Assembly: GCF_000373105.1 (NCBI RefSeq)
Contig: NZ_KB890418.1
Location: 10,206-74,205 of the forward strand
Direction: 5' to 3'
Origin: Neolewinella persica DSM 23188
GTDB lineage: Bacteria > Bacteroidota > Bacteroidia > Chitinophagales > Saprospiraceae
DNA: 64,000 nt
In this document: positions 1-64,000 of the stretch, piece by piece
Layout: every line of letters begins with the position of its first letter
How positions within the stretch are numbered: position 1 is the first letter of the stretch
The notes under the pieces: generated by a model
Databases searched by the model: none
What the model was told of the DNA's origin: nothing
The model's input: the letters and a program-made list of their open reading frames with translations, nothing else
Program-made: the position numbers and the translations under genes

Positions 1-93
1 CACCCCCTGCAACCTGAGCGCAGCGACCCTGCACCCCCTGCAACCTGAGCGCAGCGACCCTGCACCCCCTGCAACCTGAGCGCAGCGACCCTG
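1..93. repeat. 31-bp tandem repeat, three copies, reaching the window edge
   Basis: Three identical head-to-tail 31-bp units begin at base 1, 32 and 63; each starts CACCCCCTGCAACCTGAGCG. The array may continue upstream of the window. It lies beyond the terminator of the metalloprotease gene, and I see no coding role. Identity between units is complete, so the expansion is recent or maintained. Confidence 0.9.
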
Positions 94-98
94 CAACC

Positions 99-136
99 AA
101 AAATGCCCCAACTACCATTTAAAAGCAGTTGGGGCA
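99..136 (-). terminator. Rho-independent terminator of the metalloprotease gene
   Basis: A perfect 10-bp stem (TGCCCCAACT / AGTTGGGGCA) with a 13-nt loop is followed on the minus strand by a run of five T. It sits about 25 bases after the stop codon of the metalloprotease gene, as expected for an intrinsic terminator. Confidence 0.8.
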
Positions 137-161
137 CCAGTAAAGCATCAGCAGGTTGAGA

Positions 162-1685
162 CTAGGGCGTTATCACCACCCGCTTAGTCACCAGCTTTTC
201 ATTCATTCGTAATCGAAGGAAGTAAACACCTGCAGGGAGAGTACCGGTTTCGATCCGTTCGTTGAAACCAGCGGCAGCTACGGGCAGGTTCTCCCGGGTA
301 AGCAGCACCCGGCCGGAGGCATCAATGAGGTCGTAAGTGAGGTTGCTGCTAAGACCGAGATCCTGGCCGATGATGCGAAGGTCCTGACCACCAGCAACCG
401 GGTTAGGTGCTATGGTGATGGCAGCATTCAATGCTGCATCGATGGTGTTCACTGGGAAGTCACCGTTCCGGAAACGGAACACCTGGTCGCCGAAATCACT
501 TTCTACCTGGTAAGCGTTGAAGGGGCGGACGCGCCAGTAGTAACGGGTGTTGTCCAGCAGACCTTCATCGAAAACAACAGATGTATCTGTGACCACTCTG
601 GTAAATAAGATGTTACCATTGAAGTTATTCGAACGATTCATTTGCACGATGTAAAAATCTGCATTGGGGGTTTCGTTCCAAACCAATTCCACAAAGTTAT
701 TGTACGGCAGGGTAACGTTGTGCTCGGGCAGTAGCAGGTTCATGTCTTCTCCATTAGCTGCTACGGCACCTTCGCCACTGCTGTTGGAGCTGAAGTCCGA
801 ACGAGTAGACATGTTAGTGATCATGGCCGTTTTCTGTTCCTCCGAAAAGGTGTTGACACAAGCATCGGAAGCGTAAGACATAATGTTCTGAGCGGGAACG
901 GCGAAACGAATGGAGTCCGGATCCGTCAGGCTATCGCGGTATTCACCGGCGATATTACAAGCCCACCGTTCCATCAGGTAATCAGGTGCTGTATCACAGA
1001 ATCCGTCGGCGGCATCTTCACAGTTGCTACCATCAGTACGTTCTACGGGGACGTTTCGGCCCCGGTAGCTCAGGGTGGAAGGCGCCCGTTCGGTCAGCTC
1101 AATATTAGAAATTTCTTCTACACTTTCCCACCCGTAGAAAGTGTGCGCAAGGGTAAATACGTGACCCATTTCATGGGCCCAGGTGCGGTCTATCCGCCCC
1201 ATACAGTCCTTATCCATTACCAGGTAGTTCGTGCGGGGAGTAGCGTAGCCACAGGCACCGCCGGCAGTCCCGACAACGAAGGTGTTAATTTTGTTGCTCT
1301 CCCTCCTGTTGGAGGCAAGCGAGGATCCTATAGATGTCGTGGAGTGGTCGTATAGTGATGAAAGATCCAAAAAGTCGTAGTCGGAGACGTAAAATTGAAT
1401 ATTAGTGCTGGCAAAGTCTTCGTTGAGCAATTGGAAGGACTGAAGCAACTGTGTCGGGTCTATGTAACCATTACCGTCATTCTCTCCCACCACGACCATG
1501 CGCACGGGGATGTACTGTGTCATTAGTGATTTCCTTGCGGGAGGTATTTCTCCATGCTGGTACTTTACCAGCCAGTCAGACTTGATGCTGATGCCACAAC
1601 CCTTTTCGTGTTCAGGCTGTGTTTGGGCGATAAGAGAGAAGGAGGCCAGCAGCAGCGTGGCAAAGGTTAACTGGAGTAATTTCAT
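162..1685 (-). CDS. Secreted M43-like zinc metalloprotease with T9SS sorting domain
   Basis: 507 residues from the ATG that begins a clear signal peptide (MKLLQLTFATLLLASFSLIA); the longer upstream reading frame has no signal and runs through the promoter. The zinc motif HEMGHVFTLAH lies at residues 171-181, the HExxHxxGxxH pattern of metzincin-like M43 (pappalysin/cytophagalysin) peptidases. A fibronectin-III-like segment follows (about residues 325-415). The C-terminus has an APNPV-type start and ends VTKRVVITP, typical of type A T9SS sorting domains, so the protein is probably exported through the outer membrane and cleaved or anchored. Inferred role: extracellular protein degradation; the substrate is unknown. 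Monocistronic, with its own terminator. Confidence 0.88.
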   Translation of the reverse strand: MKLLQLTFATLLLASFSLIAQTQPEHEKGCGISIKSDWLVKYQHGEIPPARKSLMTQYIPVRMVVVGENDGNGYIDPTQLLQSFQLLNEDFASTNIQFYVSDYDFLDLSSLYDHSTTSIGSSLASNRRESNKINTFVVGTAGGACGYATPRTNYLVMDKDCMGRIDRTWAHEMGHVFTLAHTFYGWESVEEISNIELTERAPSTLSYRGRNVPVERTDGSNCEDAADGFCDTAPDYLMERWACNIAGEYRDSLTDPDSIRFAVPAQNIMSYASDACVNTFSEEQKTAMITNMSTRSDFSSNSSGEGAVAANGEDMNLLLPEHNVTLPYNNFVELVWNETPNADFYIVQMNRSNNFNGNILFTRVVTDTSVVFDEGLLDNTRYYWRVRPFNAYQVESDFGDQVFRFRNGDFPVNTIDAALNAAITIAPNPVAGGQDLRIIGQDLGLSSNLTYDLIDASGRVLLTRENLPVAAAGFNERIETGTLPAGVYFLRLRMNEKLVTKRVVITP

Positions 1686-1708
1686 TGCGATTCGATAGTT
1701 ATTAGGCT

Positions 1709-1716
1709 CAAAAGTA
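1709..1716 (-). promoter_or_regulatory. -7 promoter box of the metalloprotease gene
   Basis: TACTTTTG on the minus strand fits the Bacteroidota TAnnTTTG -7 element and lies 23 bases before the ATG. No convincing -33 TTTG was found. Confidence 0.5.
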
Positions 1717-1779
1717 GCTAATCGTTGTCGACCGTAGCGTCTTAGGGACGGCATTTCGGTTAGTCCGGCCAATTTTCTA

Positions 1780-1787
1780 TACTTTTG
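1780..1787 (+). promoter_or_regulatory. -7 promoter box of mdh
   Basis: TACTTTTG matches the TAnnTTTG element, followed by GC. A TTTCG about 21 bases upstream could serve as a weak -33 element. The inferred leader is about 45 nt. Confidence 0.55.
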
Positions 1788-1838
1788 CGCTGCTTTTCAA
1801 AGCAACCATACCCTAAGAAATTCAAATTCTTCAAATCC

Positions 1839-2771
1839 ATGAGTAAAGTAACCGTTGTAGGCGCCGGAAATGTAGGTGCCACCGTTGCCAATGTACTGGC
1901 ACACAAAGACCTCGTTAAGGAGGTCGTAATTCTCGACATTAAAGGAGACTTTGCCAAAGGCAAAGCCCTGGACAGCTACCAGCAGGCCAGTGTTGATCAC
2001 TTCAGCACCCGTCTGACCGGCACCGATAACTACGCCGATACGGCCGACAGCGATATCGTAGTCATTACCGCCGGTATCCCCCGCAAGCCGGGCATGAGCC
2101 GCGATGACCTGATCAGCACCAACGCCAAAATTGTTACGATGGTAACGCGCTCCATCATGGAGCATAGCAAGAACCCCATCATCATCGTGGTGTCTAACCC
2201 GCTTGACGTAATGACCTACGCGGCATGGAAGGCCTCCGGCCTGCCAAAGAGCCGCGTGTTCGGTATGGCTGGTATCCTCGATACCGCCCGTTACCGCGCC
2301 TTCCTCAGCATGGCACTCGATGTATCTGGCAAAGACATCCAGGCGATGCTCCTGGGCGGCCACGGAGACACCATGGTGCCACTGCCACGCTACACCACCG
2401 TTTCTGGTATCCCCGTTACTGAGCTGATCGGTAAGGAAGAACTGGATGGCATCATTGAACGCACCAAGAAGGGCGGCGGTGAACTCGTCAAGCTCATGGG
2501 GACTTCAGCCTGGTACGCTCCCGGTGCTGCTGCGGCGCAAATGGTGGCTTCCATCCTCCGCGATGAAAAGCGCATCTTCCCCTGCTGTGCTTTGCTCGAA
2601 GGTGAGTATGGCCAGGATGGTATCTTCCTCGGCGTCCCCGTGAAGCTGGGAACCGAAGGCATCGTTCAGCTGCTCGAGCTTGACCTCAACAAAGAGGAAA
2701 TGGCCGACATGAACGCTTCTGCTGACGCCGTTCGTGACGTTCTGGAAGTTTATAAAGGCATGAATGTTTAA
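1839..2771 (+). CDS. mdh: Malate dehydrogenase (LDH-like type)
   Basis: 310 residues. NAD-dependent oxidation of malate to oxaloacetate in the TCA cycle, cytosolic. The Rossmann motif GAGNVG is at residues 7-12. The substrate loop contains arginines at about 81 and 87 (IPRKPGMSR); arginine rather than glutamine at the first position is the known malate-specific choice over lactate. The catalytic histidine is in GGHGDTMVPL (His175). I chose the ATG before SKVTVVGAG; the upstream 18 codons overlap the promoter and are not conserved-looking. Divergent from the protease gene and followed by a strong terminator, so probably monocistronic. Confidence 0.95.
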   Translation: MSKVTVVGAGNVGATVANVLAHKDLVKEVVILDIKGDFAKGKALDSYQQASVDHFSTRLTGTDNYADTADSDIVVITAGIPRKPGMSRDDLISTNAKIVTMVTRSIMEHSKNPIIIVVSNPLDVMTYAAWKASGLPKSRVFGMAGILDTARYRAFLSMALDVSGKDIQAMLLGGHGDTMVPLPRYTTVSGIPVTELIGKEELDGIIERTKKGGGELVKLMGTSAWYAPGAAAAQMVASILRDEKRIFPCCALLEGEYGQDGIFLGVPVKLGTEGIVQLLELDLNKEEMADMNASADAVRDVLEVYKGMNV

Positions 2772-2794
2772 GGCATTCACTTGTAGAAGTAAGG

Positions 2795-2832
2795 AAGGCT
2801 CCTCCCGGTTTGGGTGGAGCCTTTCTTGATTT
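2795..2832 (+). terminator. Rho-independent terminator of mdh
   Basis: Hairpin AAGGCTCCTCCC / GGGTGGAGCCTT with a 5-nt loop, followed by TTTCTTGATTTT, 24 bases after the mdh stop. Confidence 0.85.
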
Positions 2833-2944
2833 TAGGCGGGGCTCGGTAGTAGTAGAGAGTAGTAAGTTATGGGTAATGCTGTGCCGTATTGCCGCTGCTC
2901 GCATCGCTCGGTAAGGAGCAGTTCTTAAAGGCTTTATTTGGTTT

Positions 2945-2963
2945 GGGCGCGGCCGCAGGTGCA
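2945..2963 (+). repeat. NotI-core dispersed element, copy 1
   Basis: Perfect core GGGCGCGGCCGCAGGTGCA in the mdh-trpF gap, followed by a right flank (GGGGAAGGATTATGGGAGCA) resembling other copies. The rest of this 364-bp gap (2772-3135) holds the mdh terminator and an inverted repeat; no gene seen. Confidence 0.85.
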
Positions 2964-3036
2964 GGGGAAGGATTATGGGAGCAAGGCATATTACCACGAG
3001 CCGGCAGACAAACTTTTGTCCGGCTTCGCCAGGCCA

Positions 3037-3081
3037 AAAGCATTTGTCGGACGGCCGGACTGTCTGTTCGACAAATGCTTT
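3037..3081. repeat. 13-bp perfect inverted repeat in the mdh-trpF gap
   Basis: AAAGCATTTGTCG at 3037-3049 pairs with CGACAAATGCTTT at 3069-3081 around a 19-nt loop. No T-run follows, so this is not an obvious terminator. It lies just downstream of copy 1 of the dispersed element and 55 bases beyond the trpF stop. Confidence 0.7.
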
Positions 3082-3135
3082 CCCATTCGCGACGAAGGAG
3101 TGGAAATGGGAAAGTCCGTGTGACGAGGTTGGGGA

Positions 3136-3789
3136 CTATTGCACTTCGACTAAAAAACGCTTCAATTTAATCACATCCTTAACTCCCGGCTCCACTTCAA
3201 AGCGCGAATTCAAATCCACCCCCGCAAATTGAGGGTGATTTACCTTAGCCACTTCGGCGGCATCCTCAGGCCCAATCCCGCCACTAAGCAGGAATGGCGT
3301 GAGGCCCTGATATTCAGACAACTTCGACCAGTCCCATTTTACGCCGGTACCACCGTGGTCCTTTTGCCCGCCCGTATCGAAAATGAAGAGTGGGCAACTG
3401 TCCGCATAGGTGTTGGTCATGTCAAAACTGAAATCAGCATCAACGGAGAAGGCTTTGATCAATGTTGCTTTGCGGAGGGTAGAGACTGACCATAATAGTT
3501 TCAGCTCCCGGCAGTATCCCGGACTCTCATTTCCGTGCAACTGGACATAGTCCAACTGGTAATCATGGACCATGTTGAGGATGTAATCGACTTCCGCATT
3601 AACAAATACGCCAACTTTCTTAGTGCCATTGAACTGGTCCTTGTTCTTTTGCAGCCATTTACTCAACTCCGATTTGCCAACAAAGCGTTTGGAGCGGTTG
3701 TGGAAAATGAACCCGACGTAATCCACCCCCAGGCCAAGCACTTCAACGATATTTTCGGGGTCGCGGAGACCACAGACTTTTACTTTCAT
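3136..3789 (-). CDS. trpF: Phosphoribosylanthranilate isomerase
   Basis: 217 residues. Third step of tryptophan synthesis from anthranilate: isomerises N-(5-phosphoribosyl)anthranilate to CdRP in a TIM barrel. Visible signatures are the catalytic cysteine in KVCGLR near the N-terminus (Cys6), the general acid region FIFDTGGQ with KDHGGTG, and the phosphate-binding LSGGIGPED. The length is normal for a monofunctional TrpF. It is the last gene of a trpD-trpC-trpF series on the minus strand, separated from trpC by 156 bp of short-period repeat sequence, so co-transcription is likely but not certain. Confidence 0.95.
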   Translation of the reverse strand: MKVKVCGLRDPENIVEVLGLGVDYVGFIFHNRSKRFVGKSELSKWLQKNKDQFNGTKKVGVFVNAEVDYILNMVHDYQLDYVQLHGNESPGYCRELKLLWSVSTLRKATLIKAFSVDADFSFDMTNTYADSCPLFIFDTGGQKDHGGTGVKWDWSKLSEYQGLTPFLLSGGIGPEDAAEVAKVNHPQFAGVDLNSRFEVEPGVKDVIKLKRFLVEVQ

Positions 3790-3945
3790 GAAGCTGGTGT
3801 ATTTGGTTTTTGGGAGAAAATTCGAACAAGTTTTTAACGGAACGGGGTAGAATACCGGAAGGTTGGCTTATGGTCAGGATCGACAACATCTGCCCCCTGA
3901 TAACTAAATACTAAACCCTAAATCCTGATTGCTGAATCCTAAACC

Positions 3946-4761
3946 CTAAGCAATAGCCCCATCATACAAATCCTCAATCTCCCGAACCCGTTGAATGAAG
4001 TCGGCACAAGCCTGCCCTGGATTTTCTTCCCGCATGAAATACGTACCGATCAGGAAGCCTTTAAAGCCTTCCCGACGCAGTTTGGCAATAGTTTGCGGGT
4101 CTTCAATGCCGCTTTCGCTGATTTTAAGCATGCTTGGAGGTAGTTGTTGCGCCAGTCGTATGCTGTTGCTGATACTCACGGAGAAATCTTTGAGGTTACG
4201 GTTGTTGACGCCTACAATATTTACACTGGGGCTCAGCTTGGCAACTTCTTCCTCATTATGTACCTCACACAGCACCTCTAACCCAAGTTCATTGGCCTCG
4301 GCGGCGAGGTCGTCCAGGTGACCGGGGGTAAGGGAGGCAGCAATGAGTAGAATTGCGTCGGCACCCATCGCCCGTGCTTCGTGCAACTGATAGCTGTCGA
4401 TCATGAAGTCTTTTCGGATAACCGGAAGGTCTATAGCGGCTCGTACCCGGTCGATGTCGTTTGAACGAGCGCCAAAAAAGTGGACGTCGGTCAGGCAGGA
4501 AATACCCGCCGCACCGGCAGCCTGGTAACCTTGGGTTACTTCGACACAATCGGCGTTGAGGTTAATGTCATCCTGGCTGGGCGACTTCCGTTTAAACTCC
4601 GCAATGATGCCGTAATCTTTGCTGTTGAGGATTGAATCTGTCAGGCTACGACGATCGAGGCGGTAGCCATAGCTGTCCTTTAAGGACTCAATAGGGCTTT
4701 GCAGTTTACGTCGTTCTACTTCGAGTCGTTTGTGTTCGTTGATACGGTCCAGGATAGTCAT
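3946..4761 (-). CDS. trpC: Indole-3-glycerol phosphate synthase
   Basis: 271 residues from the ATG of MTILDRINEH; the open frame continues 60 codons upstream, but that part runs through copy 2 of the dispersed element and is not family-like. The enzyme closes the ring of CdRP to indole-3-glycerol phosphate. Catalytic and phosphate-binding signatures are EFKRKSPS (55-62), VIRKDFMID, VGVNNRNLKDF, ISESGI and GFLIGTYFM. Monofunctional, not fused to TrpF. It lies between trpD and trpF with gaps of about 140 and 156 bp, unusually loose for a biosynthetic operon. Confidence 0.95.
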   Translation of the reverse strand: MTILDRINEHKRLEVERRKLQSPIESLKDSYGYRLDRRSLTDSILNSKDYGIIAEFKRKSPSQDDINLNADCVEVTQGYQAAGAAGISCLTDVHFFGARSNDIDRVRAAIDLPVIRKDFMIDSYQLHEARAMGADAILLIAASLTPGHLDDLAAEANELGLEVLCEVHNEEEVAKLSPSVNIVGVNNRNLKDFSVSISNSIRLAQQLPPSMLKISESGIEDPQTIAKLRREGFKGFLIGTYFMREENPGQACADFIQRVREIEDLYDGAIA

Positions 4762-4792
4762 AAGGGAAGGATAAAAAAGGGCTAAATAATGC

Positions 4793-4810
4793 GGCGCGGA
4801 CGCAGGTGCA
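4793..4810 (+). repeat. NotI-core dispersed element, copy 2
   Basis: GGCGCGGACGCAGGTGCA, one substitution from the core, in the trpD-trpC gap, followed by AGGTAAGG. Confidence 0.75.
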
Positions 4811-4900
4811 AGGTAAGGTATTTGAGCGAGTACGAGCTTCGGGAATTCCGGGGGCGTAGCTCCCGGTAACCGGGCAACTTGACCACCCGACCACCCGATC

Positions 4901-5890
4901 CTAACGCACCAGTTTTCGCAACACCTCCCTTGCTTTTCCACTGGCTAAACTCTCCGCAGCTTCTGCTACACAGTCTGGAAGACTGCGTTCGGGATGAATG
5001 GTGTGGATCGCCAGGCCGGCGTTGGCACAAACGACTTGTCGTTGTGCGTCGGTCCCCCGATTCTCCAGAACCGCCAGGAAAATAGCCTTTCCCTCTTCGG
5101 CGGTATCTCCGCCGTGCAGGGAGGCGGGTGTCAGTTGGGGTAAACCAAAATCAAGGGGAGCAAGCAGGCGTTGACTGGTGCGACTACGCACACTGGCCTT
5201 CCCCGTCAGGCTGATCTCATCATAGCCGTCCAGTGCATGGACGATGTTGTACTCCCGGTCCAGTTGATCCTGCAGGAGGTAGTCGTAGATCCGGGAAACT
5301 TCCAGATTGTAGGTGCCGAACAACTGGTATTTCGGCTTAGCCGGGTTCAACAGCGGGCCAAGCAGGTTGAAAAAACTCCGTACCTGTAGTGTTTTACGTA
5401 CTGGTGCTACGTTTTTCATGGCCGGATGAAACAGCGGAGCGTGGAAGAAACAAATTCCAGCTTGGTCTAAAGTCCGGAGCAAGGTGTCCTCGTCATTGGT
5501 GAATTCATAGCCCAGGGCTATAAGCACATCGCTGCTGCCCACGCTGCTGCTTACACCATAGCTGCCGTGCTTCGTCACCTGATAGCCGGCGCCAGCTACG
5601 ACCATACTCGAAAGGGTAGAGATGTTGAAGGTGTTTTTACCATCGCCTCCCGTACCCACGATGTCGATCGTCTCCCGGCCACCAATGTCAATTGGCTTGG
5701 CGAGGTTGAGCATAGCGTCCCGGAATCCTTCGATCTCGGACAGCACTGCAGGCCGCATATTGATGGCAGAAACTACGGCGGCGATCTCGACATCGCCCGC
5801 TTCCCCGTTCCCGATTCTGGACAGCATCTCGAAGGCTGCCTGCCGGGATAGTGGCTCCTGAGCGTAGATTTGATTGAGTTCGGTTTTCAT
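4901..5890 (-). CDS. trpD: Anthranilate phosphoribosyltransferase
   Basis: 329 residues. Transfers phosphoribose from PRPP to anthranilate. The PRPP-binding GTGGDG motif is at 79-84 within DIVGTGGDGKNTFNIST, followed by KHGSYGVSSSVGSSDVL, the anthranilate/PRPP loop of the family. First gene of the trpDCF series; trpE, trpG, trpA and trpB are not in this window. The ATG is five bases from a TATCTTCG box, so the transcript may be leaderless, which would rule out a classical trp leader peptide or attenuator here. Confidence 0.95.
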   Translation of the reverse strand: MKTELNQIYAQEPLSRQAAFEMLSRIGNGEAGDVEIAAVVSAINMRPAVLSEIEGFRDAMLNLAKPIDIGGRETIDIVGTGGDGKNTFNISTLSSMVVAGAGYQVTKHGSYGVSSSVGSSDVLIALGYEFTNDEDTLLRTLDQAGICFFHAPLFHPAMKNVAPVRKTLQVRSFFNLLGPLLNPAKPKYQLFGTYNLEVSRIYDYLLQDQLDREYNIVHALDGYDEISLTGKASVRSRTSQRLLAPLDFGLPQLTPASLHGGDTAEEGKAIFLAVLENRGTDAQRQVVCANAGLAIHTIHPERSLPDCVAEAAESLASGKAREVLRKLVR

Positions 5891-5894
5891 GGCG

Positions 5895-5902
5895 CGAAGA
5901 TA
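5895..5902 (-). promoter_or_regulatory. -7 promoter box directly before trpD
   Basis: TATCTTCG on the minus strand (variant of TAnnTTTG), ending only four bases before the trpD ATG. The expected start site falls at or inside the start codon. TTG triplets occur upstream, but spacing to a -33 box is not ideal. Confidence 0.5.
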
Positions 5903-6008
5903 GGAAGTCGAATTGTCAAGTTGTCAAGTTTCCGGATTGGCAAGGGTACTCCAGTAACCGGAAAACGACAAAGGGGCGGGCACTGGAGTACCCTTGCCAG
6001 CCCCTCTT

Positions 6009-6027
6009 TGCACCTGCGGCCGCGCCC
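6009..6027 (-). repeat. NotI-core dispersed element, copy 3
   Basis: Perfect core in reverse orientation (TGCACCTGCGGCCGCGCCC) between trpD and the outer-membrane barrel gene. This gap (5891-6155) also carries short-period repeat text at both ends (GTCAAGTT words near 5915, GACAAC words near 6105). Confidence 0.85.
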
Positions 6028-6155
6028 GAAACCGACTTGCCTTGTGCGTTATCTAATCTTCGGTAGGCCAAAAAGGGTCACAAACGATTAGCCCAGGTAA
6101 CTCGACAGCCGGACAACTCAGATACCCCGACAACATGAAAACCTGAAAGCCTGAC

Positions 6156-7793
6156 TTAAAACTTAGCACTCACACCCACCAACAAGTTCACCCCGATGGT
6201 AGGGTACTGTACGAACCGTTCCCGGTTGTTGCCCAGTAGGTTGTTTACCCGCAACCAGGCGCTGAAGTTATCGCTTATGCCATATTCCCCGTTCAGGTTG
6301 AGGTCAAGTAGCGGCGAAAGGCTTTGCGCTACACCTTCGGAGTCCTGGTAAGGAAGTCCGTTTTCGACGAAGAAATCAGCGCCAAGGGTGATGTTTTGCT
6401 TTTCCAGGTTGTAGGCACCGCCCGCCGTGAGGCTGAAACTGGGCAAGTGCCAGGCTTTTTCCTGTGTTTCCAGGCTGTAAAAGCGTTGAGCGACGGTAGC
6501 GTTCACCTGCAGGTTCTTGATCGGTTTCATGGTCGCGGAACCCTGGAGGGTGAAAATATTGCCATCATCGTAAACCACCTGGAACTGAGGGATGGCCGTG
6601 CGGCGATCCAGTAAGTAGGTCGCCAGGTTGTCAATCAGCTTGAAGCTTGCTTCTGCCCGGTAGTCTATGCCAGAGATGCTTCCTTCCACACCACCGTAAA
6701 AACGAGTGTACTCGGAGTTGCGAATGCGCAGGCGTGGACGTACCCAGGGGTTGTAGTCAGCCAGGCTACGCAGCGTATTCTTCTGTAGGCTACCCTCTGC
6801 CCCAACGAATGCGGAAAGTACCCCCTCGATTACGGGAGCATTCAGACTGATGTCCGGAAATACATCGAAATCATCGTCCTGGCTGGTCAGGTTGACACCG
6901 ACTTTGAGCCGGTACCGTCCCGCGATGCTGGTGGTGTAGCTTGGGCTGAGGTAAATGTTGTTCAGGTTCTGCGTGCTTGTGTCTTTGTACGTGGTGAAAT
7001 CGGTCCGGAGTTTGATGTCCAATGGTTGCTTATCCGAAATCCACTTGGTGGCTTCAATGGTGAAGTCAACACCGGATTCCCGAACGGCAGGGTTACCATC
7101 CATCAGGTAGAGCGCAACGCCAGCTTTGTAGTCGAAGTCAGCCTCGGTTCGTACGCCGTTAAAAATTTCCGCGTGAAGATCGAAGATATTGAAGCGCTGA
7201 CGCACCTGGTCCTCGGTGAAGCTGGGAACGGAATCCGTTTCCAGCTCCGGGAAGTTGTAACCATAGTAATAACGGCTCTGAGAGGTGTACTTCGCTCCGC
7301 CGCCAACGGCAAAACCCTGGTCGAACAAGTAGGTGCCCTCTGCGCCAAATTCTGTATCGCTGGATTTTTGATTCTCCACCTTACCGTTATTGTTGAAGCT
7401 GTGGTGGCGTGCATAGATGCCCAGTTCTGCATTGTCAACCGCACTGAGGTCGTAACTCAGGTCACCAAACAGCGCGCCGGGGAAACCAGCGCCGATGCCG
7501 ATGTAGCCATTCTTATTTGGTGGCGTCTTGTCACGCGATACACCGCGCGGGCGGATGATCGGCGCAGGATACTCGATGGAGATCGGACGATCAACCACTA
7601 AATATTGCTGTCGCCGACGAGAGGAATCTGCAGGTGGCGTAACGCCGGTAACCCGAACCCGACTGGCTTCCGATAGACGTGCTTCAAAATTAGAGACAAC
7701 CGTTACACTGTTGTCGTCCAATCCGGGCTGAGCGTAAAGGGCGGTAGTGGCGGTAAAAAACAAACCGCAAAAAAGAAATATATGGCGAAACAT
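6156..7793 (-). CDS. Outer-membrane beta-barrel protein, partner of the TPR protein
   Basis: 545 residues with a signal peptide (about 1-22, ending ALYAQ). After a Pro/Arg-rich stretch near residues 50-90, the rest is made of alternating amphipathic strands (GYIGIGAGFPGALFGDLSYD, AELGIYARHHSF and so on), ending with an aromatic residue (VGVSAKF), as in outer-membrane barrels. It resembles the barrel half of TonB-dependent receptors but has no visible plug domain or TonB box. It lies 179 bp downstream of the giant TPR gene on the same strand; the two probably work together at the outer membrane. Function unknown. Confidence 0.75.
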   Translation of the reverse strand: MFRHIFLFCGLFFTATTALYAQPGLDDNSVTVVSNFEARLSEASRVRVTGVTPPADSSRRRQQYLVVDRPISIEYPAPIIRPRGVSRDKTPPNKNGYIGIGAGFPGALFGDLSYDLSAVDNAELGIYARHHSFNNNGKVENQKSSDTEFGAEGTYLFDQGFAVGGGAKYTSQSRYYYGYNFPELETDSVPSFTEDQVRQRFNIFDLHAEIFNGVRTEADFDYKAGVALYLMDGNPAVRESGVDFTIEATKWISDKQPLDIKLRTDFTTYKDTSTQNLNNIYLSPSYTTSIAGRYRLKVGVNLTSQDDDFDVFPDISLNAPVIEGVLSAFVGAEGSLQKNTLRSLADYNPWVRPRLRIRNSEYTRFYGGVEGSISGIDYRAEASFKLIDNLATYLLDRRTAIPQFQVVYDDGNIFTLQGSATMKPIKNLQVNATVAQRFYSLETQEKAWHLPSFSLTAGGAYNLEKQNITLGADFFVENGLPYQDSEGVAQSLSPLLDLNLNGEYGISDNFSAWLRVNNLLGNNRERFVQYPTIGVNLLVGVSAKF

Positions 7794-7800
7794 AGTTTTT

Positions 7801-7972
7801 TATTGATCAGAGTTCAGTATTCGGAACCCAGGTTTTAGTATTTAGTACTCAGTGTTTAGCAGTCAGTTTGCAGGATTCAGTCATCAGGGGTCAGATTTTA
7901 GTGGTCACAATGTGTGGCAATGGTGCCTGAAACCTGAAGCCTAAAATCTAAATACTGAATCCTGATGACTGA
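7801..7972. repeat. Inverted low-complexity short-period repeats
   Basis: The left half is built from words such as TTCAG, TTTAGTA, CAGTC, GGTCAG. The right half (from 7925) carries their complements CTGAA, TACTGAATC, GACTGAC. Together they can fold back imprecisely. Non-coding spacer between the TPR and barrel genes. Confidence 0.55.
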
Positions 7973-10900
7973 CTACTCTCCTCCTCCTCCGTTGTCGATT
8001 TGCAGGCGGTTAGGATCAGCGGGGGTATTGTTGATCCGGCTGCTGGCATTAATGAGGTTGTTTACTACGGTCAGCCGCTGCTGGGCTTCGGCTACCAGGG
8101 CAGCGTCGCCGTTATAGTTTTCCAGTAATGCTTCAAGTGCGGCGCGGGCATTATAGATGTTCTCGCCTCCCTTGTCCTTCAATGCGTCAGAAAGTACAAG
8201 TACAACTTTCGCCACCCAGTAAGGGTAGCCCGAGCTTTCCCGGTTGGCTTCAAGGCTGAGGTCTACTGCCTTGTCGAGTTCTCCCTGCAGGTAAGCGATG
8301 TTTGCCCGGAGGTAGCGCGCTTCGGCAGTCCGCTCATCGTCGGAGTTGGTGATCACCATATCAAGGGCTGGTAAGGCCGTGCGGTAATCACGGCGGTCGT
8401 AGGCGATCTTACCAACGTAAAAGTTGGCAATCAAGCGCTGATTACTGGCCGCTGATGGGTTGTTGGCTACTTTGCGGGCATAGTCTTCTACCGTACGCTG
8501 GTCGTTGAGCTGGTAGGCGGATTGCATCACGCCTACCTGGGCGTCAAGCCGGATGTCTTCCGAAGGAGCTGCTTGCTCCAGTAGCGTAAAGAGGCGGGCC
8601 GAACGGTTATAGTCCTTTACGTGCCGGTAGGCGATCAGGCTGCCTTTGCTCAGTGCAGGGAGGTAGTAACCGCTTGGCCCGGAATTGGCCACCGTTTCAA
8701 AATCGTTGAGCGCCTCATTATACCGTTGCAACGCCACGTAGCTGTCGCCCCGGAAGAAATTCGCGGCCAGCGCATTGGGAGTATTGGGATACTGGCGGAG
8801 GTATTCGGTCAGGGCAGCGGCAGAGCGGTCGTAGTTACCACTCTCGTACTGGTTGCGGGCTGCCTGGAAGGTTATGGCTTCCCGGCCGTCGGCATCGACT
8901 TCCTGTCCAGGCAGTGTTTCGAAGAACTGGAAGAACAAGTCGGGACGCCCCATTTTGTCGACGTAAATCTCCCGTAAGTTCTCTCTGGCCCGCTCTGATT
9001 CTTCCGCAGTTGGGTTATTGCTGAAAACCTGCTTGTAGTAATTGATGGCTGCCTCCTGATTGCCCAGGTTGAAGCTGATCAGGCCGAGGTTAAGTAAGCT
9101 CTGATTGACCAACGGAGAGCTGACTTTATAGTCACTTACAATAGCGCGCAACGGCGCCAGAGCTTCCTGTGGCCGGTTAAGCTCCTGGTACGCAGCGGCA
9201 AGCTCGAAGAGCGCATCGTCGGCATATTCGCTTCGGGGGTACTGATTAATCAGCTGTTCCAGATTGAGGATTTTATTCGCCGTTTGGCCACGAAGGCCAT
9301 CGATGACCGCCTTCTGGTAAAGCGCATAGACGTAACCACTGGTGCGACGGTTAACGGCATCGTCGTAGAAGCGGGCGGCCTGGTCGTATTGGTTGCGGCT
9401 GAAGTGGGCGTCTCCGGCACGAAGAACGGCGTCTCCCAGGATCCGCTCCCGAACGTCGACATCCGTAATGTAAGGCAGGTTCCGTTCGATCCCCTCCACG
9501 GCGGCCGTGAAATAATCCAGCGAAGCAGCGTGGTTTTTTTGCTTGAGGTAGTTGTAGCCCTGGAGGTAATTGCCGGTGTAAAGGGAAGACTGCGGCGGCA
9601 GGCCCTGCTGGCCGCGGGCCAGGGTCAGAAACTGGTTGGTGAGGTTGATGGAAGTCGCGTAGTCTTCTTCCCGGTTGGCTATATCAGCAAGCCAGTACAA
9701 GGCCTGGGCGCGGTAGCTTGGGTTGACGGGGCGCTGAAGGCTTTTATTGAGCAGGTCTTTGGCGGTAAGTTCTTCTCCGTTGTTGAGTAGCTCCAGGCCG
9801 CGGCTAAAGGCCGCACGCTGGTAGGCTTCTTCCAGGCGGGGACTGCGATTCGGCATCCGTTCCAGCAGGTCGAGCGCGCGCTGGTAGTCTTCAGTGGTGG
9901 CAAAGACATCGCCGAGTAACTCCTGACCCTGCAGGTAATACTGGCTGGAAGGCTGAATGCTTTGAATGGCAGTAATCGCGTCGGCCGGGTAGCCCAGTTC
10001 GTAGCTCAGTTTGGCGTAGTTGAACAAGGCTTCCTGCTGCAATGCCGGATCAAAGCTCAGGCGGGAAGCTGTGCCAAAGGCACTACGCGCGGCAGGTCCG
10101 TTACCCTTTTTTAATTCGATGTCGCCAAGGTAATAGCTGGCAGATTGGCCAACGAGGCTGTTCTGGGTAGCGAGCTCCCGGAAGGTACTCCCGGCGGAGG
10201 TCATGTCGTTTAGCTTATACTGCGTGAAGCCCAGTTGGTACAACTGTTCTTCTTCCATGTTCCGGTTGTTACGGGCATAGGTTTCCAGCAGCGGGCGGGC
10301 GCGGACATAGTCGCCTTTTTCGAAATAGGCCTGACCGAGCAACTGGCTCATCTCTTTGGCATTCTTGATCCGGGTATTGGCCCCCAGAATCGGCGCTGCG
10401 TAAGCGATCAATTCATCGTACCGGCGCTGAGCAAAGAAGATCTGCGTTAGGTAGTAAGGGATATAGTCGTCGTACAACGAACTCTTTTCCGCAATCTTGA
10501 ACTGACCAACGGCACCGTCGTAGTTACCCTCGAAGAAGTAAATGATGCCCAGGTAATAATTAGTTGGATAATAAAATTCTCCTTGCGTACCCTTGCTGAA
10601 CTGGAAGTACCGCTTGGCGTCTCCAAATTTCTTATTCACGAAGCTGGAATACCCGAGGCGGAAATTGAGCTCACTACGCTGCTCCGGGCTCAGGAGTTCT
10701 GCGGGAACGCGCTTGTAGTACTCCACGGCCTTATCCAGGTCGTTCTCGTTGAAGTAGTAGTTGGCAATTTCCAGCAAGGCTTCATTCGCGACCGGATCAG
10801 GCTGGTAACGCCTCACAAAGTCCAGAATCAATTTCTCGCCTTCCACCTTGCCGAGACGGACCGCAATTTTTGCCTGGTTGAGCTCCGCCTTTTGGCGAAG

Positions 10901-11134
10901 CAACTTAGCCTCAGGCTGATGCAACGGCAGGAGCATGTCGACGACTTCGGCGTATTCGCGCTGGGCTTTGGCCAGCAGGTTGTCCTGATAATCGGCCTCC
11001 GCCTTTTTGAAGGTGCGCCATGCATCGGTATATACGGTGGTCGCCTGAGCGTAAAGGCCGCCGCTCAGGCCGAGCAGCAGAACAATGAGAATCGAGAGCA
11101 GGGCCCGGGAAGCCGGGGGAAGTAGCTTGTGCAT
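7973..11134 (-). CDS. Giant periplasmic TPR-repeat protein
   Basis: 1053 residues from the ATG of MHKLLPPASRALLSILIVLL, which opens a signal peptide ending at GGLYAQA. The whole chain is tetratricopeptide-like helical repeats (for example DLDKAVEYYKRVP, EEDYATSINLTNQFL, YDQAARFYDDAV, YNEALNDFETVA, KGDYVRARPLLETYA), so it is a scaffold rather than an enzyme. The C-terminus is Asn/Gly-rich. With the barrel protein downstream it resembles a pairing common in Bacteroidota, where a long exported TPR protein precedes an outer-membrane barrel. Its role in export, envelope assembly or gliding is unproven. TATCTTGC at about 11193-11200 (minus) may be its -7 box. Confidence 0.85.
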   Translation of the reverse strand: MHKLLPPASRALLSILIVLLLGLSGGLYAQATTVYTDAWRTFKKAEADYQDNLLAKAQREYAEVVDMLLPLHQPEAKLLRQKAELNQAKIAVRLGKVEGEKLILDFVRRYQPDPVANEALLEIANYYFNENDLDKAVEYYKRVPAELLSPEQRSELNFRLGYSSFVNKKFGDAKRYFQFSKGTQGEFYYPTNYYLGIIYFFEGNYDGAVGQFKIAEKSSLYDDYIPYYLTQIFFAQRRYDELIAYAAPILGANTRIKNAKEMSQLLGQAYFEKGDYVRARPLLETYARNNRNMEEEQLYQLGFTQYKLNDMTSAGSTFRELATQNSLVGQSASYYLGDIELKKGNGPAARSAFGTASRLSFDPALQQEALFNYAKLSYELGYPADAITAIQSIQPSSQYYLQGQELLGDVFATTEDYQRALDLLERMPNRSPRLEEAYQRAAFSRGLELLNNGEELTAKDLLNKSLQRPVNPSYRAQALYWLADIANREEDYATSINLTNQFLTLARGQQGLPPQSSLYTGNYLQGYNYLKQKNHAASLDYFTAAVEGIERNLPYITDVDVRERILGDAVLRAGDAHFSRNQYDQAARFYDDAVNRRTSGYVYALYQKAVIDGLRGQTANKILNLEQLINQYPRSEYADDALFELAAAYQELNRPQEALAPLRAIVSDYKVSSPLVNQSLLNLGLISFNLGNQEAAINYYKQVFSNNPTAEESERARENLREIYVDKMGRPDLFFQFFETLPGQEVDADGREAITFQAARNQYESGNYDRSAAALTEYLRQYPNTPNALAANFFRGDSYVALQRYNEALNDFETVANSGPSGYYLPALSKGSLIAYRHVKDYNRSARLFTLLEQAAPSEDIRLDAQVGVMQSAYQLNDQRTVEDYARKVANNPSAASNQRLIANFYVGKIAYDRRDYRTALPALDMVITNSDDERTAEARYLRANIAYLQGELDKAVDLSLEANRESSGYPYWVAKVVLVLSDALKDKGGENIYNARAALEALLENYNGDAALVAEAQQRLTVVNNLINASSRINNTPADPNRLQIDNGGGGE

Positions 11135-11462
11135 AGTGGGTATTCGGATGAAAAACTTTTGAACCATGGCTGGGTGACCGCCATTGGAAGCGGCAAGATA
11201 ACAGTTAATAATCAGGGACTGGATGGAAAAGGAAAGGTTGCCCGTCCCCAGGCGTTAAATGTTAAAATACAGTCGGCTAACGTTTTGAGTCGCCCCGTTT
11301 ATTACGCCATATGTGCTCAATCGTACTTTTTTACCCATTTGTTCACATTTTTCCACAATGAATTAAACCATACGAGATCAACTGATGTATATACATCGAA
11401 TTTTGCGACGGCGGAATTTAGTATTCCAGGCTAGTGCTTTACAATGCCTGATTTCAGATTCC

Positions 11463-11482
11463 GGCGCGGCCGCGGGATACAA
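11463..11482 (+). repeat. NotI-core dispersed element, copy 4 (degenerate)
   Basis: GGCGCGGCCGCGGGATACAA keeps the GCGGCCGC centre but has a changed right half. The following AAGAAAGGTTTTGGCAGCAG matches the right flank of other copies, which supports homology. Confidence 0.65.
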
Positions 11483-11543
11483 AGAAAGGTTTTGGCAGCA
11501 GGGAATAAACCATTAGCCCATAATGCTATTACAGTACGGGTTC

Positions 11544-11602
11544 GGGTTGAGCGACTGTGTCGTGATCCGTCCGTTACTAATTGCGACGTAGTCGCTCAAC
11601 CC
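11544..11602. repeat. 13-bp perfect inverted repeat upstream of yceI
   Basis: GGGTTGAGCGACT at 11544-11556 and AGTCGCTCAACCC at 11590-11602, with 33 bases between. It ends 33 bases before the yceI ATG, so it could be a regulatory hairpin in the leader or an operator. Confidence 0.75.
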
Positions 11603-11635
11603 ACATCAACAATCACCAATTTAAAATAAGCAACC

Positions 11636-12211
11636 ATGATTAAGTCACTCTTACTTTTCACAACTACTCTATTTCTCGCTGCCACCACCGTGGGCGTATC
11701 AGTTGATACCGAAGCCAGCCAGGTAACCTGGAAAGGTTACAAAGTAACCGGCAGCCATGAGGGAACCATCGCCGTTCAGGAAGGTGACCTTGAATTCACC
11801 GACGGTGTGCTAACCGGAGGTGGTTTTACCATCAACATGTCGACCATCAAGGCCACCGACATCAGTGGCGGCTCCGCCGCCAAGCTGGAAGGTCACCTCA
11901 AGAGTGCCGACTTCTTCGGCGTAGAAGCTCATCCTACCGCCACCTTTAAGATTACCAAAGTGGTCAGCCGGGGTATGGAAGGCGATTACCGCATCACTGG
12001 AGACATTACCATCAAGGAAACCACCGAGTCCATCCGGTTCAACGCCAAGGTAATTGAAGCTGACGGTGTTTACACCGCTACCGCCGACCTGAAACTCGAC
12101 CGTACCGACTTCGACGTGCGCTACGGTTCCGGTTCTTTTATCGACAACCTGGGCGACAAGACCATCTATGATGAGTTTGACCTGGGGATTACCCTGGTTA
12201 CTAAGAAGTAA
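11636..12211 (+). CDS. YceI-family lipid-binding-like protein
   Basis: 191 residues, N-terminal signal peptide (about 1-20). The YceI fold, a lipocalin-like beta-barrel that binds isoprenoid-type lipids in studied members, is indicated by VSVDTEASQVTWKGYKVTGS, the central DGVLTGGGFTINMSTIKATD, HLKSADFFGVEAHPTATFKI and the C-terminal DLKLDRTDFDVRYGSGSF. Probably periplasmic. Alone between a divergent gene and a terminator, so monocistronic; the specific ligand cannot be read from sequence. Confidence 0.9.
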   Translation: MIKSLLLFTTTLFLAATTVGVSVDTEASQVTWKGYKVTGSHEGTIAVQEGDLEFTDGVLTGGGFTINMSTIKATDISGGSAAKLEGHLKSADFFGVEAHPTATFKITKVVSRGMEGDYRITGDITIKETTESIRFNAKVIEADGVYTATADLKLDRTDFDVRYGSGSFIDNLGDKTIYDEFDLGITLVTKK

Positions 12212-12286
12212 GGCTGGAGTGGGTAATAACCACTAAGGCACTAAGGGCATTAAGTACTACACTAAGTTGTAGATAGTACCTGCTTT

Positions 12287-12319
12287 ACGGACCGATTCGG
12301 CTTTGCCGGGTCGGTCCGT
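12287..12319 (+). terminator. Strong hairpin terminator between yceI and the small membrane gene
   Basis: ACGGACCGATTCGG / CCGGGTCGGTCCGT, a 14-bp stem with one mismatch and a 5-nt loop, 75 bases after yceI. Only a short T stretch follows on either strand; it may serve both convergent genes. Confidence 0.7.
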
Positions 12320-12332
12320 TTGCGTTACACAA

Positions 12333-12605
12333 TTAGTCAGGTTTTTCTTTCATCATCATTGGAAGAAGATAGAAGTGCCACATCAAAAAGCTGGGGATTG
12401 CACAGATTAGCCCAATCGTTAAGGATAGTTCAGCGTTCCTTGCGTGGTCCATTGTTGTCAATGCTTCGTTGTTCAGGCTCGGTTTTGAGTAAATCAGGTA
12501 CATGATCCCAGAAACGAATACAAACTCCAGAACATGAATAAGCAATAGTATCAGGGTCAGGTTCTTTTTTTCTCGGATCATAACTAAATTTTCGGTTTGT
12601 ACCAT
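12333..12605 (-). CDS. Small two-helix membrane protein, unknown function
   Basis: Up to 90 residues. Two hydrophobic segments are visible (NLTLILLLIHVLEFVFVSGI, about 15-38, and SLTIGLICAIPSFLMWHFYL, about 61-80), with a charged linker and a C-terminal MKEKPD. A second start nine codons in (MIREKK, 12581) is equally possible. I recognise no family. It is convergent with yceI across the hairpin terminator and divergent from the HAD gene. It could be chance, but the helix pattern and conserved-looking charge distribution argue for a real gene. Confidence 0.55.
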   Translation of the reverse strand: MVQTENLVMIREKKNLTLILLLIHVLEFVFVSGIMYLIYSKPSLNNEALTTMDHARNAELSLTIGLICAIPSFLMWHFYLLPMMMKEKPD

Positions 12606-12693
12606 AAGCCAGGCAGGAGGACAAATGACTAATGGAAAGGTGTTTATCTTTCAATGGTCTAAGATAGCGGAATTTCCCTATCTCCTCAAAACC

Positions 12694-12701
12694 TACTTTT
12701 G
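12694..12701 (+). promoter_or_regulatory. -7 promoter box of the HAD phosphatase gene
   Basis: TACTTTTG matches TAnnTTTG, 59 bases before the ATG. The intervening leader consists of CCAATAG/ACCAAC-type short repeats. Confidence 0.5.
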
Positions 12702-12759
12702 CACCTTTATTGGTGCTTTAGCCCCAAAGTCCAATAGTACCAACAGCACCAATAGACCA

Positions 12760-13566
12760 ATGTACCAACTAGCTCTTTCCGACATCGACGGCACCCTCCT
12801 CAACGCAGACCGCGAAGTCTCCGCCGCCCTTAAAGCACAGGTGGCTCGCCTTACTGCCAATGAGATCCCCTTCATCCTGATCTCCTCCCGGATGCCGCAG
12901 GCCATGACGCACCTTCAGGACGACCTGGGCATCTCCGGCCTGCCGCTGATCTGCTACAATGGCGGTTGGGTGCTGGTGGACGGTGAGCCCATCCATTCAG
13001 AAAGTATTCCTCTGGATATCATCCGTGCGGTCGCAGCTTTACAGCGCGGTACATCCTTGTCCGTTCAGCTGTTTCACGCCGATGAGTGGTACGTGGAAAG
13101 CATGGACTTTTACGCCAAGCGAGAGGAAAATAATACTAAAGTGACGCCCTCCGTCCGGGAAATAGCGGATACACTTGCTGATTGGACGGCCCGTAAACTC
13201 GGTGCCCACAAGATCATGGTCATGGGCGAACCAACCGGGATAGACCAGATGGTGGCCCAACTGGAACAGGCCTTTGACAACGAACTGCACCTCTACCGCT
13301 CCAAGGACACTTATCTGGAGATCGCCAGTAAACGCATTTCCAAACTAACCGGTATTGAACAGCTCATCGCCCATAAATACCCCGGTGTCTCCCTGGCCGA
13401 ATGTATCGCCTTTGGCGATAATTATAACGACATTGAAATGTTGCAGGCGGTCGGTCTGGGCGTTGCAGTAGCCAACGCTAAGCAAGAGGTGCTGGCTGTA
13501 GCTGATGTTGTGGTGGCGGGGAATAAGGCTGATGGGGTGGCCGAGGGCTTGGGGGCCTATCTTTGA
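12760..13566 (+). CDS. Cof-type HAD-superfamily phosphatase
   Basis: 268 residues starting at MYQLALSDIDGT; the longer frame includes the promoter and is rejected. Nucleophile motif DIDGT at 8-12 (Asp8, Asp10), motif II around LISSRM, a C2B-type cap domain in the middle, and the C-terminal GDNYNDIEMLQAVGLGVAVANA (motifs III/IV) are all present, so it is an active HAD hydrolase of the Cof/YbiV/YidA group, acting on small phosphorylated metabolites such as sugar phosphates or flavin derivatives. The substrate cannot be assigned. Transcribed alone; the next gene is convergent. Confidence 0.9.
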   Translation: MYQLALSDIDGTLLNADREVSAALKAQVARLTANEIPFILISSRMPQAMTHLQDDLGISGLPLICYNGGWVLVDGEPIHSESIPLDIIRAVAALQRGTSLSVQLFHADEWYVESMDFYAKREENNTKVTPSVREIADTLADWTARKLGAHKIMVMGEPTGIDQMVAQLEQAFDNELHLYRSKDTYLEIASKRISKLTGIEQLIAHKYPGVSLAECIAFGDNYNDIEMLQAVGLGVAVANAKQEVLAVADVVVAGNKADGVAEGLGAYL

Positions 13567-13581
13567 CGCACAGCGTGCCAG

Positions 13582-14076
13582 TTAGATGAAGCTCTCTTTG
13601 AAGCGTTCAAAGTGGCAGGTGTAGCCGTTAGGTATCCTTACCAGATAGTCTTGGTGCTCAGGCTCCGCTGGCCAAAAAGTGGATTTTGGCTCAAGTGTCG
13701 TTACTGCAGGAGCCTCCCACTTACCGGAAGCATCGACAATCTCGATTATTTCCTCCGCGGTTTGCCTTTCTTCTTCGTCTTGAAAAAAGATGGCAGATCG
13801 ATAGCTGGAGCCTCTGTCGTTCCCTTGTCGGTCGACCGTAGTAGGGTTGTGGATCCGAAAGAAGTAATCAAGGATATTTCGAAATGATGTCTCACTGGGG
13901 TCGTAGGTGATCTCAATACCCTCTGCGTGGCCGGGATGGTTTCGGTAGGTTGGGTGGTCATTGGTGCCACCAATGTAGCCGACTTCGGTATCTTTAACCC
14001 CGGGCCGTACCCTGAAGAGGTCTTCCATGCCCCAGAAGCAGCCTCCTGCGATGTATGCTTTTTTATAGTTTTCCAT
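13582..14076 (-). CDS. msrA: Peptide methionine sulfoxide reductase MsrA
   Basis: 164 residues. Reduces methionine-S-sulfoxide in oxidised proteins. The catalytic cysteine is in GGCFWG (Cys13), followed by the family segments [24 protein letters not shown] and the downstream [16 protein letters not shown]. Slightly short with no second resolving cysteine pair at the C-terminus (it ends ERFKESFI), so recycling probably relies on a different cysteine or on thiols directly. Not fused to MsrB. Only 15 bp separate its stop from the convergent HAD gene. Confidence 0.93.
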
Positions 14077-14238
14077 TTTAGTTGGTTTTGCTCAGAAACA
14101 GCACGACCGTTCTTTAGTTTTACCCTGTTCCGGATGGTTGATGCTGGTTGCACAATAGCAGTAGACCGGGGCAGGGCGAGAAACCGCCTTACCACTGACG
14201 ATTTTAGTGATATGATCGCTCTGCCTTCTAACTTTCCC

Positions 14239-14257
14239 TGCACCCGCGACCGCGCCC
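14239..14257 (-). repeat. NotI-core dispersed element, copy 5
   Basis: TGCACCCGCGACCGCGCCC, two substitutions from the core, reverse orientation, followed by TTATTAGTC as in copy 7. Confidence 0.75.
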
Positions 14258-14386
14258 TTATTAGTCAGAGAGCCAGATAATCGGTCAGTCAGATCGTCGC
14301 AACCACCCGAGCGAGGCAAGCCCCCTTAATCCAACGTGCAGTTGCAACTATTTGACTATTTGACTGCTTGACTATTTGACTATTAC

Positions 14387-14490
14387 TATCTTCGCGCCCT
14401 GATTAAAGTAAGAAGGGAGAAAAGGGGGAAAGGAAGAGAGGAACCCCCACGACCCCTTTCCTCCTTTCTCCCTTTAATCCTTTACATTCG
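14387..14490 (+). promoter_or_regulatory. asnS upstream region: two -7-like boxes around an inverted repeat
   Basis: TATCTTCG at 14387-14394 and TACATTCG at 14483-14490, both followed by CGCCCT, flank a purine-rich arm (14401-14432) whose imperfect complement lies at 14455-14479. The second box lies 22 bases before the asnS ATG and is the better promoter candidate. Confidence 0.5.
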
Positions 14491-14512
14491 CGCCCTCAAA
14501 GAATTCAGCGTC

Positions 14513-15946
<1,434 letters not shown>

Positions 15947-15982
15947 CCTGACTTAAGATCCCGGAGGGATCAAATCGTTTTA

Positions 15983-16026
15983 CCCCGGACGAAGCCACGA
16001 TGCGAAGCATCGGCCGTAGTCCGGGG
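15983..16026 (+). repeat. Palindromic hairpin element between asnS and hemC
   Basis: Outer arms CCCCGGAC / GTCCGGGG enclose an inner hairpin CGATGCGAAGCATCG. No T-run follows. It could attenuate read-through from asnS into hemC or be a REP-like palindrome. Only one copy was seen in the window. Confidence 0.7.
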
Positions 16027-16049
16027 AGAAGCCCCTCAAAGCAACGACC

Positions 16050-16937
16050 ATGATAATAGGAACCCGCGGCTCCCGCCTCGCCCTCTGGCAAGCCCACTTC
16101 GTCCAGGCACAACTAAAAGACCTCGGCATCGATTCCGAATTAAAGATCATCAAGACGCAGGGCGACCGCGTCCAGCACCTGACGTTCGACAAACTGGAGG
16201 GCAAAGGCTTCTTCACCAAAGAAATTGAAGATCACTTGCTGGACGGCAGCATCGACCTGGCCGTCCACAGCCTCAAGGACATGCCGACAGATCAGCCCGA
16301 AGGCCTTACCCTGGCAGCCCTTAGCTACCGCGCTGAAGTGAACGATGTTTTGGTCATCAATAAGGCCAAGGCCGTTCCCGGCAAACCCTTCCAGTTAGCT
16401 GACGGGGCTACCGTCGGTACTTCTTCCGCCCGGCGGAAGGCCCAGCTGCGGGACCTGCACCCCGGCCTGGTGCCCGTTGACATTCGTGGCAACGTACCCA
16501 CCCGCCTGGAGAAGGCCCGCACCGGCGAGATGGACGCCGTCATGCTCGCCGCCGCTGGTTTGGAGCGACTTGAGCTGGATTTGTCGGACATGGTCGTCGT
16601 TCGCCCCAGCCCGAAGGAGTTCGTGCCTGCGCCCGGCCAAGGTGTGATGGCCATTCAAACGCGGAAGGATGCCATCGCCATCCGTAAGCAACTCGCCCCG
16701 CTACATAACGTAACGGTTGGCGAATGCACTAATGTAGAACGGACCATCCTCAGCCTCATGGAAGGTGGTTGTTCCATGCCTCTTGGCGTTTACTGCGACC
16801 GCGACGAAGTAGGCAACTACCACGTTTGGGCCGCCTACGCCGAAACCCACGACAGCGTCGTGAAGCGTGTACAGCTTTCGCTTAGTACGCGGGACGGGCT
16901 GGCGGAACGTGTAGTGGCTGCTTTGCGGCCAGCGTAG
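16050..16937 (+). CDS. hemC: Hydroxymethylbilane synthase (porphobilinogen deaminase)
   Basis: 295 residues. Condenses four porphobilinogens to hydroxymethylbilane in haem synthesis. N-terminal GTRGSRLALWQ, the ITQGD-equivalent IKTQGDR, HSLKDMPTD with the catalytic aspartate, and the arginine-rich cofactor loop TSSARRKAQL are present. The dipyrromethane-attachment cysteine is in EGGCSMPLG (Cys241). Normal length. The rest of the haem pathway is not in the window. It follows asnS with a palindromic spacer, and the next gene is convergent. Confidence 0.95.
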   Translation: MIIGTRGSRLALWQAHFVQAQLKDLGIDSELKIIKTQGDRVQHLTFDKLEGKGFFTKEIEDHLLDGSIDLAVHSLKDMPTDQPEGLTLAALSYRAEVNDVLVINKAKAVPGKPFQLADGATVGTSSARRKAQLRDLHPGLVPVDIRGNVPTRLEKARTGEMDAVMLAAAGLERLELDLSDMVVVRPSPKEFVPAPGQGVMAIQTRKDAIAIRKQLAPLHNVTVGECTNVERTILSLMEGGCSMPLGVYCDRDEVGNYHVWAAYAETHDSVVKRVQLSLSTRDGLAERVVAALRPA

Positions 16938-16967
16938 CTTCCGGACGTAGCCGTCTCCGACATCTGG

Positions 16968-18257
16968 CTATTTATTATTCTTCTTTTGGCTACGCAATTC
17001 CTGCATCTGCTCAAGGGCGGCCTGCATCATATCAGGTGCCGGAATGTCCTGCAGCATGGAATTGTCGGCCCAGTAATCCACATCGTACCGTACCCTGACA
17101 TCTTTGAGGTCAAGCGTATAATCAAGGGATTTACCCTTAAAAGCAGCCTTGATCGCTTTAGTGTTAGTGATGACTTCCGTTACGTGTAGGAGGCGATTGG
17201 TGTAATAAGTGGCAGTATTGTAATTGTAATCGAAAGACATTATTTCCTTGAGTCGCTTAACGTAGTACCGGCCATCTACCTTTTGGTAGAGCGCATCCCG
17301 GTAAAACTCCTCTGTGTTATCCTCCCTAAGTTTGCCTTCCGTGATGCGGACAAAGGCCAGGTCAGTTTTGTTAACGAGCAATTCGCCAGAGTACCAATGT
17401 TCAACTGATTCAGGAGCTATATTGGCCGCTTCAACTTCTTCGTCGGACAGGCGATAGTGTACTTTGACCAGGGTGTCTTTGCCGTCCAGGTACTCTCCCC
17501 GGTTACGGAAGGTCATGGCCTCCAATAGTTGCTTACCCCTCAAAGCACTTCTGAAGCCTCCTGGACTACGTAATTTATTCACCCAACCATCGTATCCTGA
17601 GTTAAGTACGTACTGACCATTCAGTACTTCCCAGCGGTCACGCAAAGAAGAACCTTTATAAGATGGCATTCTGAACTGTTCGATTTTTATCTTAGGTCGT
17701 GTTTTGAAAAATTCCCCTTTTTTAGGTCGCGGGCGCGGCCAGTTAGTATCCCTGATGTTTAGGCGCGCTTCTATCTGCCGGCTGAAGGTGTCGCTGTCGA
17801 TGTCGTAAACCCTGGAGTAGGCTTTAAGCAAATAGTCTTCCTGTCCGTAAATATTTGGTACGTTGTCCAGGCACTTTTTAACCAGTTGCTTCAGGCCAAG
17901 ATCGGAGATGACCACCACTTCATTCAGGGAAATAAAGGAAGTCTCCATCTGCAAATTAAAATAAAGGTTAGCGGTGTCTAAACGCCAGAGGGGTTCTTTA
18001 TGGGTCTGGTAACTGAGCAGGCTGAACACGAGTTGGTCTTTCAGCTCTTCTGCTGATAAAACGATCTTATATTCTCCTTTTTCGTTGGTCAGTACGCCGC
18101 GGGATTGATTGCCCTGCAGGAATACGTTGACCGACGGTAAGAGTGCGCCGGTATTGGCATCGATTACAACTCCTCGCACCGTATACTGGCCGGTTAAGGA
18201 GCCGATTACGCCGATATTGAAGAGGAAGAATAGAAGGATAGCGTTAGTAAATCTCAT
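16968..18257 (-). CDS. CarboxypepD-reg-like outer-surface protein (paralogue A)
   Basis: 429 residues. Signal peptide (about 1-23, ending SLTGQ), then a carboxypeptidase-regulatory-like beta-sandwich (about 25-95: TVRGVVIDANTGALLPSVNV, GVLTNEKGEYKIVLS). The rest is a domain of unknown function shared with the next gene: both have ISDLGL/ISDIGL, VPNIYGQEDYLLKAYSR or NIPNIYGAEDYLLKGYYR, NRGEYLEGKDTL and LYQKVDGRYYVKRL. The arrangement is typical of Bacteroidota envelope proteins whose first domain also opens SusC-type receptors, but there is no TonB plug or barrel. Function unknown; tandem duplicate with paralogue B. Confidence 0.75.
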   Translation of the reverse strand: MRFTNAILLFFLFNIGVIGSLTGQYTVRGVVIDANTGALLPSVNVFLQGNQSRGVLTNEKGEYKIVLSAEELKDQLVFSLLSYQTHKEPLWRLDTANLYFNLQMETSFISLNEVVVISDLGLKQLVKKCLDNVPNIYGQEDYLLKAYSRVYDIDSDTFSRQIEARLNIRDTNWPRPRPKKGEFFKTRPKIKIEQFRMPSYKGSSLRDRWEVLNGQYVLNSGYDGWVNKLRSPGGFRSALRGKQLLEAMTFRNRGEYLDGKDTLVKVHYRLSDEEVEAANIAPESVEHWYSGELLVNKTDLAFVRITEGKLREDNTEEFYRDALYQKVDGRYYVKRLKEIMSFDYNYNTATYYTNRLLHVTEVITNTKAIKAAFKGKSLDYTLDLKDVRVRYDVDYWADNSMLQDIPAPDMMQAALEQMQELRSQKKNNK

Positions 18258-18327
18258 GTCAGTGTTAATTAGGTTAAGGTCTTTGGCAAGATGCGGTGCT
18301 AAAAGAAACAGGTGGTTTTACAGGAAA

Positions 18328-19575
18328 TTATTCCTCGACCACCTTCCGCGCATTCTCCCGAAACTGTTCCTCCAGGCTCCGCAGGCGAGAAAGCCCGATC
18401 TCCAGCGCCGCTGGCGCTGGAAGTTTGACCATCATCGGGTTCGCCGACCAGAACTTTGGGTTGTAGGGCGTCCTGACCTCTTCCAGCGTCAACTCGCTGT
18501 TGATGCGATTACCTTTCCGGTAAGCTTTCTTTTGTTTAGCCTCAATAATTACGTCAGTGACGTAAAGAATGCTTTGGTAGAAGTGAGATTGCTGCAGGGA
18601 ATCGTAGCGAAATTCTCCTCCCTGGACCAGTTGTTTCAGGTAATATTTTCCCTTGGTCTTTTGGTAGGTGGCATCGTTGAAAAAACCTTTACCCGCGTTT
18701 CCCTGGGTGTTTTGCAGGATGGCGTTGTCCGTACGGTTGATGAGGACTTCCCCGGTGAAGTAGGCGCTTAACCGGGCTTGTTGTTCGGCGTTGGCACCGC
18801 TGGCTTTCAGGTCCCAGTTGTAGGCAATCCGGATCAGGGTGTCTTTGCCTTCGAGGTACTCGCCACGGTTGGTGAAGCGGAGGTTGTCGTGGCCTCCGGC
18901 AATCGACGTAACCCAATGCAGGTAGTGCATTCTAACGCCATTCCTGATGTCTGCATAGCCACCAAGTAGAGAAGGTTGGTTACGCTTTCGTGTTTGAAAC
19001 CGTTCTTGACCGGAGCCAGTGTAATCGCTCATTCTGAACTCATCAATCCAGGCTTTAACGCCGCGTTCGGGATCGTCGTAGGCTTCGTCTTTGATAGTTA
19101 CCATAGCTTCTACCAACTGAGCGTATTCCTGATTGTCAATATCGTATTTGCGGTAATAACCTTTTAGTAAATAGTCTTCAGCACCGTAGATATTTGGGAT
19201 GTTGACCAGGGCTTTTTCTACGATGGCGCGCAGGCCGATATCTGAGAGAATGACGATCTCCTGAAGTTCGAGAAAGGATGTATTTAGTTGCAGGTTATAG
19301 TGTGTCTGTTCTGGTTCAAGTTCTTGTAGTTTCAGGTAATGGGGCTGATAGCTCATCAGGCTAAAGACGAGCCGGTCGTTCATTTGGGTGCTGTCCAGCG
19401 TAATCCGGTATTCTCCCCGTTCGTTGCTGATCACACCGTATTGCTGGTCCTTCTCCAGGAAGACGTAGGCGTAGGCCAGGGGGGCTCCGGTGCTGGCATC
19501 CGTTAACATGCCTTGAAGGTTTCTTTGAGCGGGGAGCATTGACGAAAGCAGAAGCAGGAGCGTAAGTAATCGCAT
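18328..19575 (-). CDS. CarboxypepD-reg-like outer-surface protein (paralogue B)
   Basis: 415 residues from the ATG of MRLLTLLLLLSSMLPAQ, a signal peptide; the 54 codons upstream in frame lie in repeat sequence and are dismissed. Same layout as paralogue A: regulatory-like beta-sandwich (NLQGMLTDASTGAPLAYAYV, GVISNERGEYRITLDS) then the shared domain with NIPNIYGAEDYLLKGYYR, NRGEYLEGKDTL and YQKTKGKYYLKQL. The two genes are 70 bp apart and probably co-transcribed with B first. Divergence between them is considerable, so the duplication is old. Confidence 0.75.
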   Translation of the reverse strand: MRLLTLLLLLSSMLPAQRNLQGMLTDASTGAPLAYAYVFLEKDQQYGVISNERGEYRITLDSTQMNDRLVFSLMSYQPHYLKLQELEPEQTHYNLQLNTSFLELQEIVILSDIGLRAIVEKALVNIPNIYGAEDYLLKGYYRKYDIDNQEYAQLVEAMVTIKDEAYDDPERGVKAWIDEFRMSDYTGSGQERFQTRKRNQPSLLGGYADIRNGVRMHYLHWVTSIAGGHDNLRFTNRGEYLEGKDTLIRIAYNWDLKASGANAEQQARLSAYFTGEVLINRTDNAILQNTQGNAGKGFFNDATYQKTKGKYYLKQLVQGGEFRYDSLQQSHFYQSILYVTDVIIEAKQKKAYRKGNRINSELTLEEVRTPYNPKFWSANPMMVKLPAPAALEIGLSRLRSLEEQFRENARKVVEE

Positions 19576-19608
19576 CGGGCATAGGTGTTTTAGGTGTAGT
19601 GATAAGGT

Positions 19609-19627
19609 GGGCGGGGGCGCAGGTGCA
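19609..19627 (+). repeat. NotI-core dispersed element, copy 6 (left member of an inverted pair)
   Basis: GGGCGGGGGCGCAGGTGCA, followed by AGGAAAAGGTTAAGGGCAAG. Faces copy 7 about 105 bases away in opposite orientation, upstream of paralogue B. Confidence 0.7.
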
Positions 19628-19732
19628 AGGAAAAGGTTAAGGGCAAGTTTTGGATCACTTGCCGGGGGTAGTAGCGAAACGTTCGTCGAAGCAAATAACG
19701 GTGCCATACGCTGCTCCTTAACAAACTTGGTT

Positions 19733-19752
19733 TGCATCCTGCGGCCGCGCCC
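19733..19752 (-). repeat. NotI-core dispersed element, copy 7 (right member of an inverted pair)
   Basis: TGCATCCTGCGGCCGCGCCC, one inserted base relative to the core, reverse orientation, followed by TTATTAGTC. With copy 6 it bounds a 144-bp interval that contains no gene. Confidence 0.8.
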
Positions 19753-19753
19753 T

Positions 19754-19890
19754 TATTAGTCTTGTAGTCGAATAGTTTAGTAGTCTTGTAGTGCTACCGC
19801 AAGTGGACGTTCGTTGTTTGCGCAAAGTATGCCACCAAGCTATTGAACTACCGACTACTAGACTACTGAACTACTAGACTATAGAACTAT
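19754..19890. repeat. Short-period repeat with complementary halves
   Basis: Words of the GTAGTC/TTAGTAG type at 19754-19790 face CTAGACTAC/GAACTAC words at 19836-19890. The right part overlaps the end of the next gene. Confidence 0.5.
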
Positions 19891-20281
19891 CCCTTCTCCG
19901 TTCCAGCTCCTGCTGAATGATGCAGCGCAAACGCTTGGCCCGGTCATAACAACTGAAGCTTTTACCAGCATGTATCTGGGCAATGACCAGCAGAATAAGG
20001 CAGGCAGGGATCGCCATTAAAAAAAAGCCAACCAAACTTCTCAGGCTGGCCAGCGACGCTGCGCAGGCGGCGAACATCAGAAAGGGAATACAGAGGCCAA
20101 CTTTAAACATGGTATCACGCAATTTGCTGATCTGCCGCTTTTTAACCTTGATTCTGCGTAGCAACTGGTGCAACTCATGGGTGGCAAAAGCACCCGCACC
20201 CCCCGTCAGTATGAGGAGGAAGTCGTCATTTCCAGCTTTTTCCAGCTGAGCAATCTGCCGTTTGAATTTACGATCTGCCAT
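19874..20281 (-). CDS. Small membrane protein with cytoplasmic basic ends, unknown function
   Basis: 135 residues from MADRKFKRQI; the frame upstream (MTFSTKMSW) is repeat-derived and less likely. A charged N-terminal part (1-55) is followed by two hydrophobic helices (VGLCIPFLMFAACAASLASL and SLVGFFLMAIPACLILLVIA) and a basic C-terminal helix (RAKRLRCIIQQELERRR). No family is recognised. Convergent with nothing on the left and divergent from recQ on the right. Confidence 0.5.
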   Translation of the reverse strand: MADRKFKRQIAQLEKAGNDDFLLILTGGAGAFATHELHQLLRRIKVKKRQISKLRDTMFKVGLCIPFLMFAACAASLASLRSLVGFFLMAIPACLILLVIAQIHAGKSFSCYDRAKRLRCIIQQELERRRDSSIV

Positions 20282-20617
20282 TGTTAGCCCAAAGTTACGA
20301 AGGGGCGGGGGAGAGGGCCAAGACATTTTCGTAGAAAATGTCAAGGTTTCAAGGTATCGGGTTGTCCAGTTATCGGGTTCTCCCGGTTGTTCAGGTTTCT
20401 AGTTGTCCAGGTTATCTAGTTGTCCAGGTGTCCAGTTTTCGGGTTGTCGAGTTCTCTTGGTTGTCCAGGTTTCTAGATGTAGGGTGTTCCGTCTGTCAGG
20501 TAGGGGCCTTATACTTCCGATAACCTGACAACCGACAACTCGATTAATTTTACAAACAATTAGTAATATTTATTTATATTTTCCCATATTTGCGAGTACA
20601 GCAGCTCAACACACCAT
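20282..20617. repeat. Degenerate GTTGTCCAGGTT-type tandem repeats upstream of recQ
   Basis: From about 20338 to 20475 the sequence is a drifted tandem array of words such as GGTTGTCCAGTTATCGG and TAGTTGTCCAGGTTATC, period roughly 17-18. No gene seen. An AT-rich stretch (20540-20590) with CATATTTG precedes recQ and may contain its promoter. Confidence 0.65.
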
Positions 20618-22771
20618 ATGACCCCCGAATTAGCCCGAACGGCCCTCAAGAAATACTTCGGTTACGATGATTTTCGGCCTTTACAGCTGAAGATCATCGA
20701 AAATACCTATCGGGGAGAAGACAGCATTGTACTGATGCCTACTGGTGGCGGTAAATCTATGTGCTTCCAGATTCCCGCAGTAACGATGAACGGGACGGTG
20801 GTGGTGGTCAGCCCCCTGATCTCCCTGATGAAGGACCAGGTAGACGGCCTGAACGCCGTCGGCATCCGCGCCTCCTTTCTCAACTCCAGCCAAGCCCGAA
20901 CGGATGCGCACCGCGTAGAAACTGCTTACGAAAATGGCGAACTTCATTTGCTCTACGTCAGTCCTGAAAAACTGTTATCACAGGGCTTCTTTACCTTCTT
21001 GAAACGGCGGAACATCTGCCTGTTCGCGATCGACGAAGCACACTGTATCTCTGCCTGGGGCCACGACTTCCGGCCAGAGTACACCCAGTTAAAGGGACTC
21101 AAAAAAGCTTTCCCGGACACGCCCATCATGGCGCTGACGGCAACCGCAGATCGCCTTACCCGCCGTGATATGGCCGAGCAACTCGGCATTCCCGATTCAG
21201 AACAGCACATCGCCAGCTTCAATCGTCCAAACCTGTCCCTGGCCGTCCGGCCCGGTCGGCAGCGCAGAGAACAGATCATTAATTTTCTGCGGGAACGACC
21301 GGACCAGGCCGGTATCGTCTACTGCCTGAGCCGTAAGCAAACGGAAAGTCTGGCGGAGAAGCTACGCGAAGCTGGCTACAATGCCGAGGCTTACCACGCC
21401 GGCCTTACGGGAGATCACCGCGCTAAGGTGCAGTCGGACTTCATCAACGACAAAACCCTGATCGTCTGCGCCACCATTGCCTTCGGTATGGGGATTGACA
21501 AAAGCAACGTCCGTTGGGTCATCCACTATTCTCTGCCAAAAAACCTGGAGAACTACTACCAGGAAATCGGCCGCGCGGGCCGGGATGGAGCCGAAGCAGA
21601 TACCTTGCTGTTCTATTCCTATAACGACTATATGACGTTGAAGGACATGATCGGAGGTAACACCAACTCCGAACTGCAGATCGCCAAACTGGACCGGATG
21701 AAGGAATACGCAGACAGCCTCGCCTGTCGCCGTCGTATTCTCTTAAACTACTTTAGCGAGGACCATTCGGAGAACTGTGGCAACTGCGACATCTGTGCTA
21801 ATCCGCCGGAGCACTTCGACGGAACGGTGCTGGCTCAAAAGGCCCTGAGTGCCGTGGCACGGCTGAAACAAAGCGTCGGAATGGGCATGGTGATCGATGT
21901 GCTGCGCGGCTCCGCCCGCGCCGAGATCCGTAACCGTCGCTACGACCAGATCAAAACCTACGGTGCCGGCCGGGAAACCTCCACCTTCGACTGGAACCAA
22001 TACTTCAACCAACTTATCAGCCTGGGGTATCTCTACGTCGCGCACGAAGACTATGGAAAACTTAAGTTGGCCCCAGCGGCAAAGCGCGTACTCTTTGAAG
22101 GTGCCAAAGTGGAGCTGGTAAAAATGACCACCATCAAAGCCCGGCGTGCACAAGAAGAGAAAAAGACTAAGCAACGGGCAACCGTCAAACGCGAACACCT
22201 TGGCCTGTTTGACGAATTACGGGAAGTCAGGAAGACATTGGCCCGGGAGTTTGGCATACCGCCTTACCTAGTCTTCAACGACGCGACCCTCCATGAAATG
22301 GTGTCCCAAAAGCCGATAACCAATGCGGAGATGGGGCGGATAAGCGGCGTGGGGGAGCGGAAGCTTCACCGTTTTGGCGACCAGTTCATGACCGTGATCA
22401 AGAAACACGTCCGGAGAGAAGATAAGGATAAGCGCGGGGACTTGTCTACCCACGAAGCCAGCTACCAAGCCTACGCCGCTGGTGCAACGGTGGCGGAGAT
22501 TGCTGCCAGTCGTAAGATCGCGGAGAATACAGTGTTGGGGCACCTTGCCAAATGTTACGTGGAGGACAAGGCACCAAACCTTGACCCCACAAAATTTTTC
22601 AGGATCGATGCGCCGGATTGGATCGATGAAGCCATTGCTAACCTCCCTGACGAAGGCCTTGGCATGAAAGCAATCTGTGAATTTGTAAATACGAAATACG
22701 GTGCGGGAAGTCTGGATTACGGACAAATTCAGTTCGTTCGGGCAATGCGGGCCCGGGAAATGGCGAATTAA
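20618..22771 (+). CDS. recQ: ATP-dependent DNA helicase RecQ
   Basis: 717 residues, 3'-5' DNA helicase in recombination and fork repair. Domains in order: SF2 helicase core with Walker A TGGGKS (about 42-47) and DEAH (139-142, followed by CISAWGHDFR, the RecQ aromatic loop); helicase C-terminal with QEIGRAGRDG; RQC zinc-binding cysteines from about 370 (CRRRILLNYF then CGNCDIC); winged helix; HRDC (about 525-595); and a C-terminal HTH module (YAAGATVAEIAASRKIAENT) as in longer Bacteroidota RecQs. Transcribed alone. It is close to sbcD/sbcC, but with four intervening genes. Confidence 0.95.
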   Translation: MTPELARTALKKYFGYDDFRPLQLKIIENTYRGEDSIVLMPTGGGKSMCFQIPAVTMNGTVVVVSPLISLMKDQVDGLNAVGIRASFLNSSQARTDAHRVETAYENGELHLLYVSPEKLLSQGFFTFLKRRNICLFAIDEAHCISAWGHDFRPEYTQLKGLKKAFPDTPIMALTATADRLTRRDMAEQLGIPDSEQHIASFNRPNLSLAVRPGRQRREQIINFLRERPDQAGIVYCLSRKQTESLAEKLREAGYNAEAYHAGLTGDHRAKVQSDFINDKTLIVCATIAFGMGIDKSNVRWVIHYSLPKNLENYYQEIGRAGRDGAEADTLLFYSYNDYMTLKDMIGGNTNSELQIAKLDRMKEYADSLACRRRILLNYFSEDHSENCGNCDICANPPEHFDGTVLAQKALSAVARLKQSVGMGMVIDVLRGSARAEIRNRRYDQIKTYGAGRETSTFDWNQYFNQLISLGYLYVAHEDYGKLKLAPAAKRVLFEGAKVELVKMTTIKARRAQEEKKTKQRATVKREHLGLFDELREVRKTLAREFGIPPYLVFNDATLHEMVSQKPITNAEMGRISGVGERKLHRFGDQFMTVIKKHVRREDKDKRGDLSTHEASYQAYAAGATVAEIAASRKIAENTVLGHLAKCYVEDKAPNLDPTKFFRIDAPDWIDEAIANLPDEGLGMKAICEFVNTKYGAGSLDYGQIQFVRAMRAREMAN

Positions 22772-22891
22772 TTTGGGCACGGATACGCTATATTAAATTG
22801 TTGTTTAGGAACTATAGCTTCCTGCAACACCAAGTGGATTTAGCAGCTTTGCCCGTCAGGACTCCCCTCATACGATTGGGCGTAAAGCCAA

Positions 22892-22934
22892 GTCGCACTG
22901 ACCGGAGTAAGCCTCCAGTGCTCTCGGTCAGTAC
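22892..22934. repeat. Imperfect inverted repeat after recQ
   Basis: ACTGACCG (from about 22898) pairs with CGGTCAGT (ending about 22933), and outer GCGTAAAG / TTACCCTTACG blocks extend the symmetry. It lies in the recQ-ThuA gap; no T-run, so terminator function is uncertain. Confidence 0.4.
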
Positions 22935-23004
22935 GATAATTTACCCTTACGTCCTTGCGATAAGCCATTGGGAAATCTAAAATTCAACCAATAGACTAAG
23001 AACA

Positions 23005-23970
23005 ATGAAAAATCTATCTATCATCCTCGGCCTTCTTATCTTTTTGCCGCAAACTGTTTTTGCCCAGATAAAGGTGTTGATTATCGACGGTCAGAACAAT
23101 CATGTTGTATGGCCTAAATCTACGATTATGATGAAGCAGTACCTGGAGGCAACGGGGCTGTTTAGTGTAGAGATACAACGGACGAAGGTTACCTGGAGAG
23201 GCGATAAGGAGGAAGCGTATCTCGCGCTGGCAGGAACCGAACCAACAACTGATCTTGAACAGCCCGCTACAGATCCAGGCTTCAAGCCAAAGTTCGGGAA
23301 GTATGACGTGGTTGTTTCCAACTTCGGTTGGAAGGCAGCCCCCTGGCCTGCATCCACCCGGAAAAAATTCGACAAATTTGTTGCTAAGGGTGGAGGCTTT
23401 GTTTCTGTGCATGCTGCAGATAATTCCTTTCCCGAATGGCCAGCCTATAATAAGATGATTGGCATAGGAGGATGGGGAGACCGTAATGAAAAGGACGGGC
23501 CCTACGTCTACTACACGAATGAGGGCAAATTAGCAAGGGATGCCTCTCCTGGAAATGCCGGACAACACGGTGCACTGCATGAATTTCCTGTTACGATTCG
23601 GGATAAGGAGCATCCCATCACAAAGGGAATGCCTGATGTTTGGCTGACCACAGCAGATGAATGTTACGCCAAACTAAGAGGCCCCGCTGAGCAGTTGAAG
23701 GTGCTTGCTACGGGTAAAGATCAGTCAGAGAAAGCGCCCACCGACAGGCATGAACCCGTGATGATGGTGATCAATTACGGAAAAGGCCGCGTGTTTCATA
23801 CTACTCTGGGGCACAATACCCAATCTTTTGAAGGTGTAGGCTTCATCTATTCTTTCTTGCGGGGGGTGGAATGGGCTGCAACGGGAAGCGTATCACAGCA
23901 ATTGCCAGAGGACTTTCCGGGGCCGGAAACTGCTGCGAGCAGAAAATTTGTCCTTAAAAAAGGAAAATGA
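23005..23970 (+). CDS. Secreted ThuA-like domain protein
   Basis: 321 residues with a signal peptide (1-20, LIFLPQTVFAQ). The rest is a ThuA-like (trehalose-utilisation/glutamine-amidotransferase-like) fold: IKVLIIDGQNNHVVW, KYDVVVSNFGWKAAPWP, KGGGFVSVHAADNSFPEWPA, PITKGMPDVWLTTADECYAK, MMVINYGKGRVFHTTLGHNT and a C-terminal FLRGVEWAATG. The class I amidotransferase catalytic cysteine is absent, as in other ThuA members. In Bacteroidota and Planctomycetes such proteins often accompany sugar catabolism genes; no such neighbours occur here, so the substrate is unknown. Confidence 0.85.
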   Translation: MKNLSIILGLLIFLPQTVFAQIKVLIIDGQNNHVVWPKSTIMMKQYLEATGLFSVEIQRTKVTWRGDKEEAYLALAGTEPTTDLEQPATDPGFKPKFGKYDVVVSNFGWKAAPWPASTRKKFDKFVAKGGGFVSVHAADNSFPEWPAYNKMIGIGGWGDRNEKDGPYVYYTNEGKLARDASPGNAGQHGALHEFPVTIRDKEHPITKGMPDVWLTTADECYAKLRGPAEQLKVLATGKDQSEKAPTDRHEPVMMVINYGKGRVFHTTLGHNTQSFEGVGFIYSFLRGVEWAATGSVSQQLPEDFPGPETAASRKFVLKKGK

Positions 23971-24045
23971 ATTTTTGCAGTCTCTGCTATTTAACAACAT
24001 CATGAATCTGTGTCAAAGCATTGATTTAACCCTGAACTGTATTCG

Positions 24046-24540
24046 ATGCGACCCAGAATCATTGACCTGTCTCCCACAAACCTGATCGGCCATTTCAAGG
24101 AGATGTCCCTGGCTGATGACCATACCCGGTCTTTGTTCCAGGGCTTTATGCCGATACGAAATACCATTGTGGGGAGGGTCGGTAAAAAGGTGTACGATTT
24201 AAGAGTCTATGCGCCGGGGCTTGATTTTTCGACTTTTGGGCCAACCACCGTCTTTACCAAATGGGCAGCAGTGGAAGTTAAAGGCACTCCTGCGGAACAT
24301 GCTGGAGCCAATTCTTTCCACCTGAGCGGCGGCCTTTATGCTTGTTTCAACCACCAGGGTCCGGCGTCGGATACCCCCCGGATATTCGGATTCATTTTTC
24401 GGTAATGGCTGCCTTCTTCGGGGTACCAGCTCGATGACCGGCCGCACTTTGAAATCATGTCGGAGGGATATCAACCCATGGCTCCTGACGCTGAACAACA
24501 AATCTGGATACCCATCAGATCTGAATCAACTAAGCAGTAA
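24046..24540 (+). pseudogene. GyrI-like small-molecule-binding protein, interrupted by in-frame TAA
   Basis: The first 119 codons encode most of a stand-alone GyrI-like/AraC effector-binding domain (MRPRIIDLSPTNLIGHF, GGLYACFNHQGPASDTPRIF, FGFIF). TAA at 24403-24405 interrupts it. The same frame then continues for 44 codons with the expected end of the domain (WLPSSGYQLDDRPHFEIM, then QQIWIPIRS) to a TAA at 24538. In relatives this junction reads like IFG-x-WLP, so a single substitution, for example GAA to TAA, explains it. It could be a true pseudogene, a sequencing error, or a read-through gene. It follows ThuA by 75 bp. Confidence 0.8.
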
Positions 24541-24628
24541 CTTTGTCAGTTTGATAACCAGATAATCCGGAGAATTCGACAACTGGACAACCAGATAACT
24601 CGATCACCCGACAACTTCACAAATTACT

Positions 24629-25054
24629 ATGCACCTTTTCGTATACGGTACCCTTTTAAGTAATATTCCCAGCTCAATGAGCAAATTCCTAAGCCGTCGG
24701 GCTACCCTGATTGGTAAGGCAATAACCAAGGGTAGTTTGTACGACCTAGGTATGTATCCGGGGTTTGTCGCGGGAGGAGAAGAGACGGTAACCGGTGAAC
24801 TTTATCATCTTAATTCCGACAAGCAGGTACAGACTTTGGAAATGTTGGATGCGTATGAAAGCGTGACCGGAGAGCCGGATGATCAGTACCGCCGGCTCGA
24901 AATCAGCGTTCAGGTAAGTGGAGGCGGCAACTTTAAGGCCGAGACTTACGAGTTTACGGGAGAAACCGAAGGGATGCAGCTAATCCACCGGGGAGATTAC
25001 ACGAAATACTATCATGGTAAACCGGATCATGAGCGGTTTGTGAATGGGGAATAG
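24629..25054 (+). CDS. Gamma-glutamylcyclotransferase/AIG2-like protein
   Basis: 141 residues. The N-terminal LFVYGTLLSN is the substrate-cavity motif of the GGCT-like fold, followed by KGSLYDLGMYPGFV and GELYHLNSDK, all typical of this family. A candidate catalytic glutamate lies in the MLDAYESV/GEPDDQYRR region. Family members cyclise gamma-glutamyl peptides or act on gamma-glutamylamines; the precise substrate is unknown. It is preceded by a GACAAC/ATAACCAGATAA-type short repeat stretch and followed by a 444-bp non-coding gap. Confidence 0.85.
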   Translation: MHLFVYGTLLSNIPSSMSKFLSRRATLIGKAITKGSLYDLGMYPGFVAGGEETVTGELYHLNSDKQVQTLEMLDAYESVTGEPDDQYRRLEISVQVSGGGNFKAETYEFTGETEGMQLIHRGDYTKYYHGKPDHERFVNGE

Positions 25055-25498
25055 TGTAGCCCCGGCTTTAGCCAGGGCGCTCAATAAAGTTAATCTGCGT
25101 CCAAATTGTACAATTGTATGTTTGGCATGGTATTGATGGCTTCCTGATCCTTAGGGAGACGAGGGAAACTCCAACCGCCTGATCCTGGGGTCATAATTAA
25201 CTTCCAATGGCCTTTCCTAATGGCGAAGTTCCCATTTATGGAATGATGTACAACCGCTTCCCTTTTGATAGGTTGGAACCGTCTTGACCGAGAAACGAAA
25301 GCATGGAGTGGCTACCTTCTCCTTCGCTGTCTTTTACGGAGTAACCGACAACCTCAGCCAGGGTCCACATCGTTCCCCGGCACTTGTGCCGGCATCTTCT
25401 TAACAACCGGCACAAGTACCGGGGAACAATGCGCTCCAATAACTATCTTCGGCCCAATCTGCCACTATTCATTCATTCCTTAATTCTTCCATTCACCT
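25055..25498. other. Non-coding gap before sbcD containing a cruciform element
   Basis: No gene supported. Contains short palindromes (CCCCGGCTTTAGCCAGGG near 25060) and copy 1 of a long inverted repeat (see 25373-25426), then an AT-rich stretch before sbcD. Confidence 0.6.
25373..25426. repeat. Cruciform-forming dispersed repeat, copy A
   Basis: Arms TTCCCCGGCACTTGTGCCGG and CCGGCACAAGTACCGGGGAA pair at 19 of 20 positions around a 14-nt loop; the left arm also contains the palindrome CCGGCACTTGTGCCGG. A second copy is at 50604-50657. It ends 72 bases before the sbcD start. Confidence 0.85.
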
Positions 25499-26818
25499 TT
25501 GCGTATTCTTCACACCTCAGACTGGCACCTTGGCCACCGCCTCTACGAGCGGGACCGAACGGCCGAGCATCGCGCAGCGCTGGCCTGGTTATTGGATACT
25601 ATTGAGGAGCAGAAGGTCGAATTATTGGTCGTAGCCGGAGACATCTTCGATACGATGAATCCATCCAATACGGCACGGGGACTCTACTACAATTTCCTCG
25701 GAGAGCTGCAACGAACTGGCTGTAAAGCAGCCATCATCGTGGGGGGGAATCACGACAGCCCATCCTTGCTTGACGCCCCAGCGGAGTTGATGCGTCACCT
25801 TAATCTCCATGTTGTTGGCGGGGCAAAATCAGACCTCAACGATCAGGTGTTTTTGCTTGATTTAGCTTCGCTGCGTCCTTCTGAGGTGGGCGCGGCCGCA
25901 GGTGCAAAGAAAAAGGAAGAAGGAGCAGTGTTGGTAGCCGCGGTTCCCTACCTTAGGGACAAGGACCTTAAATACAGCATTGCCGGAGAATCTCCGGAGG
26001 ATAGGAAGCAACGCATGCGAGCGGCCATTCTCACCCATTACCAGGAAATCGGTGCTGCGGTAAAGGCCCGGCAAGGTGACACAAAAGTTCCCATTCTGGC
26101 CACCGGCCACCTCTTCGCCGCGGGCTCCGAGGATGCAGAAGACAAAGCCTCCCACATCTACCTGGCGGATAAGAACAACATCGAAGCCGGACAATTCCCT
26201 GCGTCTTTTGACTATGTGGCCCTCGGCCATATCCACCAGGCCCAAAGGGTAGGGGGAAAGGAAAACGTGCGCTACTCCGGTAGCCTGGTGCCACTTACTT
26301 TCGGAGAAGCGCGGCAACCACAATCGGTCTGTGTTTTTGATTTAAGTAAGGCAGGCCAAGAAGTTGATGTTCAGAAAATTACTGTACCTAGGTTCAGAGA
26401 ATTAAAGAGCGTCCGTGGTACTGCTGAGGAAGTATTGTCGGAGCTTAAGGCACTTACGCTGATGGAAAAGGTACTGGAATCCAGTCAGCTGGCCCCCTGG
26501 GTTGAAGTTCGGGTTGAAACTGCCCACCCCTTGCCCCTGTTGCGGGAGGAGCTGCAGGCAGTTATCACTTCGGGTGAACCGACTGATGATTACCCCAGAC
26601 CTGAAATACTTCGAACCAGCCTGGTGCGTCCGGATGCGGCCATCGCCACCCCGCAGCTAATCACCCGCAACCTGAGTGAACTTGACCCCGAAGACGTTTT
26701 TTATCAGCTTTGCCACAATGGTGAGATAGCGGAGAAACGCGAAGACTACGACGATCTCCTGGACAGCTTCCGCGAACTGCGGAACTGGATGAACGAAACC
26801 GAAGCCGCTGCCGAATGA
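25499..26818 (+). CDS. sbcD: Nuclease SbcD, Mre11-type, with repeat-derived insertion
   Basis: 439 residues from a TTG start (MRILHTSDWHLGH reads as the usual N-terminus, so TTG is chosen although it is not ATG). Metallophosphoesterase motifs DWHLGH, GDIFD, GGNHDSP and GHLFA/GHIHQA coordinate two metal ions. With SbcC it forms the SbcCD exonuclease/hairpin endonuclease that opens palindromes and DNA ends. Residues 121-138 (DLASLRPSEVGAAAGAKK) are encoded by a full 54-bp copy of the dispersed element and sit between QVFLL and the conserved AAVPYLRDKDL, where family members have a short loop. The stop overlaps the sbcC start (ATGA). Confidence 0.95.
   Translation: MRILHTSDWHLGHRLYERDRTAEHRAALAWLLDTIEEQKVELLVVAGDIFDTMNPSNTARGLYYNFLGELQRTGCKAAIIVGGNHDSPSLLDAPAELMRHLNLHVVGGAKSDLNDQVFLLDLASLRPSEVGAAAGAKKKEEGAVLVAAVPYLRDKDLKYSIAGESPEDRKQRMRAAILTHYQEIGAAVKARQGDTKVPILATGHLFAAGSEDAEDKASHIYLADKNNIEAGQFPASFDYVALGHIHQAQRVGGKENVRYSGSLVPLTFGEARQPQSVCVFDLSKAGQEVDVQKITVPRFRELKSVRGTAEEVLSELKALTLMEKVLESSQLAPWVEVRVETAHPLPLLREELQAVITSGEPTDDYPRPEILRTSLVRPDAAIATPQLITRNLSELDPEDVFYQLCHNGEIAEKREDYDDLLDSFRELRNWMNETEAAAE
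25859..25912 (+). repeat. NotI-core dispersed element, copy 8, inside sbcD
   Basis: 54 bp containing the perfect core at 25888-25906. It matches the reverse complement of 33168-33221 at about 50 of 54 positions. 54 is a multiple of three, so the reading frame is preserved; it adds 18 codons. Confidence 0.9.
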
Positions 26819-29800
26819 AACTACTACGCATCGGTATCCGTAACCTGAATTCTCTGCACGGGGACCAGGAAGTCGACTTCCGCAAGGAGCCGCTGGCTTC
26901 CAGCGGCCTGTACGCCATTGTCGGCCCCACCGGGGCCGGCAAAACCTCGATCCTTGACGCCATCACGCTCGCCCTGTACGGCCGCACCGAACGCGACCGC
27001 TACGGCAACGAAGTGATGAGCCACGGAACGGGAGACTGCTTCGCCGAAGTGGAATTCAGTAATGATCACGGCCGCTACCTCAGCCGATGGGAGCGCCGCA
27101 GGGCGCGCTCCAAACCCGACGGTAAGCTCCAGACCGCCGAACGTTCCTTAAGCGCCTGGAATGAAACAGTTGGTGAATACCAACCAGTAGATAATGCCGA
27201 TGGCCTCCGCGGCGTCAATGAGCGAACGGAAGAAATCCTGGGCCTGGATTACGGTAGGTTCGTCCGTTCGGTCATGCTGACCCAAGGCCAGTTTGCCCGG
27301 TTCCTGGAGTCCGACGTAAGCGAACGCTCCGGCGTGCTGGAGCGGATCACCGGTACGGAGATCTATAGCCAAATTAGTGAGGCGGCGTTCATTCGCCACA
27401 AGGTGGCCAACGACGAATACCTTGCCCTTAAAAACAAGCTGGAGCTACAACCGCCGCTCGCTGCGGAAGACCGCAAGCTCCTGGTAGACAAACTCAAGCA
27501 AGCTGAACAAACCTCCCTGCACCTGCGGCCGCGCCTGAAAAGCAGCCGGGAAGCACTGGAAAGCCACCGCCGGTACGCCGAGCAAACGACGCTGCTGGAA
27601 ACGGAACAAAAGCATGTCGCCATGCTGGAGGCGGAGTGGGAAACCATGACGCCGAAACGTGACGCATTAACTGCTAGTTTACGCCTCCAACCCCTGCGCA
27701 GTCCACTGGCGAAAATGGATGGCCTGAAAAAAAATAAAGCAACAGTTACTACCCAATTGGCTGCCGCTGAAGCTGCGCTGAAAACACTTAAGCCCGAAGT
27801 AACGAGGACGCGTAACGCCGTGGAAACGGCAACGGAAAAACTCGAAAAACACCTTTCGGAACGGCCGTCAAAACTCCAGACTCTGGCGCAAGCAGAAGGC
27901 CTTGAACGGAAGATTGCCGAGCTGCAAGTAGCGGATAATAAAGAGAAAGTTCGCCTGAGCGAGCTACAAAAGGAAGTGGCGGACCTAAGCCTTAAGCAAA
28001 CTACGGCTGAGCATGAACTGGCAACCCTCCGGCAAAAAACGGGGAATGCCGAACCACCGGCGCTGGAAACTGAACTGGCTGAACTTGAAAACCGCCACCC
28101 CGAACTTGACCAACAAGTTAACGTACTTACAGCCTGGGTCAGATACCAGGCTGCCGCCAGTAAACTGGAATTAGCTAAGGCTGCGGAAGATAAGGCCGAT
28201 GTGGCACGAGCAACAGCATTAGGCGACCAGATCGCTGCTGAAAAGGCGCAGCGGAAGGCTGAAGAAACCTTTGCATTACGCGAGAAGGACTTACGCCGAA
28301 AGGAGCAAACCCAAAGCCTGGACCACCTGCGCAGCGCGCTTCCTGAAGGGGAGGCTTGTCCCGTCTGCGGAGCAACAGAACATCCTGCGCTCGTTGATTT
28401 TGAGCCCGTGGAAGACGCCGAGATTGGCCTTGCCCGTCGGGATGTTGAGCAGGCAAAGGAAGTACTGGAACGTGCAAAAGCCAACCTAACGCAAAAAACG
28501 ACGGCAGCACTGAAAGCTGCAAGTGACTTTGCTGCCTCCAAGGCAACGGCTACTGGATGGAGGGAACAAGCTGCCGCGCTTCTTCCGCCCGGAGAGCCGC
28601 CTGCGTTGCCCGACCTTCCCGCCGCGCTCGTTGCTGCCACAGAACAATTGGCCACGGCTACCGGAAGGTTAAAAGTACTGCGCCAACTGCGCGGAGATCT
28701 GCAACGAATGGTTTCAGTTCAGCAATCAATAACCACCTACGTGGCCCAAAAAGCGAAAGCTGCTGCTGACCTGAAGACATTGACGGCCAGCAGCATCGCA
28801 ACGGTGGAAAGCTTGAAGCAACTTCGACTTGAAAAGGTTGGCCTTATCGGCACCCATACCGTACAGGAGTGTCGGGAAATGCTGGCAGCGCATGATAAAA
28901 AAGTGCAGGACCTGGCGGATAGTAGTCGGGCTGAGGCTGAACGTGTTGGTCGACAAAAAACAGCTGCGGTAACTACCCGGGATGCCCGAATGGAAGACCT
29001 GGCAGCGGTGGAGGCACAAGTGGAAGTATTGTCGAAGGAACTCGATGCTTTGGCCGAAAGTCTTGACTTTACCGGCCTCTCCGCGGGATGTAAGGAATTA
29101 CTGCCGCTGGCGGAAGAAGAAGCACTTCGGAAGGAACTGAGCGATAAGGAACAGGCATTGAAGGTTTACCGCGCACGAGTTGAGCAGACGGTAGCACGTC
29201 ACGGCGAATTATCCACCGCAGTAAAAGACTTGCCGCCAGCTGAAAAGCTTAGTGAGCACCTTGCTAAGGACGAGGCTGCTTACGCCGAAAACGAACAGCT
29301 GGTTGGTGCCCTGAAAGGTGAAGTAACCCGGGACGATGAACGTCGCACGGCCGCCAAGTCCATCAGCTTTCAACTCGAAGCGAGCAAGAAAGAACTCAAC
29401 CGCTGGGCGGCACTCAATAACCTCATTGGCCAGAAGGACGGCACCAAATTCCGCCGCTACGCTCAAACACTGACCTTGCAGCGCTTAGTGGAGGCTGGTA
29501 ATTATCACCTCAACTCCATCAGTGGCCGCTATCAGATGCGGCACAAAGCTGCTGCCCGGCTGGATAAGGAGGCGCTCGAACTGGAGATCATTGATACCTT
29601 CCAGAACGACAACCGTCGGCCAACGAGTACGCTCTCCGGCGGAGAGACCTTCATCGTCTCTCTCGCTCTCGCCCTCGGATTATCGGATTTAGCAGCAGGT
29701 AAGCAGGTCATTCAGTCCTTATTCATCGATGAAGGCTTCGGCACCCTGGACGAGAAAATCCTGGATCAGGCAATGACCAGTCTTGAACAGCTTCAGGCAC

Positions 29801-29919
29801 AGGGCAAGACCATCGGGTTGATCAGCCACGTCAAAGAGCTGCGGGAACGCATTCATTGCCAGATTCAGCTGGAGCCGGTAGGGGATGGGTTCAGCGAGAT
29901 TAAAGTAGTGGGCGGATAA
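26815..29919 (+). CDS. sbcC: SbcC, Rad50-type ATPase of the SbcCD complex
   Basis: 1034 residues. Walker A GPTGAGKTS at 37-45, long coiled-coil arms, zinc hook CPVCG at 515-519 in the middle, and C-terminal signature TLSGGETFIVSLALALG with Walker B SLFIDEGFGTLD. It clamps DNA and drives SbcD in ATP-dependent processing of ends and hairpins. Translationally coupled to sbcD by a 4-bp overlap. Residues about 235-241 (LHLRPRL) in the first coiled coil are encoded by an 18/18 match to the dispersed-element core in reverse orientation; prolines there are unusual for a coiled coil. Confidence 0.95.
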   Translation: MKLLRIGIRNLNSLHGDQEVDFRKEPLASSGLYAIVGPTGAGKTSILDAITLALYGRTERDRYGNEVMSHGTGDCFAEVEFSNDHGRYLSRWERRRARSKPDGKLQTAERSLSAWNETVGEYQPVDNADGLRGVNERTEEILGLDYGRFVRSVMLTQGQFARFLESDVSERSGVLERITGTEIYSQISEAAFIRHKVANDEYLALKNKLELQPPLAAEDRKLLVDKLKQAEQTSLHLRPRLKSSREALESHRRYAEQTTLLETEQKHVAMLEAEWETMTPKRDALTASLRLQPLRSPLAKMDGLKKNKATVTTQLAAAEAALKTLKPEVTRTRNAVETATEKLEKHLSERPSKLQTLAQAEGLERKIAELQVADNKEKVRLSELQKEVADLSLKQTTAEHELATLRQKTGNAEPPALETELAELENRHPELDQQVNVLTAWVRYQAAASKLELAKAAEDKADVARATALGDQIAAEKAQRKAEETFALREKDLRRKEQTQSLDHLRSALPEGEACPVCGATEHPALVDFEPVEDAEIGLARRDVEQAKEVLERAKANLTQKTTAALKAASDFAASKATATGWREQAAALLPPGEPPALPDLPAALVAATEQLATATGRLKVLRQLRGDLQRMVSVQQSITTYVAQKAKAAADLKTLTASSIATVESLKQLRLEKVGLIGTHTVQECREMLAAHDKKVQDLADSSRAEAERVGRQKTAAVTTRDARMEDLAAVEAQVEVLSKELDALAESLDFTGLSAGCKELLPLAEEEALRKELSDKEQALKVYRARVEQTVARHGELSTAVKDLPPAEKLSEHLAKDEAAYAENEQLVGALKGEVTRDDERRTAAKSISFQLEASKKELNRWAALNNLIGQKDGTKFRRYAQTLTLQRLVEAGNYHLNSISGRYQMRHKAAARLDKEALELEIIDTFQNDNRRPTSTLSGGETFIVSLALALGLSDLAAGKQVIQSLFIDEGFGTLDEKILDQAMTSLEQLQAQGKTIGLISHVKELRERIHCQIQLEPVGDGFSEIKVVGG
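27518..27535 (-). repeat. NotI-core dispersed element, copy 9, inside sbcC
   Basis: TGCACCTGCGGCCGCGCC, perfect over 18 bases, reverse orientation, read as HLRPR. The flank on the AGGTGCA side also resembles the usual right flank. Confidence 0.8.
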
Positions 29920-29990
29920 AATAGTAAGTGTAGGAAAGTGGGTTGAGCGAAAGCGTTACAATTGCCGAAAGATGAATTGCGATACGGGCG

Positions 29991-30878
29991 TTAAGCGTCA
30001 AACGCCGCCAGCCAATTCAGTACTGCCGTTCGGAATTCTTCGTCAGCTTCACCAAATGCAACGTGTCCTACATCAGGAAGTACCACCAGTTGGGAGTTGG
30101 GTAATAGATTGGCGTATCGCTGTTGGTGCCTGAATGGAATGACCGGATCACGGTCGCCGGCAATTACCAGAACGGGGTGTTGGATCTGACAGATTTCATC
30201 CAGCAGGTTCATGTTTAACAAATACCTGAACCAGGCACGTTGTCCGGCAATTTCATGTTGCTTTACGTCCGGGAAAATGTTGCGAATGGTCGGATCAAGC
30301 TGGGGGTAGTCGAGCAGGCTGCGCCAACTGTGGGCGTAGGCCAGGGTCGCCAGTTTAAAAAAGGCGCGATGGCGTTGCATCATCCAATAGCTCGCATGAA
30401 AGATACCCTTTCGGAAAAAAGTTCCTTTAGCGAAGAACTGCAGGGCTCCTTCGATGCCCTTTGCCCGGCCGGTCATGAAGCCTCCGACGCTGATGATGGA
30501 GGCCACCCGATCGGGGAACTTAGCGGCGTAATTCATGGCGGCGAAGCCGCCGACGGAGTAGCCCACCAAATGAAATTTCCCTTCCGGCACCAGATCGTCT
30601 ACTGCATGTTGAATTATTTCTGCCAGAATATTTTCATCTATGGCCGCAAGGTTTGGTTTGCCGGAATAGGTGCTGGGGTGATGAAGTGGCAGGCTGATGG
30701 AGTGCCAGGATCGTTGGTTCTTAATCTCCGGATACATAGCCGCCTCCCAGAAGTTTACGCTGCCCGTCAGGCCGTGAATCCACACAACCGGCTGTAAATC
30801 AGTAGTCGGGTGCACATGCGCTAAAGTTGCGATCCGATGACCTTGAAATTCCGTGAATTTTAACGTAGCTTTAGTCAT
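29991..30878 (-). CDS. Alpha/beta-hydrolase fold protein
   Basis: 295 residues, cytosolic (no signal peptide). Oxyanion-hole region VVWIHGLTGS, nucleophile elbow GYSVGG (Ser108), acid in VIAGDRDPVIPF and catalytic histidine in DVGHVAFGE complete the triad. The cap region contains FAKGTFFRKGIFHASYWMMQ. Esterase, lipase or C-C hydrolase activity is possible; sequence alone does not decide. Convergent with sbcC across 71 bp and divergent from the hibernation-factor gene. Confidence 0.85.
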   Translation of the reverse strand: MTKATLKFTEFQGHRIATLAHVHPTTDLQPVVWIHGLTGSVNFWEAAMYPEIKNQRSWHSISLPLHHPSTYSGKPNLAAIDENILAEIIQHAVDDLVPEGKFHLVGYSVGGFAAMNYAAKFPDRVASIISVGGFMTGRAKGIEGALQFFAKGTFFRKGIFHASYWMMQRHRAFFKLATLAYAHSWRSLLDYPQLDPTIRNIFPDVKQHEIAGQRAWFRYLLNMNLLDEICQIQHPVLVIAGDRDPVIPFRHQQRYANLLPNSQLVVLPDVGHVAFGEADEEFRTAVLNWLAAFDA

Positions 30879-31052
30879 GTTATCCTGGCGTCGGTAATGT
30901 TTGTCTGGTGAACAAAATGATTAATCAATGATCTCACCTTGCAGCGAACGAAAGTTACCCGCCGGTAGTTTACCAGATAGAATAAAGTGGTAAGGCCAGT
31001 AGTTATACTGCCTGCCAGAATAACCTATTTTCTAACCAAAACCTGATCATAT

Positions 31053-31433
31053 ATGCAGATTACCATTCATAAGTCCGGCGAATTGCTGGAGAGCACTAAG
31101 CAAGTCATCAACGAAAAAGTAAATAAACTAGAAACCTTTTACGATCGCATCGAGCGTGCGGACGTGTACATCAAGGACGGCGATGGCAACACGGCCAACG
31201 GCCATACGGTATCCGTTCGTCTCGCGATTCCCGGAAATGACCTGGTCGCAGAATACAACGACCAGAGCATCAAGCGTGCCATTGCCGAGGTCACCGAAGC
31301 GTTGCGTCGGCAAATCAAGAAGCACAAAGAGAAGAACAACGACCACCATCAGGGAATGACCCAAGCCGCAGCTGTGCTTCCCGTGGAGGATGAGCTCGAC
31401 GAGGACATCGCTGTCTCCGAAGAGCAGCTATAG
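31053..31433 (+). CDS. hpf: Ribosome hibernation-promoting factor, short form
   Basis: 126 residues. MQITIHKSGELLESTKQVIN, then EKVNKLETFYDRIERADVYI and the conserved core VSVRLAIPGNDLVAEY with DQSIKRAIAEVTEALRRQIK give the beta-alpha-beta-beta-beta-alpha fold of the HPF/RaiA (YfiA) family. The short form binds the 30S decoding region in starvation. The C-terminal tail is acidic (DELDEDIAVSEEQL), with no long-form dimerisation domain. Single gene with a strong terminator. Confidence 0.92.
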   Translation: MQITIHKSGELLESTKQVINEKVNKLETFYDRIERADVYIKDGDGNTANGHTVSVRLAIPGNDLVAEYNDQSIKRAIAEVTEALRRQIKKHKEKNNDHHQGMTQAAAVLPVEDELDEDIAVSEEQL

Positions 31434-31456
31434 CAAATTACGGTATCGTAAGGCCA

Positions 31457-31499
31457 GCGGCCCTTTTCCTGATTGTCAGGAGAAGGGCCGCAGTTATTT
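31457..31499 (+). terminator. Rho-independent terminator of hpf
   Basis: Long stem GCGGCCCTTTTCCTGA / TCAGGAGAAGGGCCGC with a 3-nt loop, then AGTTATTTT, 24 bases after the hpf stop. Confidence 0.85.
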
Positions 31500-31538
31500 T
31501 ACGAGCGCTGAATTACCTTAGCGCTAAATTCAACCCTC

Positions 31539-32501
31539 ATGTCCAAAGCGCTACTTGAAACCAATCTTACTTTCGACCCTCCTGCCGACTTTTACCGAGG
31601 TAAAGTCCGGGACGTTTACCGCCGGGGCGATCAGTTGTTGATGGTGGCGAGTGACCGGATTTCGAGCTTTGACCATGTATTGCCGAAGGCGATACCGCAC
31701 AAGGGCCAGATACTTAACCAGACCGCGATTCATTTTTTGGAAGCAACACGGGACATTTGCCCGAACTGGTTGGAGTTGTCTCCTGATCCCAATATCGCCA
31801 TCGGAAAGGCCTGCGACGCGATTCCGGTCGAGATGGTGATTCGTGGCTACGCCGTCGGGCATGCCTGGCGGACGTACGCGAAGGCGGAGCAGGAGGCGGG
31901 GCCGCGGGTGCTGTGTGGGGTGGAGATGCCGGCCGGTATGCGCGAAGCCGATGCTTTTGCTGAGCCGATCATTACCCCGGCCACCAAAGCAGAGGAAGGA
32001 CACGACGAGGACATCAGCCGCGAAGACATTCTGGCTCAAGGCATCGTTGCCCCGGAAGTTTACGCAAAGCTGGAGGACTATACCCGGCGCCTCTTCGCCC
32101 GCGGTACGGCCATGGCCGCCGAACGCGGCCTCATTCTGGTTGATACCAAATACGAATTCGGTCTGCTCAACGGTGAAGTCTACCTCATCGATGAGATTCA
32201 TACCCCCGACTCCAGCCGCTATTTCTATGCCGAGGGGTACGCTGAGCGCCAGGCCGCCGGCGAACGCCAGAAACAACTCTCCAAAGAGTTCGTCCGCGAA
32301 TGGCTGATGGACAACAACTTCCAGGGACTGGAGGGGCAGACGATGCCCGAAATGCCGGAAGACTTCGTCAACCTGGTCACTAACCGCTACGTCGAGCTCT
32401 ACGAAACAATTACCGGGAAGACCTTTGAGCCGGCCGAGACTTCGGATATTGAGGGGCGGATTGCTAAGAATTTGATGGGAACTGGGTGGAGGGTGGTGTA
32501 A
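31539..32501 (+). CDS. purC: Phosphoribosylaminoimidazole-succinocarboxamide synthase
   Basis: 320 residues. Joins CAIR and aspartate (ATP-dependent) to SAICAR in purine synthesis. The SAICAR synthetase fold is clear from [56 protein letters not shown], the signature [12 protein letters not shown] and [18 protein letters not shown]. Length about 320 fits the stand-alone longer form. A TACCTTAG box 23 bases before the ATG may be its promoter. Other purine genes are not in the window. Confidence 0.95.
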
Positions 32502-32775
32502 CTCCCTTGATTACGCAGCCTTCAGGCTGGCTGGCCAACGAAAATCATCGGCCTGACAGATATTTGGACGAATGAACCAACGAATACAACGAACCAACGA
32601 AAACAACGGGGTGAACCCCGTTGCTACGAGAGACGGACTTCCGGCCCTTTTTTTGCACGGGAATCGGGGGAGCGGTGTGCTGTTTGTTTTTCCCGGCTGA
32701 AGCCGGTGCTGTGATACAAAGCTCTACGAGCTGCTCCGCGAGCGTGTTGTAGGCATAAATTGATTAAGAACTAAT
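32502..32775. repeat. Small palindromes and short repeats after purC
   Basis: Contains CAGCCTTCAGGCTG, a CCAACGAA-type short repeat (about 32570-32605), GGGGTGAACCCC, CCCGGCTGAAGCCGG and CTACGAGCTG-type words. These are short hairpins of the kind scattered through Bacteroidota intergenic DNA. No gene seen. Confidence 0.55.
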
Positions 32776-33129
32776 ATGCCCGAACCCAACCCCATCTATT
32801 TTAAAGACTTGATTGATCCTCGCCGCAGCGTGAGCCTATTCTATTTCAGTCCATTAATGCTCTTTTTTGGAGTGTCGGTTTTGCTGATCTACATCGGTTT
32901 GCCGGCGTTGTTTATTGCTGGTGCAGGGGATGATGACGGCAATCCAGTTCCTGCCGATGCGACGGTTGCATTTGCCCGTATCGGCTATTTGATTTGTGGC
33001 GTCTTATGGTCATACTTTTTCTTGGTAGTATGCATCAACCGCCTCCGGGCAGCTGGTCTTAGCTTATGGTTATTGCTCGTGCCTGGTTATAATCTTTATT
33101 TGCTGTTTACGGCTCCGGACATACCTTAG
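32776..33129 (+). CDS. DUF805-like small membrane protein
   Basis: 117 residues with three hydrophobic segments (LFYFSPLMLFFGVSVLLIYI, ARIGYLICGVLWSYFFLVVC, SLWLLLVPGYNLYLLFT) and the motif INRLRAAGLSLWLLLVPGYN, which resembles the R-x-H/R-D/A-x-G-x-SxW core of DUF805 inner-membrane proteins. The N-terminal IYFKDLIDPRRSVS segment is also in keeping with that group. Function unknown. No visible operon partner. Confidence 0.6.
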   Translation: MPEPNPIYFKDLIDPRRSVSLFYFSPLMLFFGVSVLLIYIGLPALFIAGAGDDDGNPVPADATVAFARIGYLICGVLWSYFFLVVCINRLRAAGLSLWLLLVPGYNLYLLFTAPDIP

Positions 33130-33167
33130 TGCCTGCTAAAGTCCAGCCTAAAGGCTGGGTAACCAAC

Positions 33168-33221
33168 TTTCTTTGCACCCGCGTCCCCGCCCACCTCCGA
33201 AGGACGCAGCGAAGCTAAATC
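33168..33221 (-). repeat. NotI-core dispersed element, copy 10, 54-bp full form
   Basis: Reverse orientation; core TGCACCCGCGTCCCCGCCC at 33174-33192 plus the long arm ACCTCCGAAGGACGCAGCGA to the right. Nearly identical over 54 bp to the copy inside sbcD. Lies between the DUF805-like and FAH genes. Confidence 0.88.
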
Positions 33222-33276
33222 CAACTCCTCCAAAGTGCGGAGCAACTCAGTGACTCACCAACTCAAAAACTCACTA

Positions 33277-33903
33277 ATGAAAATCTTCTGCATAGGCCGC
33301 AACTACGCCGCCCACGCCGCCGAACTAGGTAATAAAGCCCCCGGAAAACCAATGGTTTTCATGAAGCCGCCAACGGCCATTTTGCCGAACAACAAGCCCT
33401 TTTATTATCCTGAATACAGCCAGGACATCCACTTCGAAACGGAGCTGGTCATCCGTATCGCCAAAAACGGCCGGCACATCCAGCCGCAGTTTGCCATGGA
33501 CTACGTCGGGGCCATCGGCCTGGGACTAGACTTAACGGCCCGTGATCTGCAGAACGAGTTAAAAGCCAAAGGTCACCCGTGGGAGATTGCCAAAGGCTTC
33601 GACAATTCCGCCCCACTAAGCAAGGAATTTTTCGACCCTGACCAATTCATCGACCTCAACGACATCGAATTCCGAATGGAGAAAAACGGAGAGGAAGCCC
33701 AACACGGCCACAGTCGTAACATGATCTTCGATCTCACGACCTTGATCTGCTACGTCAGCCAGTTCTTTCGCCTCCAGAAGGGGGACCTGCTGTTTACCGG
33801 TACCCCGGAAGGCGTAGGGCCGATTACGCCAGGTGATGAGCTGGTGGGCTTCCTGATGACCAAGGGAGGGGAGCAGGAGATGTTCCGGACAAGGGTGCGG
33901 TAG
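33277..33903 (+). CDS. Fumarylacetoacetate hydrolase-family protein
   Basis: 208 residues from MKIFCIGRNYAAHAAELG; the frame upstream (MRSNSVTHQ) is short-repeat sequence. FAH/YisK-type beta-fold with metal ligands in DIHFETELVIRI (E-x-E) and GLGLDLTARDLQ, plus GFDNSAPLS and TGTPEGVGPI at the end. Family members act on acylpyruvates, oxaloacetate or homologous 2-oxo acids. Compact size fits acylpyruvase/oxaloacetate decarboxylase-type members. Stands alone. Confidence 0.88.
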   Translation: MKIFCIGRNYAAHAAELGNKAPGKPMVFMKPPTAILPNNKPFYYPEYSQDIHFETELVIRIAKNGRHIQPQFAMDYVGAIGLGLDLTARDLQNELKAKGHPWEIAKGFDNSAPLSKEFFDPDQFIDLNDIEFRMEKNGEEAQHGHSRNMIFDLTTLICYVSQFFRLQKGDLLFTGTPEGVGPITPGDELVGFLMTKGGEQEMFRTRVR

Positions 33904-34022
33904 GCGCTAGTACAACTTTTTAAAAAGTTGGAGTAGTTCTCTAAAACAGCCACCCAACCGACCAAATACCCAACTATTCCACCTTACGGACCATATTGCT
34001 ACCTACTCTCCCTCCTTCCTGT

Positions 34023-34030
34023 TACTTTTG
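34023..34030 (+). promoter_or_regulatory. -7 promoter box of the TonB-receptor gene
   Basis: TACTTTTG followed by CGCC, 25 bases upstream of the ATG; fits TAnnTTTG. The leader would be under 20 nt. Confidence 0.5.
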
Positions 34031-34054
34031 CGCCTTTCAAAGCCCCAGCCTACC

Positions 34055-36385
34055 ATGCGCAATCTGTTGTTCTTAATTTGTTTGTTCCTCTCCGGCCTGC
34101 TCACCGCGCAGTCCGCCATCATTCGGGGTAACGTTTTCGACGAGGAAACCGGCGATCCGATCGCATTTGGTACGGTGCAACTGATTGGACCGAACGGTCT
34201 GAATAAAGGAGAGAATACGGATATCGATGGATTCTACAGTTTTGCCAGCTTGCCCATCGGGGATTTCAAGCTCATTGCAACGTACGTTGGTTACGACAGC
34301 ACCGTCGTCAGCATCAATATCGCGGTAGCAAACGAGATTGAGTACAAGCGGATTAACCTCAAATCTGGTGGTATCAGCCTGGCAACTGTCGACGTAAGTG
34401 CCCGCCGGGAACAGGCCCGCTCCGATGTGGCTGTGTCTAAGGTGACCTTCAGCGCTGAGCAAATTATGAGCCTTCCTGCTACGGGAGGCGAACCAGACAT
34501 CGCCCAGTACCTTACCGTGCTTCCGGGCGTTGTTAGTACCGGAGACCAGGGCGGACAGCTCTACATCAGGGGTGGTAGCCCGGTGCAAAATAAATTGCTG
34601 CTGGATGGTATGACCATCTATAATCCTTTTCATTCCATCGGCCTTTTCTCCGTTTTCGAAACGGAGGCGATACGTTCTGCCGATGTTTACACCGGCGGTT
34701 TCAACGCCGAGTACGGTGGCCGTATTTCCGCCATCGTTGACATCAAAACCCGCGAGGGCGACAAGAAAAACTTCAGTGGTCTTGTCTCCGCCAGTCCCTT
34801 CCAGGCGAAGGTGTTACTGGAAGGCCCGATCAAACCTCTCAATCCGGCCACGGGGAGCAGCATCAGCTTTCTGGTAACTGGTAAGAAAAGCTTGCTTCCT
34901 GAAACCAGTAAGAGCTTATACGAGTACGCTGTACAGGACAACTTCTTCAACCTGAGCGATACTTCGTCCGTCACCGGTGCAGATATTGGTCTTCCTTACA
35001 ACTACCAGGACATCTACGGGAAAATAAGCTTGGTAGGCGGAAACGGTTCTAAGCTGAACATCTTTGGCTTTAATTTTACCGATGATTTTGAGGTGCCCGG
35101 TTTGGCCCGGCTTAACTGGACTAATAACGGTGGTGGTACCAGCTTCAACATTGTACCTCCCAGCAGTAATGTCGTTATTGACGGGGTGATCAGTGCTTCG
35201 GTCTATGACGTGGCGTTGGTGGAGCAATCCGGCGCTCCTCGCAGCAGCCAAGTTTCGAACTACACGGCGCAGCTGACCTTCACCTACTTTGGTGAGAATA
35301 CGGAATTGGCCTACGGTTTCGATTTTAACGGACTTAACACTAAGTTCTCTTTTGTCAACCCGTTGAACGTCACCTTCAATCAGGAGGACTTTACTTCCGA
35401 GTTAAATGGTTTCGTCAAATACAAACGTACGATCGGCAAACTGATTCTGGAACCTGGGTTCCGCGTTCAATATTACGCTTCTCAGAATACCTTCTCTCCT
35501 GAACCTCGTCTGGGACTCAAATTTAACGCCACCTCCAACCTGCGCTTTAAGGCTGCTGGTGGTCTCTATAGCCAAAACCTTATTTCTACCCAGAACGATC
35601 TTGACATTGTTAACTTCTTCAACGGTTATCTGGTGGGGCCCGAACGTGTTATTTTTGAAACTGATGGCGTTACCCCAACTGACAATAATCTCCAGACGGC
35701 CGTTCACGGTATCGTCGGGGTGGAAGTAGACGCAAATGAAAAACTGACCTTTAACCTGGAGGGTTATTACAAAGGCTTCAACCAACTCATCGAGCTGAAC
35801 CGCAACAAAGTACTGTCTTCTGATCCTGATTTCGTTACCCTCGATGGCGTTGCCTATGGCGGTGACATTTCCGCAGAATACCGGAGTGGCCGGATCTTAC
35901 TTGCAGGTAACTATAGCCTGGGCTTCGTTAACCGCACTGACGCCATTGCCGAATACCCGACCAGTTTTGATCGCCGCCACAACGTCAATGCCTACGGCTC
36001 CTACATCTTTGGTGGCGATAATGCCTGGGAATTTGGCTTCCGTTTCAATTTCGGTTCCGCCTTCCCCTTCACGCAGACCATCGGGTTTGTCGAAGAACCA
36101 GACCTGAGTTCCAATCCAGTACTGCCCAATATCCTTACTGGTAACGGCGACCTGGGTGTCTTGCTTAGCCCGGACCGAAACGGCGGTCGCCTCAGCGATT
36201 TCCACCGATTGGACCTTTCCCTGCAGCGCACCATCAATTTCGGAGACAATGCCCGACTGGAAGTAACGGCCAGCGTCACCAACAGCTATAACCGGGAGAA
36301 TATCTTCTACGTAGACCGGATCACTAATGAACGGGTGAATCAGTTGCCGATCCTGCCTAGTTTGGGGGCTACTTTTTACTGGTAG
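34055..36385 (+). CDS. TonB-dependent outer-membrane receptor
   Basis: 776 residues from MRNLLFLICLFLSGLLTAQ, a signal peptide. The CarboxypepD-reg-like domain is at about 20-105 (IRGNVFDEETGDPIAFGTV), the plug at about 120-230 (DIAQYLTVLPGVVSTGDQGG, LYIRGGSPVQNKLLLDGMTI, GGFNAEYGGRISAIVDIKT), then a 22-strand-type barrel ending in the aromatic residue of LGATFYW. Imports a ligand across the outer membrane with TonB-ExbBD energy. No SusD-like partner follows, so polysaccharide uptake is not indicated; the substrate could be a siderophore, peptide or vitamin. Monocistronic. Confidence 0.9.
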   Translation: MRNLLFLICLFLSGLLTAQSAIIRGNVFDEETGDPIAFGTVQLIGPNGLNKGENTDIDGFYSFASLPIGDFKLIATYVGYDSTVVSINIAVANEIEYKRINLKSGGISLATVDVSARREQARSDVAVSKVTFSAEQIMSLPATGGEPDIAQYLTVLPGVVSTGDQGGQLYIRGGSPVQNKLLLDGMTIYNPFHSIGLFSVFETEAIRSADVYTGGFNAEYGGRISAIVDIKTREGDKKNFSGLVSASPFQAKVLLEGPIKPLNPATGSSISFLVTGKKSLLPETSKSLYEYAVQDNFFNLSDTSSVTGADIGLPYNYQDIYGKISLVGGNGSKLNIFGFNFTDDFEVPGLARLNWTNNGGGTSFNIVPPSSNVVIDGVISASVYDVALVEQSGAPRSSQVSNYTAQLTFTYFGENTELAYGFDFNGLNTKFSFVNPLNVTFNQEDFTSELNGFVKYKRTIGKLILEPGFRVQYYASQNTFSPEPRLGLKFNATSNLRFKAAGGLYSQNLISTQNDLDIVNFFNGYLVGPERVIFETDGVTPTDNNLQTAVHGIVGVEVDANEKLTFNLEGYYKGFNQLIELNRNKVLSSDPDFVTLDGVAYGGDISAEYRSGRILLAGNYSLGFVNRTDAIAEYPTSFDRRHNVNAYGSYIFGGDNAWEFGFRFNFGSAFPFTQTIGFVEEPDLSSNPVLPNILTGNGDLGVLLSPDRNGGRLSDFHRLDLSLQRTINFGDNARLEVTASVTNSYNRENIFYVDRITNERVNQLPILPSLGATFYW

Positions 36386-36413
36386 AAGCCTACAGATTTT
36401 CGTTGAAATTCTT

Positions 36414-36449
36414 GCGAGCAGGAGCGGGACTTGCCCCGCCCCTGCTCGC
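36414..36449 (+). repeat. Hairpin after the TonB-receptor gene
   Basis: GCGAGCAGGAGCGGG / CCCGCCCCTGCTCGC with one mismatch and a small loop. No clear T-run. A second smaller hairpin (GCTGACTAGCG / CGCTCAGC) follows at about 36460-36480. It may terminate both convergent genes. Confidence 0.6.
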
Positions 36450-36555
36450 TAACGAAGAGCTGACTAGCGTTCGCTCAGCGACACGCCCAACAAGTTCGAG
36501 GCTGGTACGGGCGGGGCTTGCTCCCACCCGACCAGTTTACGACTAAAAGCTTCCA

Positions 36556-39500
36556 TTAGTGGTTATTCCCACCCGCCACAAAATCCAGCAACTCCCCATA
36601 CACCATACTCTGCCGTAAGATCTCCGGGCAACCGACAATGACGAGGTGCTCCCGCGCCCTGGTCATGGCGACGTTCAGCTTCCGATCAACGCCCTCTTCA
36701 CTAATCTGGGAAAGCATCTGGATCTGGCTGTATTCGTTGGTACATAAGGAAATCAGCACGATCCGTTTGGCGCCGCCCTGATAGCGCTCCACCGTGTCTA
36801 CCTGGAAGTTTTCTGCAGGCAACCCCGCTTGCTGTAATTGCCTGCGGATATGGGCAATCTGTGCGCGGTAAGGGGTGATGATGCCGATGTCTCCGGGTTG
36901 AATCGGCCGGTCTGTGGGGGCATAAAGGCGGGTGTATGCCTCAATCAACCGGATCATTAATGCTGCTTCGTGGCCGTTGACTTTAGGGTCTGCAGTAGAC
37001 CTGTCGGGCTGGGTCGGCAGGAACACCAGCCGGTGGTTACTCAATGTTTTTTCCAGGGGCGCGGCCGCAGGTGCCAGGGAAAGTTTTTGGAGCTGGGTTT
37101 CCCGGTGAGCAATGCCCTCCGGCAAAATGCTGAGCTGCTGGTTATAAAAATGTAGCGCCGGGAAGGCCATGATGTCTTCATGCATTCTTCCCTGGTGACT
37201 GAGTTGATCGAATGCCCATGACCACTCCTTACGCTGGGCCGTCAGATAGAGCCGTTCAAATAAGCTGGTGGCCAGGTTTTTTAGCCCGATCTCCCGTAGC
37301 TTTTCATCGTGTACTTTTGTGTCCTGTGGCCGCTGCTGGACCACCGCGGGTAATTGCCGGTGATCTCCGATCAGTAACGCACGCGGAGCCCGGGGCAACA
37401 GCCCCGCCAGTAATGGTTCCAGTATCTGGCTCGCTTCATCCACAATGATCCGGTCAAAGCTTTTCAGCGCAAACAGCTCCGCTTTGCCGCCAACACTGGC
37501 AACGGTACTTACAATTACCCTGGTCTCCTGAATCAAGGCCTTTAACTCCACTCGTTTACTGATCCTGGTACTTTGTACCTGAAGTAGCCGTTCTTCGAAG
37601 CGGGGCGCTACCCCGTAGCGGCTACCAATCCGAAGGTAATTACGGAAAGGCTCGCCGTCCGGTCCGATGATACGCTCAATGCTTTCGCAAATTTCATCTA
37701 CGGCGCGATTGGTGTAAGCGACAAGTAACAGACTTTCTGAAGTATTGTCGAGAAGGTGCCGCACCAGGTGGTGAAGCATCTGGCTGGTTTTACCAGTCCC
37801 CGGAGGCCCCCACAGCAGGAAATAATCGGGTGCCGTGATGATGCGTTGCAGGATGCGGTTTTGTTCGTCGGTCAGGGTCGCGGCGATGGTCTCCTGATGG
37901 GCTGTTGCCTGCCCCGGAGGCTGGAAGCCCAACCACTTTTGCCGGAATTCACTGGACGCAGACGCCCAGGTCAGCATACCCTGGTAATGGTTCCGGAAGC
38001 TACTGTCCAGGACATCTTTTTCTATGCTCCAAAACTTACCCCGCTGAAAGGCGGTGTCGTTCAGCTGTTGGCTCCTCAATCTCAGCTGCACTTCCTGCTG
38101 ATCAACTTTGGTAATGGTCGACTTCAATACCTGCGAGGCCAGCACATCCTTAGGCCCTGCCGCCGCCTCTGGCGTCGCGTACAGGGCGATGATGTCTCCC
38201 TGGCGGAATTTCACCAGCCGGTCGTCTTGATCTGGTCGTTGCAGCGTCAGGATAGCGGTTTTCTCGTCGTAGCCGGCGTAGGTCAGACCGTCGAGTAGCT
38301 CGAAGCGTTCGATCTTCGCTTCCCGGTCGTCGAGCCAAAGGCTCGCCAACCCGTTAATCCCTTCCAGGCGTTGTTCTCCGGTTTTGGCGAGGCGCTGTTC
38401 TCTGGCGGTAAACCCGAGGTAGGCACCAAAGTAGCGGCGTTCAATGTCGTTAAGGTCACCGTAGTGGGTAAGGACCGCATCGTGGTCCCGCTTGGCGAAC
38501 CTGCTCAGGTCCGGAAGACGAGTGGGCTGCAGGCGGTTGAGGAGTTTTGTCGTCTGAGCAGCAAGGTCAGTATCGGGGCTGGCTCCCAGCTGGCCGATCA
38601 ACAATTCTACGCCCATCAACTGATTGCGGGCGGCAATGGCTTCGAGCTTTTGCAGGTACTCTGGCGGCGCATACTTCAGACCGCTTTCGTAGTCGGCACT
38701 GTAAAGGATATAACTGCGGACATTGGCCCCTTCGCCTAATGCCTGGTTGATCATCAGATCATATAGCAGCGTCTGGATATAATTCGTCTGGTTGATACCA
38801 TGACGATTTTGCTTCCAATACTTGCTTGTTTTTTGTTCCACAATGGTGGTGGGGTCGTCCCTGTCTTTTCCAGCCTGTAAGAGGTCAAGGCGGCCCTGGA
38901 CGCCGTAAGTCGGACTTAGAAAGCTTGGTTCCAGCAAAATGGCTTCCCGGTCTACATCGATGCCTTCTAATTCCTGCCGTACAAATTTTTGCAGCGTAAC
39001 GAAGTGTTTGTTTAGTTGGGCAATCAATTCCTTAATCTCCCGGTCGTCAAACAAACATAGTTGGAGCGGTTGGGTCTGGAAAATATTACCAATCAGGGCT
39101 TTGAAACTAACCTCAGGGTTTTCTACCAACCGGTCGAGGAAATAGTTGACTAAATTACCCCGAACCAGTGGCATGGCTACGCGCATCGGGACGAGCTTTT
39201 TCGCAATTGCCGTCCAGGGCTGGTAGTGGTGCGTTCCGCTGAAAGATTCAGCTACTGCAGTGACGTCGATCAGATAGTCTGGGTCAACCACCATCTGCGC
39301 CGGGTGCAAGTGATCGTCGTCGCGTAATTCCGCATTGATCAGGTTGAGCAAGCAGGGTAAACCGCTGACTTGTTTAACAATGGCAATGGCCTGAGCGATA
39401 AAGGGGTTAGCCACTTCTTCCTCCGCATAGGGGATAGCGTAAACGTTTTCCGGGCGTTCCTCTTCACGGACGTACAGTAACTGGTCCTCCTCATCGAATT

Positions 39501-39954
39501 CCACCGCAACAACCCGAAGGGTGGGGAAGCGTTGTCTGACCTCCGTCTTAACGTAGGGGATGGGGTAGGGCAGCGTAAGGTAATCGACCCAGGGGGCGGG
39601 TACCGCCCCGCCAAACAAGGCACGGGTCAACTCTGTGGCCACCCGGTAACCGGTCACGAGGTGGTCGGCTAATTCCGGCTCCGATAACTTCGCCGGACGC
39701 CGCTGCCGGAACCGCCGCTCCTGAAAGATATGGACGTTGGGAATCCCGTATTTATGCGCAGCATAGCTAATTCGGGCAAAGCTGGTGCTGAAGTGCAGCT
39801 TATCCTTTTCCGTCGCCCGTTCAAAAATCTCCAGAACAAGTCGTCGCAACGCCAGAGCCCGCTCGGTATCCGCATACACTTCGTTGGCCGCGATCTTATC
39901 TAGCTGGCGGTAGAAGTACTTACGAAAGGCATCGTGGCGCTGGGTCTCGGTCAT
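36556..39954 (-). CDS. Dna2-like SF1 helicase with PD-(D/E)XK nuclease domain
   Basis: 1132 residues from MTETQRHDAFRKYF. The N-terminal half contains a RecB/Cas4-like nuclease signature: GRLDLL at about 353, then IVEQKTSKYW (E-x-K) and a following glutamine/tyrosine helix (NQTNYIQTLLYDLM). I see no four-cysteine iron-sulphur cluster. The C-terminal half is an SF1 helicase: Walker A GPPGTGKTS (about 714), RIIVDEASQI, GDHRQLPAVV, VDTVERYQGGAKRI and LNVAMTRAREHLVIVG. This is the Dna2/Upf1-type layout used in DNA end or flap processing. Residues about 954-970 (KLSLAPAAAPLEKT) come from a dispersed-element copy. Promoter box four bases upstream of the ATG. Confidence 0.85.
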   Translation of the reverse strand: MTETQRHDAFRKYFYRQLDKIAANEVYADTERALALRRLVLEIFERATEKDKLHFSTSFARISYAAHKYGIPNVHIFQERRFRQRRPAKLSEPELADHLVTGYRVATELTRALFGGAVPAPWVDYLTLPYPIPYVKTEVRQRFPTLRVVAVEFDEEDQLLYVREEERPENVYAIPYAEEEVANPFIAQAIAIVKQVSGLPCLLNLINAELRDDDHLHPAQMVVDPDYLIDVTAVAESFSGTHHYQPWTAIAKKLVPMRVAMPLVRGNLVNYFLDRLVENPEVSFKALIGNIFQTQPLQLCLFDDREIKELIAQLNKHFVTLQKFVRQELEGIDVDREAILLEPSFLSPTYGVQGRLDLLQAGKDRDDPTTIVEQKTSKYWKQNRHGINQTNYIQTLLYDLMINQALGEGANVRSYILYSADYESGLKYAPPEYLQKLEAIAARNQLMGVELLIGQLGASPDTDLAAQTTKLLNRLQPTRLPDLSRFAKRDHDAVLTHYGDLNDIERRYFGAYLGFTAREQRLAKTGEQRLEGINGLASLWLDDREAKIERFELLDGLTYAGYDEKTAILTLQRPDQDDRLVKFRQGDIIALYATPEAAAGPKDVLASQVLKSTITKVDQQEVQLRLRSQQLNDTAFQRGKFWSIEKDVLDSSFRNHYQGMLTWASASSEFRQKWLGFQPPGQATAHQETIAATLTDEQNRILQRIITAPDYFLLWGPPGTGKTSQMLHHLVRHLLDNTSESLLLVAYTNRAVDEICESIERIIGPDGEPFRNYLRIGSRYGVAPRFEERLLQVQSTRISKRVELKALIQETRVIVSTVASVGGKAELFALKSFDRIIVDEASQILEPLLAGLLPRAPRALLIGDHRQLPAVVQQRPQDTKVHDEKLREIGLKNLATSLFERLYLTAQRKEWSWAFDQLSHQGRMHEDIMAFPALHFYNQQLSILPEGIAHRETQLQKLSLAPAAAPLEKTLSNHRLVFLPTQPDRSTADPKVNGHEAALMIRLIEAYTRLYAPTDRPIQPGDIGIITPYRAQIAHIRRQLQQAGLPAENFQVDTVERYQGGAKRIVLISLCTNEYSQIQMLSQISEEGVDRKLNVAMTRAREHLVIVGCPEILRQSMVYGELLDFVAGGNNH
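37057..37090 (+). repeat. NotI-core dispersed element, copy 11, inside the Dna2-like gene
   Basis: GGGCGCGGCCGCAGGTGCC, 18 of 19 to the core, followed by AGGGAAAGTTTTTGGAGC, which matches the right flank of intergenic copies. Opposite to the gene's direction; read on the coding strand as APAAAP within a non-conserved linker. Confidence 0.82.
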
Positions 39955-39959
39955 TGGTG

Positions 39960-39967
39960 CGAAGGTA
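39960..39967 (-). promoter_or_regulatory. -7 promoter box of the Dna2-like helicase gene
   Basis: TACCTTCG on the minus strand, five bases before the ATG; suggests a leaderless or very short leader. No clear -33. Confidence 0.45.
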
Positions 39968-40002
39968 ATTGGTCTGTCGGGATTTTGGACTATTGGACTT
40001 TT

Positions 40003-40020
40003 GGCACCTGCGGCCCCGCC
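40003..40020 (-). repeat. NotI-core dispersed element, copy 12
   Basis: GGCACCTGCGGCCCCGCC then TCCCCTTATTA, reverse orientation, in the 209-bp region between the divergent helicase and rfbD genes. The remaining space is ATAGACCAAT-type short repeat (about 40082-40150). Confidence 0.75.
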
Positions 40021-40149
40021 TCCCCTTATTAACGACCGGATCACCATTGTCTACCACTAAACAGCATTGTAATTGAGGTTCATCACCCAATAGTCGAATT
40101 GTTTCAATAGACCAATAGCTCGATAGACCAATAATCCCAACAGACCAAT

Positions 40150-40157
40150 TACCTTTG
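40150..40157 (+). promoter_or_regulatory. -7 promoter box of rfbD
   Basis: TACCTTTG ending six bases before the ATG at 40164. The expected start site is at the ATG itself, so the message may be leaderless. Confidence 0.5.
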
Positions 40158-40163
40158 CCGCCA

Positions 40164-41009
40164 ATGAAAAGAATCATGATCTGTGGAGCCGGTGGTCAGC
40201 TTGGGCAAAAGCTTATCGGCGCGGCCCGCCAGCTTGAAGGTGTGCGTATTTTTGCCTACAATCGTTCCTCCCTCGACTTAACCAAACCTGCTGACTTGCG
40301 CGCAGCCTTTGCTGAAGCAAAGCCCGACATCTGTTTCAACGCTGCGGCCTACACCGCGGTGGACCGGGCTGAAAGTGAGCCAGACAAATGCCGCGCCGTC
40401 AACGTAGAGGGAGCTGCCCGCCTGGCCGGAGCCTGCTTTGAAGCCAGTGTCGGCTTCGTTCACTTCAGTACCGATTATGTATACGACGGCGGCTACAACC
40501 GACCCCTCCGTGAAGATGACCGGACCCTTGGGACCAGCGTCTACGCCCGGACCAAACTGGAAGGGGAAAATGCAGTGATGAAAAATCATCCCGACGCTTA
40601 CATCATCCGAACCAGTTGGGTGTATGCTGAATACGGGGAGAATTTTGTTCGCACCATGCTGCGTCTGGGAGCAGAACGGGATCAGCTCAGCATCGTCGCT
40701 GATCAGATCGGTAGTCCAACCTATGCCGCCGACCTCGCTGCGGCCACCCTGAAACTGGCTGCAAGCAACGCCCCCAGTGGTATTTACAATTTTTCCAACA
40801 GCGGCGCCTGCTCCTGGTACGATTTTGCCCACGCTATTTTTGAGATCTCCGGGACCGATTGCCTCTTGAAGCCGATATGTACGGAGCAGTATCCTACGCC
40901 GGCTAAACGGCCGAACTATAGCATTCTGGATACCCGGAAGATTTCGGAAGTGACGAGTGTTCCACGCCACTGGCGCGATGCGCTGGTGGAGTGTTTGGGG
41001 AAGGTTTAA
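40164..41009 (+). CDS. rfbD: dTDP-4-dehydrorhamnose reductase
   Basis: 281 residues from the ATG of MKRIMICGAGGQLG; a TTG three codons earlier lies inside the promoter box and is not used. Extended SDR with the NAD(P) motif GAGGQLG, FNAAAYTAVDRAESEPDKC, STDYVYDG, catalytic YARTKLEGE (Y-x-x-x-K) and a C-terminal RPNYSILDTRKI. Last step of dTDP-L-rhamnose synthesis for surface polysaccharide. The usual rmlA, B and C partners are not adjacent. Confidence 0.93.
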   Translation: MKRIMICGAGGQLGQKLIGAARQLEGVRIFAYNRSSLDLTKPADLRAAFAEAKPDICFNAAAYTAVDRAESEPDKCRAVNVEGAARLAGACFEASVGFVHFSTDYVYDGGYNRPLREDDRTLGTSVYARTKLEGENAVMKNHPDAYIIRTSWVYAEYGENFVRTMLRLGAERDQLSIVADQIGSPTYAADLAAATLKLAASNAPSGIYNFSNSGACSWYDFAHAIFEISGTDCLLKPICTEQYPTPAKRPNYSILDTRKISEVTSVPRHWRDALVECLGKV

Positions 41010-41033
41010 GAACTAGAATCTAGCTCCTGGTTT

Positions 41034-42122
41034 CTAGTCCCCTAGCTTCTGACTCCTGGCCCGTAACGCCATATCCGCCAAAACCAACGCTACCATATTG
41101 TCCACAATAGGTACCGCTCGGGGCAACACGCACGGATCATGCCGGCCTTTGCCGGTCACCGTCACGGGGTCTCCAGCTTCATTAACGCTGGTTTGATCCT
41201 GGATGATGGTAGCCACGGGTTTGAAGGCGGCGCGGAAGTAAATGTCTTCACCGTTGGAGATGCCTCCCTGAACGCCACCACTACGGTTAGTTCGCGTTCT
41301 TACGGTGCCAGCATCGTCGGTATAAAATTCGTCGTTGTGCGCGCTGCCGCGCATCGTGACACCGGCGAAGCCGGAGCCGTATTCGAAGCCTTTGCAGGCA
41401 TTGATACTGAGGATGGCCTTGCCAAGTTCGGCGTGTAGTTTATCAAATACGGGTTCTCCCCAGCCGGCAGGGACGCCCTGTACTACACAGGTGACCACAC
41501 CACCGATGGTATCACCGGCTTTACGGACGGCGAGGATCTCCGTTTCCATTGCTGCGGCCTTCTCGGGGTCCGGACAGCGAACATCATTGCTTTCCGTCAG
41601 GCTCAGGTCGAGGTCCTGGTAAGGCTTGTCAACGACAATGTTGCCGACCTGGGAGACGTAGCTATTGATGGTGATGCCATAATGGCGAAGCAATAATTGC
41701 GCCACAGCTCCGGCGGCTACCCGGGCGGCGGTTTCCCGTGCACTGGAGCGACCTCCACCGCGATAATCGCGAATACCGTACTTGGCGGAGAAAGTGTAAT
41801 CGGCATGACTGGGCCGGAACTTGTCGAAAATATGACCGTAGTCCTTACTCCGTTGGTCCTGGTTAAAAATTATCATCCCGATGGGTGTACCCGTGGTTTT
41901 ACCTTCGAATACGCCGGAAAGCACCTGCACGCCGTCGTTTTCTTTACGTTGGGTCACGATGCGACTCTGGCCGGGCTTACGACGGGCCAACTCGGCCTGG
42001 ATGAATGCTTCATCGAAGTCCAGCCCGGCGGGGCACCCGTCGATGGTGACACCGAGACCGACGCCGTGGCTTTCGCCGAAAGTAGTGATGCGGAAAAGGG
42101 AACCGTAGGAGCTGCCAGCCAT
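41034..42122 (-). CDS. aroC: Chorismate synthase
   Basis: 362 residues. Converts EPSP to chorismate with reduced FMN, final shikimate step and precursor of the trp genes elsewhere in the window. Signatures: [78 protein letters not shown] and [20 protein letters not shown]. Length is normal. Convergent with rfbD with only 24 bp between stops. Confidence 0.95.
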
Positions 42123-42183
42123 AGGGAATTGGGGAATAAGCGAATGAGGGAATAATAGAATGGGAAAATAAGCTTCGCCGGGA

Positions 42184-42191
42184 CAAAGGTA
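42184..42191 (-). promoter_or_regulatory. -7 promoter box of aroC
   Basis: TACCTTTG on the minus strand, 62 bases before the ATG. The leader between contains GGGAATAA/GAATGAGG-type short repeats (42123-42175). Confidence 0.5.
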
Positions 42192-42458
42192 CTTAGGCGA
42201 ATGTTTTGATGGGGGCTTTTTGACCGGCGAAGTCCAACTGCTAATCGGATAGTTTTCTGCGGTTGATTTTTGGTCCTGTTATTTATTTAGCAGATGGCGG
42301 GGCCGCAGGTGCAAGCCCCCCTATCCGTGCCTGCCGGCCCGGTCCCCAAAGGGGAAGGGGATAAAGAAGCAAGGTGATTAGCATCTCTTGCGGTAGCCGG
42401 TACGAGCGCAGCCCTTCGTATTTATTAGTCAGGTAGGTGAAATCTATCCTAAACGTTA
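42192..42458. other. Non-coding remainder of the aroC-GNAT gap
   Basis: Holds copy 13 of the dispersed element at 42296-42313, AT-rich sequence and no supported gene. The whole gap (42123-42458) is 336 bp. Confidence 0.6.
42296..42313 (+). repeat. NotI-core dispersed element, copy 13
   Basis: GGCGGGGCCGCAGGTGCA, one substitution from the core, then AGCCCCCC; preceded by TTATTTAGCAGAT. Confidence 0.78.
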
Positions 42459-42938
42459 TCACCCCCTAAGTCCCAACTCCATAATCTCGTCCGAAGCTTG
42501 AAATCCAAGCCTTTGGTAGAACGTCCGGCTTTTTTCGCTTGGCCACACGATGACCACTTCAAGATCTTCTGAGGCTGACCAATCTTTTATTCCTTGCAGC
42601 AATTGCGAACCAATACCCTGGTTGCGATATTCCGGGATGGTATAAACGTTGGTCAGGTAACCAAAGGTGTCCTCTGGCCTATTGGGGCGGGGGATCATGC
42701 TGACCAATTTTAGACTTGCATTAGCTACCGGCTTTCCACTTTCTTCCATTAACCAATGTTGCCAGGAACCGGATGCCAGGCTGCTTTCGAAAAAGAGGGT
42801 GCAATTTTTCAAGAATTCCACCTTAGTTACTATTGGCGGGCTGTTTTCTTCTTCCCGCTGAAAATCCCATCTCAAAGAAGCAAGTATTGGGGCATCTAGC
42901 TTCGTTGCCATCCGGATAACAAGGCTGGAAGGGTTCAT
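42459..42938 (-). CDS. GNAT-family N-acetyltransferase
   Basis: 159 residues. The acetyl-CoA-binding loop is seen in TIPEYRNQGIGSQLLQGIKD (R/Q-x-x-G-x-G/A), preceded by the strand FGYLTNVYT and followed by LEVVIVWPSEKSRTFYQRLG, the C-terminal GNAT strand-helix. The substrate is not predictable. The start overlaps the stop of the upstream small gene by 4 bp (ATGA), so the two are translationally coupled. Confidence 0.85.
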   Translation of the reverse strand: MNPSSLVIRMATKLDAPILASLRWDFQREEENSPPIVTKVEFLKNCTLFFESSLASGSWQHWLMEESGKPVANASLKLVSMIPRPNRPEDTFGYLTNVYTIPEYRNQGIGSQLLQGIKDWSASEDLEVVIVWPSEKSRTFYQRLGFQASDEIMELGLRG

Positions 42939-43336
42939 ACAAACAAATCATCTTCCGAATAATCCCTCATGGGCTGGGGTTCAGCATGCCGTGAACGGTT
43001 GCTACGTGGTGGTGGTGCATTGAGGTCCAAGCCCGGAGGCGTTGGCATTTGACCACGATTGGTGTGCGTCAGCTTGTCCCGCCAGGTGCCCAGCAAGACT
43101 TTGTCGTCGCGTTTTACACTATACGTTGTTCCGTTTAGCCCAACGCTGATCCTGACACGGAACACATGGTCCTGCCCGGAATAACCCGTAGGAACCCGGA
43201 ACACATGGGTGCTGCCAAAGAACCTGCGTTTTCTGCTCATTTCCATTCCATTCCAATAAATGGTGTCTTTTCCCGTCCACATTCCGTGGTGGATTTCAAG
43301 AAGATCATCTCCAACGGGCAAGCTAACTTTCAACAT
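42935..43336 (-). CDS. Small beta-rich protein of unknown function (paralogue 1)
   Basis: 133 residues, no signal peptide. Sequence is strand-rich with GMWTGKDTIYWNGMEMSRKR and VFRVRISVGLNGTTYSVKRD, then a low-complexity basic/proline tail (PTPPGLDLNAPPPRSNRSRH) and acidic end SEDDLFV. It shares with the next gene the pattern M-W-T-G-x-x-T/V-x-Y-x-N-G, the F/WxxGxHxF segment and the terminal EDDL. Translationally coupled to the GNAT gene. No family recognised. Confidence 0.6.
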   Translation of the reverse strand: MLKVSLPVGDDLLEIHHGMWTGKDTIYWNGMEMSRKRRFFGSTHVFRVPTGYSGQDHVFRVRISVGLNGTTYSVKRDDKVLLGTWRDKLTHTNRGQMPTPPGLDLNAPPPRSNRSRHAEPQPMRDYSEDDLFV

Positions 43337-43389
43337 GGATACTGGTTTTAAGGGAAGACATTACAACATCCCTTTATTCTCCTACTCAT

Positions 43390-43770
43390 TTAAACCAAGT
43401 CTTCTTCCCGGTACAGCGGCGCAGTCACCCGCTCTTTGCGGTGATGGTAGCCGCGATTACCGGGTAAAACGGGTAAGGCATTACTCGCGTGGCGGTAGTT
43501 GGAGCCGCTCTGGTCCAGCAGGCATTCACCGTTTCTGAATACATCAACAGTAACGGCAGACATGGAGTTGAAACTGAATCGGAAATCTACGCGGTAATAA
43601 TCGGTATTGATTCCGTCGTCGGCCAAAACCTGGAACTCATGAATGCCGACAAACCAGTTGAACTGCTTACTGACCCGGATACCGTTAAAGTAAACCGTTT
43701 CGACGCCGGTCCACATACTGTTGTAAGCTTCGATGGTGTTGTTACCGATGGTAAGAGATGCAATTTTCAT
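43390..43770 (-). CDS. Small beta-rich protein of unknown function (paralogue 2)
   Basis: 126 residues. MKIASLTIGNNTIEAYNSMW, TGVETVYFNGIRVSKQFNWF and GIHEFQVLADDGINTDYYRV mirror paralogue 1; the C-terminus again has a basic, disordered tail ending EEDLV. 53 bp upstream of paralogue 1 on the same strand, likely one transcript with GNAT last. The N-terminal domain could be a small beta-sandwich; the conserved acidic tip suggests a binding motif. Function unknown. Confidence 0.6.
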   Translation of the reverse strand: MKIASLTIGNNTIEAYNSMWTGVETVYFNGIRVSKQFNWFVGIHEFQVLADDGINTDYYRVDFRFSFNSMSAVTVDVFRNGECLLDQSGSNYRHASNALPVLPGNRGYHHRKERVTAPLYREEDLV

Positions 43771-44043
43771 GGTTGGCTTTTTTGATTGATGGTACTAAAG
43801 TGGGGTTATTTCTCAGGCGGTAAAAATTCGTTCGATGAATCCAAGCGGAAGCTCGATGAATAATTGGATCTTCCGCATTTATGCTGAAAGAGAAGGAAGC
43901 CTGCCTGGAAAGACGGACTTTCAACGAATAATAAAGGTTGTATCTGATCCGGCGAATCGGTGGTCAGCCTTTCTCTGTAGGAGAGGTGGCACTTCTGGCG
44001 AAACCTCCATAGATTGCTCAACATTGCACCGCAAACCTGCCCC

Positions 44044-44091
44044 TGGACCTGCGGCCCCGCCCAACCATGAAGGATGCAGCTAAGTTGAAAG
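44044..44091 (-). repeat. NotI-core dispersed element, copy 14, with long arm
   Basis: TGGACCTGCGGCCCCGCCC followed by AACCATGAAGGATGCAGCTA, related to the GACGCAGCGAAGCTAAA arm of copies 8 and 10 but with a 5-base gap. Reverse orientation. Confidence 0.75.
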
Positions 44092-44215
44092 TACAACCCC
44101 TGAATCTCCTTATTTTCCTGGTTATGCAAGCCTCCGCCATAAAATCTAAAAATCATTTTCCCGCAACAATCTGTTTCCGGCTTCAAACAACTACATTTAC
44201 CCAACGTGGCAAGCT

Positions 44216-44223
44216 TATATTTG
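44216..44223 (+). promoter_or_regulatory. -7 promoter box of ccmD-gdhA
   Basis: TATATTTG matches TAnnTTTG and precedes the first possible ATG by 13 bases. Confidence 0.5.
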
Positions 44224-44236
44224 CCCCCCTAACCAA

Positions 44237-44473
44237 ATGCCCCGGCAAATAATGGCCCGCCTCTTAGTATTCATTCCTTTACTATTCTGCTTTACCGCAA
44301 GTCTTTGCGCTCAAACCGTTGTCGAACCACCGGCGGATTTTCTGAGAAGCGTTGGTAAAATCTATGTAGTGGTGGCGGTAATCATGGTTGTTTTTCTGGG
44401 GCTTGCTTTTTACCTGTGGCGAATGGATCGCCGCCTATCTGATTTAGAAAACCAAATTGATGATCATGCCTAA
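44237..44473 (+). CDS. ccmD: CcmD-family small membrane protein
   Basis: 78 residues (73 if started at the second ATG, 44252, which opens the signal-like MARLLVFIPLLFCF). An N-terminal hydrophobic segment ending SLCAQ is followed by PADFLRSVGKIYVVVAVIMV, the transmembrane segment with the S-x-G-K-I-Y-V-V-V-x-V core seen in Bacteroidota CcmD-family proteins, then a charged tail RRLSDLENQI. CcmD assists haem delivery in cytochrome c maturation. Here it stands without ccmA/B/C/E and overlaps gdhA, so the assignment rests on sequence only. Confidence 0.7.
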   Translation: MPRQIMARLLVFIPLLFCFTASLCAQTVVEPPADFLRSVGKIYVVVAVIMVVFLGLAFYLWRMDRRLSDLENQIDDHA

Positions 44474-45887
44474 AGAAGTTTCGTTTCTCGACAGCGTTAA
44501 TCGGTATTTTGACGCTGCCGCACCACACACCGGCCTGGATGAAGGCCTCCTCAAGCAGATAAAAGTCTGTAACGGCGTATACCAAATTCACTTCCCCGTT
44601 AAAATTGACGGGAAGGTAATTGTACTTGAAGCTTACCGTGCGCAGCACAGTAATCACCGTAGCCCTACTAAGGGCGGTATCCGTTATTCTAACCATGTGA
44701 ATCAGGACGAAGTGGTGGCCTTAGCTACACTGATGTCCTACAAGTGTGCCATTGTTGACGTTCCTTTTGGCGGTGCCAAAGGTGGGGTGAAAATCAACCC
44801 CTGGGAATACAGCGAGGCCGACCTGGAGAAGATCACCCGGCGATACACCACCGAACTGATCCGGCACAAATTTATCGGTCCTGCCATTGACGTACCTGCT
44901 CCGGATTACGGAACGGGAAGCCGCGAGATGGCCTGGATTTATGATACCTACCGTGCTTTTTACCCCGATGACATCAATGCCGCTGGTTGTGTAACGGGCA
45001 AACCCGTAAACCAAAATGGTGTTCGTGGACGTACGGAAGCGACCGGGCGTGGTGTTTTTTACGGCATCAGGGAGGCTTGTAACCAGAAAGACCTGATGGA
45101 CCAGCTCGGAATGGAGGTGGGCATCGAAGGTAAGACCATGGTGATCCAGGGCCTCGGTAACGTGGGTTCCCATACTGCAACCATCAGCCAGGATGAAGGT
45201 GGTGTTAAGATCATCGGTGTTTCCGAGGTCGAAGGTGCTATCTACAATCCAGACGGCATCGATATTCACGCCCTGCTCCGCCACCGTGCGCATCATGGCA
45301 GTATCCTCAGCTACCCGGATGCGCGGATCTACGGTAAAGAGAAGCGTCGGGCGGTGATGGAATTTGAATGTGACATTCTGGTACCCGCCGCACTGGAAAA
45401 CCAGATCGATGCGGAAAACGCCCCTAACGTTCGGGCCAAGATCGTTGCTGAGGCGGCTAACGGACCCGTTACTGCAGATGGAGCTGCCATCCTGGCCGAG
45501 CGCGGCATCATCGTTATTCCAGATATCTACCTCAATGCCGGTGGTGTGACGGTTAGCTACTTCGAGTGGCTGAAGAACCTGAGCCACATGCGTTTCGGAC
45601 GCCTTGAGAAGCGTTTTGACGAACGTGCCTACGGACGGATCGTAGACCAAATCGAAGCGACTACCGGCAAATCGATCAGCGATCGCGATAAGCAGTTGAT
45701 CATCCGGGGAGCAGACGAGGTCGACCTGGTTCGTTCCGGATTGGAAGAAACTATGATCACTGGTTTCGAAGGCATTTACTCTATGTACAAAGATAACGCG
45801 GAGATCAAAGACCTGAGAACTGCTGCTTTCGCACTGGCAATCAGTAAGATATCCAGTGACTACATTGCCCTTGGAATTTGGCCATAA
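44460..45887 (+). CDS. gdhA: Glu/Leu/Phe/Val-type glutamate dehydrogenase
   Basis: 475 residues from ATG at 44460 (a second ATG at 44466 gives MPKEVSFLDS, equally plausible). Overlaps the end of ccmD. Catalytic lysine region VDVPFGGAKGGVKINP, substrate lysine in PTKGGIRYS, IDVPAPDYGTGSREMAWIYD, and the Rossmann motif VIQGLGNVGSHTA, with EAANGPVTADGA near the end. Interconverts glutamate and 2-oxoglutarate plus ammonium. The following lrp-type regulator may control it. Confidence 0.92.
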   Translation: MIMPKEVSFLDSVNRYFDAAAPHTGLDEGLLKQIKVCNGVYQIHFPVKIDGKVIVLEAYRAQHSNHRSPTKGGIRYSNHVNQDEVVALATLMSYKCAIVDVPFGGAKGGVKINPWEYSEADLEKITRRYTTELIRHKFIGPAIDVPAPDYGTGSREMAWIYDTYRAFYPDDINAAGCVTGKPVNQNGVRGRTEATGRGVFYGIREACNQKDLMDQLGMEVGIEGKTMVIQGLGNVGSHTATISQDEGGVKIIGVSEVEGAIYNPDGIDIHALLRHRAHHGSILSYPDARIYGKEKRRAVMEFECDILVPAALENQIDAENAPNVRAKIVAEAANGPVTADGAAILAERGIIVIPDIYLNAGGVTVSYFEWLKNLSHMRFGRLEKRFDERAYGRIVDQIEATTGKSISDRDKQLIIRGADEVDLVRSGLEETMITGFEGIYSMYKDNAEIKDLRTAAFALAISKISSDYIALGIWP

Positions 45888-45925
45888 CCGGACTTCAGGA
45901 AAATTTTATACTTTTTCAAGCGAAA

Positions 45926-45967
45926 TTTTGAAATAATTGTTGGTGCGGCTATCTTCGCCGCACCAAC
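45926..45967 (+). promoter_or_regulatory. Promoter with a perfect palindromic operator before the lrp-type gene
   Basis: TTTTG at 45926-45930 as -33, 19-bp spacing, and TATCTTCG at 45950-45957 as -7. GTTGGTGCGGC (45939-45949) and GCCGCACCAAC (45957-45967) form an 11-bp perfect inverted repeat whose 7-base centre is TATCTTC, the -7 box. A bound dimer would block the promoter. There is no T-run, so it is not a terminator. Confidence 0.75.
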
Positions 45968-45984
45968 ATTCCCTGACCCATCTT

Positions 45985-46467
45985 ATGTCCGATAAACTTG
46001 ATAAAATCGATCTGAATATCCTGAAAATCCTTCAGGACAATAGTAAGATCACCAACCTAGACCTTTCTAAACGAATTGGTCTTAGCCCCGCACCAACTCT
46101 GGAGCGCGTTAAAAAGCTGGAACAGAACGTGGTGATTAACAGCTACCACGCTCAGGTTAATCCGGAAGCTATTGGCCTTATGGTCAAAACTTTTGTATTA
46201 GTATCCCTCGACTGGCGTAAGAACCAGGCCCGTGAAAGTTTTCTTTCCCAGGTAGAAGGGATTGATGAAATCACTGAGTGCTACATCATTACTGGCGAAG
46301 CTGATTTTTTGATCAAAATTGTTTGTAAGGATATTCCTACCTACGAACGGTTACTGTTCAAGACCTTACAGCAGATTGATGAGATCGAGCGACTGAAGAC
46401 TCTAATGACGCTTTCGACAGTGAAAGACTCGAAAGTGTTGCCCTTCGACTACGAAGGCGGAGAGTAG
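45985..46467 (+). CDS. Lrp/AsnC-family transcriptional regulator
   Basis: 160 residues from MSDKLDKIDLNILKILQDN; the frame upstream runs through the operator. N-terminal winged HTH (TNLDLSKRIGLSPAPTLERV), then a RAM effector domain (EITECYIITGEADFLIKIVC). Such proteins respond to amino acids and often regulate themselves and adjacent amino-acid genes. Location directly after gdhA and the palindrome on its own -7 box support autoregulation with possible control of gdhA; the ligand is unknown. Confidence 0.9.
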   Translation: MSDKLDKIDLNILKILQDNSKITNLDLSKRIGLSPAPTLERVKKLEQNVVINSYHAQVNPEAIGLMVKTFVLVSLDWRKNQARESFLSQVEGIDEITECYIITGEADFLIKIVCKDIPTYERLLFKTLQQIDEIERLKTLMTLSTVKDSKVLPFDYEGGE

Positions 46468-46495
46468 TCTCTTCTATTTGAATTTGGGTAATGTA

Positions 46496-46529
46496 TACCG
46501 CCAGCGTTATTAAACGCCTGGGGGTATTT
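46496..46529 (+). terminator. Weak terminator after the lrp-type gene
   Basis: Stem TACCGCCAGCGTT / AACGCCTGGGGGTA with one mismatch and a bulge, followed by TTTC. The rest of the 301-bp gap before the di-heme protein gene (to 46768) shows no gene. Confidence 0.5.
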
Positions 46530-46768
46530 CTGTTGGACCTATCCGTAAGTTTAATCAACCGTTTTTCAGGTATCTACTCACAGGAAGGCGATAATAATCA
46601 GCAGGGGTTTATACCTGTTTGTTAAGGTTTTTGTACGGTATTTCTCCCGGTACTTTGGTGGTCACTTGTTTCAGCACTAGATTTAGGTTATTATTAAGTC
46701 TAAGAGATTTTGAGATTTACTGCCTAAGGTCCTCATTTAGAGAATCACCCAATCCATACACACCCAAG

Positions 46769-48613
46769 ATGAAGAAGATTTACGCTTGTGCCCTGCTTAT
46801 GGGCCTGATAGTGGTATGCTGTGCTCCTTATAAGGATTTAATCCCTGATGACACCGTATACTATCCCGCTGATGGAAGTAAAGCTCCAATGCGGGAGTCC
46901 TTTGAACAGGGGCTCAACAATGATGAACGTGGTCAATTTTGGTTTACCCCCCAGGGGGCCCACGTGCTCCCTTATGATTGGTTCACCTGGTTGGAACAGC
47001 CAGACAATGAGAAGTTCTTTCGGAGCAATGATTATATGGGGATGCTCGGCTACCTGCCGATGGATTCTTCCAGGATGAATCCCTCCGGGCTACCGGTCGG
47101 TTTTGCTATGTCTCGGGCGGGCTCTCAGAAAGAAGCTTTTGTCGGGTTTACCTGTGCTGCCTGTCACACCAATGAACTAGAGTATCAGGGTAAAAAATTC
47201 CTGGTCGACGGGGCACCAACCCTGGCCAATTTCGTAGGCTTTTTTGATAACCTGGTATTGACATTGAACAGGACCTACGACGATCCGGAAAAATTCGGCC
47301 GCTTCGCCAAAAGAGTGCTCGGAGATGACTATCAAGATACGGAAGCCCAGAAGGCACTCCGGGAACGTCTCCAGAAGTGGATGATTGGCGCTACGGAGCG
47401 GCAGGGCGTTAACGCTACTTCTCCTCACCTCCCCAAAGACTTTACCAGCTACGGCCGCCTGGATGCTTTTACGAATATTGAGAATGCGGGTACCGCATTT
47501 GCCCTCAACTTGTTGAGTAACCGTAATGCTACCAATGCTCCGGTGTCCTACCCCTTTTTGTGGGGTACGCACCAGTCTGATCGGGTTCAATGGAACGGGA
47601 GTGCACCGAATATCCCCCGGGCAGTAGGCCCTATGGTTCGAAATATTGGCCAGGTTGTAGGGGTGTTCGGAGGGCTTGAAATGGAAAAAGCTCCGCTTTG
47701 GAAAAGGCTGCTGGGGCATAGAAAGATCCAGTATTCCTCCACCATTGACTTCGAGAGTCTGGGCCAACTGGAAGGCTTGGTGAGAAATATTCAAGCACCG
47801 CGATGGAACGACCCTGCGTCTAACCTCCCGGAACTTGATACGGACAAGATCTCTGCGGGAAGAATACTGTTTGCGAACAACTGCCAAAGCTGCCACCAAA
47901 CTATGACCCCGGAGCAGTGGGATGAGCCTTATAATGCCGTTCTTACACCCGTAAAGGAAGTGGGGACTGACCCCATGACTTCCTGGACGGCAGAACATCA
48001 TATGGCGAGTACTGGAATTCTTAAGGGGACGAAAGGAAAAGTCCTGGTTGGCAAACGCTTTCCGGACAGCACCCAGTCCATAAGTATTTCCGTCAACGGC
48101 GTAGCCGGTCTGGTGCTGAAGCACCCGGGAAAGGTGGTTAGTGGCATAGCAAATACTAACCGGGTTAAGCCCCGACAAGCATTCAACCAAAATCTCGATA
48201 ACCGGGACGCCATCGCCGAGAACCGTGCCGATGAGCATGACTTAATGGGAAATATAGATCATGATCACGACGATAGTACGCCAACGATCCGGAACCTGGA
48301 CGGTCTTTACTACAAAGCCCGCCCTCTGAACGGCATCTGGGCTACAGCTCCTTACCTGCACAACGGCTCAATACCCAACCTGTGGGCGCTGCTGACGGAC
48401 CCGCCAAATCGTCCCACCGCTTTTTGGGTGGGCAGTACCGAATTTGACCCTACGCGCGTTGGCTTTGTCGACAATAAGGGAAAGAATGAATTCAAAGTAC
48501 GGGACAACTCCGGCAACATTATCGAAGGCAACTCCAACCTTGGGCACAATTACGGTACCCATTTGACGGATGAGGAGAAGTGGGCCCTGATTGAGTTCAT
48601 GAAATCAATGTAA
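46769..48613 (+). CDS. Di-heme cytochrome c peroxidase-like lipoprotein (RoxA-like)
   Basis: 614 residues from MKKIYACALLMGLIVVCCAP, a lipoprotein signal; the frame extends 50 codons upstream but without features. Two c-type haem-binding motifs: CAACH (129-133) and CQSCH (372-376). Between them and after are conserved segments WGTHQSDRVQWNGSAPNIPR and YKARPLNGIWATAPYLHNGS, the latter matching MauG/CcP and rubber-oxygenase (RoxA)-type proteins. Probably an envelope-anchored peroxidase or oxygenase. Its stop is 11 bp before the catalase-like gene, so the pair forms an operon. Confidence 0.82.
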   Translation: MKKIYACALLMGLIVVCCAPYKDLIPDDTVYYPADGSKAPMRESFEQGLNNDERGQFWFTPQGAHVLPYDWFTWLEQPDNEKFFRSNDYMGMLGYLPMDSSRMNPSGLPVGFAMSRAGSQKEAFVGFTCAACHTNELEYQGKKFLVDGAPTLANFVGFFDNLVLTLNRTYDDPEKFGRFAKRVLGDDYQDTEAQKALRERLQKWMIGATERQGVNATSPHLPKDFTSYGRLDAFTNIENAGTAFALNLLSNRNATNAPVSYPFLWGTHQSDRVQWNGSAPNIPRAVGPMVRNIGQVVGVFGGLEMEKAPLWKRLLGHRKIQYSSTIDFESLGQLEGLVRNIQAPRWNDPASNLPELDTDKISAGRILFANNCQSCHQTMTPEQWDEPYNAVLTPVKEVGTDPMTSWTAEHHMASTGILKGTKGKVLVGKRFPDSTQSISISVNGVAGLVLKHPGKVVSGIANTNRVKPRQAFNQNLDNRDAIAENRADEHDLMGNIDHDHDDSTPTIRNLDGLYYKARPLNGIWATAPYLHNGSIPNLWALLTDPPNRPTAFWVGSTEFDPTRVGFVDNKGKNEFKVRDNSGNIIEGNSNLGHNYGTHLTDEEKWALIEFMKSM

Positions 48614-48624
48614 ACAAACGAATC

Positions 48625-49713
48625 ATGAAACACTTTTGCTTATTCCTGATTCTTGCCTTCGGGATTACAGCTTGTTCAACACCGCGAAATGCGAAGTTGG
48701 CCACGGAATACCCTTCAAAAAGTGAAGAGAAGGCCACCGCAAAGGTCATCGGTCTGCTAAAGGAATTGCTGGAGAAGGATTACCCTGCCCCTGCCCGGAT
48801 GGAAAGGGACGCACACCCCCTGCAGCACGGTCTGGTAAAAGCGGAATTCATCATCGAGCCAGACCTTCCCGAGAATCTGAAAGTTGGCATCTTCAGAGAA
48901 GCGAAGACCTACGAATCCTGGATCCGTTACTCCAATCTTTCACCTGGGAAACCCGATATAAAGAAAGATTCACGGGGGATGGCCATCAAGGTGATGGGCG
49001 TCAAAGGAAAGAAAATTCTCCCTGATTTGATCGACGCGCCGACACAGGACTTCGTCTTTATGAGTACCCAGATATTTGTGACGAAGGATGTCCGGGGATT
49101 TGGAAATCTCCTCGGGTCCATAAACCGTGGGAAATTGAACGCCGGGCTGCATTTCCTGACGCACCCCCGGTTGGTTTCCCTGTTTCTGAAAGTCCAGATC
49201 CAGCTTCCTAATTTGACGGGAATAGAGTGGGGGAGTACAACGCCCTATCTTCTGGGAGATGGAACGGCAGTAAAGTATGCCGTAAAACCGCGTACGCCCA
49301 CTACCGAGACTATTCCGGGGAAGAAAGACAATGTTTCGGATAGCTACCTAAGGGAACGACTGGCGGCAAATTTGGCGAACGACGATATATATCTGGACTT
49401 TTACGTTCAGGTTCAGAAGGACGCCCGAAAAATGCCAATCGAAGACCCCCGAAAACTTTGGGCGCAAGATGAGTCTCCCTTCATCAAGGTGGCCACAATT
49501 AAGGTTTTAAAGCAGATTTTTGATACGCCTGCTCAACAGCTCTACGGCGATAATCTCTCCTTCTCACCCTGGCACGCGCTGCCGGTACATCGCCCGTTAG
49601 GAGGAATCAACCGTGGTCGTCGGGCTATTTATGATACAATGTCGAAGTTCCGGCATGACCGGAATGAGGAAAAAATGTCTGAACCGGGAAGCTGGGCAGA
49701 CTTCAAAGAGTAG
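48625..49713 (+). CDS. Catalase-like haem lipoprotein
   Basis: 362 residues. The lipoprotein signal ends ILAFGITACS (Cys17). Catalase core features: distal His64 in ERDAHPLQHG, FREAKTYESWIRYSN, and SRGMAIKVMGVKGK. Proximal tyrosine Tyr336 in AIYDTMSKFRHDRN matches the R-x-x-x-Y-x-x-x-x-x-x-R pattern of catalases. About 360 residues is shorter than classical catalases (about 480+). Related small catalases often lie beside di-heme peroxidases, fatty-acid oxygenases or lipases. Function is likely turnover of lipid or other organic peroxides at the envelope; this is inference. Confidence 0.8.
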   Translation: MKHFCLFLILAFGITACSTPRNAKLATEYPSKSEEKATAKVIGLLKELLEKDYPAPARMERDAHPLQHGLVKAEFIIEPDLPENLKVGIFREAKTYESWIRYSNLSPGKPDIKKDSRGMAIKVMGVKGKKILPDLIDAPTQDFVFMSTQIFVTKDVRGFGNLLGSINRGKLNAGLHFLTHPRLVSLFLKVQIQLPNLTGIEWGSTTPYLLGDGTAVKYAVKPRTPTTETIPGKKDNVSDSYLRERLAANLANDDIYLDFYVQVQKDARKMPIEDPRKLWAQDESPFIKVATIKVLKQIFDTPAQQLYGDNLSFSPWHALPVHRPLGGINRGRRAIYDTMSKFRHDRNEEKMSEPGSWADFKE

Positions 49714-49763
49714 TTTATTTTATCCAGAATTATTTTTAAGAGAGACAACAGCTTTATTTTTTT

Positions 49764-49857
49764 GGCGACGGTGCGCAGGTGCAAATACGAGGATAAAGGA
49801 GCAGGTTATACTTCTTATCCACCGGATTACCGGGTATTTGTACCTGCGGCCGTTCTT
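49764..49857. repeat. Inverted pair of NotI-core dispersed elements, copies 15 and 16
   Basis: Copy 15 (GGCGACGGTGCGCAGGTGCA, 49764-49783) and copy 16 (TGTACCTGCGGCCGTTCTT, 49839-49857) face each other; CGCAGGTGCAAATAC and GTATTTGTACCTGCG are inverted repeats at 14 of 15 positions. Between them is about 55 bp, no gene. It sits between the catalase-like and DUF1080 genes (convergent). Confidence 0.75.
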
Positions 49858-49909
49858 ATTTAAGCCGATTACTCTTTGGTCGTTAACGTTTTGATGATTA
49901 CACCATGAC

Positions 49910-50515
49910 CTATAAAGCCCGCAATTTAAGGTTCCGCCACCGCACGCGGATCCCCCCTCCATCGTGTATTTGCAGTGCAATTGCCCCTTTTCCTTGCCCG
50001 ATCTTTTCGTCCGTAAGGTCAATCATTTCTGTACCGTTCAACCAGGTGGTTACCCGCGAACCAACCACCTTTATCTTCATTTTATTCCATTCTCCCATTT
50101 TCAGTGCTTTGTCCTTTTCCGGATCAGGTTTAATTAACCATCCACGTCCGTAGGATTCATAGATGCCGCCAGTGTTATTACCCGGAGGTGCCACCTCGGC
50201 CTGCCAGCCGGTGATCTTGGTACCTTCCAATGTAGAGCGGAAGAAAACCCCACTATTGCCGTTGGCCTCCTGTAGGAATTCGAGCGTCAGCTCGAAATCG
50301 TCGTAAAATTTTTCGGTAGACAGGTAGCCGTATTGAGCCGAAGGGCCACTCTCGCAGACGATCTCTCCATTTTCGGCAAACCACTTCTCTTCGCCATGGT
50401 TGACCCAGCCGTCCAGGTTATTACCATTGAACAGGCTTGTCTGTGAGGTGGCACAGCTCGTGAACAGGCAGGCGAATAAGCAGGTGAACAGTAGTAGATT
50501 GGTAACTCTCAGCAT
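49910..50515 (-). CDS. DUF1080 (3-keto-disaccharide hydrolase-like) lipoprotein
   Basis: 201 residues from MLRVTNLLLFTCLFACLFTS, a lipoprotein signal with lipobox TSC; the longer frame runs through the cruciform repeat. DUF1080 concanavalin-like fold: SLFNGNNLDGWVNHGEEKWF, YDDFELTLEFLQEANGNSGV, GWQAEVAPPGNNTGGIYE and the C-terminal GGGIRVRWRNLKLRAL. Members are glycan-active (some hydrolyse 3-keto-glycosides) and are common in Bacteroidota. Probably outer-membrane anchored. Single gene. Confidence 0.88.
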   Translation of the reverse strand: MLRVTNLLLFTCLFACLFTSCATSQTSLFNGNNLDGWVNHGEEKWFAENGEIVCESGPSAQYGYLSTEKFYDDFELTLEFLQEANGNSGVFFRSTLEGTKITGWQAEVAPPGNNTGGIYESYGRGWLIKPDPEKDKALKMGEWNKMKIKVVGSRVTTWLNGTEMIDLTDEKIGQGKGAIALQIHDGGGIRVRWRNLKLRAL

Positions 50516-50603
50516 GATCGAATGATTGATTTGCTGACAATGTAGCGGAAAATTTTCGGAGAGGTTAGTCTTGCGTGCATTGTAAATAGCGCTTCGGATT
50601 TTG

Positions 50604-50657
50604 TTTCCCGGCACTTGTGCCGGTCCTTTGCTATCAACCGGCACGAGTGCCGGGGAA
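50604..50657. repeat. Cruciform-forming dispersed repeat, copy B
   Basis: Arms TTTCCCGGCACTTGTGCCGG and CCGGCACGAGTGCCGGGGAA pair at 18 of 20 positions around a 14-nt loop. Nearly identical arms to copy A at 25373-25426; the loop differs. Upstream of the DUF1080 gene. Confidence 0.85.
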
Positions 50658-50997
50658 CAAAGCACACAAAGCCAAGAGAACCGGAAATACGAATCCAACG
50701 CAACAAGGCAAATGGTTGCCAATGTGTTGCGAAGGGCTGGAAGTATTTCTTTCCAAATATTACAAGGGGTTGTCTCGCCGGAGATGTACGGGCTGGTAAT
50801 AACGGTGTTCCGCCCTTACCTAGCTCTTTAAATCTCCCCATAGCACCTGCGACCGCGCCCGAAATAAAGTGAATTATTGAATGAGAGAACCGCTACCGAA
50901 AGTTCCGTCCGTAGCCCAGCAGGCTCCCACCCTGGCGAATAATCGCAGCGCAGTAAGCAGCAACTGCCGGTAGCCATTCACCCATTCTATTACTTAC
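50658..50997. other. Non-coding remainder of the DUF1080-carB gap
   Basis: Contains copy 17 of the dispersed element (50842-50860) and no supported gene. The whole gap is 482 bp and both flanking genes point left, so it also holds the DUF1080 promoter; a TACATTGT on the minus strand near 50550 is a weak candidate. Confidence 0.55.
50842..50860 (-). repeat. NotI-core dispersed element, copy 17
   Basis: AGCACCTGCGACCGCGCCC, 17 of 19 to the core, reverse orientation, followed by GAAATAAAG. Confidence 0.78.
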
Positions 50998-53835
50998 TTA
51001 CCGCGTCAGGTACATGCTCCGGTTTCGGTCCAACTCCCGGAAGAAGGGGTCGGTCATGTCCTTAACGAAGCGGATGGACTCGCCAGTCGACTTCATTTCC
51101 GGGCCGAGTTGCTTGTCTACGTTCGGGAACTTATTGAAGCTGAACACCGGGACCTTAATGGCAAAACCACTTGGTTGCGGGTTGATCACGAAGTCTTTGA
51201 GCTTATGGGTGCCCAACATAACCTTGGTGGCAATATTGAGGTAAGGAACCTTGTAGGCCTTGGCGATGAACGGAGTAGTCCGGGAAGCACGTGGGTTTGC
51301 CTCGATCACGTAGACCGTCTCAACCCCCGTGTCTTTCTCGGTTTTGATGGCAAACTGAACGTTAATCAGACCTTTGGTTTTAAGCGCAAAAGCGAGCTTC
51401 TCTGTGTATTCCCGCATTTTGTTTACGGCTTCGACACTCAGGGAGTAGGTCGGCAATACGGCGGAAGAGTCTCCGGAGTGGATACCGGCGGGCTCAATGT
51501 GTTCCATGATGCCCATGATGTGTACCTCGTCACCGTCACAGATGGCGTCTACTTCTGCTTCCTTTGCACGGTCGAGGAAATGGTCTACGAGGACGACCAT
51601 TTTTGGATCCTTCTTGAAGATGGAAAGCACGTGGCGTTCCAGTTCGTCGTCGTTGATGACGATCCGCATGTCTTGCCCACCCAACACGTAGCTGGGGCGT
51701 ACAAGCACAGGATAACCAACGCGGTGGGCTACGTCGAGCGCTTCATCGGCGTTTTTAGCCGTGCCGAAGTTGGGGTAGGGGATGTCCAACTCCTTGAGCA
51801 GGTTGGAGAACCGGCCCCGATCTTCAGCGAGGTCAAGGCTCTCGTAACTGGAGCCAAATACCTTGATGCCACGGTTGTGGAATTCCTCCGCCAGTTTGAG
51901 GGCGGTTTGCCCACCAAGCTGAACGATGATGCCCTCGGGTTGTTCCAGTTCGATGATTTCCCGGATGTGCTCCCAGTAGACGGGCTCGAAGTAGAGTTTG
52001 TCGGCCTGGTCGAAATCTGTGGAAACCGTCTCCGGGTTACAGTTGACCATAATGGCTTCGTAACCCGCTTCCTGCACCGCCCGAAGGCCGTGAACACAAC
52101 AGTAGTCAAACTCAATACCCTGACCGATGCGGTTCGGACCTGAGCCGAGGACCAACACCTTCGGTTTGTCTGAGACAATACTTTCGTTTTCACTGTCGAA
52201 AGTAGAATAGAAGTAGGGGGTTTTTGCTTCAAACTCTGCTGCACAAGTATCTACCATCTTGTAGGTCCGGCGGATGCCAAGTTCGTACCGGCGCTTGGTA
52301 ACTGCTTCTTCATCAACCCTTAGCAGATAGGCGATTTGGGCATCGGAGTAGCCGAGTTCTTTGAGTTCCCGGAAAAAGTCTGCGGGGATGTCTTCGGGTA
52401 CGTTGTATCGTTGGACTTGCAGGTCTAGGTCGACCAGACGTTTGATCTGATTGATGAACCAAGGATCAATCTTGGTAAGTTTCTGAATTGTTTTACGCGG
52501 AACACCCAGGCGCAAGGCATCCTTGAGTCGGAAGATCCGGTCGTCAGAGACGTTTTCCAAACGGTGCAGGATATCGTCAGTTTTAATCCATTCCTTCTTG
52601 TCGGAACCCAGTCCAGCGCGGCCATTTTCGAGGCTTTGACAGGCTTTTTGGAGTGCCTCCAGGAAGTTACGGCCAATGCCCATTACTTCACCTACAGATT
52701 TCATCTGTAGTCCCAATCGGTGGTCTGCGCCGGGGAACTTATCGAAGTTCCAACGGGGCATTTTTACGATCACGTAGTCCAGGGTGGGTTCGAAGAAAGC
52801 CGAGGTTGTTTGGGTGATCTGATTTTTCAACTCATCGAGTTGGTAGCCCAGTGCAAGCTTTGCGGCAATCTTTGCGATGGGGTAACCGGTAGCTTTTGAG
52901 GCAAGGGCGGAAGAACGACTTACCCGAGGGTTGATCTCGATGACAATGAGTTCTTCCGTTTCCGGGTTTTGGCTGAATTGGATGTTACAACCACCGGCAA
53001 AATTACCCATGCCGCGCATGGCAATGATGGCCTGGTTGCGCATGTCCTGATAAGCCTTATCTGAAAGGGTCATCGCGGGGGCTACCGTTATGGAATCGCC
53101 GGTATGAATGCCCATCGGGTCAAAGTTCTCAACGGCACAGATAATGACGACGTTGTTGGCGGAGTCACGCAGTAGTTCAAGTTCGAACTCTTTCCATCCC
53201 AGGACGGCCTTGTCAATCAGTACTTCGTGGGTGGGGCTGGCATCGAGTCCACGGCGAAGCATTTCGGCGAAGTCTTCTTCCTTAAAGCAAAAACCACCAC
53301 CGAAACCGCCGAGCGTATAGCTTGGGCGAATAACGAGGGGAAATCCGATTTCCTGAGCAGCTTCCATTCCTTCCAGGAAGGAATTGGCGATCATGGCGGG
53401 AGCACACTTGAGACCGAGTTTCTCCATATGGAGTCGGAAAAGTTCCCGGTTTTCAGCCAGGTCGATGGCTTCGAGGTCGACGCCGATCAGGCGCGTGTTG
53501 TATTTTTCCCAAAGTCCGATCTCACCACACTCGATGGCCAGGTTTAACGCGGTCTGACCTCCCATAGTAGGAAGTACGGCATCTATTTGTGGTTGTTCCC
53601 TCAAGACCTGTTCAACGTATTCCGGCGTAAGAGGAAGCAGGTACACGTTGTCGGCCGTAGAAGGATCGGTCATGATCGTGGCCGGGTTCGGGTTAAGTAT
53701 GGTAACCTCAATGCCCTCTTCCCTCAAGCTGTGGCTTGCCTGAGTTCCCGAATAATCGAATTCACAAGCCTGACCAATAATAATGGGACCGGAACCTATG
53801 ATGAGTACTGATTTTATGCTGGTATCCTTTGGCAT
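50998..53835 (-). CDS. carB: Carbamoyl-phosphate synthase large subunit
   Basis: 945 residues from MPKDTSIKSVLIIGSGPIII; ten upstream codons include the promoter region. Two ATP-grasp halves: GSGPIIIGQACEFDYSG in the first and GSGPNRIGQGIEFDYCC in the second, each followed by VLPTMGGQTALNLA or IIVQLGGQTALKLA. Makes carbamoyl phosphate for pyrimidines and arginine with CarA (not in window). It ends at FFRELDRNRSMYLTR and lacks the C-terminal MGS-like allosteric domain of about 130 residues of E. coli-type CarB. Box TATCTTTG at 53863-53870 (minus) is a likely promoter. Confidence 0.95.
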   Translation of the reverse strand: MPKDTSIKSVLIIGSGPIIIGQACEFDYSGTQASHSLREEGIEVTILNPNPATIMTDPSTADNVYLLPLTPEYVEQVLREQPQIDAVLPTMGGQTALNLAIECGEIGLWEKYNTRLIGVDLEAIDLAENRELFRLHMEKLGLKCAPAMIANSFLEGMEAAQEIGFPLVIRPSYTLGGFGGGFCFKEEDFAEMLRRGLDASPTHEVLIDKAVLGWKEFELELLRDSANNVVIICAVENFDPMGIHTGDSITVAPAMTLSDKAYQDMRNQAIIAMRGMGNFAGGCNIQFSQNPETEELIVIEINPRVSRSSALASKATGYPIAKIAAKLALGYQLDELKNQITQTTSAFFEPTLDYVIVKMPRWNFDKFPGADHRLGLQMKSVGEVMGIGRNFLEALQKACQSLENGRAGLGSDKKEWIKTDDILHRLENVSDDRIFRLKDALRLGVPRKTIQKLTKIDPWFINQIKRLVDLDLQVQRYNVPEDIPADFFRELKELGYSDAQIAYLLRVDEEAVTKRRYELGIRRTYKMVDTCAAEFEAKTPYFYSTFDSENESIVSDKPKVLVLGSGPNRIGQGIEFDYCCVHGLRAVQEAGYEAIMVNCNPETVSTDFDQADKLYFEPVYWEHIREIIELEQPEGIIVQLGGQTALKLAEEFHNRGIKVFGSSYESLDLAEDRGRFSNLLKELDIPYPNFGTAKNADEALDVAHRVGYPVLVRPSYVLGGQDMRIVINDDELERHVLSIFKKDPKMVVLVDHFLDRAKEAEVDAICDGDEVHIMGIMEHIEPAGIHSGDSSAVLPTYSLSVEAVNKMREYTEKLAFALKTKGLINVQFAIKTEKDTGVETVYVIEANPRASRTTPFIAKAYKVPYLNIATKVMLGTHKLKDFVINPQPSGFAIKVPVFSFNKFPNVDKQLGPEMKSTGESIRFVKDMTDPFFRELDRNRSMYLTR

Positions 53836-54214
53836 GCCTGATGGGGTGTTTTCAAATTCGCGCAAAGATAGGGACCACTGCTAGGGAAGAAAGACTTTTA
53901 GGAAGACTTTTGCTATTTGAATCGGTCCAATTTCCAGTTTCTTTTACAGAAAACTCGAGAAAAAGGCACTTGGGAAAAATTTAGACTAAATCCATATTAT
54001 TGATGGTCATACGTTAAAGATCCACAGATCTAGCAAATAATGGATGGTTTCTTGGTTTTTTTGGTGATGAAGAGAAACCGCCCTACTCAACTATTTCTGT
54101 GCTGATACATTGATTTTACAAGTGAGGTATTGTTGCAATGAATTCCCTAAATTAGAATATTGAGCAAAGGAAAGCGTGTGATGTTTTGTTGATCTGAAAC
54201 GAATACACTGTGAA
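53836..54214. other. AT-rich divergent region between carB and the PAS-like gene
   Basis: 379 bp with no supported gene. Holds the carB -7 box (TATCTTTG, minus, 53863-53870). No clear promoter for the gene to the right was found. Confidence 0.6.
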
Positions 54215-55042
54215 ATGAGAGCCAAACGCCCTTTTAAAAAGCACCTTTTCGATGACATCGGAGAACCTACTCTTGCGTCAAGTGCAGAGTTGCGGGCCAT
54301 TCAATCTAATTGCGTGAAGCGCCGCAACCTGAACAGCTTTTACATCACGATAGATGTTAGGCTCCCGGTCACGATATTCTGGCAGCACAATACAGGTTTG
54401 CATTTTGGGCAGCCGAAGTTGACCTTCTCAAATTATTTTGACTTGATCCACCCCCACTGGCAGTCAACTTACCGCCGGCTTACGTTTGCCGGCTATGAAA
54501 TATCCAGGGAAATGACCCCAGACGGACTCGCTAAAAAGCGCTCTTACTCTGGCTACATACCCATGCGACAGCAGGATGGCAGCTATTCCTGGTACAAGCA
54601 GTTTCTTCTTCTTGGATCCTTTGACAAGGAAGAGAAGATTGTACACTTACATCACGAGTATTTGCGGCTGGGGCCGTTTGATGATTTACGTCCTTTCGCA
54701 CCTGAAATTGCTACTAATGGAGTGGTGAATGAAATTTACAGCGAAGAGTTGAAACTGGCGGCTGGCGACGCCATTGACAGGGAGTTGAAAATTATTTTGA
54801 CTAACTCATCCTACCGAAACCTACTGGCTTATCGATTAAATACGGTACTGGTTGATGGGAAATGGACGCCGCCTTCAAGTTCACGTATGCAAGAACTGCT
54901 TTCTCTCAATCAACAAGCGTTGAACAAGGCAAACACCAGAATCCTGCGCGCGGCAAAGGTCGCTTTCCCAAAGTGCACACTTGGTTCGGTAGGAACTTTC
55001 GCTGCTTTTTTGAATGAAATCTTTAGTTCCCCGGATGAATGA
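54215..55042 (+). CDS. Unknown protein with a PAS-like middle region
   Basis: 275 residues, no signal or membrane segment. Residues about 55-150 resemble a PAS fold as seen in Bacteroidota regulators: KLTFSNYFDLIHPHWQSTYR, RSYSGYIPMRQQDGSYSWYK and the core strand VHLHHEYLRLGPF. The usual C-terminal LuxR helix-turn-helix is not visible; instead there is SSSRMQELLSLNQQALNKAN and a hydrophobic end FAAFLNEIFSS. AT-richer than neighbouring housekeeping genes. The role as a regulator is a guess. Confidence 0.6.
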   Translation: MRAKRPFKKHLFDDIGEPTLASSAELRAIQSNCVKRRNLNSFYITIDVRLPVTIFWQHNTGLHFGQPKLTFSNYFDLIHPHWQSTYRRLTFAGYEISREMTPDGLAKKRSYSGYIPMRQQDGSYSWYKQFLLLGSFDKEEKIVHLHHEYLRLGPFDDLRPFAPEIATNGVVNEIYSEELKLAAGDAIDRELKIILTNSSYRNLLAYRLNTVLVDGKWTPPSSSRMQELLSLNQQALNKANTRILRAAKVAFPKCTLGSVGTFAAFLNEIFSSPDE

Positions 55043-55149
55043 GGGGACCGAAAGCCAGAAGAAGCATTTAATTTTAACGGCAGGAATCGTCTTAGGTAGG
55101 ACAGATTTGCTTTTTTCTATTATGAGTCACGTGTTATTTTTGCACCGTT

Positions 55150-55290
55150 CATAGTGTTATTCAAACTGTTCAACATCGTCTCTCATATTAACATCGGCGA
55201 ACCTCTGGAATTGAGAGGACCCCATTATTAAAGCTGTTTAAAATTCAAAGACGTACCAGAAGCAATTGCTTTTGGTACGTCTTTCACTTT
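55150..55290 (+). ncRNA. Candidate small RNA (about 140 nt) with own promoter and terminator
   Basis: TATTTTTGC at 55135-55143 matches the -7 element, with a TTTG at 55106-55109 upstream (spacing 25, a little long). A small hairpin CCTCT-GGAATTG-AGAGG lies at about 55202-55218. The segment ends in a strong terminator hairpin at 55247-55284. No ORF. It could be 6S-like or another Bacteroidota structured RNA; the family is not assigned. Confidence 0.5.
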
Positions 55291-55292
55291 AA
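55247..55292 (+). terminator. Rho-independent terminator of the candidate small RNA
   Basis: AAAGACGTACCA / TGGTACGTCTTT perfect 12-bp outer stem with an inner AGCAATTGCTT hairpin, followed by CACTTTAAG. It is 205 bases past the upstream gene's stop, too far for simple 3' end formation of that gene. Confidence 0.8.
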
Positions 55293-55375
55293 GTTAAACC
55301 CCTCTTAAACTCAAGTCGAACCCTAGCCTAAGAAGAGCTTTCTACGTCTTAAGTAGGAACAAACCTCTATTTGTT

Positions 55376-55876
55376 ATGCGCCTACTCTATACTTCCGCAA
55401 TGTTTCTTTGCTCTTGCCTGCTCTTTGCGCAGGCAGACAGCCTTTTGGTGAATACCGTTTGGGAAGAGACATCTGGGGGAGAAAGAAATGGGTACGTATT
55501 GCAACTGGACCAGTATGGTACCTTCGAAGAAGATGCAGGCCGGGCTTATAAACGTTCTTCTCAATACCTGATGGGGCGATGGACGGTCGATTCAACGGGC
55601 CATACGATCACCTTCGCGGTTGATTACTTTTTGGGAAAGAACATGGTTCCTGGCCGATACCGGGATGGGCGGGATTTTTACCTGACTTATAGTATTATCA
55701 GCCTGGACCGGGATAGCTTAGCGTTAGAAGATGTACTGACTGGGGATTTCAGGTCATTCGTCAGGACTAGACTGAAGGAAGGCCACGAGGATGCGGCTAC
55801 CCGGCGGATACCTAAGGGGGGGAAGAAAAAGGGTGGTTTTAAGCTTCCTGAACTGGGGAGAGGTGGAAAGCGGTAG
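55376..55876 (+). CDS. Secreted lipocalin-like small protein, unknown function
   Basis: 166 residues. Signal peptide (about 1-20, LFAQADS), then NTVWEETSGGERNGYVLQLD, GTFEEDAGRAYKRSSQYLMG and RWTVDSTGHTITFAVDYFLG, a strand pattern like the lipocalin-type domains of Bacteroidota (W-x-x-G.. start and GxW repeat). The C-terminal tail is basic and glycine-rich (PKGGKKKGGFKLPELGRGGK). Just 5 bp from the convergent LytTR gene stop. Function unknown. Confidence 0.6.
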   Translation: MRLLYTSAMFLCSCLLFAQADSLLVNTVWEETSGGERNGYVLQLDQYGTFEEDAGRAYKRSSQYLMGRWTVDSTGHTITFAVDYFLGKNMVPGRYRDGRDFYLTYSIISLDRDSLALEDVLTGDFRSFVRTRLKEGHEDAATRRIPKGGKKKGGFKLPELGRGGKR

Positions 55877-55881
55877 TTTTT

Positions 55882-57480
55882 TTAGTGAGCTCCTTTGATT
55901 TCCGCATGTACAATTTCCCGAAATCGATTTCCGACGGGAATAGGGGAAGGCCAATTAGCCAAATGCAGACGAGCCTTGCGACCAGTATCCAACCGAACAA
56001 TTAATTCTTTATTGACGATATAGCTTCTCTGAACGCGGATGAATTCCTCAGGCAATTGCTCTTCTACTTGCCCAAGACGGAGGGGAATAGATACAGTTTG
56101 CCCGCCCGCGAGTAGGCAATGGGTGATCTCCCGGTCGGCCGTGAAACCTTGCACCTGCGTCCTCGCCCACTTGTATTGCTTACGTGGAGTGGTAATGATT
56201 AGCTGCTTTTGCGCAAGATTCAATTCCCGTAGCACCATCTCTTTGCGGAGCTTCTTAAGTTCTCCCTGGCTTCGCTCCGTTTCTCTCCGAAGGTCATACC
56301 AGTTATAAATCAGGCCAATCCAATAGATGAAAAGTTCCCCCAATATGGCATATTGGAAAAAGCCAAAAGGCGGCGGCTCGAGGTCAAGACCATACTTGCG
56401 TTTGAGCCAATTATTTAATAGAATGAGGAGCGCGCCAAAAACCAGTAGCGTCATTCCGCCAGCAATGATGCGCGAGAACCGGTCTTTGTTGCGAAGAAGT
56501 AGAAAGACCAAATACGCTGTGACGGGGGCAAAGCATAATTGGGTGAAAATACTGAAACTACCCCTCCAGAATAGTCCGGCAAGCGGGAGTAAAATCAAGT
56601 TAATGCCAAAAGCACCAATAGCCAGGTATATGGCCAGCCACAAGGTTTTGAGAATACGAGGATTACGGGAGCTGGTACGAGTTTCAAGAAAAGCTTTTAC
56701 AAATAGGGAATACGACAACAGAATTACCGGGATCCAAAGGAATTCAAAAGAACTCCTGAGCCAGGAGGGCAAATAAAATACATCATTATAGAATAGGTAA
56801 GACCGCCGAACGAGGTAATACACCAAAATTGCCGTCACATACATTGCGTAGTAGGCAAAGGTCATTTCTCTTAGAATAATCCAGGATATGAATACAAGTA
56901 TTAGTACAATCAGGATGAAGCTCAGAAACCACGTTTCATTATTCGCCCGTATGCGTGTTTGGAAATCAATTTCCTCCAGAGACGCTTCCCATGCATAAGC
57001 TGAAGTAAGCAGTGAGATGGCTATAGGATTGGTGTTGTGGCTTTTAAAATTAGGCGTATAGTTGGTTAATTTCAATAAGTACTGGTCTGCCTCATTGGGA
57101 ACAACAAATCCGTTTCTACTGGTGGGGCTGGTGCGATTTTTTATCCATATATCACCTCCTGTAAGTCCGATAGGCACCCCGTTTTGCAACAAAACAATCG
57201 AATCCGTCGTCTGTGGATTTAAAATGAGGTACCGCATACCTGTATCTTGTGCAGGCAGGTCAAACTTAAGGTAGGTAGGATGAAACGTGCTTAATCGTCT
57301 GGAACCACCTTGTGGCGGTGAAAAACTACCGCCTGGCAACGCTAATATTTCAGTTGCGGAAAGTGTGTTCGTTGAATCAGTAAAGACATGGCTAATGTCC
57401 CACAGGTCAAAACTTTCCTGACTGAAGAGTAAGCAGTTGAATAAGATTAAGGCAATCAGCGTGTTGCGACACGATTTCAT
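55882..57480 (-). CDS. 7TMR-DISM/LytTR membrane-bound transcriptional regulator
   Basis: 532 residues. Signal peptide, an extracellular beta-rich domain (about 25-170; YLKFDLPAQDTGMRYLILNP), seven hydrophobic segments (about 183-400; SFILIVLILVFISWII, GSFSIFTQLCFAPVTAYL), a short coiled coil (ERSQGELKKLRKEMVLRELN) and a C-terminal LytTR DNA-binding domain (GFTADREITHCLLAGGQTVS, EEFIRVQRSYIVNKELIVRL). A one-component receptor for an outside or envelope signal is inferred. The start of the LytTR domain, WARTQVQGF, overlaps a 17/19 match to the dispersed element. Confidence 0.85.
   Translation of the reverse strand: MKSCRNTLIALILFNCLLFSQESFDLWDISHVFTDSTNTLSATEILALPGGSFSPPQGGSRRLSTFHPTYLKFDLPAQDTGMRYLILNPQTTDSIVLLQNGVPIGLTGGDIWIKNRTSPTSRNGFVVPNEADQYLLKLTNYTPNFKSHNTNPIAISLLTSAYAWEASLEEIDFQTRIRANNETWFLSFILIVLILVFISWIILREMTFAYYAMYVTAILVYYLVRRSYLFYNDVFYLPSWLRSSFEFLWIPVILLSYSLFVKAFLETRTSSRNPRILKTLWLAIYLAIGAFGINLILLPLAGLFWRGSFSIFTQLCFAPVTAYLVFLLLRNKDRFSRIIAGGMTLLVFGALLILLNNWLKRKYGLDLEPPPFGFFQYAILGELFIYWIGLIYNWYDLRRETERSQGELKKLRKEMVLRELNLAQKQLIITTPRKQYKWARTQVQGFTADREITHCLLAGGQTVSIPLRLGQVEEQLPEEFIRVQRSYIVNKELIVRLDTGRKARLHLANWPSPIPVGNRFREIVHAEIKGAH
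56150..56168 (-). repeat. NotI-core-like sequence, copy 18, inside the LytTR gene
   Basis: TGCACCTGCGTCCTCGCCC, 17 of 19 to the core, read as ARTQVQ. The domain length here seems normal, so this may be conversion, ancient insertion or chance. Confidence 0.5.
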
Positions 57481-57843
57481 ATTGTAATAATAAGGATTTT
57501 GGGCTGGATGTGGGATGCTTGACTGTATTTCGCTTTTAATAAATTCTGGCGCGGACGCAGGTGCAAAGAATTATTTGACGGCAGGTTAAGGGGGGCACCT
57601 TTAACATGCGTAGGCAAATCAAGCTTCGGGTATCAGGTTCGTGGTAGCAGGAGCTGTTTCGTGGGTAAGCGAGGGGTATTCACGACTATTGGCCTGGTTC
57701 TACCGTAAGTTTAGCAGCAGTAAAGTAAGCCGTAAGGGTTGGTTAGGAATAAGACTAGCTCTCTTACTGAATAATATAAAAGCCTTGCTGGAAATGCAAG
57801 TGCTCACTTACTGAATTCATCCTTTCACCCAAAAAGAGACACT
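57481..57843. other. Divergent non-coding region before the beta-helix gene
   Basis: 363 bp. Contains copy 19 of the dispersed element and no supported gene. The left half is GC-mixed; the right half before the beta-helix gene is AT-rich with AATAATATAAAAGCC. Confidence 0.55.
57548..57565 (+). repeat. NotI-core dispersed element, copy 19
   Basis: GGCGCGGACGCAGGTGCA, followed by AAGAATTATTTG; same core variant as copy 2. Confidence 0.78.
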
Positions 57844-58983
57844 ATGAAATTTCTCCCTTTTTTAATCGCTTTTACCTTTCTGGCGCTAACTTCCTGTACT
57901 AAGGATGATACATCCTTTGGCTTAGGAGAAGGTAGTCTGGCTGAGATGCCTACCGCCACCCTCCTGGCCGAAATCACCGCAGACGAAGCCGCCGCTGCCG
58001 CGGAACTAAATGACCACCTCGAGGTATTCACCAATACCCAGAAGGCGCACCGGCTCACCATCCCGGCCGGTTCTCAAAACGCGCTGGCTGCCGCCATCGC
58101 TGCTGCCGACCGCAACGGCGTCATTCGTCTTGCTAAAGGCGACCACCATCAGGACGGGACCCTCACCATCGATAAGCCCGTTAATATCATCGGTAATCCC
58201 GGTGCTCGTCTACTGATTTCCGGAACCACCCCGGTTGGTATCGCTCCCACAATTGAAGCGGGCATCCACGTTTATAAAACCGAATTCGTCCGTATTCGGA
58301 ACCTTGAATTAGTTCCAGTTGGTGGCCAAGGCGCTACCGCTATTTTGGTCCAGAATGCACCCTACACCTTTGTTTCCCGCGTAACGGCCAAAGATTGGCA
58401 AAACGGCGTTGTTGCTGAAAATAGCCCCCGGCTTTACGTAGAACGGTCAGAATTTATCGGCTCATCACAGTGGCAGACAAATCCGGACTTTCCCGTCTTC
58501 GGCATCGTCGTCATAAATGGTGAGCGGGCGACGATCTTTAACAACAAAATCCAAAACACAGTCTTCGGCGTTTGGGCCTGCGATAAGTTTGGTCGGTTGG
58601 GCTACAACCAGCTATCGGGCAACGTCAACGGCATTGAACTCTGTAAGGTTCCGGTCAGCTTCCCACTGGCTAACGGGACTGTAGTCGGCTCCGAACTCCC
58701 CGCTACCCGCTGGCTGACTTACCACAACGAAAGCAGTAACAACTTCAACAATGGAATAGAGGTGATTGACGGGGCGAACAATTGTCTGCTGGTCAATAAT
58801 ATCGCTACCGGTAACGGTACACTGGATTATGAATTTGCCGGCCCCACCGAACGCTACGGCTTCGCCGCACCTACCTCTTCCCGCAATCGCGCCTTTCTAG
58901 CTAAAGAGAGCACTTGGGCCGACTGTGGTGACGCAAACCGGGTCCGCAGTGGTGCCGAGATTGAGGGGTGGACTTGCTTTTAG
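57844..58983 (+). CDS. Parallel beta-helix lipoprotein
   Basis: 379 residues. Lipoprotein signal MKFLPFLIAFTFLALTSC (Cys18). Residues about 75-350 are right-handed beta-helix turns: GVIRLAKGDHHQDGTLTIDK, VNIIGNPGARLLISG, VRIRNLELVPVGGQGATAIL, RATIFNNKIQNTVFGVWACD, NNCLLVNNIATGNGTLDYEF. The fold is that of pectate-lyase/NosD-like carbohydrate-binding or lyase proteins; no catalytic set can be identified. First of three surface-associated genes in the same direction. Confidence 0.82.
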   Translation: MKFLPFLIAFTFLALTSCTKDDTSFGLGEGSLAEMPTATLLAEITADEAAAAAELNDHLEVFTNTQKAHRLTIPAGSQNALAAAIAAADRNGVIRLAKGDHHQDGTLTIDKPVNIIGNPGARLLISGTTPVGIAPTIEAGIHVYKTEFVRIRNLELVPVGGQGATAILVQNAPYTFVSRVTAKDWQNGVVAENSPRLYVERSEFIGSSQWQTNPDFPVFGIVVINGERATIFNNKIQNTVFGVWACDKFGRLGYNQLSGNVNGIELCKVPVSFPLANGTVVGSELPATRWLTYHNESSNNFNNGIEVIDGANNCLLVNNIATGNGTLDYEFAGPTERYGFAAPTSSRNRAFLAKESTWADCGDANRVRSGAEIEGWTCF

Positions 58984-59073
58984 GCAGTCTTCCACTTCCC
59001 CTTTCTCTTCCATCAACTTTCCACCACTATCCAGTCATAAACTAACCGATTATCACCCATAATTGCATTTACC

Positions 59074-60009
59074 ATGAAGTACATTCTCTTATTCTCAGTA
59101 GTCCTTTTCGGCTTAGGTCCGATCTTTTCTCAAGGAGCAACCGGCCCTAATCCTCGCTTCACATTTACCCGAACTACTGGCGGCGAAATAGTGGGGACCC
59201 CAGTCGGGAGCCTGAATTTTAAGACCCTGGTATCTGGTCAGTATTATGATGGCGCTGCCTTGCGCGTTATTGCAACCGACCCGCTAAGGGATGGATTCGT
59301 ACCAATGGACTTCGTGTTCGAAACGGGTGTAAATTCACTGTTGGAACGGTTTCGGATCACCCAGAAGGGGATGCTCGGAGTGAACGTTTCAGAGCCACTT
59401 GCCAGGTTTCACGTCTCCCAGCTCAACGACGGTATGGGAGGGACTAATTCTCTACTGAAGGTCTCTGGTGGCATAAACGGCGATCCTGCTGAATTTGACG
59501 TCTCCTATCATCCTACAGAATCTACCCAGCTACTCGCTTCTTTAGAGGGGGAGTTTAGACTTTCTTCGGGTGATTTAGTAGTTGAGGACCAAGACATTGA
59601 AGTGTCTAAAGGTAAGGTCCGCGTCGCTGAAGACAATGTTGAAATCGCGAGAGGAAAATTACTGGTGAATACAACGACGGAGGAAGGGAACCACGTCGCC
59701 CTTTTCAATGGTTCGTTAATTGCTACGGAAGCCTGGGTCAAAGAATTTCCTAATTGGCCGGATTATGTTTTTGCTCCGGAGTATGAATTGATGCCACTAG
59801 AAGAGGTTGCTAATTTTATTAAAAAAAATGGACATCTACCAGGGGTGCCATCAGCAGCAGAAGTTGAAAAAAACGGATTGAAATTAGGCGAAATGCAAAC
59901 CATCTTGTTGAAAAAAATAGAGGAATTAACCCTTCGGTTGATAGATATGCAAGACCGTCATGCGCGAGAATTAGGGATGATGAAGGCTAAGTCTGATGGA
60001 GATAATTAG
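59074..60009 (+). CDS. Secreted tail-fibre-like coiled-coil protein
   Basis: 311 residues with a signal peptide (1-19). The N-terminal part has strand-rich repeats ([40 protein letters not shown]). The C-terminus is the widespread Bacteroidota module [40 protein letters not shown], followed by a coiled coil ([20 protein letters not shown]), resembling tail-fibre and trimeric-adhesin stalk ends. Base composition drops sharply near its end (from about 59750), which continues into the next gene. Probably surface or secreted; function unknown. Confidence 0.78.
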
Positions 60010-60041
60010 AAGGTTAAATTGATCCTAATTGTTAATTAAAA

Positions 60042-62984
60042 ATGATAATCATGTATAAGTCTATATTTCTTACTTTGTCATTTATGTTTACTACTGCGCT
60101 TTGTGCGCAGGGTATAGGTTCTGACCTTCAAAGGTACTATGACGGATTTGAGAACGTACCCTTGGTTACTGGGTATTTATTGAATCGCTCTTTTATCAAT
60201 GAAGAAGAGTTGGATAAGTTCATTCTAGGAGAGGGTGAAGAGTCACTAAGTGATAGGATTATATTTACCAGTCCCAATGACTGGATAAGTACTTACGTTA
60301 ACGTTTCTATTGCGGCAATCAACGATGACTTGAGACTCCCTCCGCTAAATGATTTGTACGCTGAAGGGGAGGAAGTAGAAAATAATGAGTCCTCAATCGG
60401 GATACTTAATTTTGACGGCGACTACATCCGACCTGATTCAATGAATCCTTATATCTTGCCTGATTCTACTTTAGCTGCCGACGTGCCAACTGAAATCATC
60501 AATGTGTTTTCCATGAGCAATCTTGAAAACAATGTCTATGTAGAAGAAGACATGGTGGTCAATTATATTTTCAATAGTGAACTTGTATTTACGAATAAAA
60601 ACGATCAATTTAGAAGATTCGAAGTAGATTTTGGTAATGGTATGGGTTACCAAAACATTTCTGGTCTTAACGAAAATTATAGTGTTACATACGAAACGGT
60701 AGGAATTAAAGCACTAAATTTTAGAGCCTACACAAATACCGATACTTTATCATCATTTAGCTTTATTAAGGTTAATCTCATCAACGAGCCTTCAAGTACC
60801 CACTTGTTCGGAATTACAGATGCCGGTCCTGTTCCAATAATTTTTGCTGAAGCAAATATATATCTTGGTTGTGATGGCGAATTGGATAAGCCAGTTATTC
60901 TAGTGCCAGGGTTCCAGGTGCCCGGACCTTCTCGTGCAAGCAGTGTTTATGGGTCGTATGATGAGAATGGAATAGCCACTTACTTACGGCTAAACGGATA
61001 CGATGTGATTGCGGTTGGTTTTGTAAGCACCCACTTACCGATTGGATTTAATGCGCGATTTCTTAAACAAATTATAAGTTTCGTTAATGACACCAAAGTA
61101 GGGTATTACGACAATATAATTATTGGAGAAAGTATGGGGGGACTCGTTACAAGGATAGCCTTAGCTGAAATGGAGCGTGATAGCCAGAAACATGATTTTG
61201 GCCTTTACGTATCCTTTGACTCTCCACATAATGGATCCAACATTCCGCTTTCCATTCAGGAAACAGTACATGATGCAAAGAATGCTAATGCTAATAGTAT
61301 CCTTGGAGGAATTGCCTTGTCACTAATTTCACCCTTTGGTATAAACTCACTAATAGGCACTGCAAGTGATATAGCTGGAATTACAGATGATGCGGATCTT
61401 CCCGCACGCATTATTGAAGATTCAATAAATGTGATAACGGAAAGAGAACTGAAAGATTTTACCATAGACCAGGCTATTACAGCTAACAAATCGACTTCAG
61501 CGCTTCAGATGGCGATCAGAAATAGAAACGAAGAAAACGAATTTTCGCTAGCGAATCCGGCACATCTTGAATTTATGCAATTGTTGGAACAAGTAGGATT
61601 TCCGGAGGGTTGTAGAAACATAACTATTTCAAACGGATCTGATCATGCAGTGCCTCAAAAAACATCGCTTTCCGAAGATGCTGAAGATTTAGAGGAAGGT
61701 GACAGGCTAGTTGATAAACTTAGTAAAAAAGTGGAAGTTTATGCGTTAGTATCTTTCAGTGATACACTGAGCGCTATAGTTTCTAGGATATCTAAGAGAG
61801 GTAGCCGATTCGGATTGTCGAGATTGTTTTTTGATGTTCAAGAGGAAGGAAAATACTCTTTTCCCGAAAAATCTTATGATATCTCTCCGGGTAGTTTTCA
61901 ATCTGGAAATCGAATGTTTTCTTTCGTCCCGACGGCCAGCTCAATAGGCCTCAAGAGGGATGTCTTTAATACGGAGGGTAGCTTAAGCCGTTACAATGAA
62001 GCTGCTAACGATCCGTCAAAAACAAGGAGATATTTGGTGGAGAACAAACTTGTTTTGTTTGATGATATTTATTCAATTAGCAAAAACACTGCACATATAG
62101 AGTTTTCAATGCTGGATTCTTACTTAGGAGATCGCTTCAAAGAACGAGAAATAATGATAGATACTTACGATCTGCAAAATCGAGTGATTCATCCAGGAGA
62201 GGTAAAGTTTTTTCATGCTCAAGAAATACTCTCCGTTGGGTATGATGTAAACACTTGGAAAGATGACGCTAAGCCCAAGTTTATGGTCTCCGGTAACGTA
62301 GTAGTTGAAACGGGAGCGAAGGGAAAGTTAACCGCCGGAGAAGCAGTACGCCTCGCTCCCGGTTTTTCCGTCGAACAAGGTGGCCAACTAGAAGCAAGGA
62401 TTGTCCAGACAATTGATGGTTGCGCTACCGAAAAATACGAAAATACGGATATTCGATTGAATAAACTAGTACCCTTGCCAGAGTTCATCGCTGTAACAAA
62501 TGCTAATGGCGAAGCTTACTTGACACTATCTAAATCCGGCGGGTATTTTACAGATGAAGATTATAAATGGAGACTGGATAGTGACGGGTATAGTAAAGTC
62601 ACTACCGGGAAATTTGCATTCTATCAAAATCTTTTACCCGGCCAGTACCGTGCAGTTTGTTCTGTATTGGATGGAGAGCGGGAGTATTCTGGGATCGTAC
62701 GAATCCCTGAAAAAAGGGTTAAAAGCGGTTCAGCTGAAAGGGAATCGTCTTTTGCTAAACATGATGATATCAATGTTTTTCCCCAACCGGCCAAAAACGT
62801 TATCAATTGGCATTACGATGTGGCACTTGATGTAATGATGCTAGACATGAATGGTCGAATGGTGAAATCTTTGAGGGGCGTGACTCGAATTGATGTTAAG
62901 GATTTACACCCGGGGATGTACAGCCTCATTCTGGTAGACGTACGGAAAGGCTTGATGGTTACGAAGAAAGTAGTAGTTCAATAA
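60042..62984 (+). CDS. Large T9SS-exported lipase-like protein
   Basis: 980 residues (977 from the ATG at 60051). Signal peptide SIFLTLSFMFTTALCAQ. An alpha/beta-hydrolase domain in the middle carries GESMGG with Ser364, with YVSFDSPHNGSNIP after it, as in PGAP1-like/triglyceride lipase folds. Near residue 755-800 is a coathanger-type repeat (VSGNVVVETGAKGKLTAGEA, LAPGFSVEQGGQLEARI). The C-terminus (DLHPGMYSLILVDVRKG then VTKKVVVQ) is a T9SS sorting domain. AT-rich and with different codon use from the housekeeping genes; possibly acquired. Confidence 0.8.
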   Translation: MIIMYKSIFLTLSFMFTTALCAQGIGSDLQRYYDGFENVPLVTGYLLNRSFINEEELDKFILGEGEESLSDRIIFTSPNDWISTYVNVSIAAINDDLRLPPLNDLYAEGEEVENNESSIGILNFDGDYIRPDSMNPYILPDSTLAADVPTEIINVFSMSNLENNVYVEEDMVVNYIFNSELVFTNKNDQFRRFEVDFGNGMGYQNISGLNENYSVTYETVGIKALNFRAYTNTDTLSSFSFIKVNLINEPSSTHLFGITDAGPVPIIFAEANIYLGCDGELDKPVILVPGFQVPGPSRASSVYGSYDENGIATYLRLNGYDVIAVGFVSTHLPIGFNARFLKQIISFVNDTKVGYYDNIIIGESMGGLVTRIALAEMERDSQKHDFGLYVSFDSPHNGSNIPLSIQETVHDAKNANANSILGGIALSLISPFGINSLIGTASDIAGITDDADLPARIIEDSINVITERELKDFTIDQAITANKSTSALQMAIRNRNEENEFSLANPAHLEFMQLLEQVGFPEGCRNITISNGSDHAVPQKTSLSEDAEDLEEGDRLVDKLSKKVEVYALVSFSDTLSAIVSRISKRGSRFGLSRLFFDVQEEGKYSFPEKSYDISPGSFQSGNRMFSFVPTASSIGLKRDVFNTEGSLSRYNEAANDPSKTRRYLVENKLVLFDDIYSISKNTAHIEFSMLDSYLGDRFKEREIMIDTYDLQNRVIHPGEVKFFHAQEILSVGYDVNTWKDDAKPKFMVSGNVVVETGAKGKLTAGEAVRLAPGFSVEQGGQLEARIVQTIDGCATEKYENTDIRLNKLVPLPEFIAVTNANGEAYLTLSKSGGYFTDEDYKWRLDSDGYSKVTTGKFAFYQNLLPGQYRAVCSVLDGEREYSGIVRIPEKRVKSGSAERESSFAKHDDINVFPQPAKNVINWHYDVALDVMMLDMNGRMVKSLRGVTRIDVKDLHPGMYSLILVDVRKGLMVTKKVVVQ

Positions 62985-63050
62985 TTCGTTTGACCGAAAG
63001 CCTTGGATACTTTTATCTATGTGTTAGCTCCAAATGTCCACTTTCCCAAA

Positions 63051-64000
63051 CTACATCCCCACAAACTCAACAACTTCCAACCCATACCCCTCCAATCCAA
63101 TCCGGTTCTTAGGGTTGTTACTCAGAATACGCAGCTTGGAGACCTTCAGGTCGCGAAGTATCTGCGCGCCGATGCCGAAGTCCCGCTGCTCCATACTGGC
63201 CGGTTGGCTGGTTTGGACGGCGGCGCCGTTCTCGAGCCGGGATTTCAGCAGGCGAAGCCCTGCGATGACTTCACTGCCGTCCTGGTGGGGGCGCATGAAC
63301 AACAAGACACCCTTGCCGGCTTCGCTGATCTTTTCCAGCGGGCCGTGCAGGCCGGTGCTGAAGCCGCTCAGCAGGCTGTGGAGCAAATCCCGGCTGCTGG
63401 TGCTGGCGTGAACACGGGTCAGGACGGGCTCGTCCACCTGCCATTCTCCGTGGGTCAGGGCCAGGTGTACGTCGTTGTTGGTGGTTTGCCGGTAGGCGTG
63501 GAGCCGGAATTTTCCGTAGCGGGTATCCAGGTCCATTTCGAATTCCCGCTCCACCAATCGCTCCGTCTGGAGGCGGTAGGCAACGAGGTCTTCGATGCTG
63601 ATGATCTTAAGTTGGTGTTCTTTAGCCAATTCAATCAGGTAGGGCAAGCGGGCCATCTCACCGTTAGGCTTCAGAATTTCAACGATGCAGCCTGCGGGGA
63701 ATAAGTTGGCCATTCTGGCCAGGTCAACGGCGGCCTCCGTGTGGCCGGTCCGGCGGAGTACACCTCCCTTGACCGCGCGTAGGGGGAATACGTGGCCCGG
63801 CCGGGCAAAATCTGTCGGCTTGGCACTCCGCTCCGTAATCCGTCGCATGCAGGTGGCCCGGTCGTAGGCGGAAATTCCGGTAGTGCAACCACCGCCGATC
63901 ATGTCGATACTGACGGTAAAGGCCGTTTCGTGGATGTCCGTATTGGTCGCCACCATCATGGGGAGGTTGAGGTGGTTGGCCAACTCATCTTCGATGGGGG
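63051..64000 (-). CDS. ribB: RibB/RibBA-like protein, 5' end beyond the window
   Basis: Partial: about 315 residues visible, the frame stays open past base 64000. The N-terminal part is 3,4-dihydroxy-2-butanone-4-phosphate synthase (FTVSIDMIGGGCTTGISAYD, RPGHVFPLRAVKGGVLRRTG, HTEAAVDLARMANLFPAGCI), making DHBP from ribulose-5-phosphate for riboflavin. The C-terminal GTP-cyclohydrolase-II-like part has RVHASTSSRDLLHSLLSG where the enzyme normally has a C-x-x-G-D-x-x-x-S-x-x-C-D-C zinc site; all zinc cysteines are missing, so cyclohydrolase activity is unlikely. Some RibBA homologues are known to have a dead second domain. Confidence 0.88.
   Translation of the reverse strand, partial: PIEDELANHLNLPMMVATNTDIHETAFTVSIDMIGGGCTTGISAYDRATCMRRITERSAKPTDFARPGHVFPLRAVKGGVLRRTGHTEAAVDLARMANLFPAGCIVEILKPNGEMARLPYLIELAKEHQLKIISIEDLVAYRLQTERLVEREFEMDLDTRYGKFRLHAYRQTTNNDVHLALTHGEWQVDEPVLTRVHASTSSRDLLHSLLSGFSTGLHGPLEKISEAGKGVLLFMRPHQDGSEVIAGLRLLKSRLENGAAVQTSQPASMEQRDFGIGAQILRDLKVSKLRILSNNPKNRIGLEGYGLEVVEFVGM

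What the first reader, a model, noticed from the sequence alone, without database searches (positions are those of the whole stretch)
2945..57565. Dispersed repeat family with core GGGCGCGGCCGCAGGTGCA, about 19 copies in 64 kb
The same 18-19 bp core (with NotI palindrome GCGGCCGC) recurs in both orientations at 2945, 4793, 6009, 11463, 14239, 19609, 19733, 25888, 27518, 33174, 37057, 40003, 42296, 44044, 49764, 49839, 50842, 56150 and 57548. Several copies share flanks: AGGAAAGGTTTTGGGAGCAG-like on one side, TAATAAG or a TTAGCTTCGCTGCGTCC arm on the other. A density of one per 3.4 kb in such a long identical core is far above chance. Most copies are in gaps between genes, some read in frame inside genes. 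I know of no named family with this core; Rickettsia palindromic elements are the closest concept.
Basis: seen in the sequence. Interest (0 to 1): 0.85.

Follow-up and report, generated by a model that had tools for sequence, protein, structure and literature searches.

The report
Neolewinella's dialect-forming genome-wide DNA motif
A marine bacterial genus carries hundreds to about 1,700 copies per genome of a short one-way DNA sequence that builds up by point mutation and differs between species, much like the "take up my own DNA" signals of Haemophilus and Neisseria, but in an unrelated phylum that apparently lacks their uptake machine; its function is not yet shown.

Summary
The genus is Neolewinella/Lewinella, Bacteroidota. 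It does not behave like a mobile repeat: coding copies mostly arise by substitution at unchanged length, at different places in different clades, in several frames and both strands. 18 of 21 genus genomes carry at least 262 copies; the other three mainly use other dialects: GGCGNCGGAGCGCAGG (679 in G001, 488 in G006) or TTGGCTANCAAAGTAGCA (470 in G010, 0 in the other 20). 59 other-genus family members stay near background. Same-orientation sites avoid each other below about 3 kb, opposite ones much less, in five species with four motif forms; 541 control words and E. coli Chi lack this; samples of G005 and G006 were too small to tell. Best reading: a polar self-DNA signal, most likely a DNA-uptake sequence read without type IV pili (no credible T4P/T2S ATPase). 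Function is inferred; Chi-like or architectural roles remain open.

The parts
2945..2963 (+). core site, exact; intergenic
   Evidence: score 42.5
4792..4810 (+). core site; intergenic
6009..6027 (-). core site, exact; intergenic
11462..11480 (+). core site, degenerate 3' end; intergenic
   Evidence: score 20.4
14239..14257 (-). core site; TAATAA flank
19609..19627 (+). core site, left half of a short convergent pair (125 bp start to start)
19734..19752 (-). core site, right half of the convergent pair
25888..25906 (+). core site, exact, inside sbcD-like gene 25499-26818
27518..27536 (-). core site inside sbcC-like gene 26815-29919, encoding HLRPR in a gap-free alignment block
   Evidence: score 23.0
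33174..33192 (-). core site; shares a 54-nt stretch with 25859-25912
37057..37075 (+). core site inside helicase-like gene 36556-39954 (- strand)
40003..40021 (-). core site just upstream of the helicase-like gene (inside it if the longest ORF start at 40047 is taken)
42295..42313 (+). core site; intergenic
44044..44062 (-). core site; intergenic
49764..49783 (+). variant-spacing site GGCGACGGTGCGCAGGTGCA with T-tract before and purine/GGAGCA tail after (second dialect form)
   Evidence: sequence printed; dialect counts
49839..49857 (-). degenerate convergent partner of 49764 (5 mismatches)
50842..50860 (-). core site; intergenic
56150..56168 (-). core site inside a predicted gene
57547..57565 (+). 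core site; intergenic

Best explanation
The motif is a directional self-DNA signal sequence of the genus Neolewinella. SHOWN: it consists of a T-tract, an 18-bp core (GGCGsGGnCGCaGGTGCA in the main dialect), a purine tract and a loosely spaced [GA][GA]GCA about 28-50 bp from the core start. It is found hundreds to about 1,700 times per genome. In genes it mostly arises by substitution, and it is often kept at orthologous places. It exists as species dialects, is about equal on both strands, and is evenly spaced on each strand separately in the five species with enough sequence. INFERRED: a sequence-specific reader treats the site as one-way, so that sites of the same orientation are redundant with each other within about 3 kb. 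The process that spreads the sites is most likely biased import and recombination of own-species DNA: alleles carrying a site are imported more often and so replace site-less alleles, as proposed for the uptake sequences of Pasteurellaceae and Neisseriaceae. The receptor would have to be something other than a type IV pilus, perhaps an outer-membrane barrel plus helix-hairpin-helix, ComEC, ComF and DprA route like that proposed for Riemerella. Import running in one direction from the site would explain the strand-specific spacing.
For: Abundance and genus restriction. Gain by substitution: four sbcC site blocks, clade-specific sites, gap in 0, 0, 1 and 0 of 19 species against 13% of 7-codon windows in the background. 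Several frames and both strands giving unrelated peptides (APAAAP, GAAAGA, ARTQV, HLRPR, CTCVRA), and use in signal peptides. Preference for permissive places: 98 of 152 sites in the 20% non-coding DNA (96 of 152 with genes called on joined stretches). Conservation: core identity 0.86-0.87 against 0.65-0.66 in flanks where orthologues align with the site kept. Dialects; form 2 dominates in two separate branches of a quick sbcC tree. Polar even spacing: same-strand gap CV 0.53 (own) and 0.51 (G014) against 0.82 and 0.84 with shuffled strand labels, 0 of 2000 shuffles as low; G001 0.55, G010 0.54, G017 0.59; 0 of 541 control 7-mers. ComEC in 21 of 21 genomes; weak ComEA-type helix-hairpin-helix matches in 20 of 21, two neighbouring ones in 18, all below the ComEA cut-off. 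Another Bacteroidota transforms with ComEC, DprA, ComF, RecA and an outer-membrane barrel candidate (PMC8459023, passages).
Against: No uptake experiment exists and no receptor is identified. The machine that reads known uptake sequences is apparently missing: PF00437 matches in 20 of 21 genomes are weak and partial (11 of 21 at or just over the 24.9-bit cut-off, those covering profile positions 139-222 of 370), and the 3 best-hit proteins scanned are ClpB-like AAA proteins (3 of 6 fetched). ComEC is widespread (10 of 14 control genomes) and says little. In Haemophilus, uptake was reported not to depend on orientation of the site (PMC1939737, passages), so strand-specific spacing is not what that model predicts without an added polarity. 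Divergent pairs are also scarce at 0.4-1.5 kb (0.35-0.47 of expectation), so opposite orientations are not wholly independent. The small G005 and G006 samples do not show alternation clearly (G005 4 of 9 and 5 of 5; G006 5 of 9 or 12 of 17 by pattern strictness, and 14 of 29 with a loose matrix). The short convergent pairs (33 at 60-300 bp against about 5 expected) have no agreed explanation and are not clearly enriched in G001 and G017.
Confidence: 0.5

Rival explanations
1. A Chi-like polar recombination or repair signal: a helicase-nuclease reading one strand is switched by the site, so each strand needs one every few kb.
For: Strand-specific even spacing with a mean same-strand gap of about 5.4-9.1 kb is what a one-way reader that needs one site per few kb would favour; sites lie in and near sbcCD, recQ-like and helicase genes in this window, though no enrichment was tested.
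Against: About 18 bp of core plus flanks is far longer than known Chi sites (5-8 nt, recalled). E. coli Chi over 350 kb shows no such spacing: 89 sites, CV 1.36, alternation 41 of 88. Strands are balanced per contig: 55 of 113 and 50 of 96 on +, and mixed along a 4.17 Mb contig of G013 (21 of that genome's 28 exact sites). But Chi itself was only 51 of 89 on + in the E. coli stretch, so strand balance does not separate the two here.
Confidence: 0.18
2. A polar chromosome-architecture or translocation site (boundary, loading or steering element for an SMC/FtsK-like motor), with opposed sites working in pairs.
For: Convergent pairs at 60-300 bp are enriched 4-9 fold in own plus G014 sequence; orientation alternates along the chromosome (109 of 149 and 76 of 95 neighbours).
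Against: No strand bias per contig as expected for steering motifs. Spacing of a few kb is very fine for loop boundaries. Re-evolution of hundreds of sites into new dialects needs a strong force per site, easier with transmission drive than with weak selection (inference).
Confidence: 0.15
3. A mobile or palindromic repeat (MITE, REP/BIME, RPE) that has spread by transposition, the short convergent pairs being its terminal inverted repeats.
For: Convergent pairs with arms of about 40-45 bp (by eye) around unrelated middles look like terminal inverted repeats. Intergenic copies were hardly testable for insertion (13 directed pairs). In the second gene, 6-nt gaps occur at one site in the two species lacking it.
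Against: Gain without insertion in sbcC; middles unrelated by eye; 180 of 248 copies are not in a short convergent pair (68 are); binding-site logo; dialects; strand-regular spacing.
Confidence: 0.05
4. A transcription terminator, roadblock or regulatory site.
For: 98 of 152 sites are intergenic and some pairs could fold as hairpins (not folded here).
Against: No clear orientation bias relative to genes: 26 sense and 28 antisense in coding sequence, and mixed orientation in every class of gap; 54 of 152 inside genes.
Confidence: 0.04

Closest known systems
DNA uptake sequence (DUS) of Neisseriaceae and its dialects (PMC3630211, passages read)
   Same: Abundant short non-palindromic motif, in permissive intergenic places and in genes, with related species using dialects; inverted pairs occur.
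   Different: Different phylum; the type IV pilus ATPase was not credibly found; core is 18 bp plus flanks instead of 10-12 bp; sites are spaced evenly per strand (not examined for DUS here); pairs are 60-300 bp apart instead of terminator hairpins; uptake not tested.
Uptake signal sequence (USS) of Pasteurellaceae (PMC1939737 and PMC7811141: passages; PMC2346458: part 1 of 3)
   Same: Many copies on both strands, reported to accumulate by point mutation (PMC1939737), relatively even distribution (PMC7811141; called not as even as a compaction role would need in PMC1939737). Core plus looser flanks (recalled).
   Different: Denser there (average spacing about 1,000 bp, PMC7811141); inverted pairs with centres within 14 bp there; uptake reported as independent of orientation (PMC1939737), which does not by itself predict the strand-specific spacing seen here.
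Chi sites (E. coli GCTGGTGG, recalled)
   Same: Short, polar, self-marking, one per several kb per strand.
   Different: Chi is shorter and, in 350 kb of E. coli K-12 measured here, not evenly spaced on a strand.
Rickettsia palindromic elements / REP elements (recalled)
   Same: Dispersed copies between and inside genes.
   Different: Those are inserted units; here sites in sbcC arise by substitution at unchanged length.

Membership tests
Uptake sequence (DUS/USS) | Short motif strongly over-represented across the whole genome on both strands | tested here: met
   844 and 854 copies per strand, control 2; 18 of 21 genus genomes at 262 or more
Uptake sequence (DUS/USS) | Spread by point mutation, not insertion | tested here: met
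   sbcC blocks, gap in 0, 0, 1, 0 of 19 species. Second gene mixed: 6-nt gaps in the two site-less species at one site, and a length-variable linker from which all 7 site-absent pairs come. Intergenic copies hardly tested
Uptake sequence (DUS/USS) | Dialects in related species | tested here: met
Uptake sequence (DUS/USS) | Inverted pairs close enough to form terminator hairpins | tested here: not met
   in own plus G014 sequence, 2 divergent and 0 convergent pairs closer than 60 bp; enrichment instead at 60-300 bp convergent. G010 has 2 convergent pairs closer than 60 bp
Uptake sequence (DUS/USS) | Type IV pilus/secretin-based uptake machine with a minor-pilin receptor | tested here: not met
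   PF00437 only partial matches of at most 25.5 bits, 11 of 21 genomes at or just over the cut-off; 13 of 14 control genomes pass it; 3 of 3 scanned best-hit proteins are ClpB-like AAA proteins. Pilins and secretin not searched
Uptake sequence (DUS/USS) | Presence of the motif raises DNA uptake | not testable with these tools
   Needs an uptake assay
Chi site | Recognised by RecBCD/AddAB, attenuates degradation | not testable with these tools
   Enzymes not searched
Chi site | Strand bias with replication (recalled) | tested here: inconclusive
   balanced strands per contig, but the E. coli Chi yardstick itself showed only 51 of 89 in the stretch used
MITE / REP / RPE | Copies are inserted units with precise empty sites | tested here: not met
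   for copies in sbcC. Few intergenic copies could be aligned (13 directed pairs, all with the site kept), so intergenic insertion is less well excluded
MITE / REP / RPE | Cognate transposase (e.g. RAYT) | not tested
   No search made

The most novel reading that the evidence does not exclude
Neolewinella has a one-way (polar) DNA-import signal: a receptor that is not a type IV pilus recognises the site in one orientation and brings in DNA on one side of it only, so that each strand has evolved its own evenly spaced series of sites. This would be, as far as my searches show, the first uptake-sequence system in Bacteroidota and the first with built-in direction, with at least three dialects in one genus.
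Probability: 0.33. Interest if true: 0.95.

Novelty: new variant of a known kind. Interest (0 to 1): 0.82.

Why it matters
Genomes full of uptake sequences are described in the passages read here only for Pasteurellaceae and Neisseriaceae, whose uptake uses type IV pili (partly recalled). An independent case in Bacteroidota, with dialects and no credible pilus ATPase, would show that self-DNA marking evolved again with another machine, and would give a handle to find the still obscure DNA-import route of Bacteroidota. The strand-by-strand regularity seen with several different dialect sequences is a strong quantitative clue to a polar mechanism that can be tested directly. Even if the function proves to be recombination or chromosome organisation, the pattern would be a new kind of genome-wide address.

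Tried and rejected
Mobile element: rejected for copies in sbcC by nearly gap-free codon alignments; the second gene is mixed. Transcription terminator: no clear orientation bias relative to genes. Replication-steering motif: balanced strands. RNA family: no Rfam match at gathering score in the window. Species at background for the main motif as 'lost system': rejected when their own dialects appeared. Similar motifs in other genera: four genera sampled at 100 kb each gave coding repeats by their look (G021, G025), a mostly intergenic repeat element (G060) or nothing (G097); this is a small sample. Competence genes as discriminator: ComEC is in all 21 genomes, so it does not discriminate. A Neisseria or Haemophilus genome as yardstick for strand spacing could not be reached; E. 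coli Chi was used instead. A first control set of 8-mers held only 7 words and was replaced by 541 7-mers. Literature: searches returned no listing that, by title and start of abstract, reports such a motif in Lewinella or Bacteroidota; this covers open-licence PMC papers only, and one search listed 25 of 6,048 papers.


Full report
What was checked. One search finds 15 with at most 3 mismatches, 0 expected. An iterated weight matrix finds 18, covering 17 of the 19 coordinates and adding 31894. The other two form a weak convergent pair whose left member, 49764, has the variant spacing GGCGACGGTGCGCAGGTGCA. The own genome (7.08 Mb, 84 contigs) has 177 exact 19-mers with control 0 and 1,698 copies of GGCGNGGNCGCNGGTGCA with at most one mismatch, 844 on one strand and 854 on the other, control 2.

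Which organism. Neolewinella is Bacteroidota, Saprospirales, Lewinellaceae. Among 60 genomes including the own one, 17 have the exact 19-mer, all in the same genus (the own genome and 16 of 20 others), and 0 of 39 genomes of other genera. With the looser pattern, 18 of 21 genus genomes have 262 to 1,698 copies (controls at most 24), G006 has 55, G010 8 and G001 6. The 59 other-genus members of the family have at most 10 (the one with 10 has control 5).

Anatomy. In 464 kb of the own genome (400 kb fetched plus the window) the motif has a T-rich stretch before the core. The core has nearly fixed positions GGCG.GG.CGC.GGTGC and variable positions 5 and 8. It is followed by a purine tract and a loosely spaced [GA][GA]GCA, present at +28 to +50 in 49% of intergenic, 42% of coding and 76% of signal-peptide copies against 7-14% in an upstream control (152, 67 and 29 copies from own and G014 together). 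This is the logo of a recognition site; a decaying repeat would be expected to vary at all positions. The copies were found with a core or matrix, which favours the core positions to some extent.

Where the sites lie. 98 of 152 own sites are in the 20% of DNA that my simple gene finder leaves non-coding; 96 of 152 when genes are called on joined stretches. Gene calls come from a home-made hexamer finder, so single assignments can be wrong. Inside genes, sites occur in both orientations and several frames and encode unrelated peptides. 29 of 248 copies pass a crude signal-peptide test, such as ...LLCTCVRAQ, though a few of these look doubtful by eye. No clear orientation relative to genes is preferred.

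How sites arise. In a codon alignment of sbcC from 19 species, one site block is used by G000, G005 and G015, another by six species of a second clade, another by four species of a third, and one block by G017 alone. Species without the site have the same length there: gaps in 0, 0, 1 and 0 of 19 species, while 13% of all 7-codon windows have a gap. Near-matches in sister species look like intermediates. A second gene (764 aa in G014; I took it for a radical-SAM protein by eye, untested) gave eight usable orthologues with a mixed picture: one site gap-free (in G013 and G019 only), one site with 6-nt gaps in the two species lacking it, and one in a linker with length variation. Where blastn could align orthologous surroundings, 99 of 106 directed pairs keep the site with core identity 0.86-0.87 against 0.65-0.66 in flanks; 19 of the 99 have a gap within the core alignment, and all 7 absent pairs come from the linker just named. 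These pairs are not independent, the alignment step favours conserved sites, and only 13 pairs are intergenic.

Dialects. The species at background for the main motif have their own. Word counting in 100 kb stretches showed the forms of G001 and G010 without prior knowledge; that of G006 was weak there and was settled by pattern search. G001 and G006 use GGCGNCGGAGCGCAGG (679 and 488 copies, control 1 each; 0-168 in the other 19, mostly above their controls, so it is also a minority form elsewhere). G010 uses TTGGCTANCAAAGTAGCA (470 copies; 0 in the other 20). G017 leans to ...CGCAGGAGCA beside 522 copies of the main form. On a quick tree of sbcC proteins (SH-aLRT support only, rooted by me on G010), G001 and G006 lie in different clades, and G001's sister G020 uses the main form; G006 and G010 are long branches. 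So the second form has probably become dominant twice.

Strand-by-strand spacing. In own sequence 109 of 149 neighbours are in opposite orientation (75 expected from label shuffles), in G014 76 of 95 (48 expected); same-strand gap CVs are 0.53 and 0.51 against 0.82 and 0.84; none of 2,000 shuffles reached these. Pooled own plus G014, same-orientation pairs closer than 3 kb number 38 against about 127 expected from uniform placement. Convergent pairs beyond 600 bp are at 0.66-1.08 of expectation. Divergent pairs are low at 0.4-1.5 kb (0.35-0.47) and at 0.80-1.41 beyond. The same alternation holds with each species' own form: G001 50 of 64, CV 0.55; G010 59 of 81, CV 0.54; G017 27 of 38, CV 0.59 (shuffle p for alternation below 0.0005, below 0.0005 and 0.01); G010 also has 3 same-orientation pairs closer than 60 bp. 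Two further species had too little sequence: G005 4 of 9 on one contig and 5 of 5 on another; G006 5 of 9 or 12 of 17 by pattern strictness and 14 of 29 with a loose matrix. Of 541 control 7-mers of like abundance none reaches the alternation or the CV of the motif. E. coli Chi over 350 kb gives CV 1.36 and 41 of 88. The spacing therefore seems to belong to the system and not to one sequence or to gene layout.

Short convergent pairs. 33 pairs at 60-300 bp were seen against about 5 expected in own plus G014, with middles unrelated by eye. G010 shows 9 against about 2, G001 2 against about 0.9 and G017 1 against about 0.7. They resemble terminal inverted repeats but I saw no shared interior. 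I have no firm explanation; signal-peptide copies at gene starts account for some.

Mechanism. The properties shown (abundance, both strands, gain by substitution, preference for permissive places, conservation, dialects) are those reported for uptake sequences (PMC1939737, PMC3630211, PMC7811141, passages; PMC2346458, part 1 of 3). Two things differ. First, PF00437 gives no credible type IV pilus or type II secretion ATPase: matches are partial and at most 25.5 bits, 11 of 21 genomes at or just over the 24.9-bit cut-off, and the three best-hit proteins I scanned are ClpB-like AAA proteins. So the known reader is apparently not available. Riemerella, also Bacteroidota, is transformable with ComEC, DprA, ComF, RecA and proteins of unknown role including an outer-membrane barrel candidate (PMC8459023, passages). 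ComEC is in all 21 Neolewinella genomes, and weak ComEA-type helix-hairpin-helix matches in 20 of 21, two neighbouring ones in 18, all below the cut-off. A one-way import signal fits both; a Chi-like or architectural polar signal remains possible. I put uptake at about one half.

Limits. The function is inferred. Only parts of genomes were used for spacing (464 kb own, 260 kb G014, 300 kb G001, 225 kb G010, 140 kb G017). Intergenic gain by substitution is not well tested. The statement that this is new rests in an open-licence library.

Noticed in passing
G000 and G014 signal peptides, e.g. G000:C2 21605, G014:C1 58643 and 75860: The motif is written into N-terminal signal peptides of secreted proteins (...LLCTC[GV]RAQ... 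and the like), about one copy in ten by a crude test; different genes then share this odd signal-peptide ending.
   Followed up: partly
window 1-98: Tandem array, 31-bp unit, 3.1 copies; the word GTTGCAGGGGTTGCAG has 37 hits in 464 kb, none within 80 bp of a core, so it looks like another repeat family.
   Followed up: no
window 25372-25439 and 50603-50670: A second dispersed family: a 68-nt hairpin-like stretch CCGGCACTTGTGCCGG...CCGGCACAAGTACCGG, 79% alike between the copies; also at G000:C1 267708.
   Followed up: no
window 25859-25912 and 33168-33221: Two cores share an upstream arm GATTTAGCTTCGCTGCGTCCTTC (54 nt, 93%); only two copies found in 464 kb. In G010, TTTAGCTTCGCTGATCGTC also adjoins a dialect core.
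   Followed up: partly
G060 C12 (L227-L231): In another genus of the family, an element with AAATAAGGTGGACGGATTTGGGTTTAGTG and TTTTAGCTCAAATA parts recurs about 10-15 times per 100 kb, mostly between genes: an ordinary dispersed repeat by its look.
   Followed up: partly
window 20339-20470, 19840-19889, 14347-14384: Several arrays of short imperfect repeats such as TATCGGGTTGTCCAG and ACTACTAGACTACAGA.
   Followed up: no
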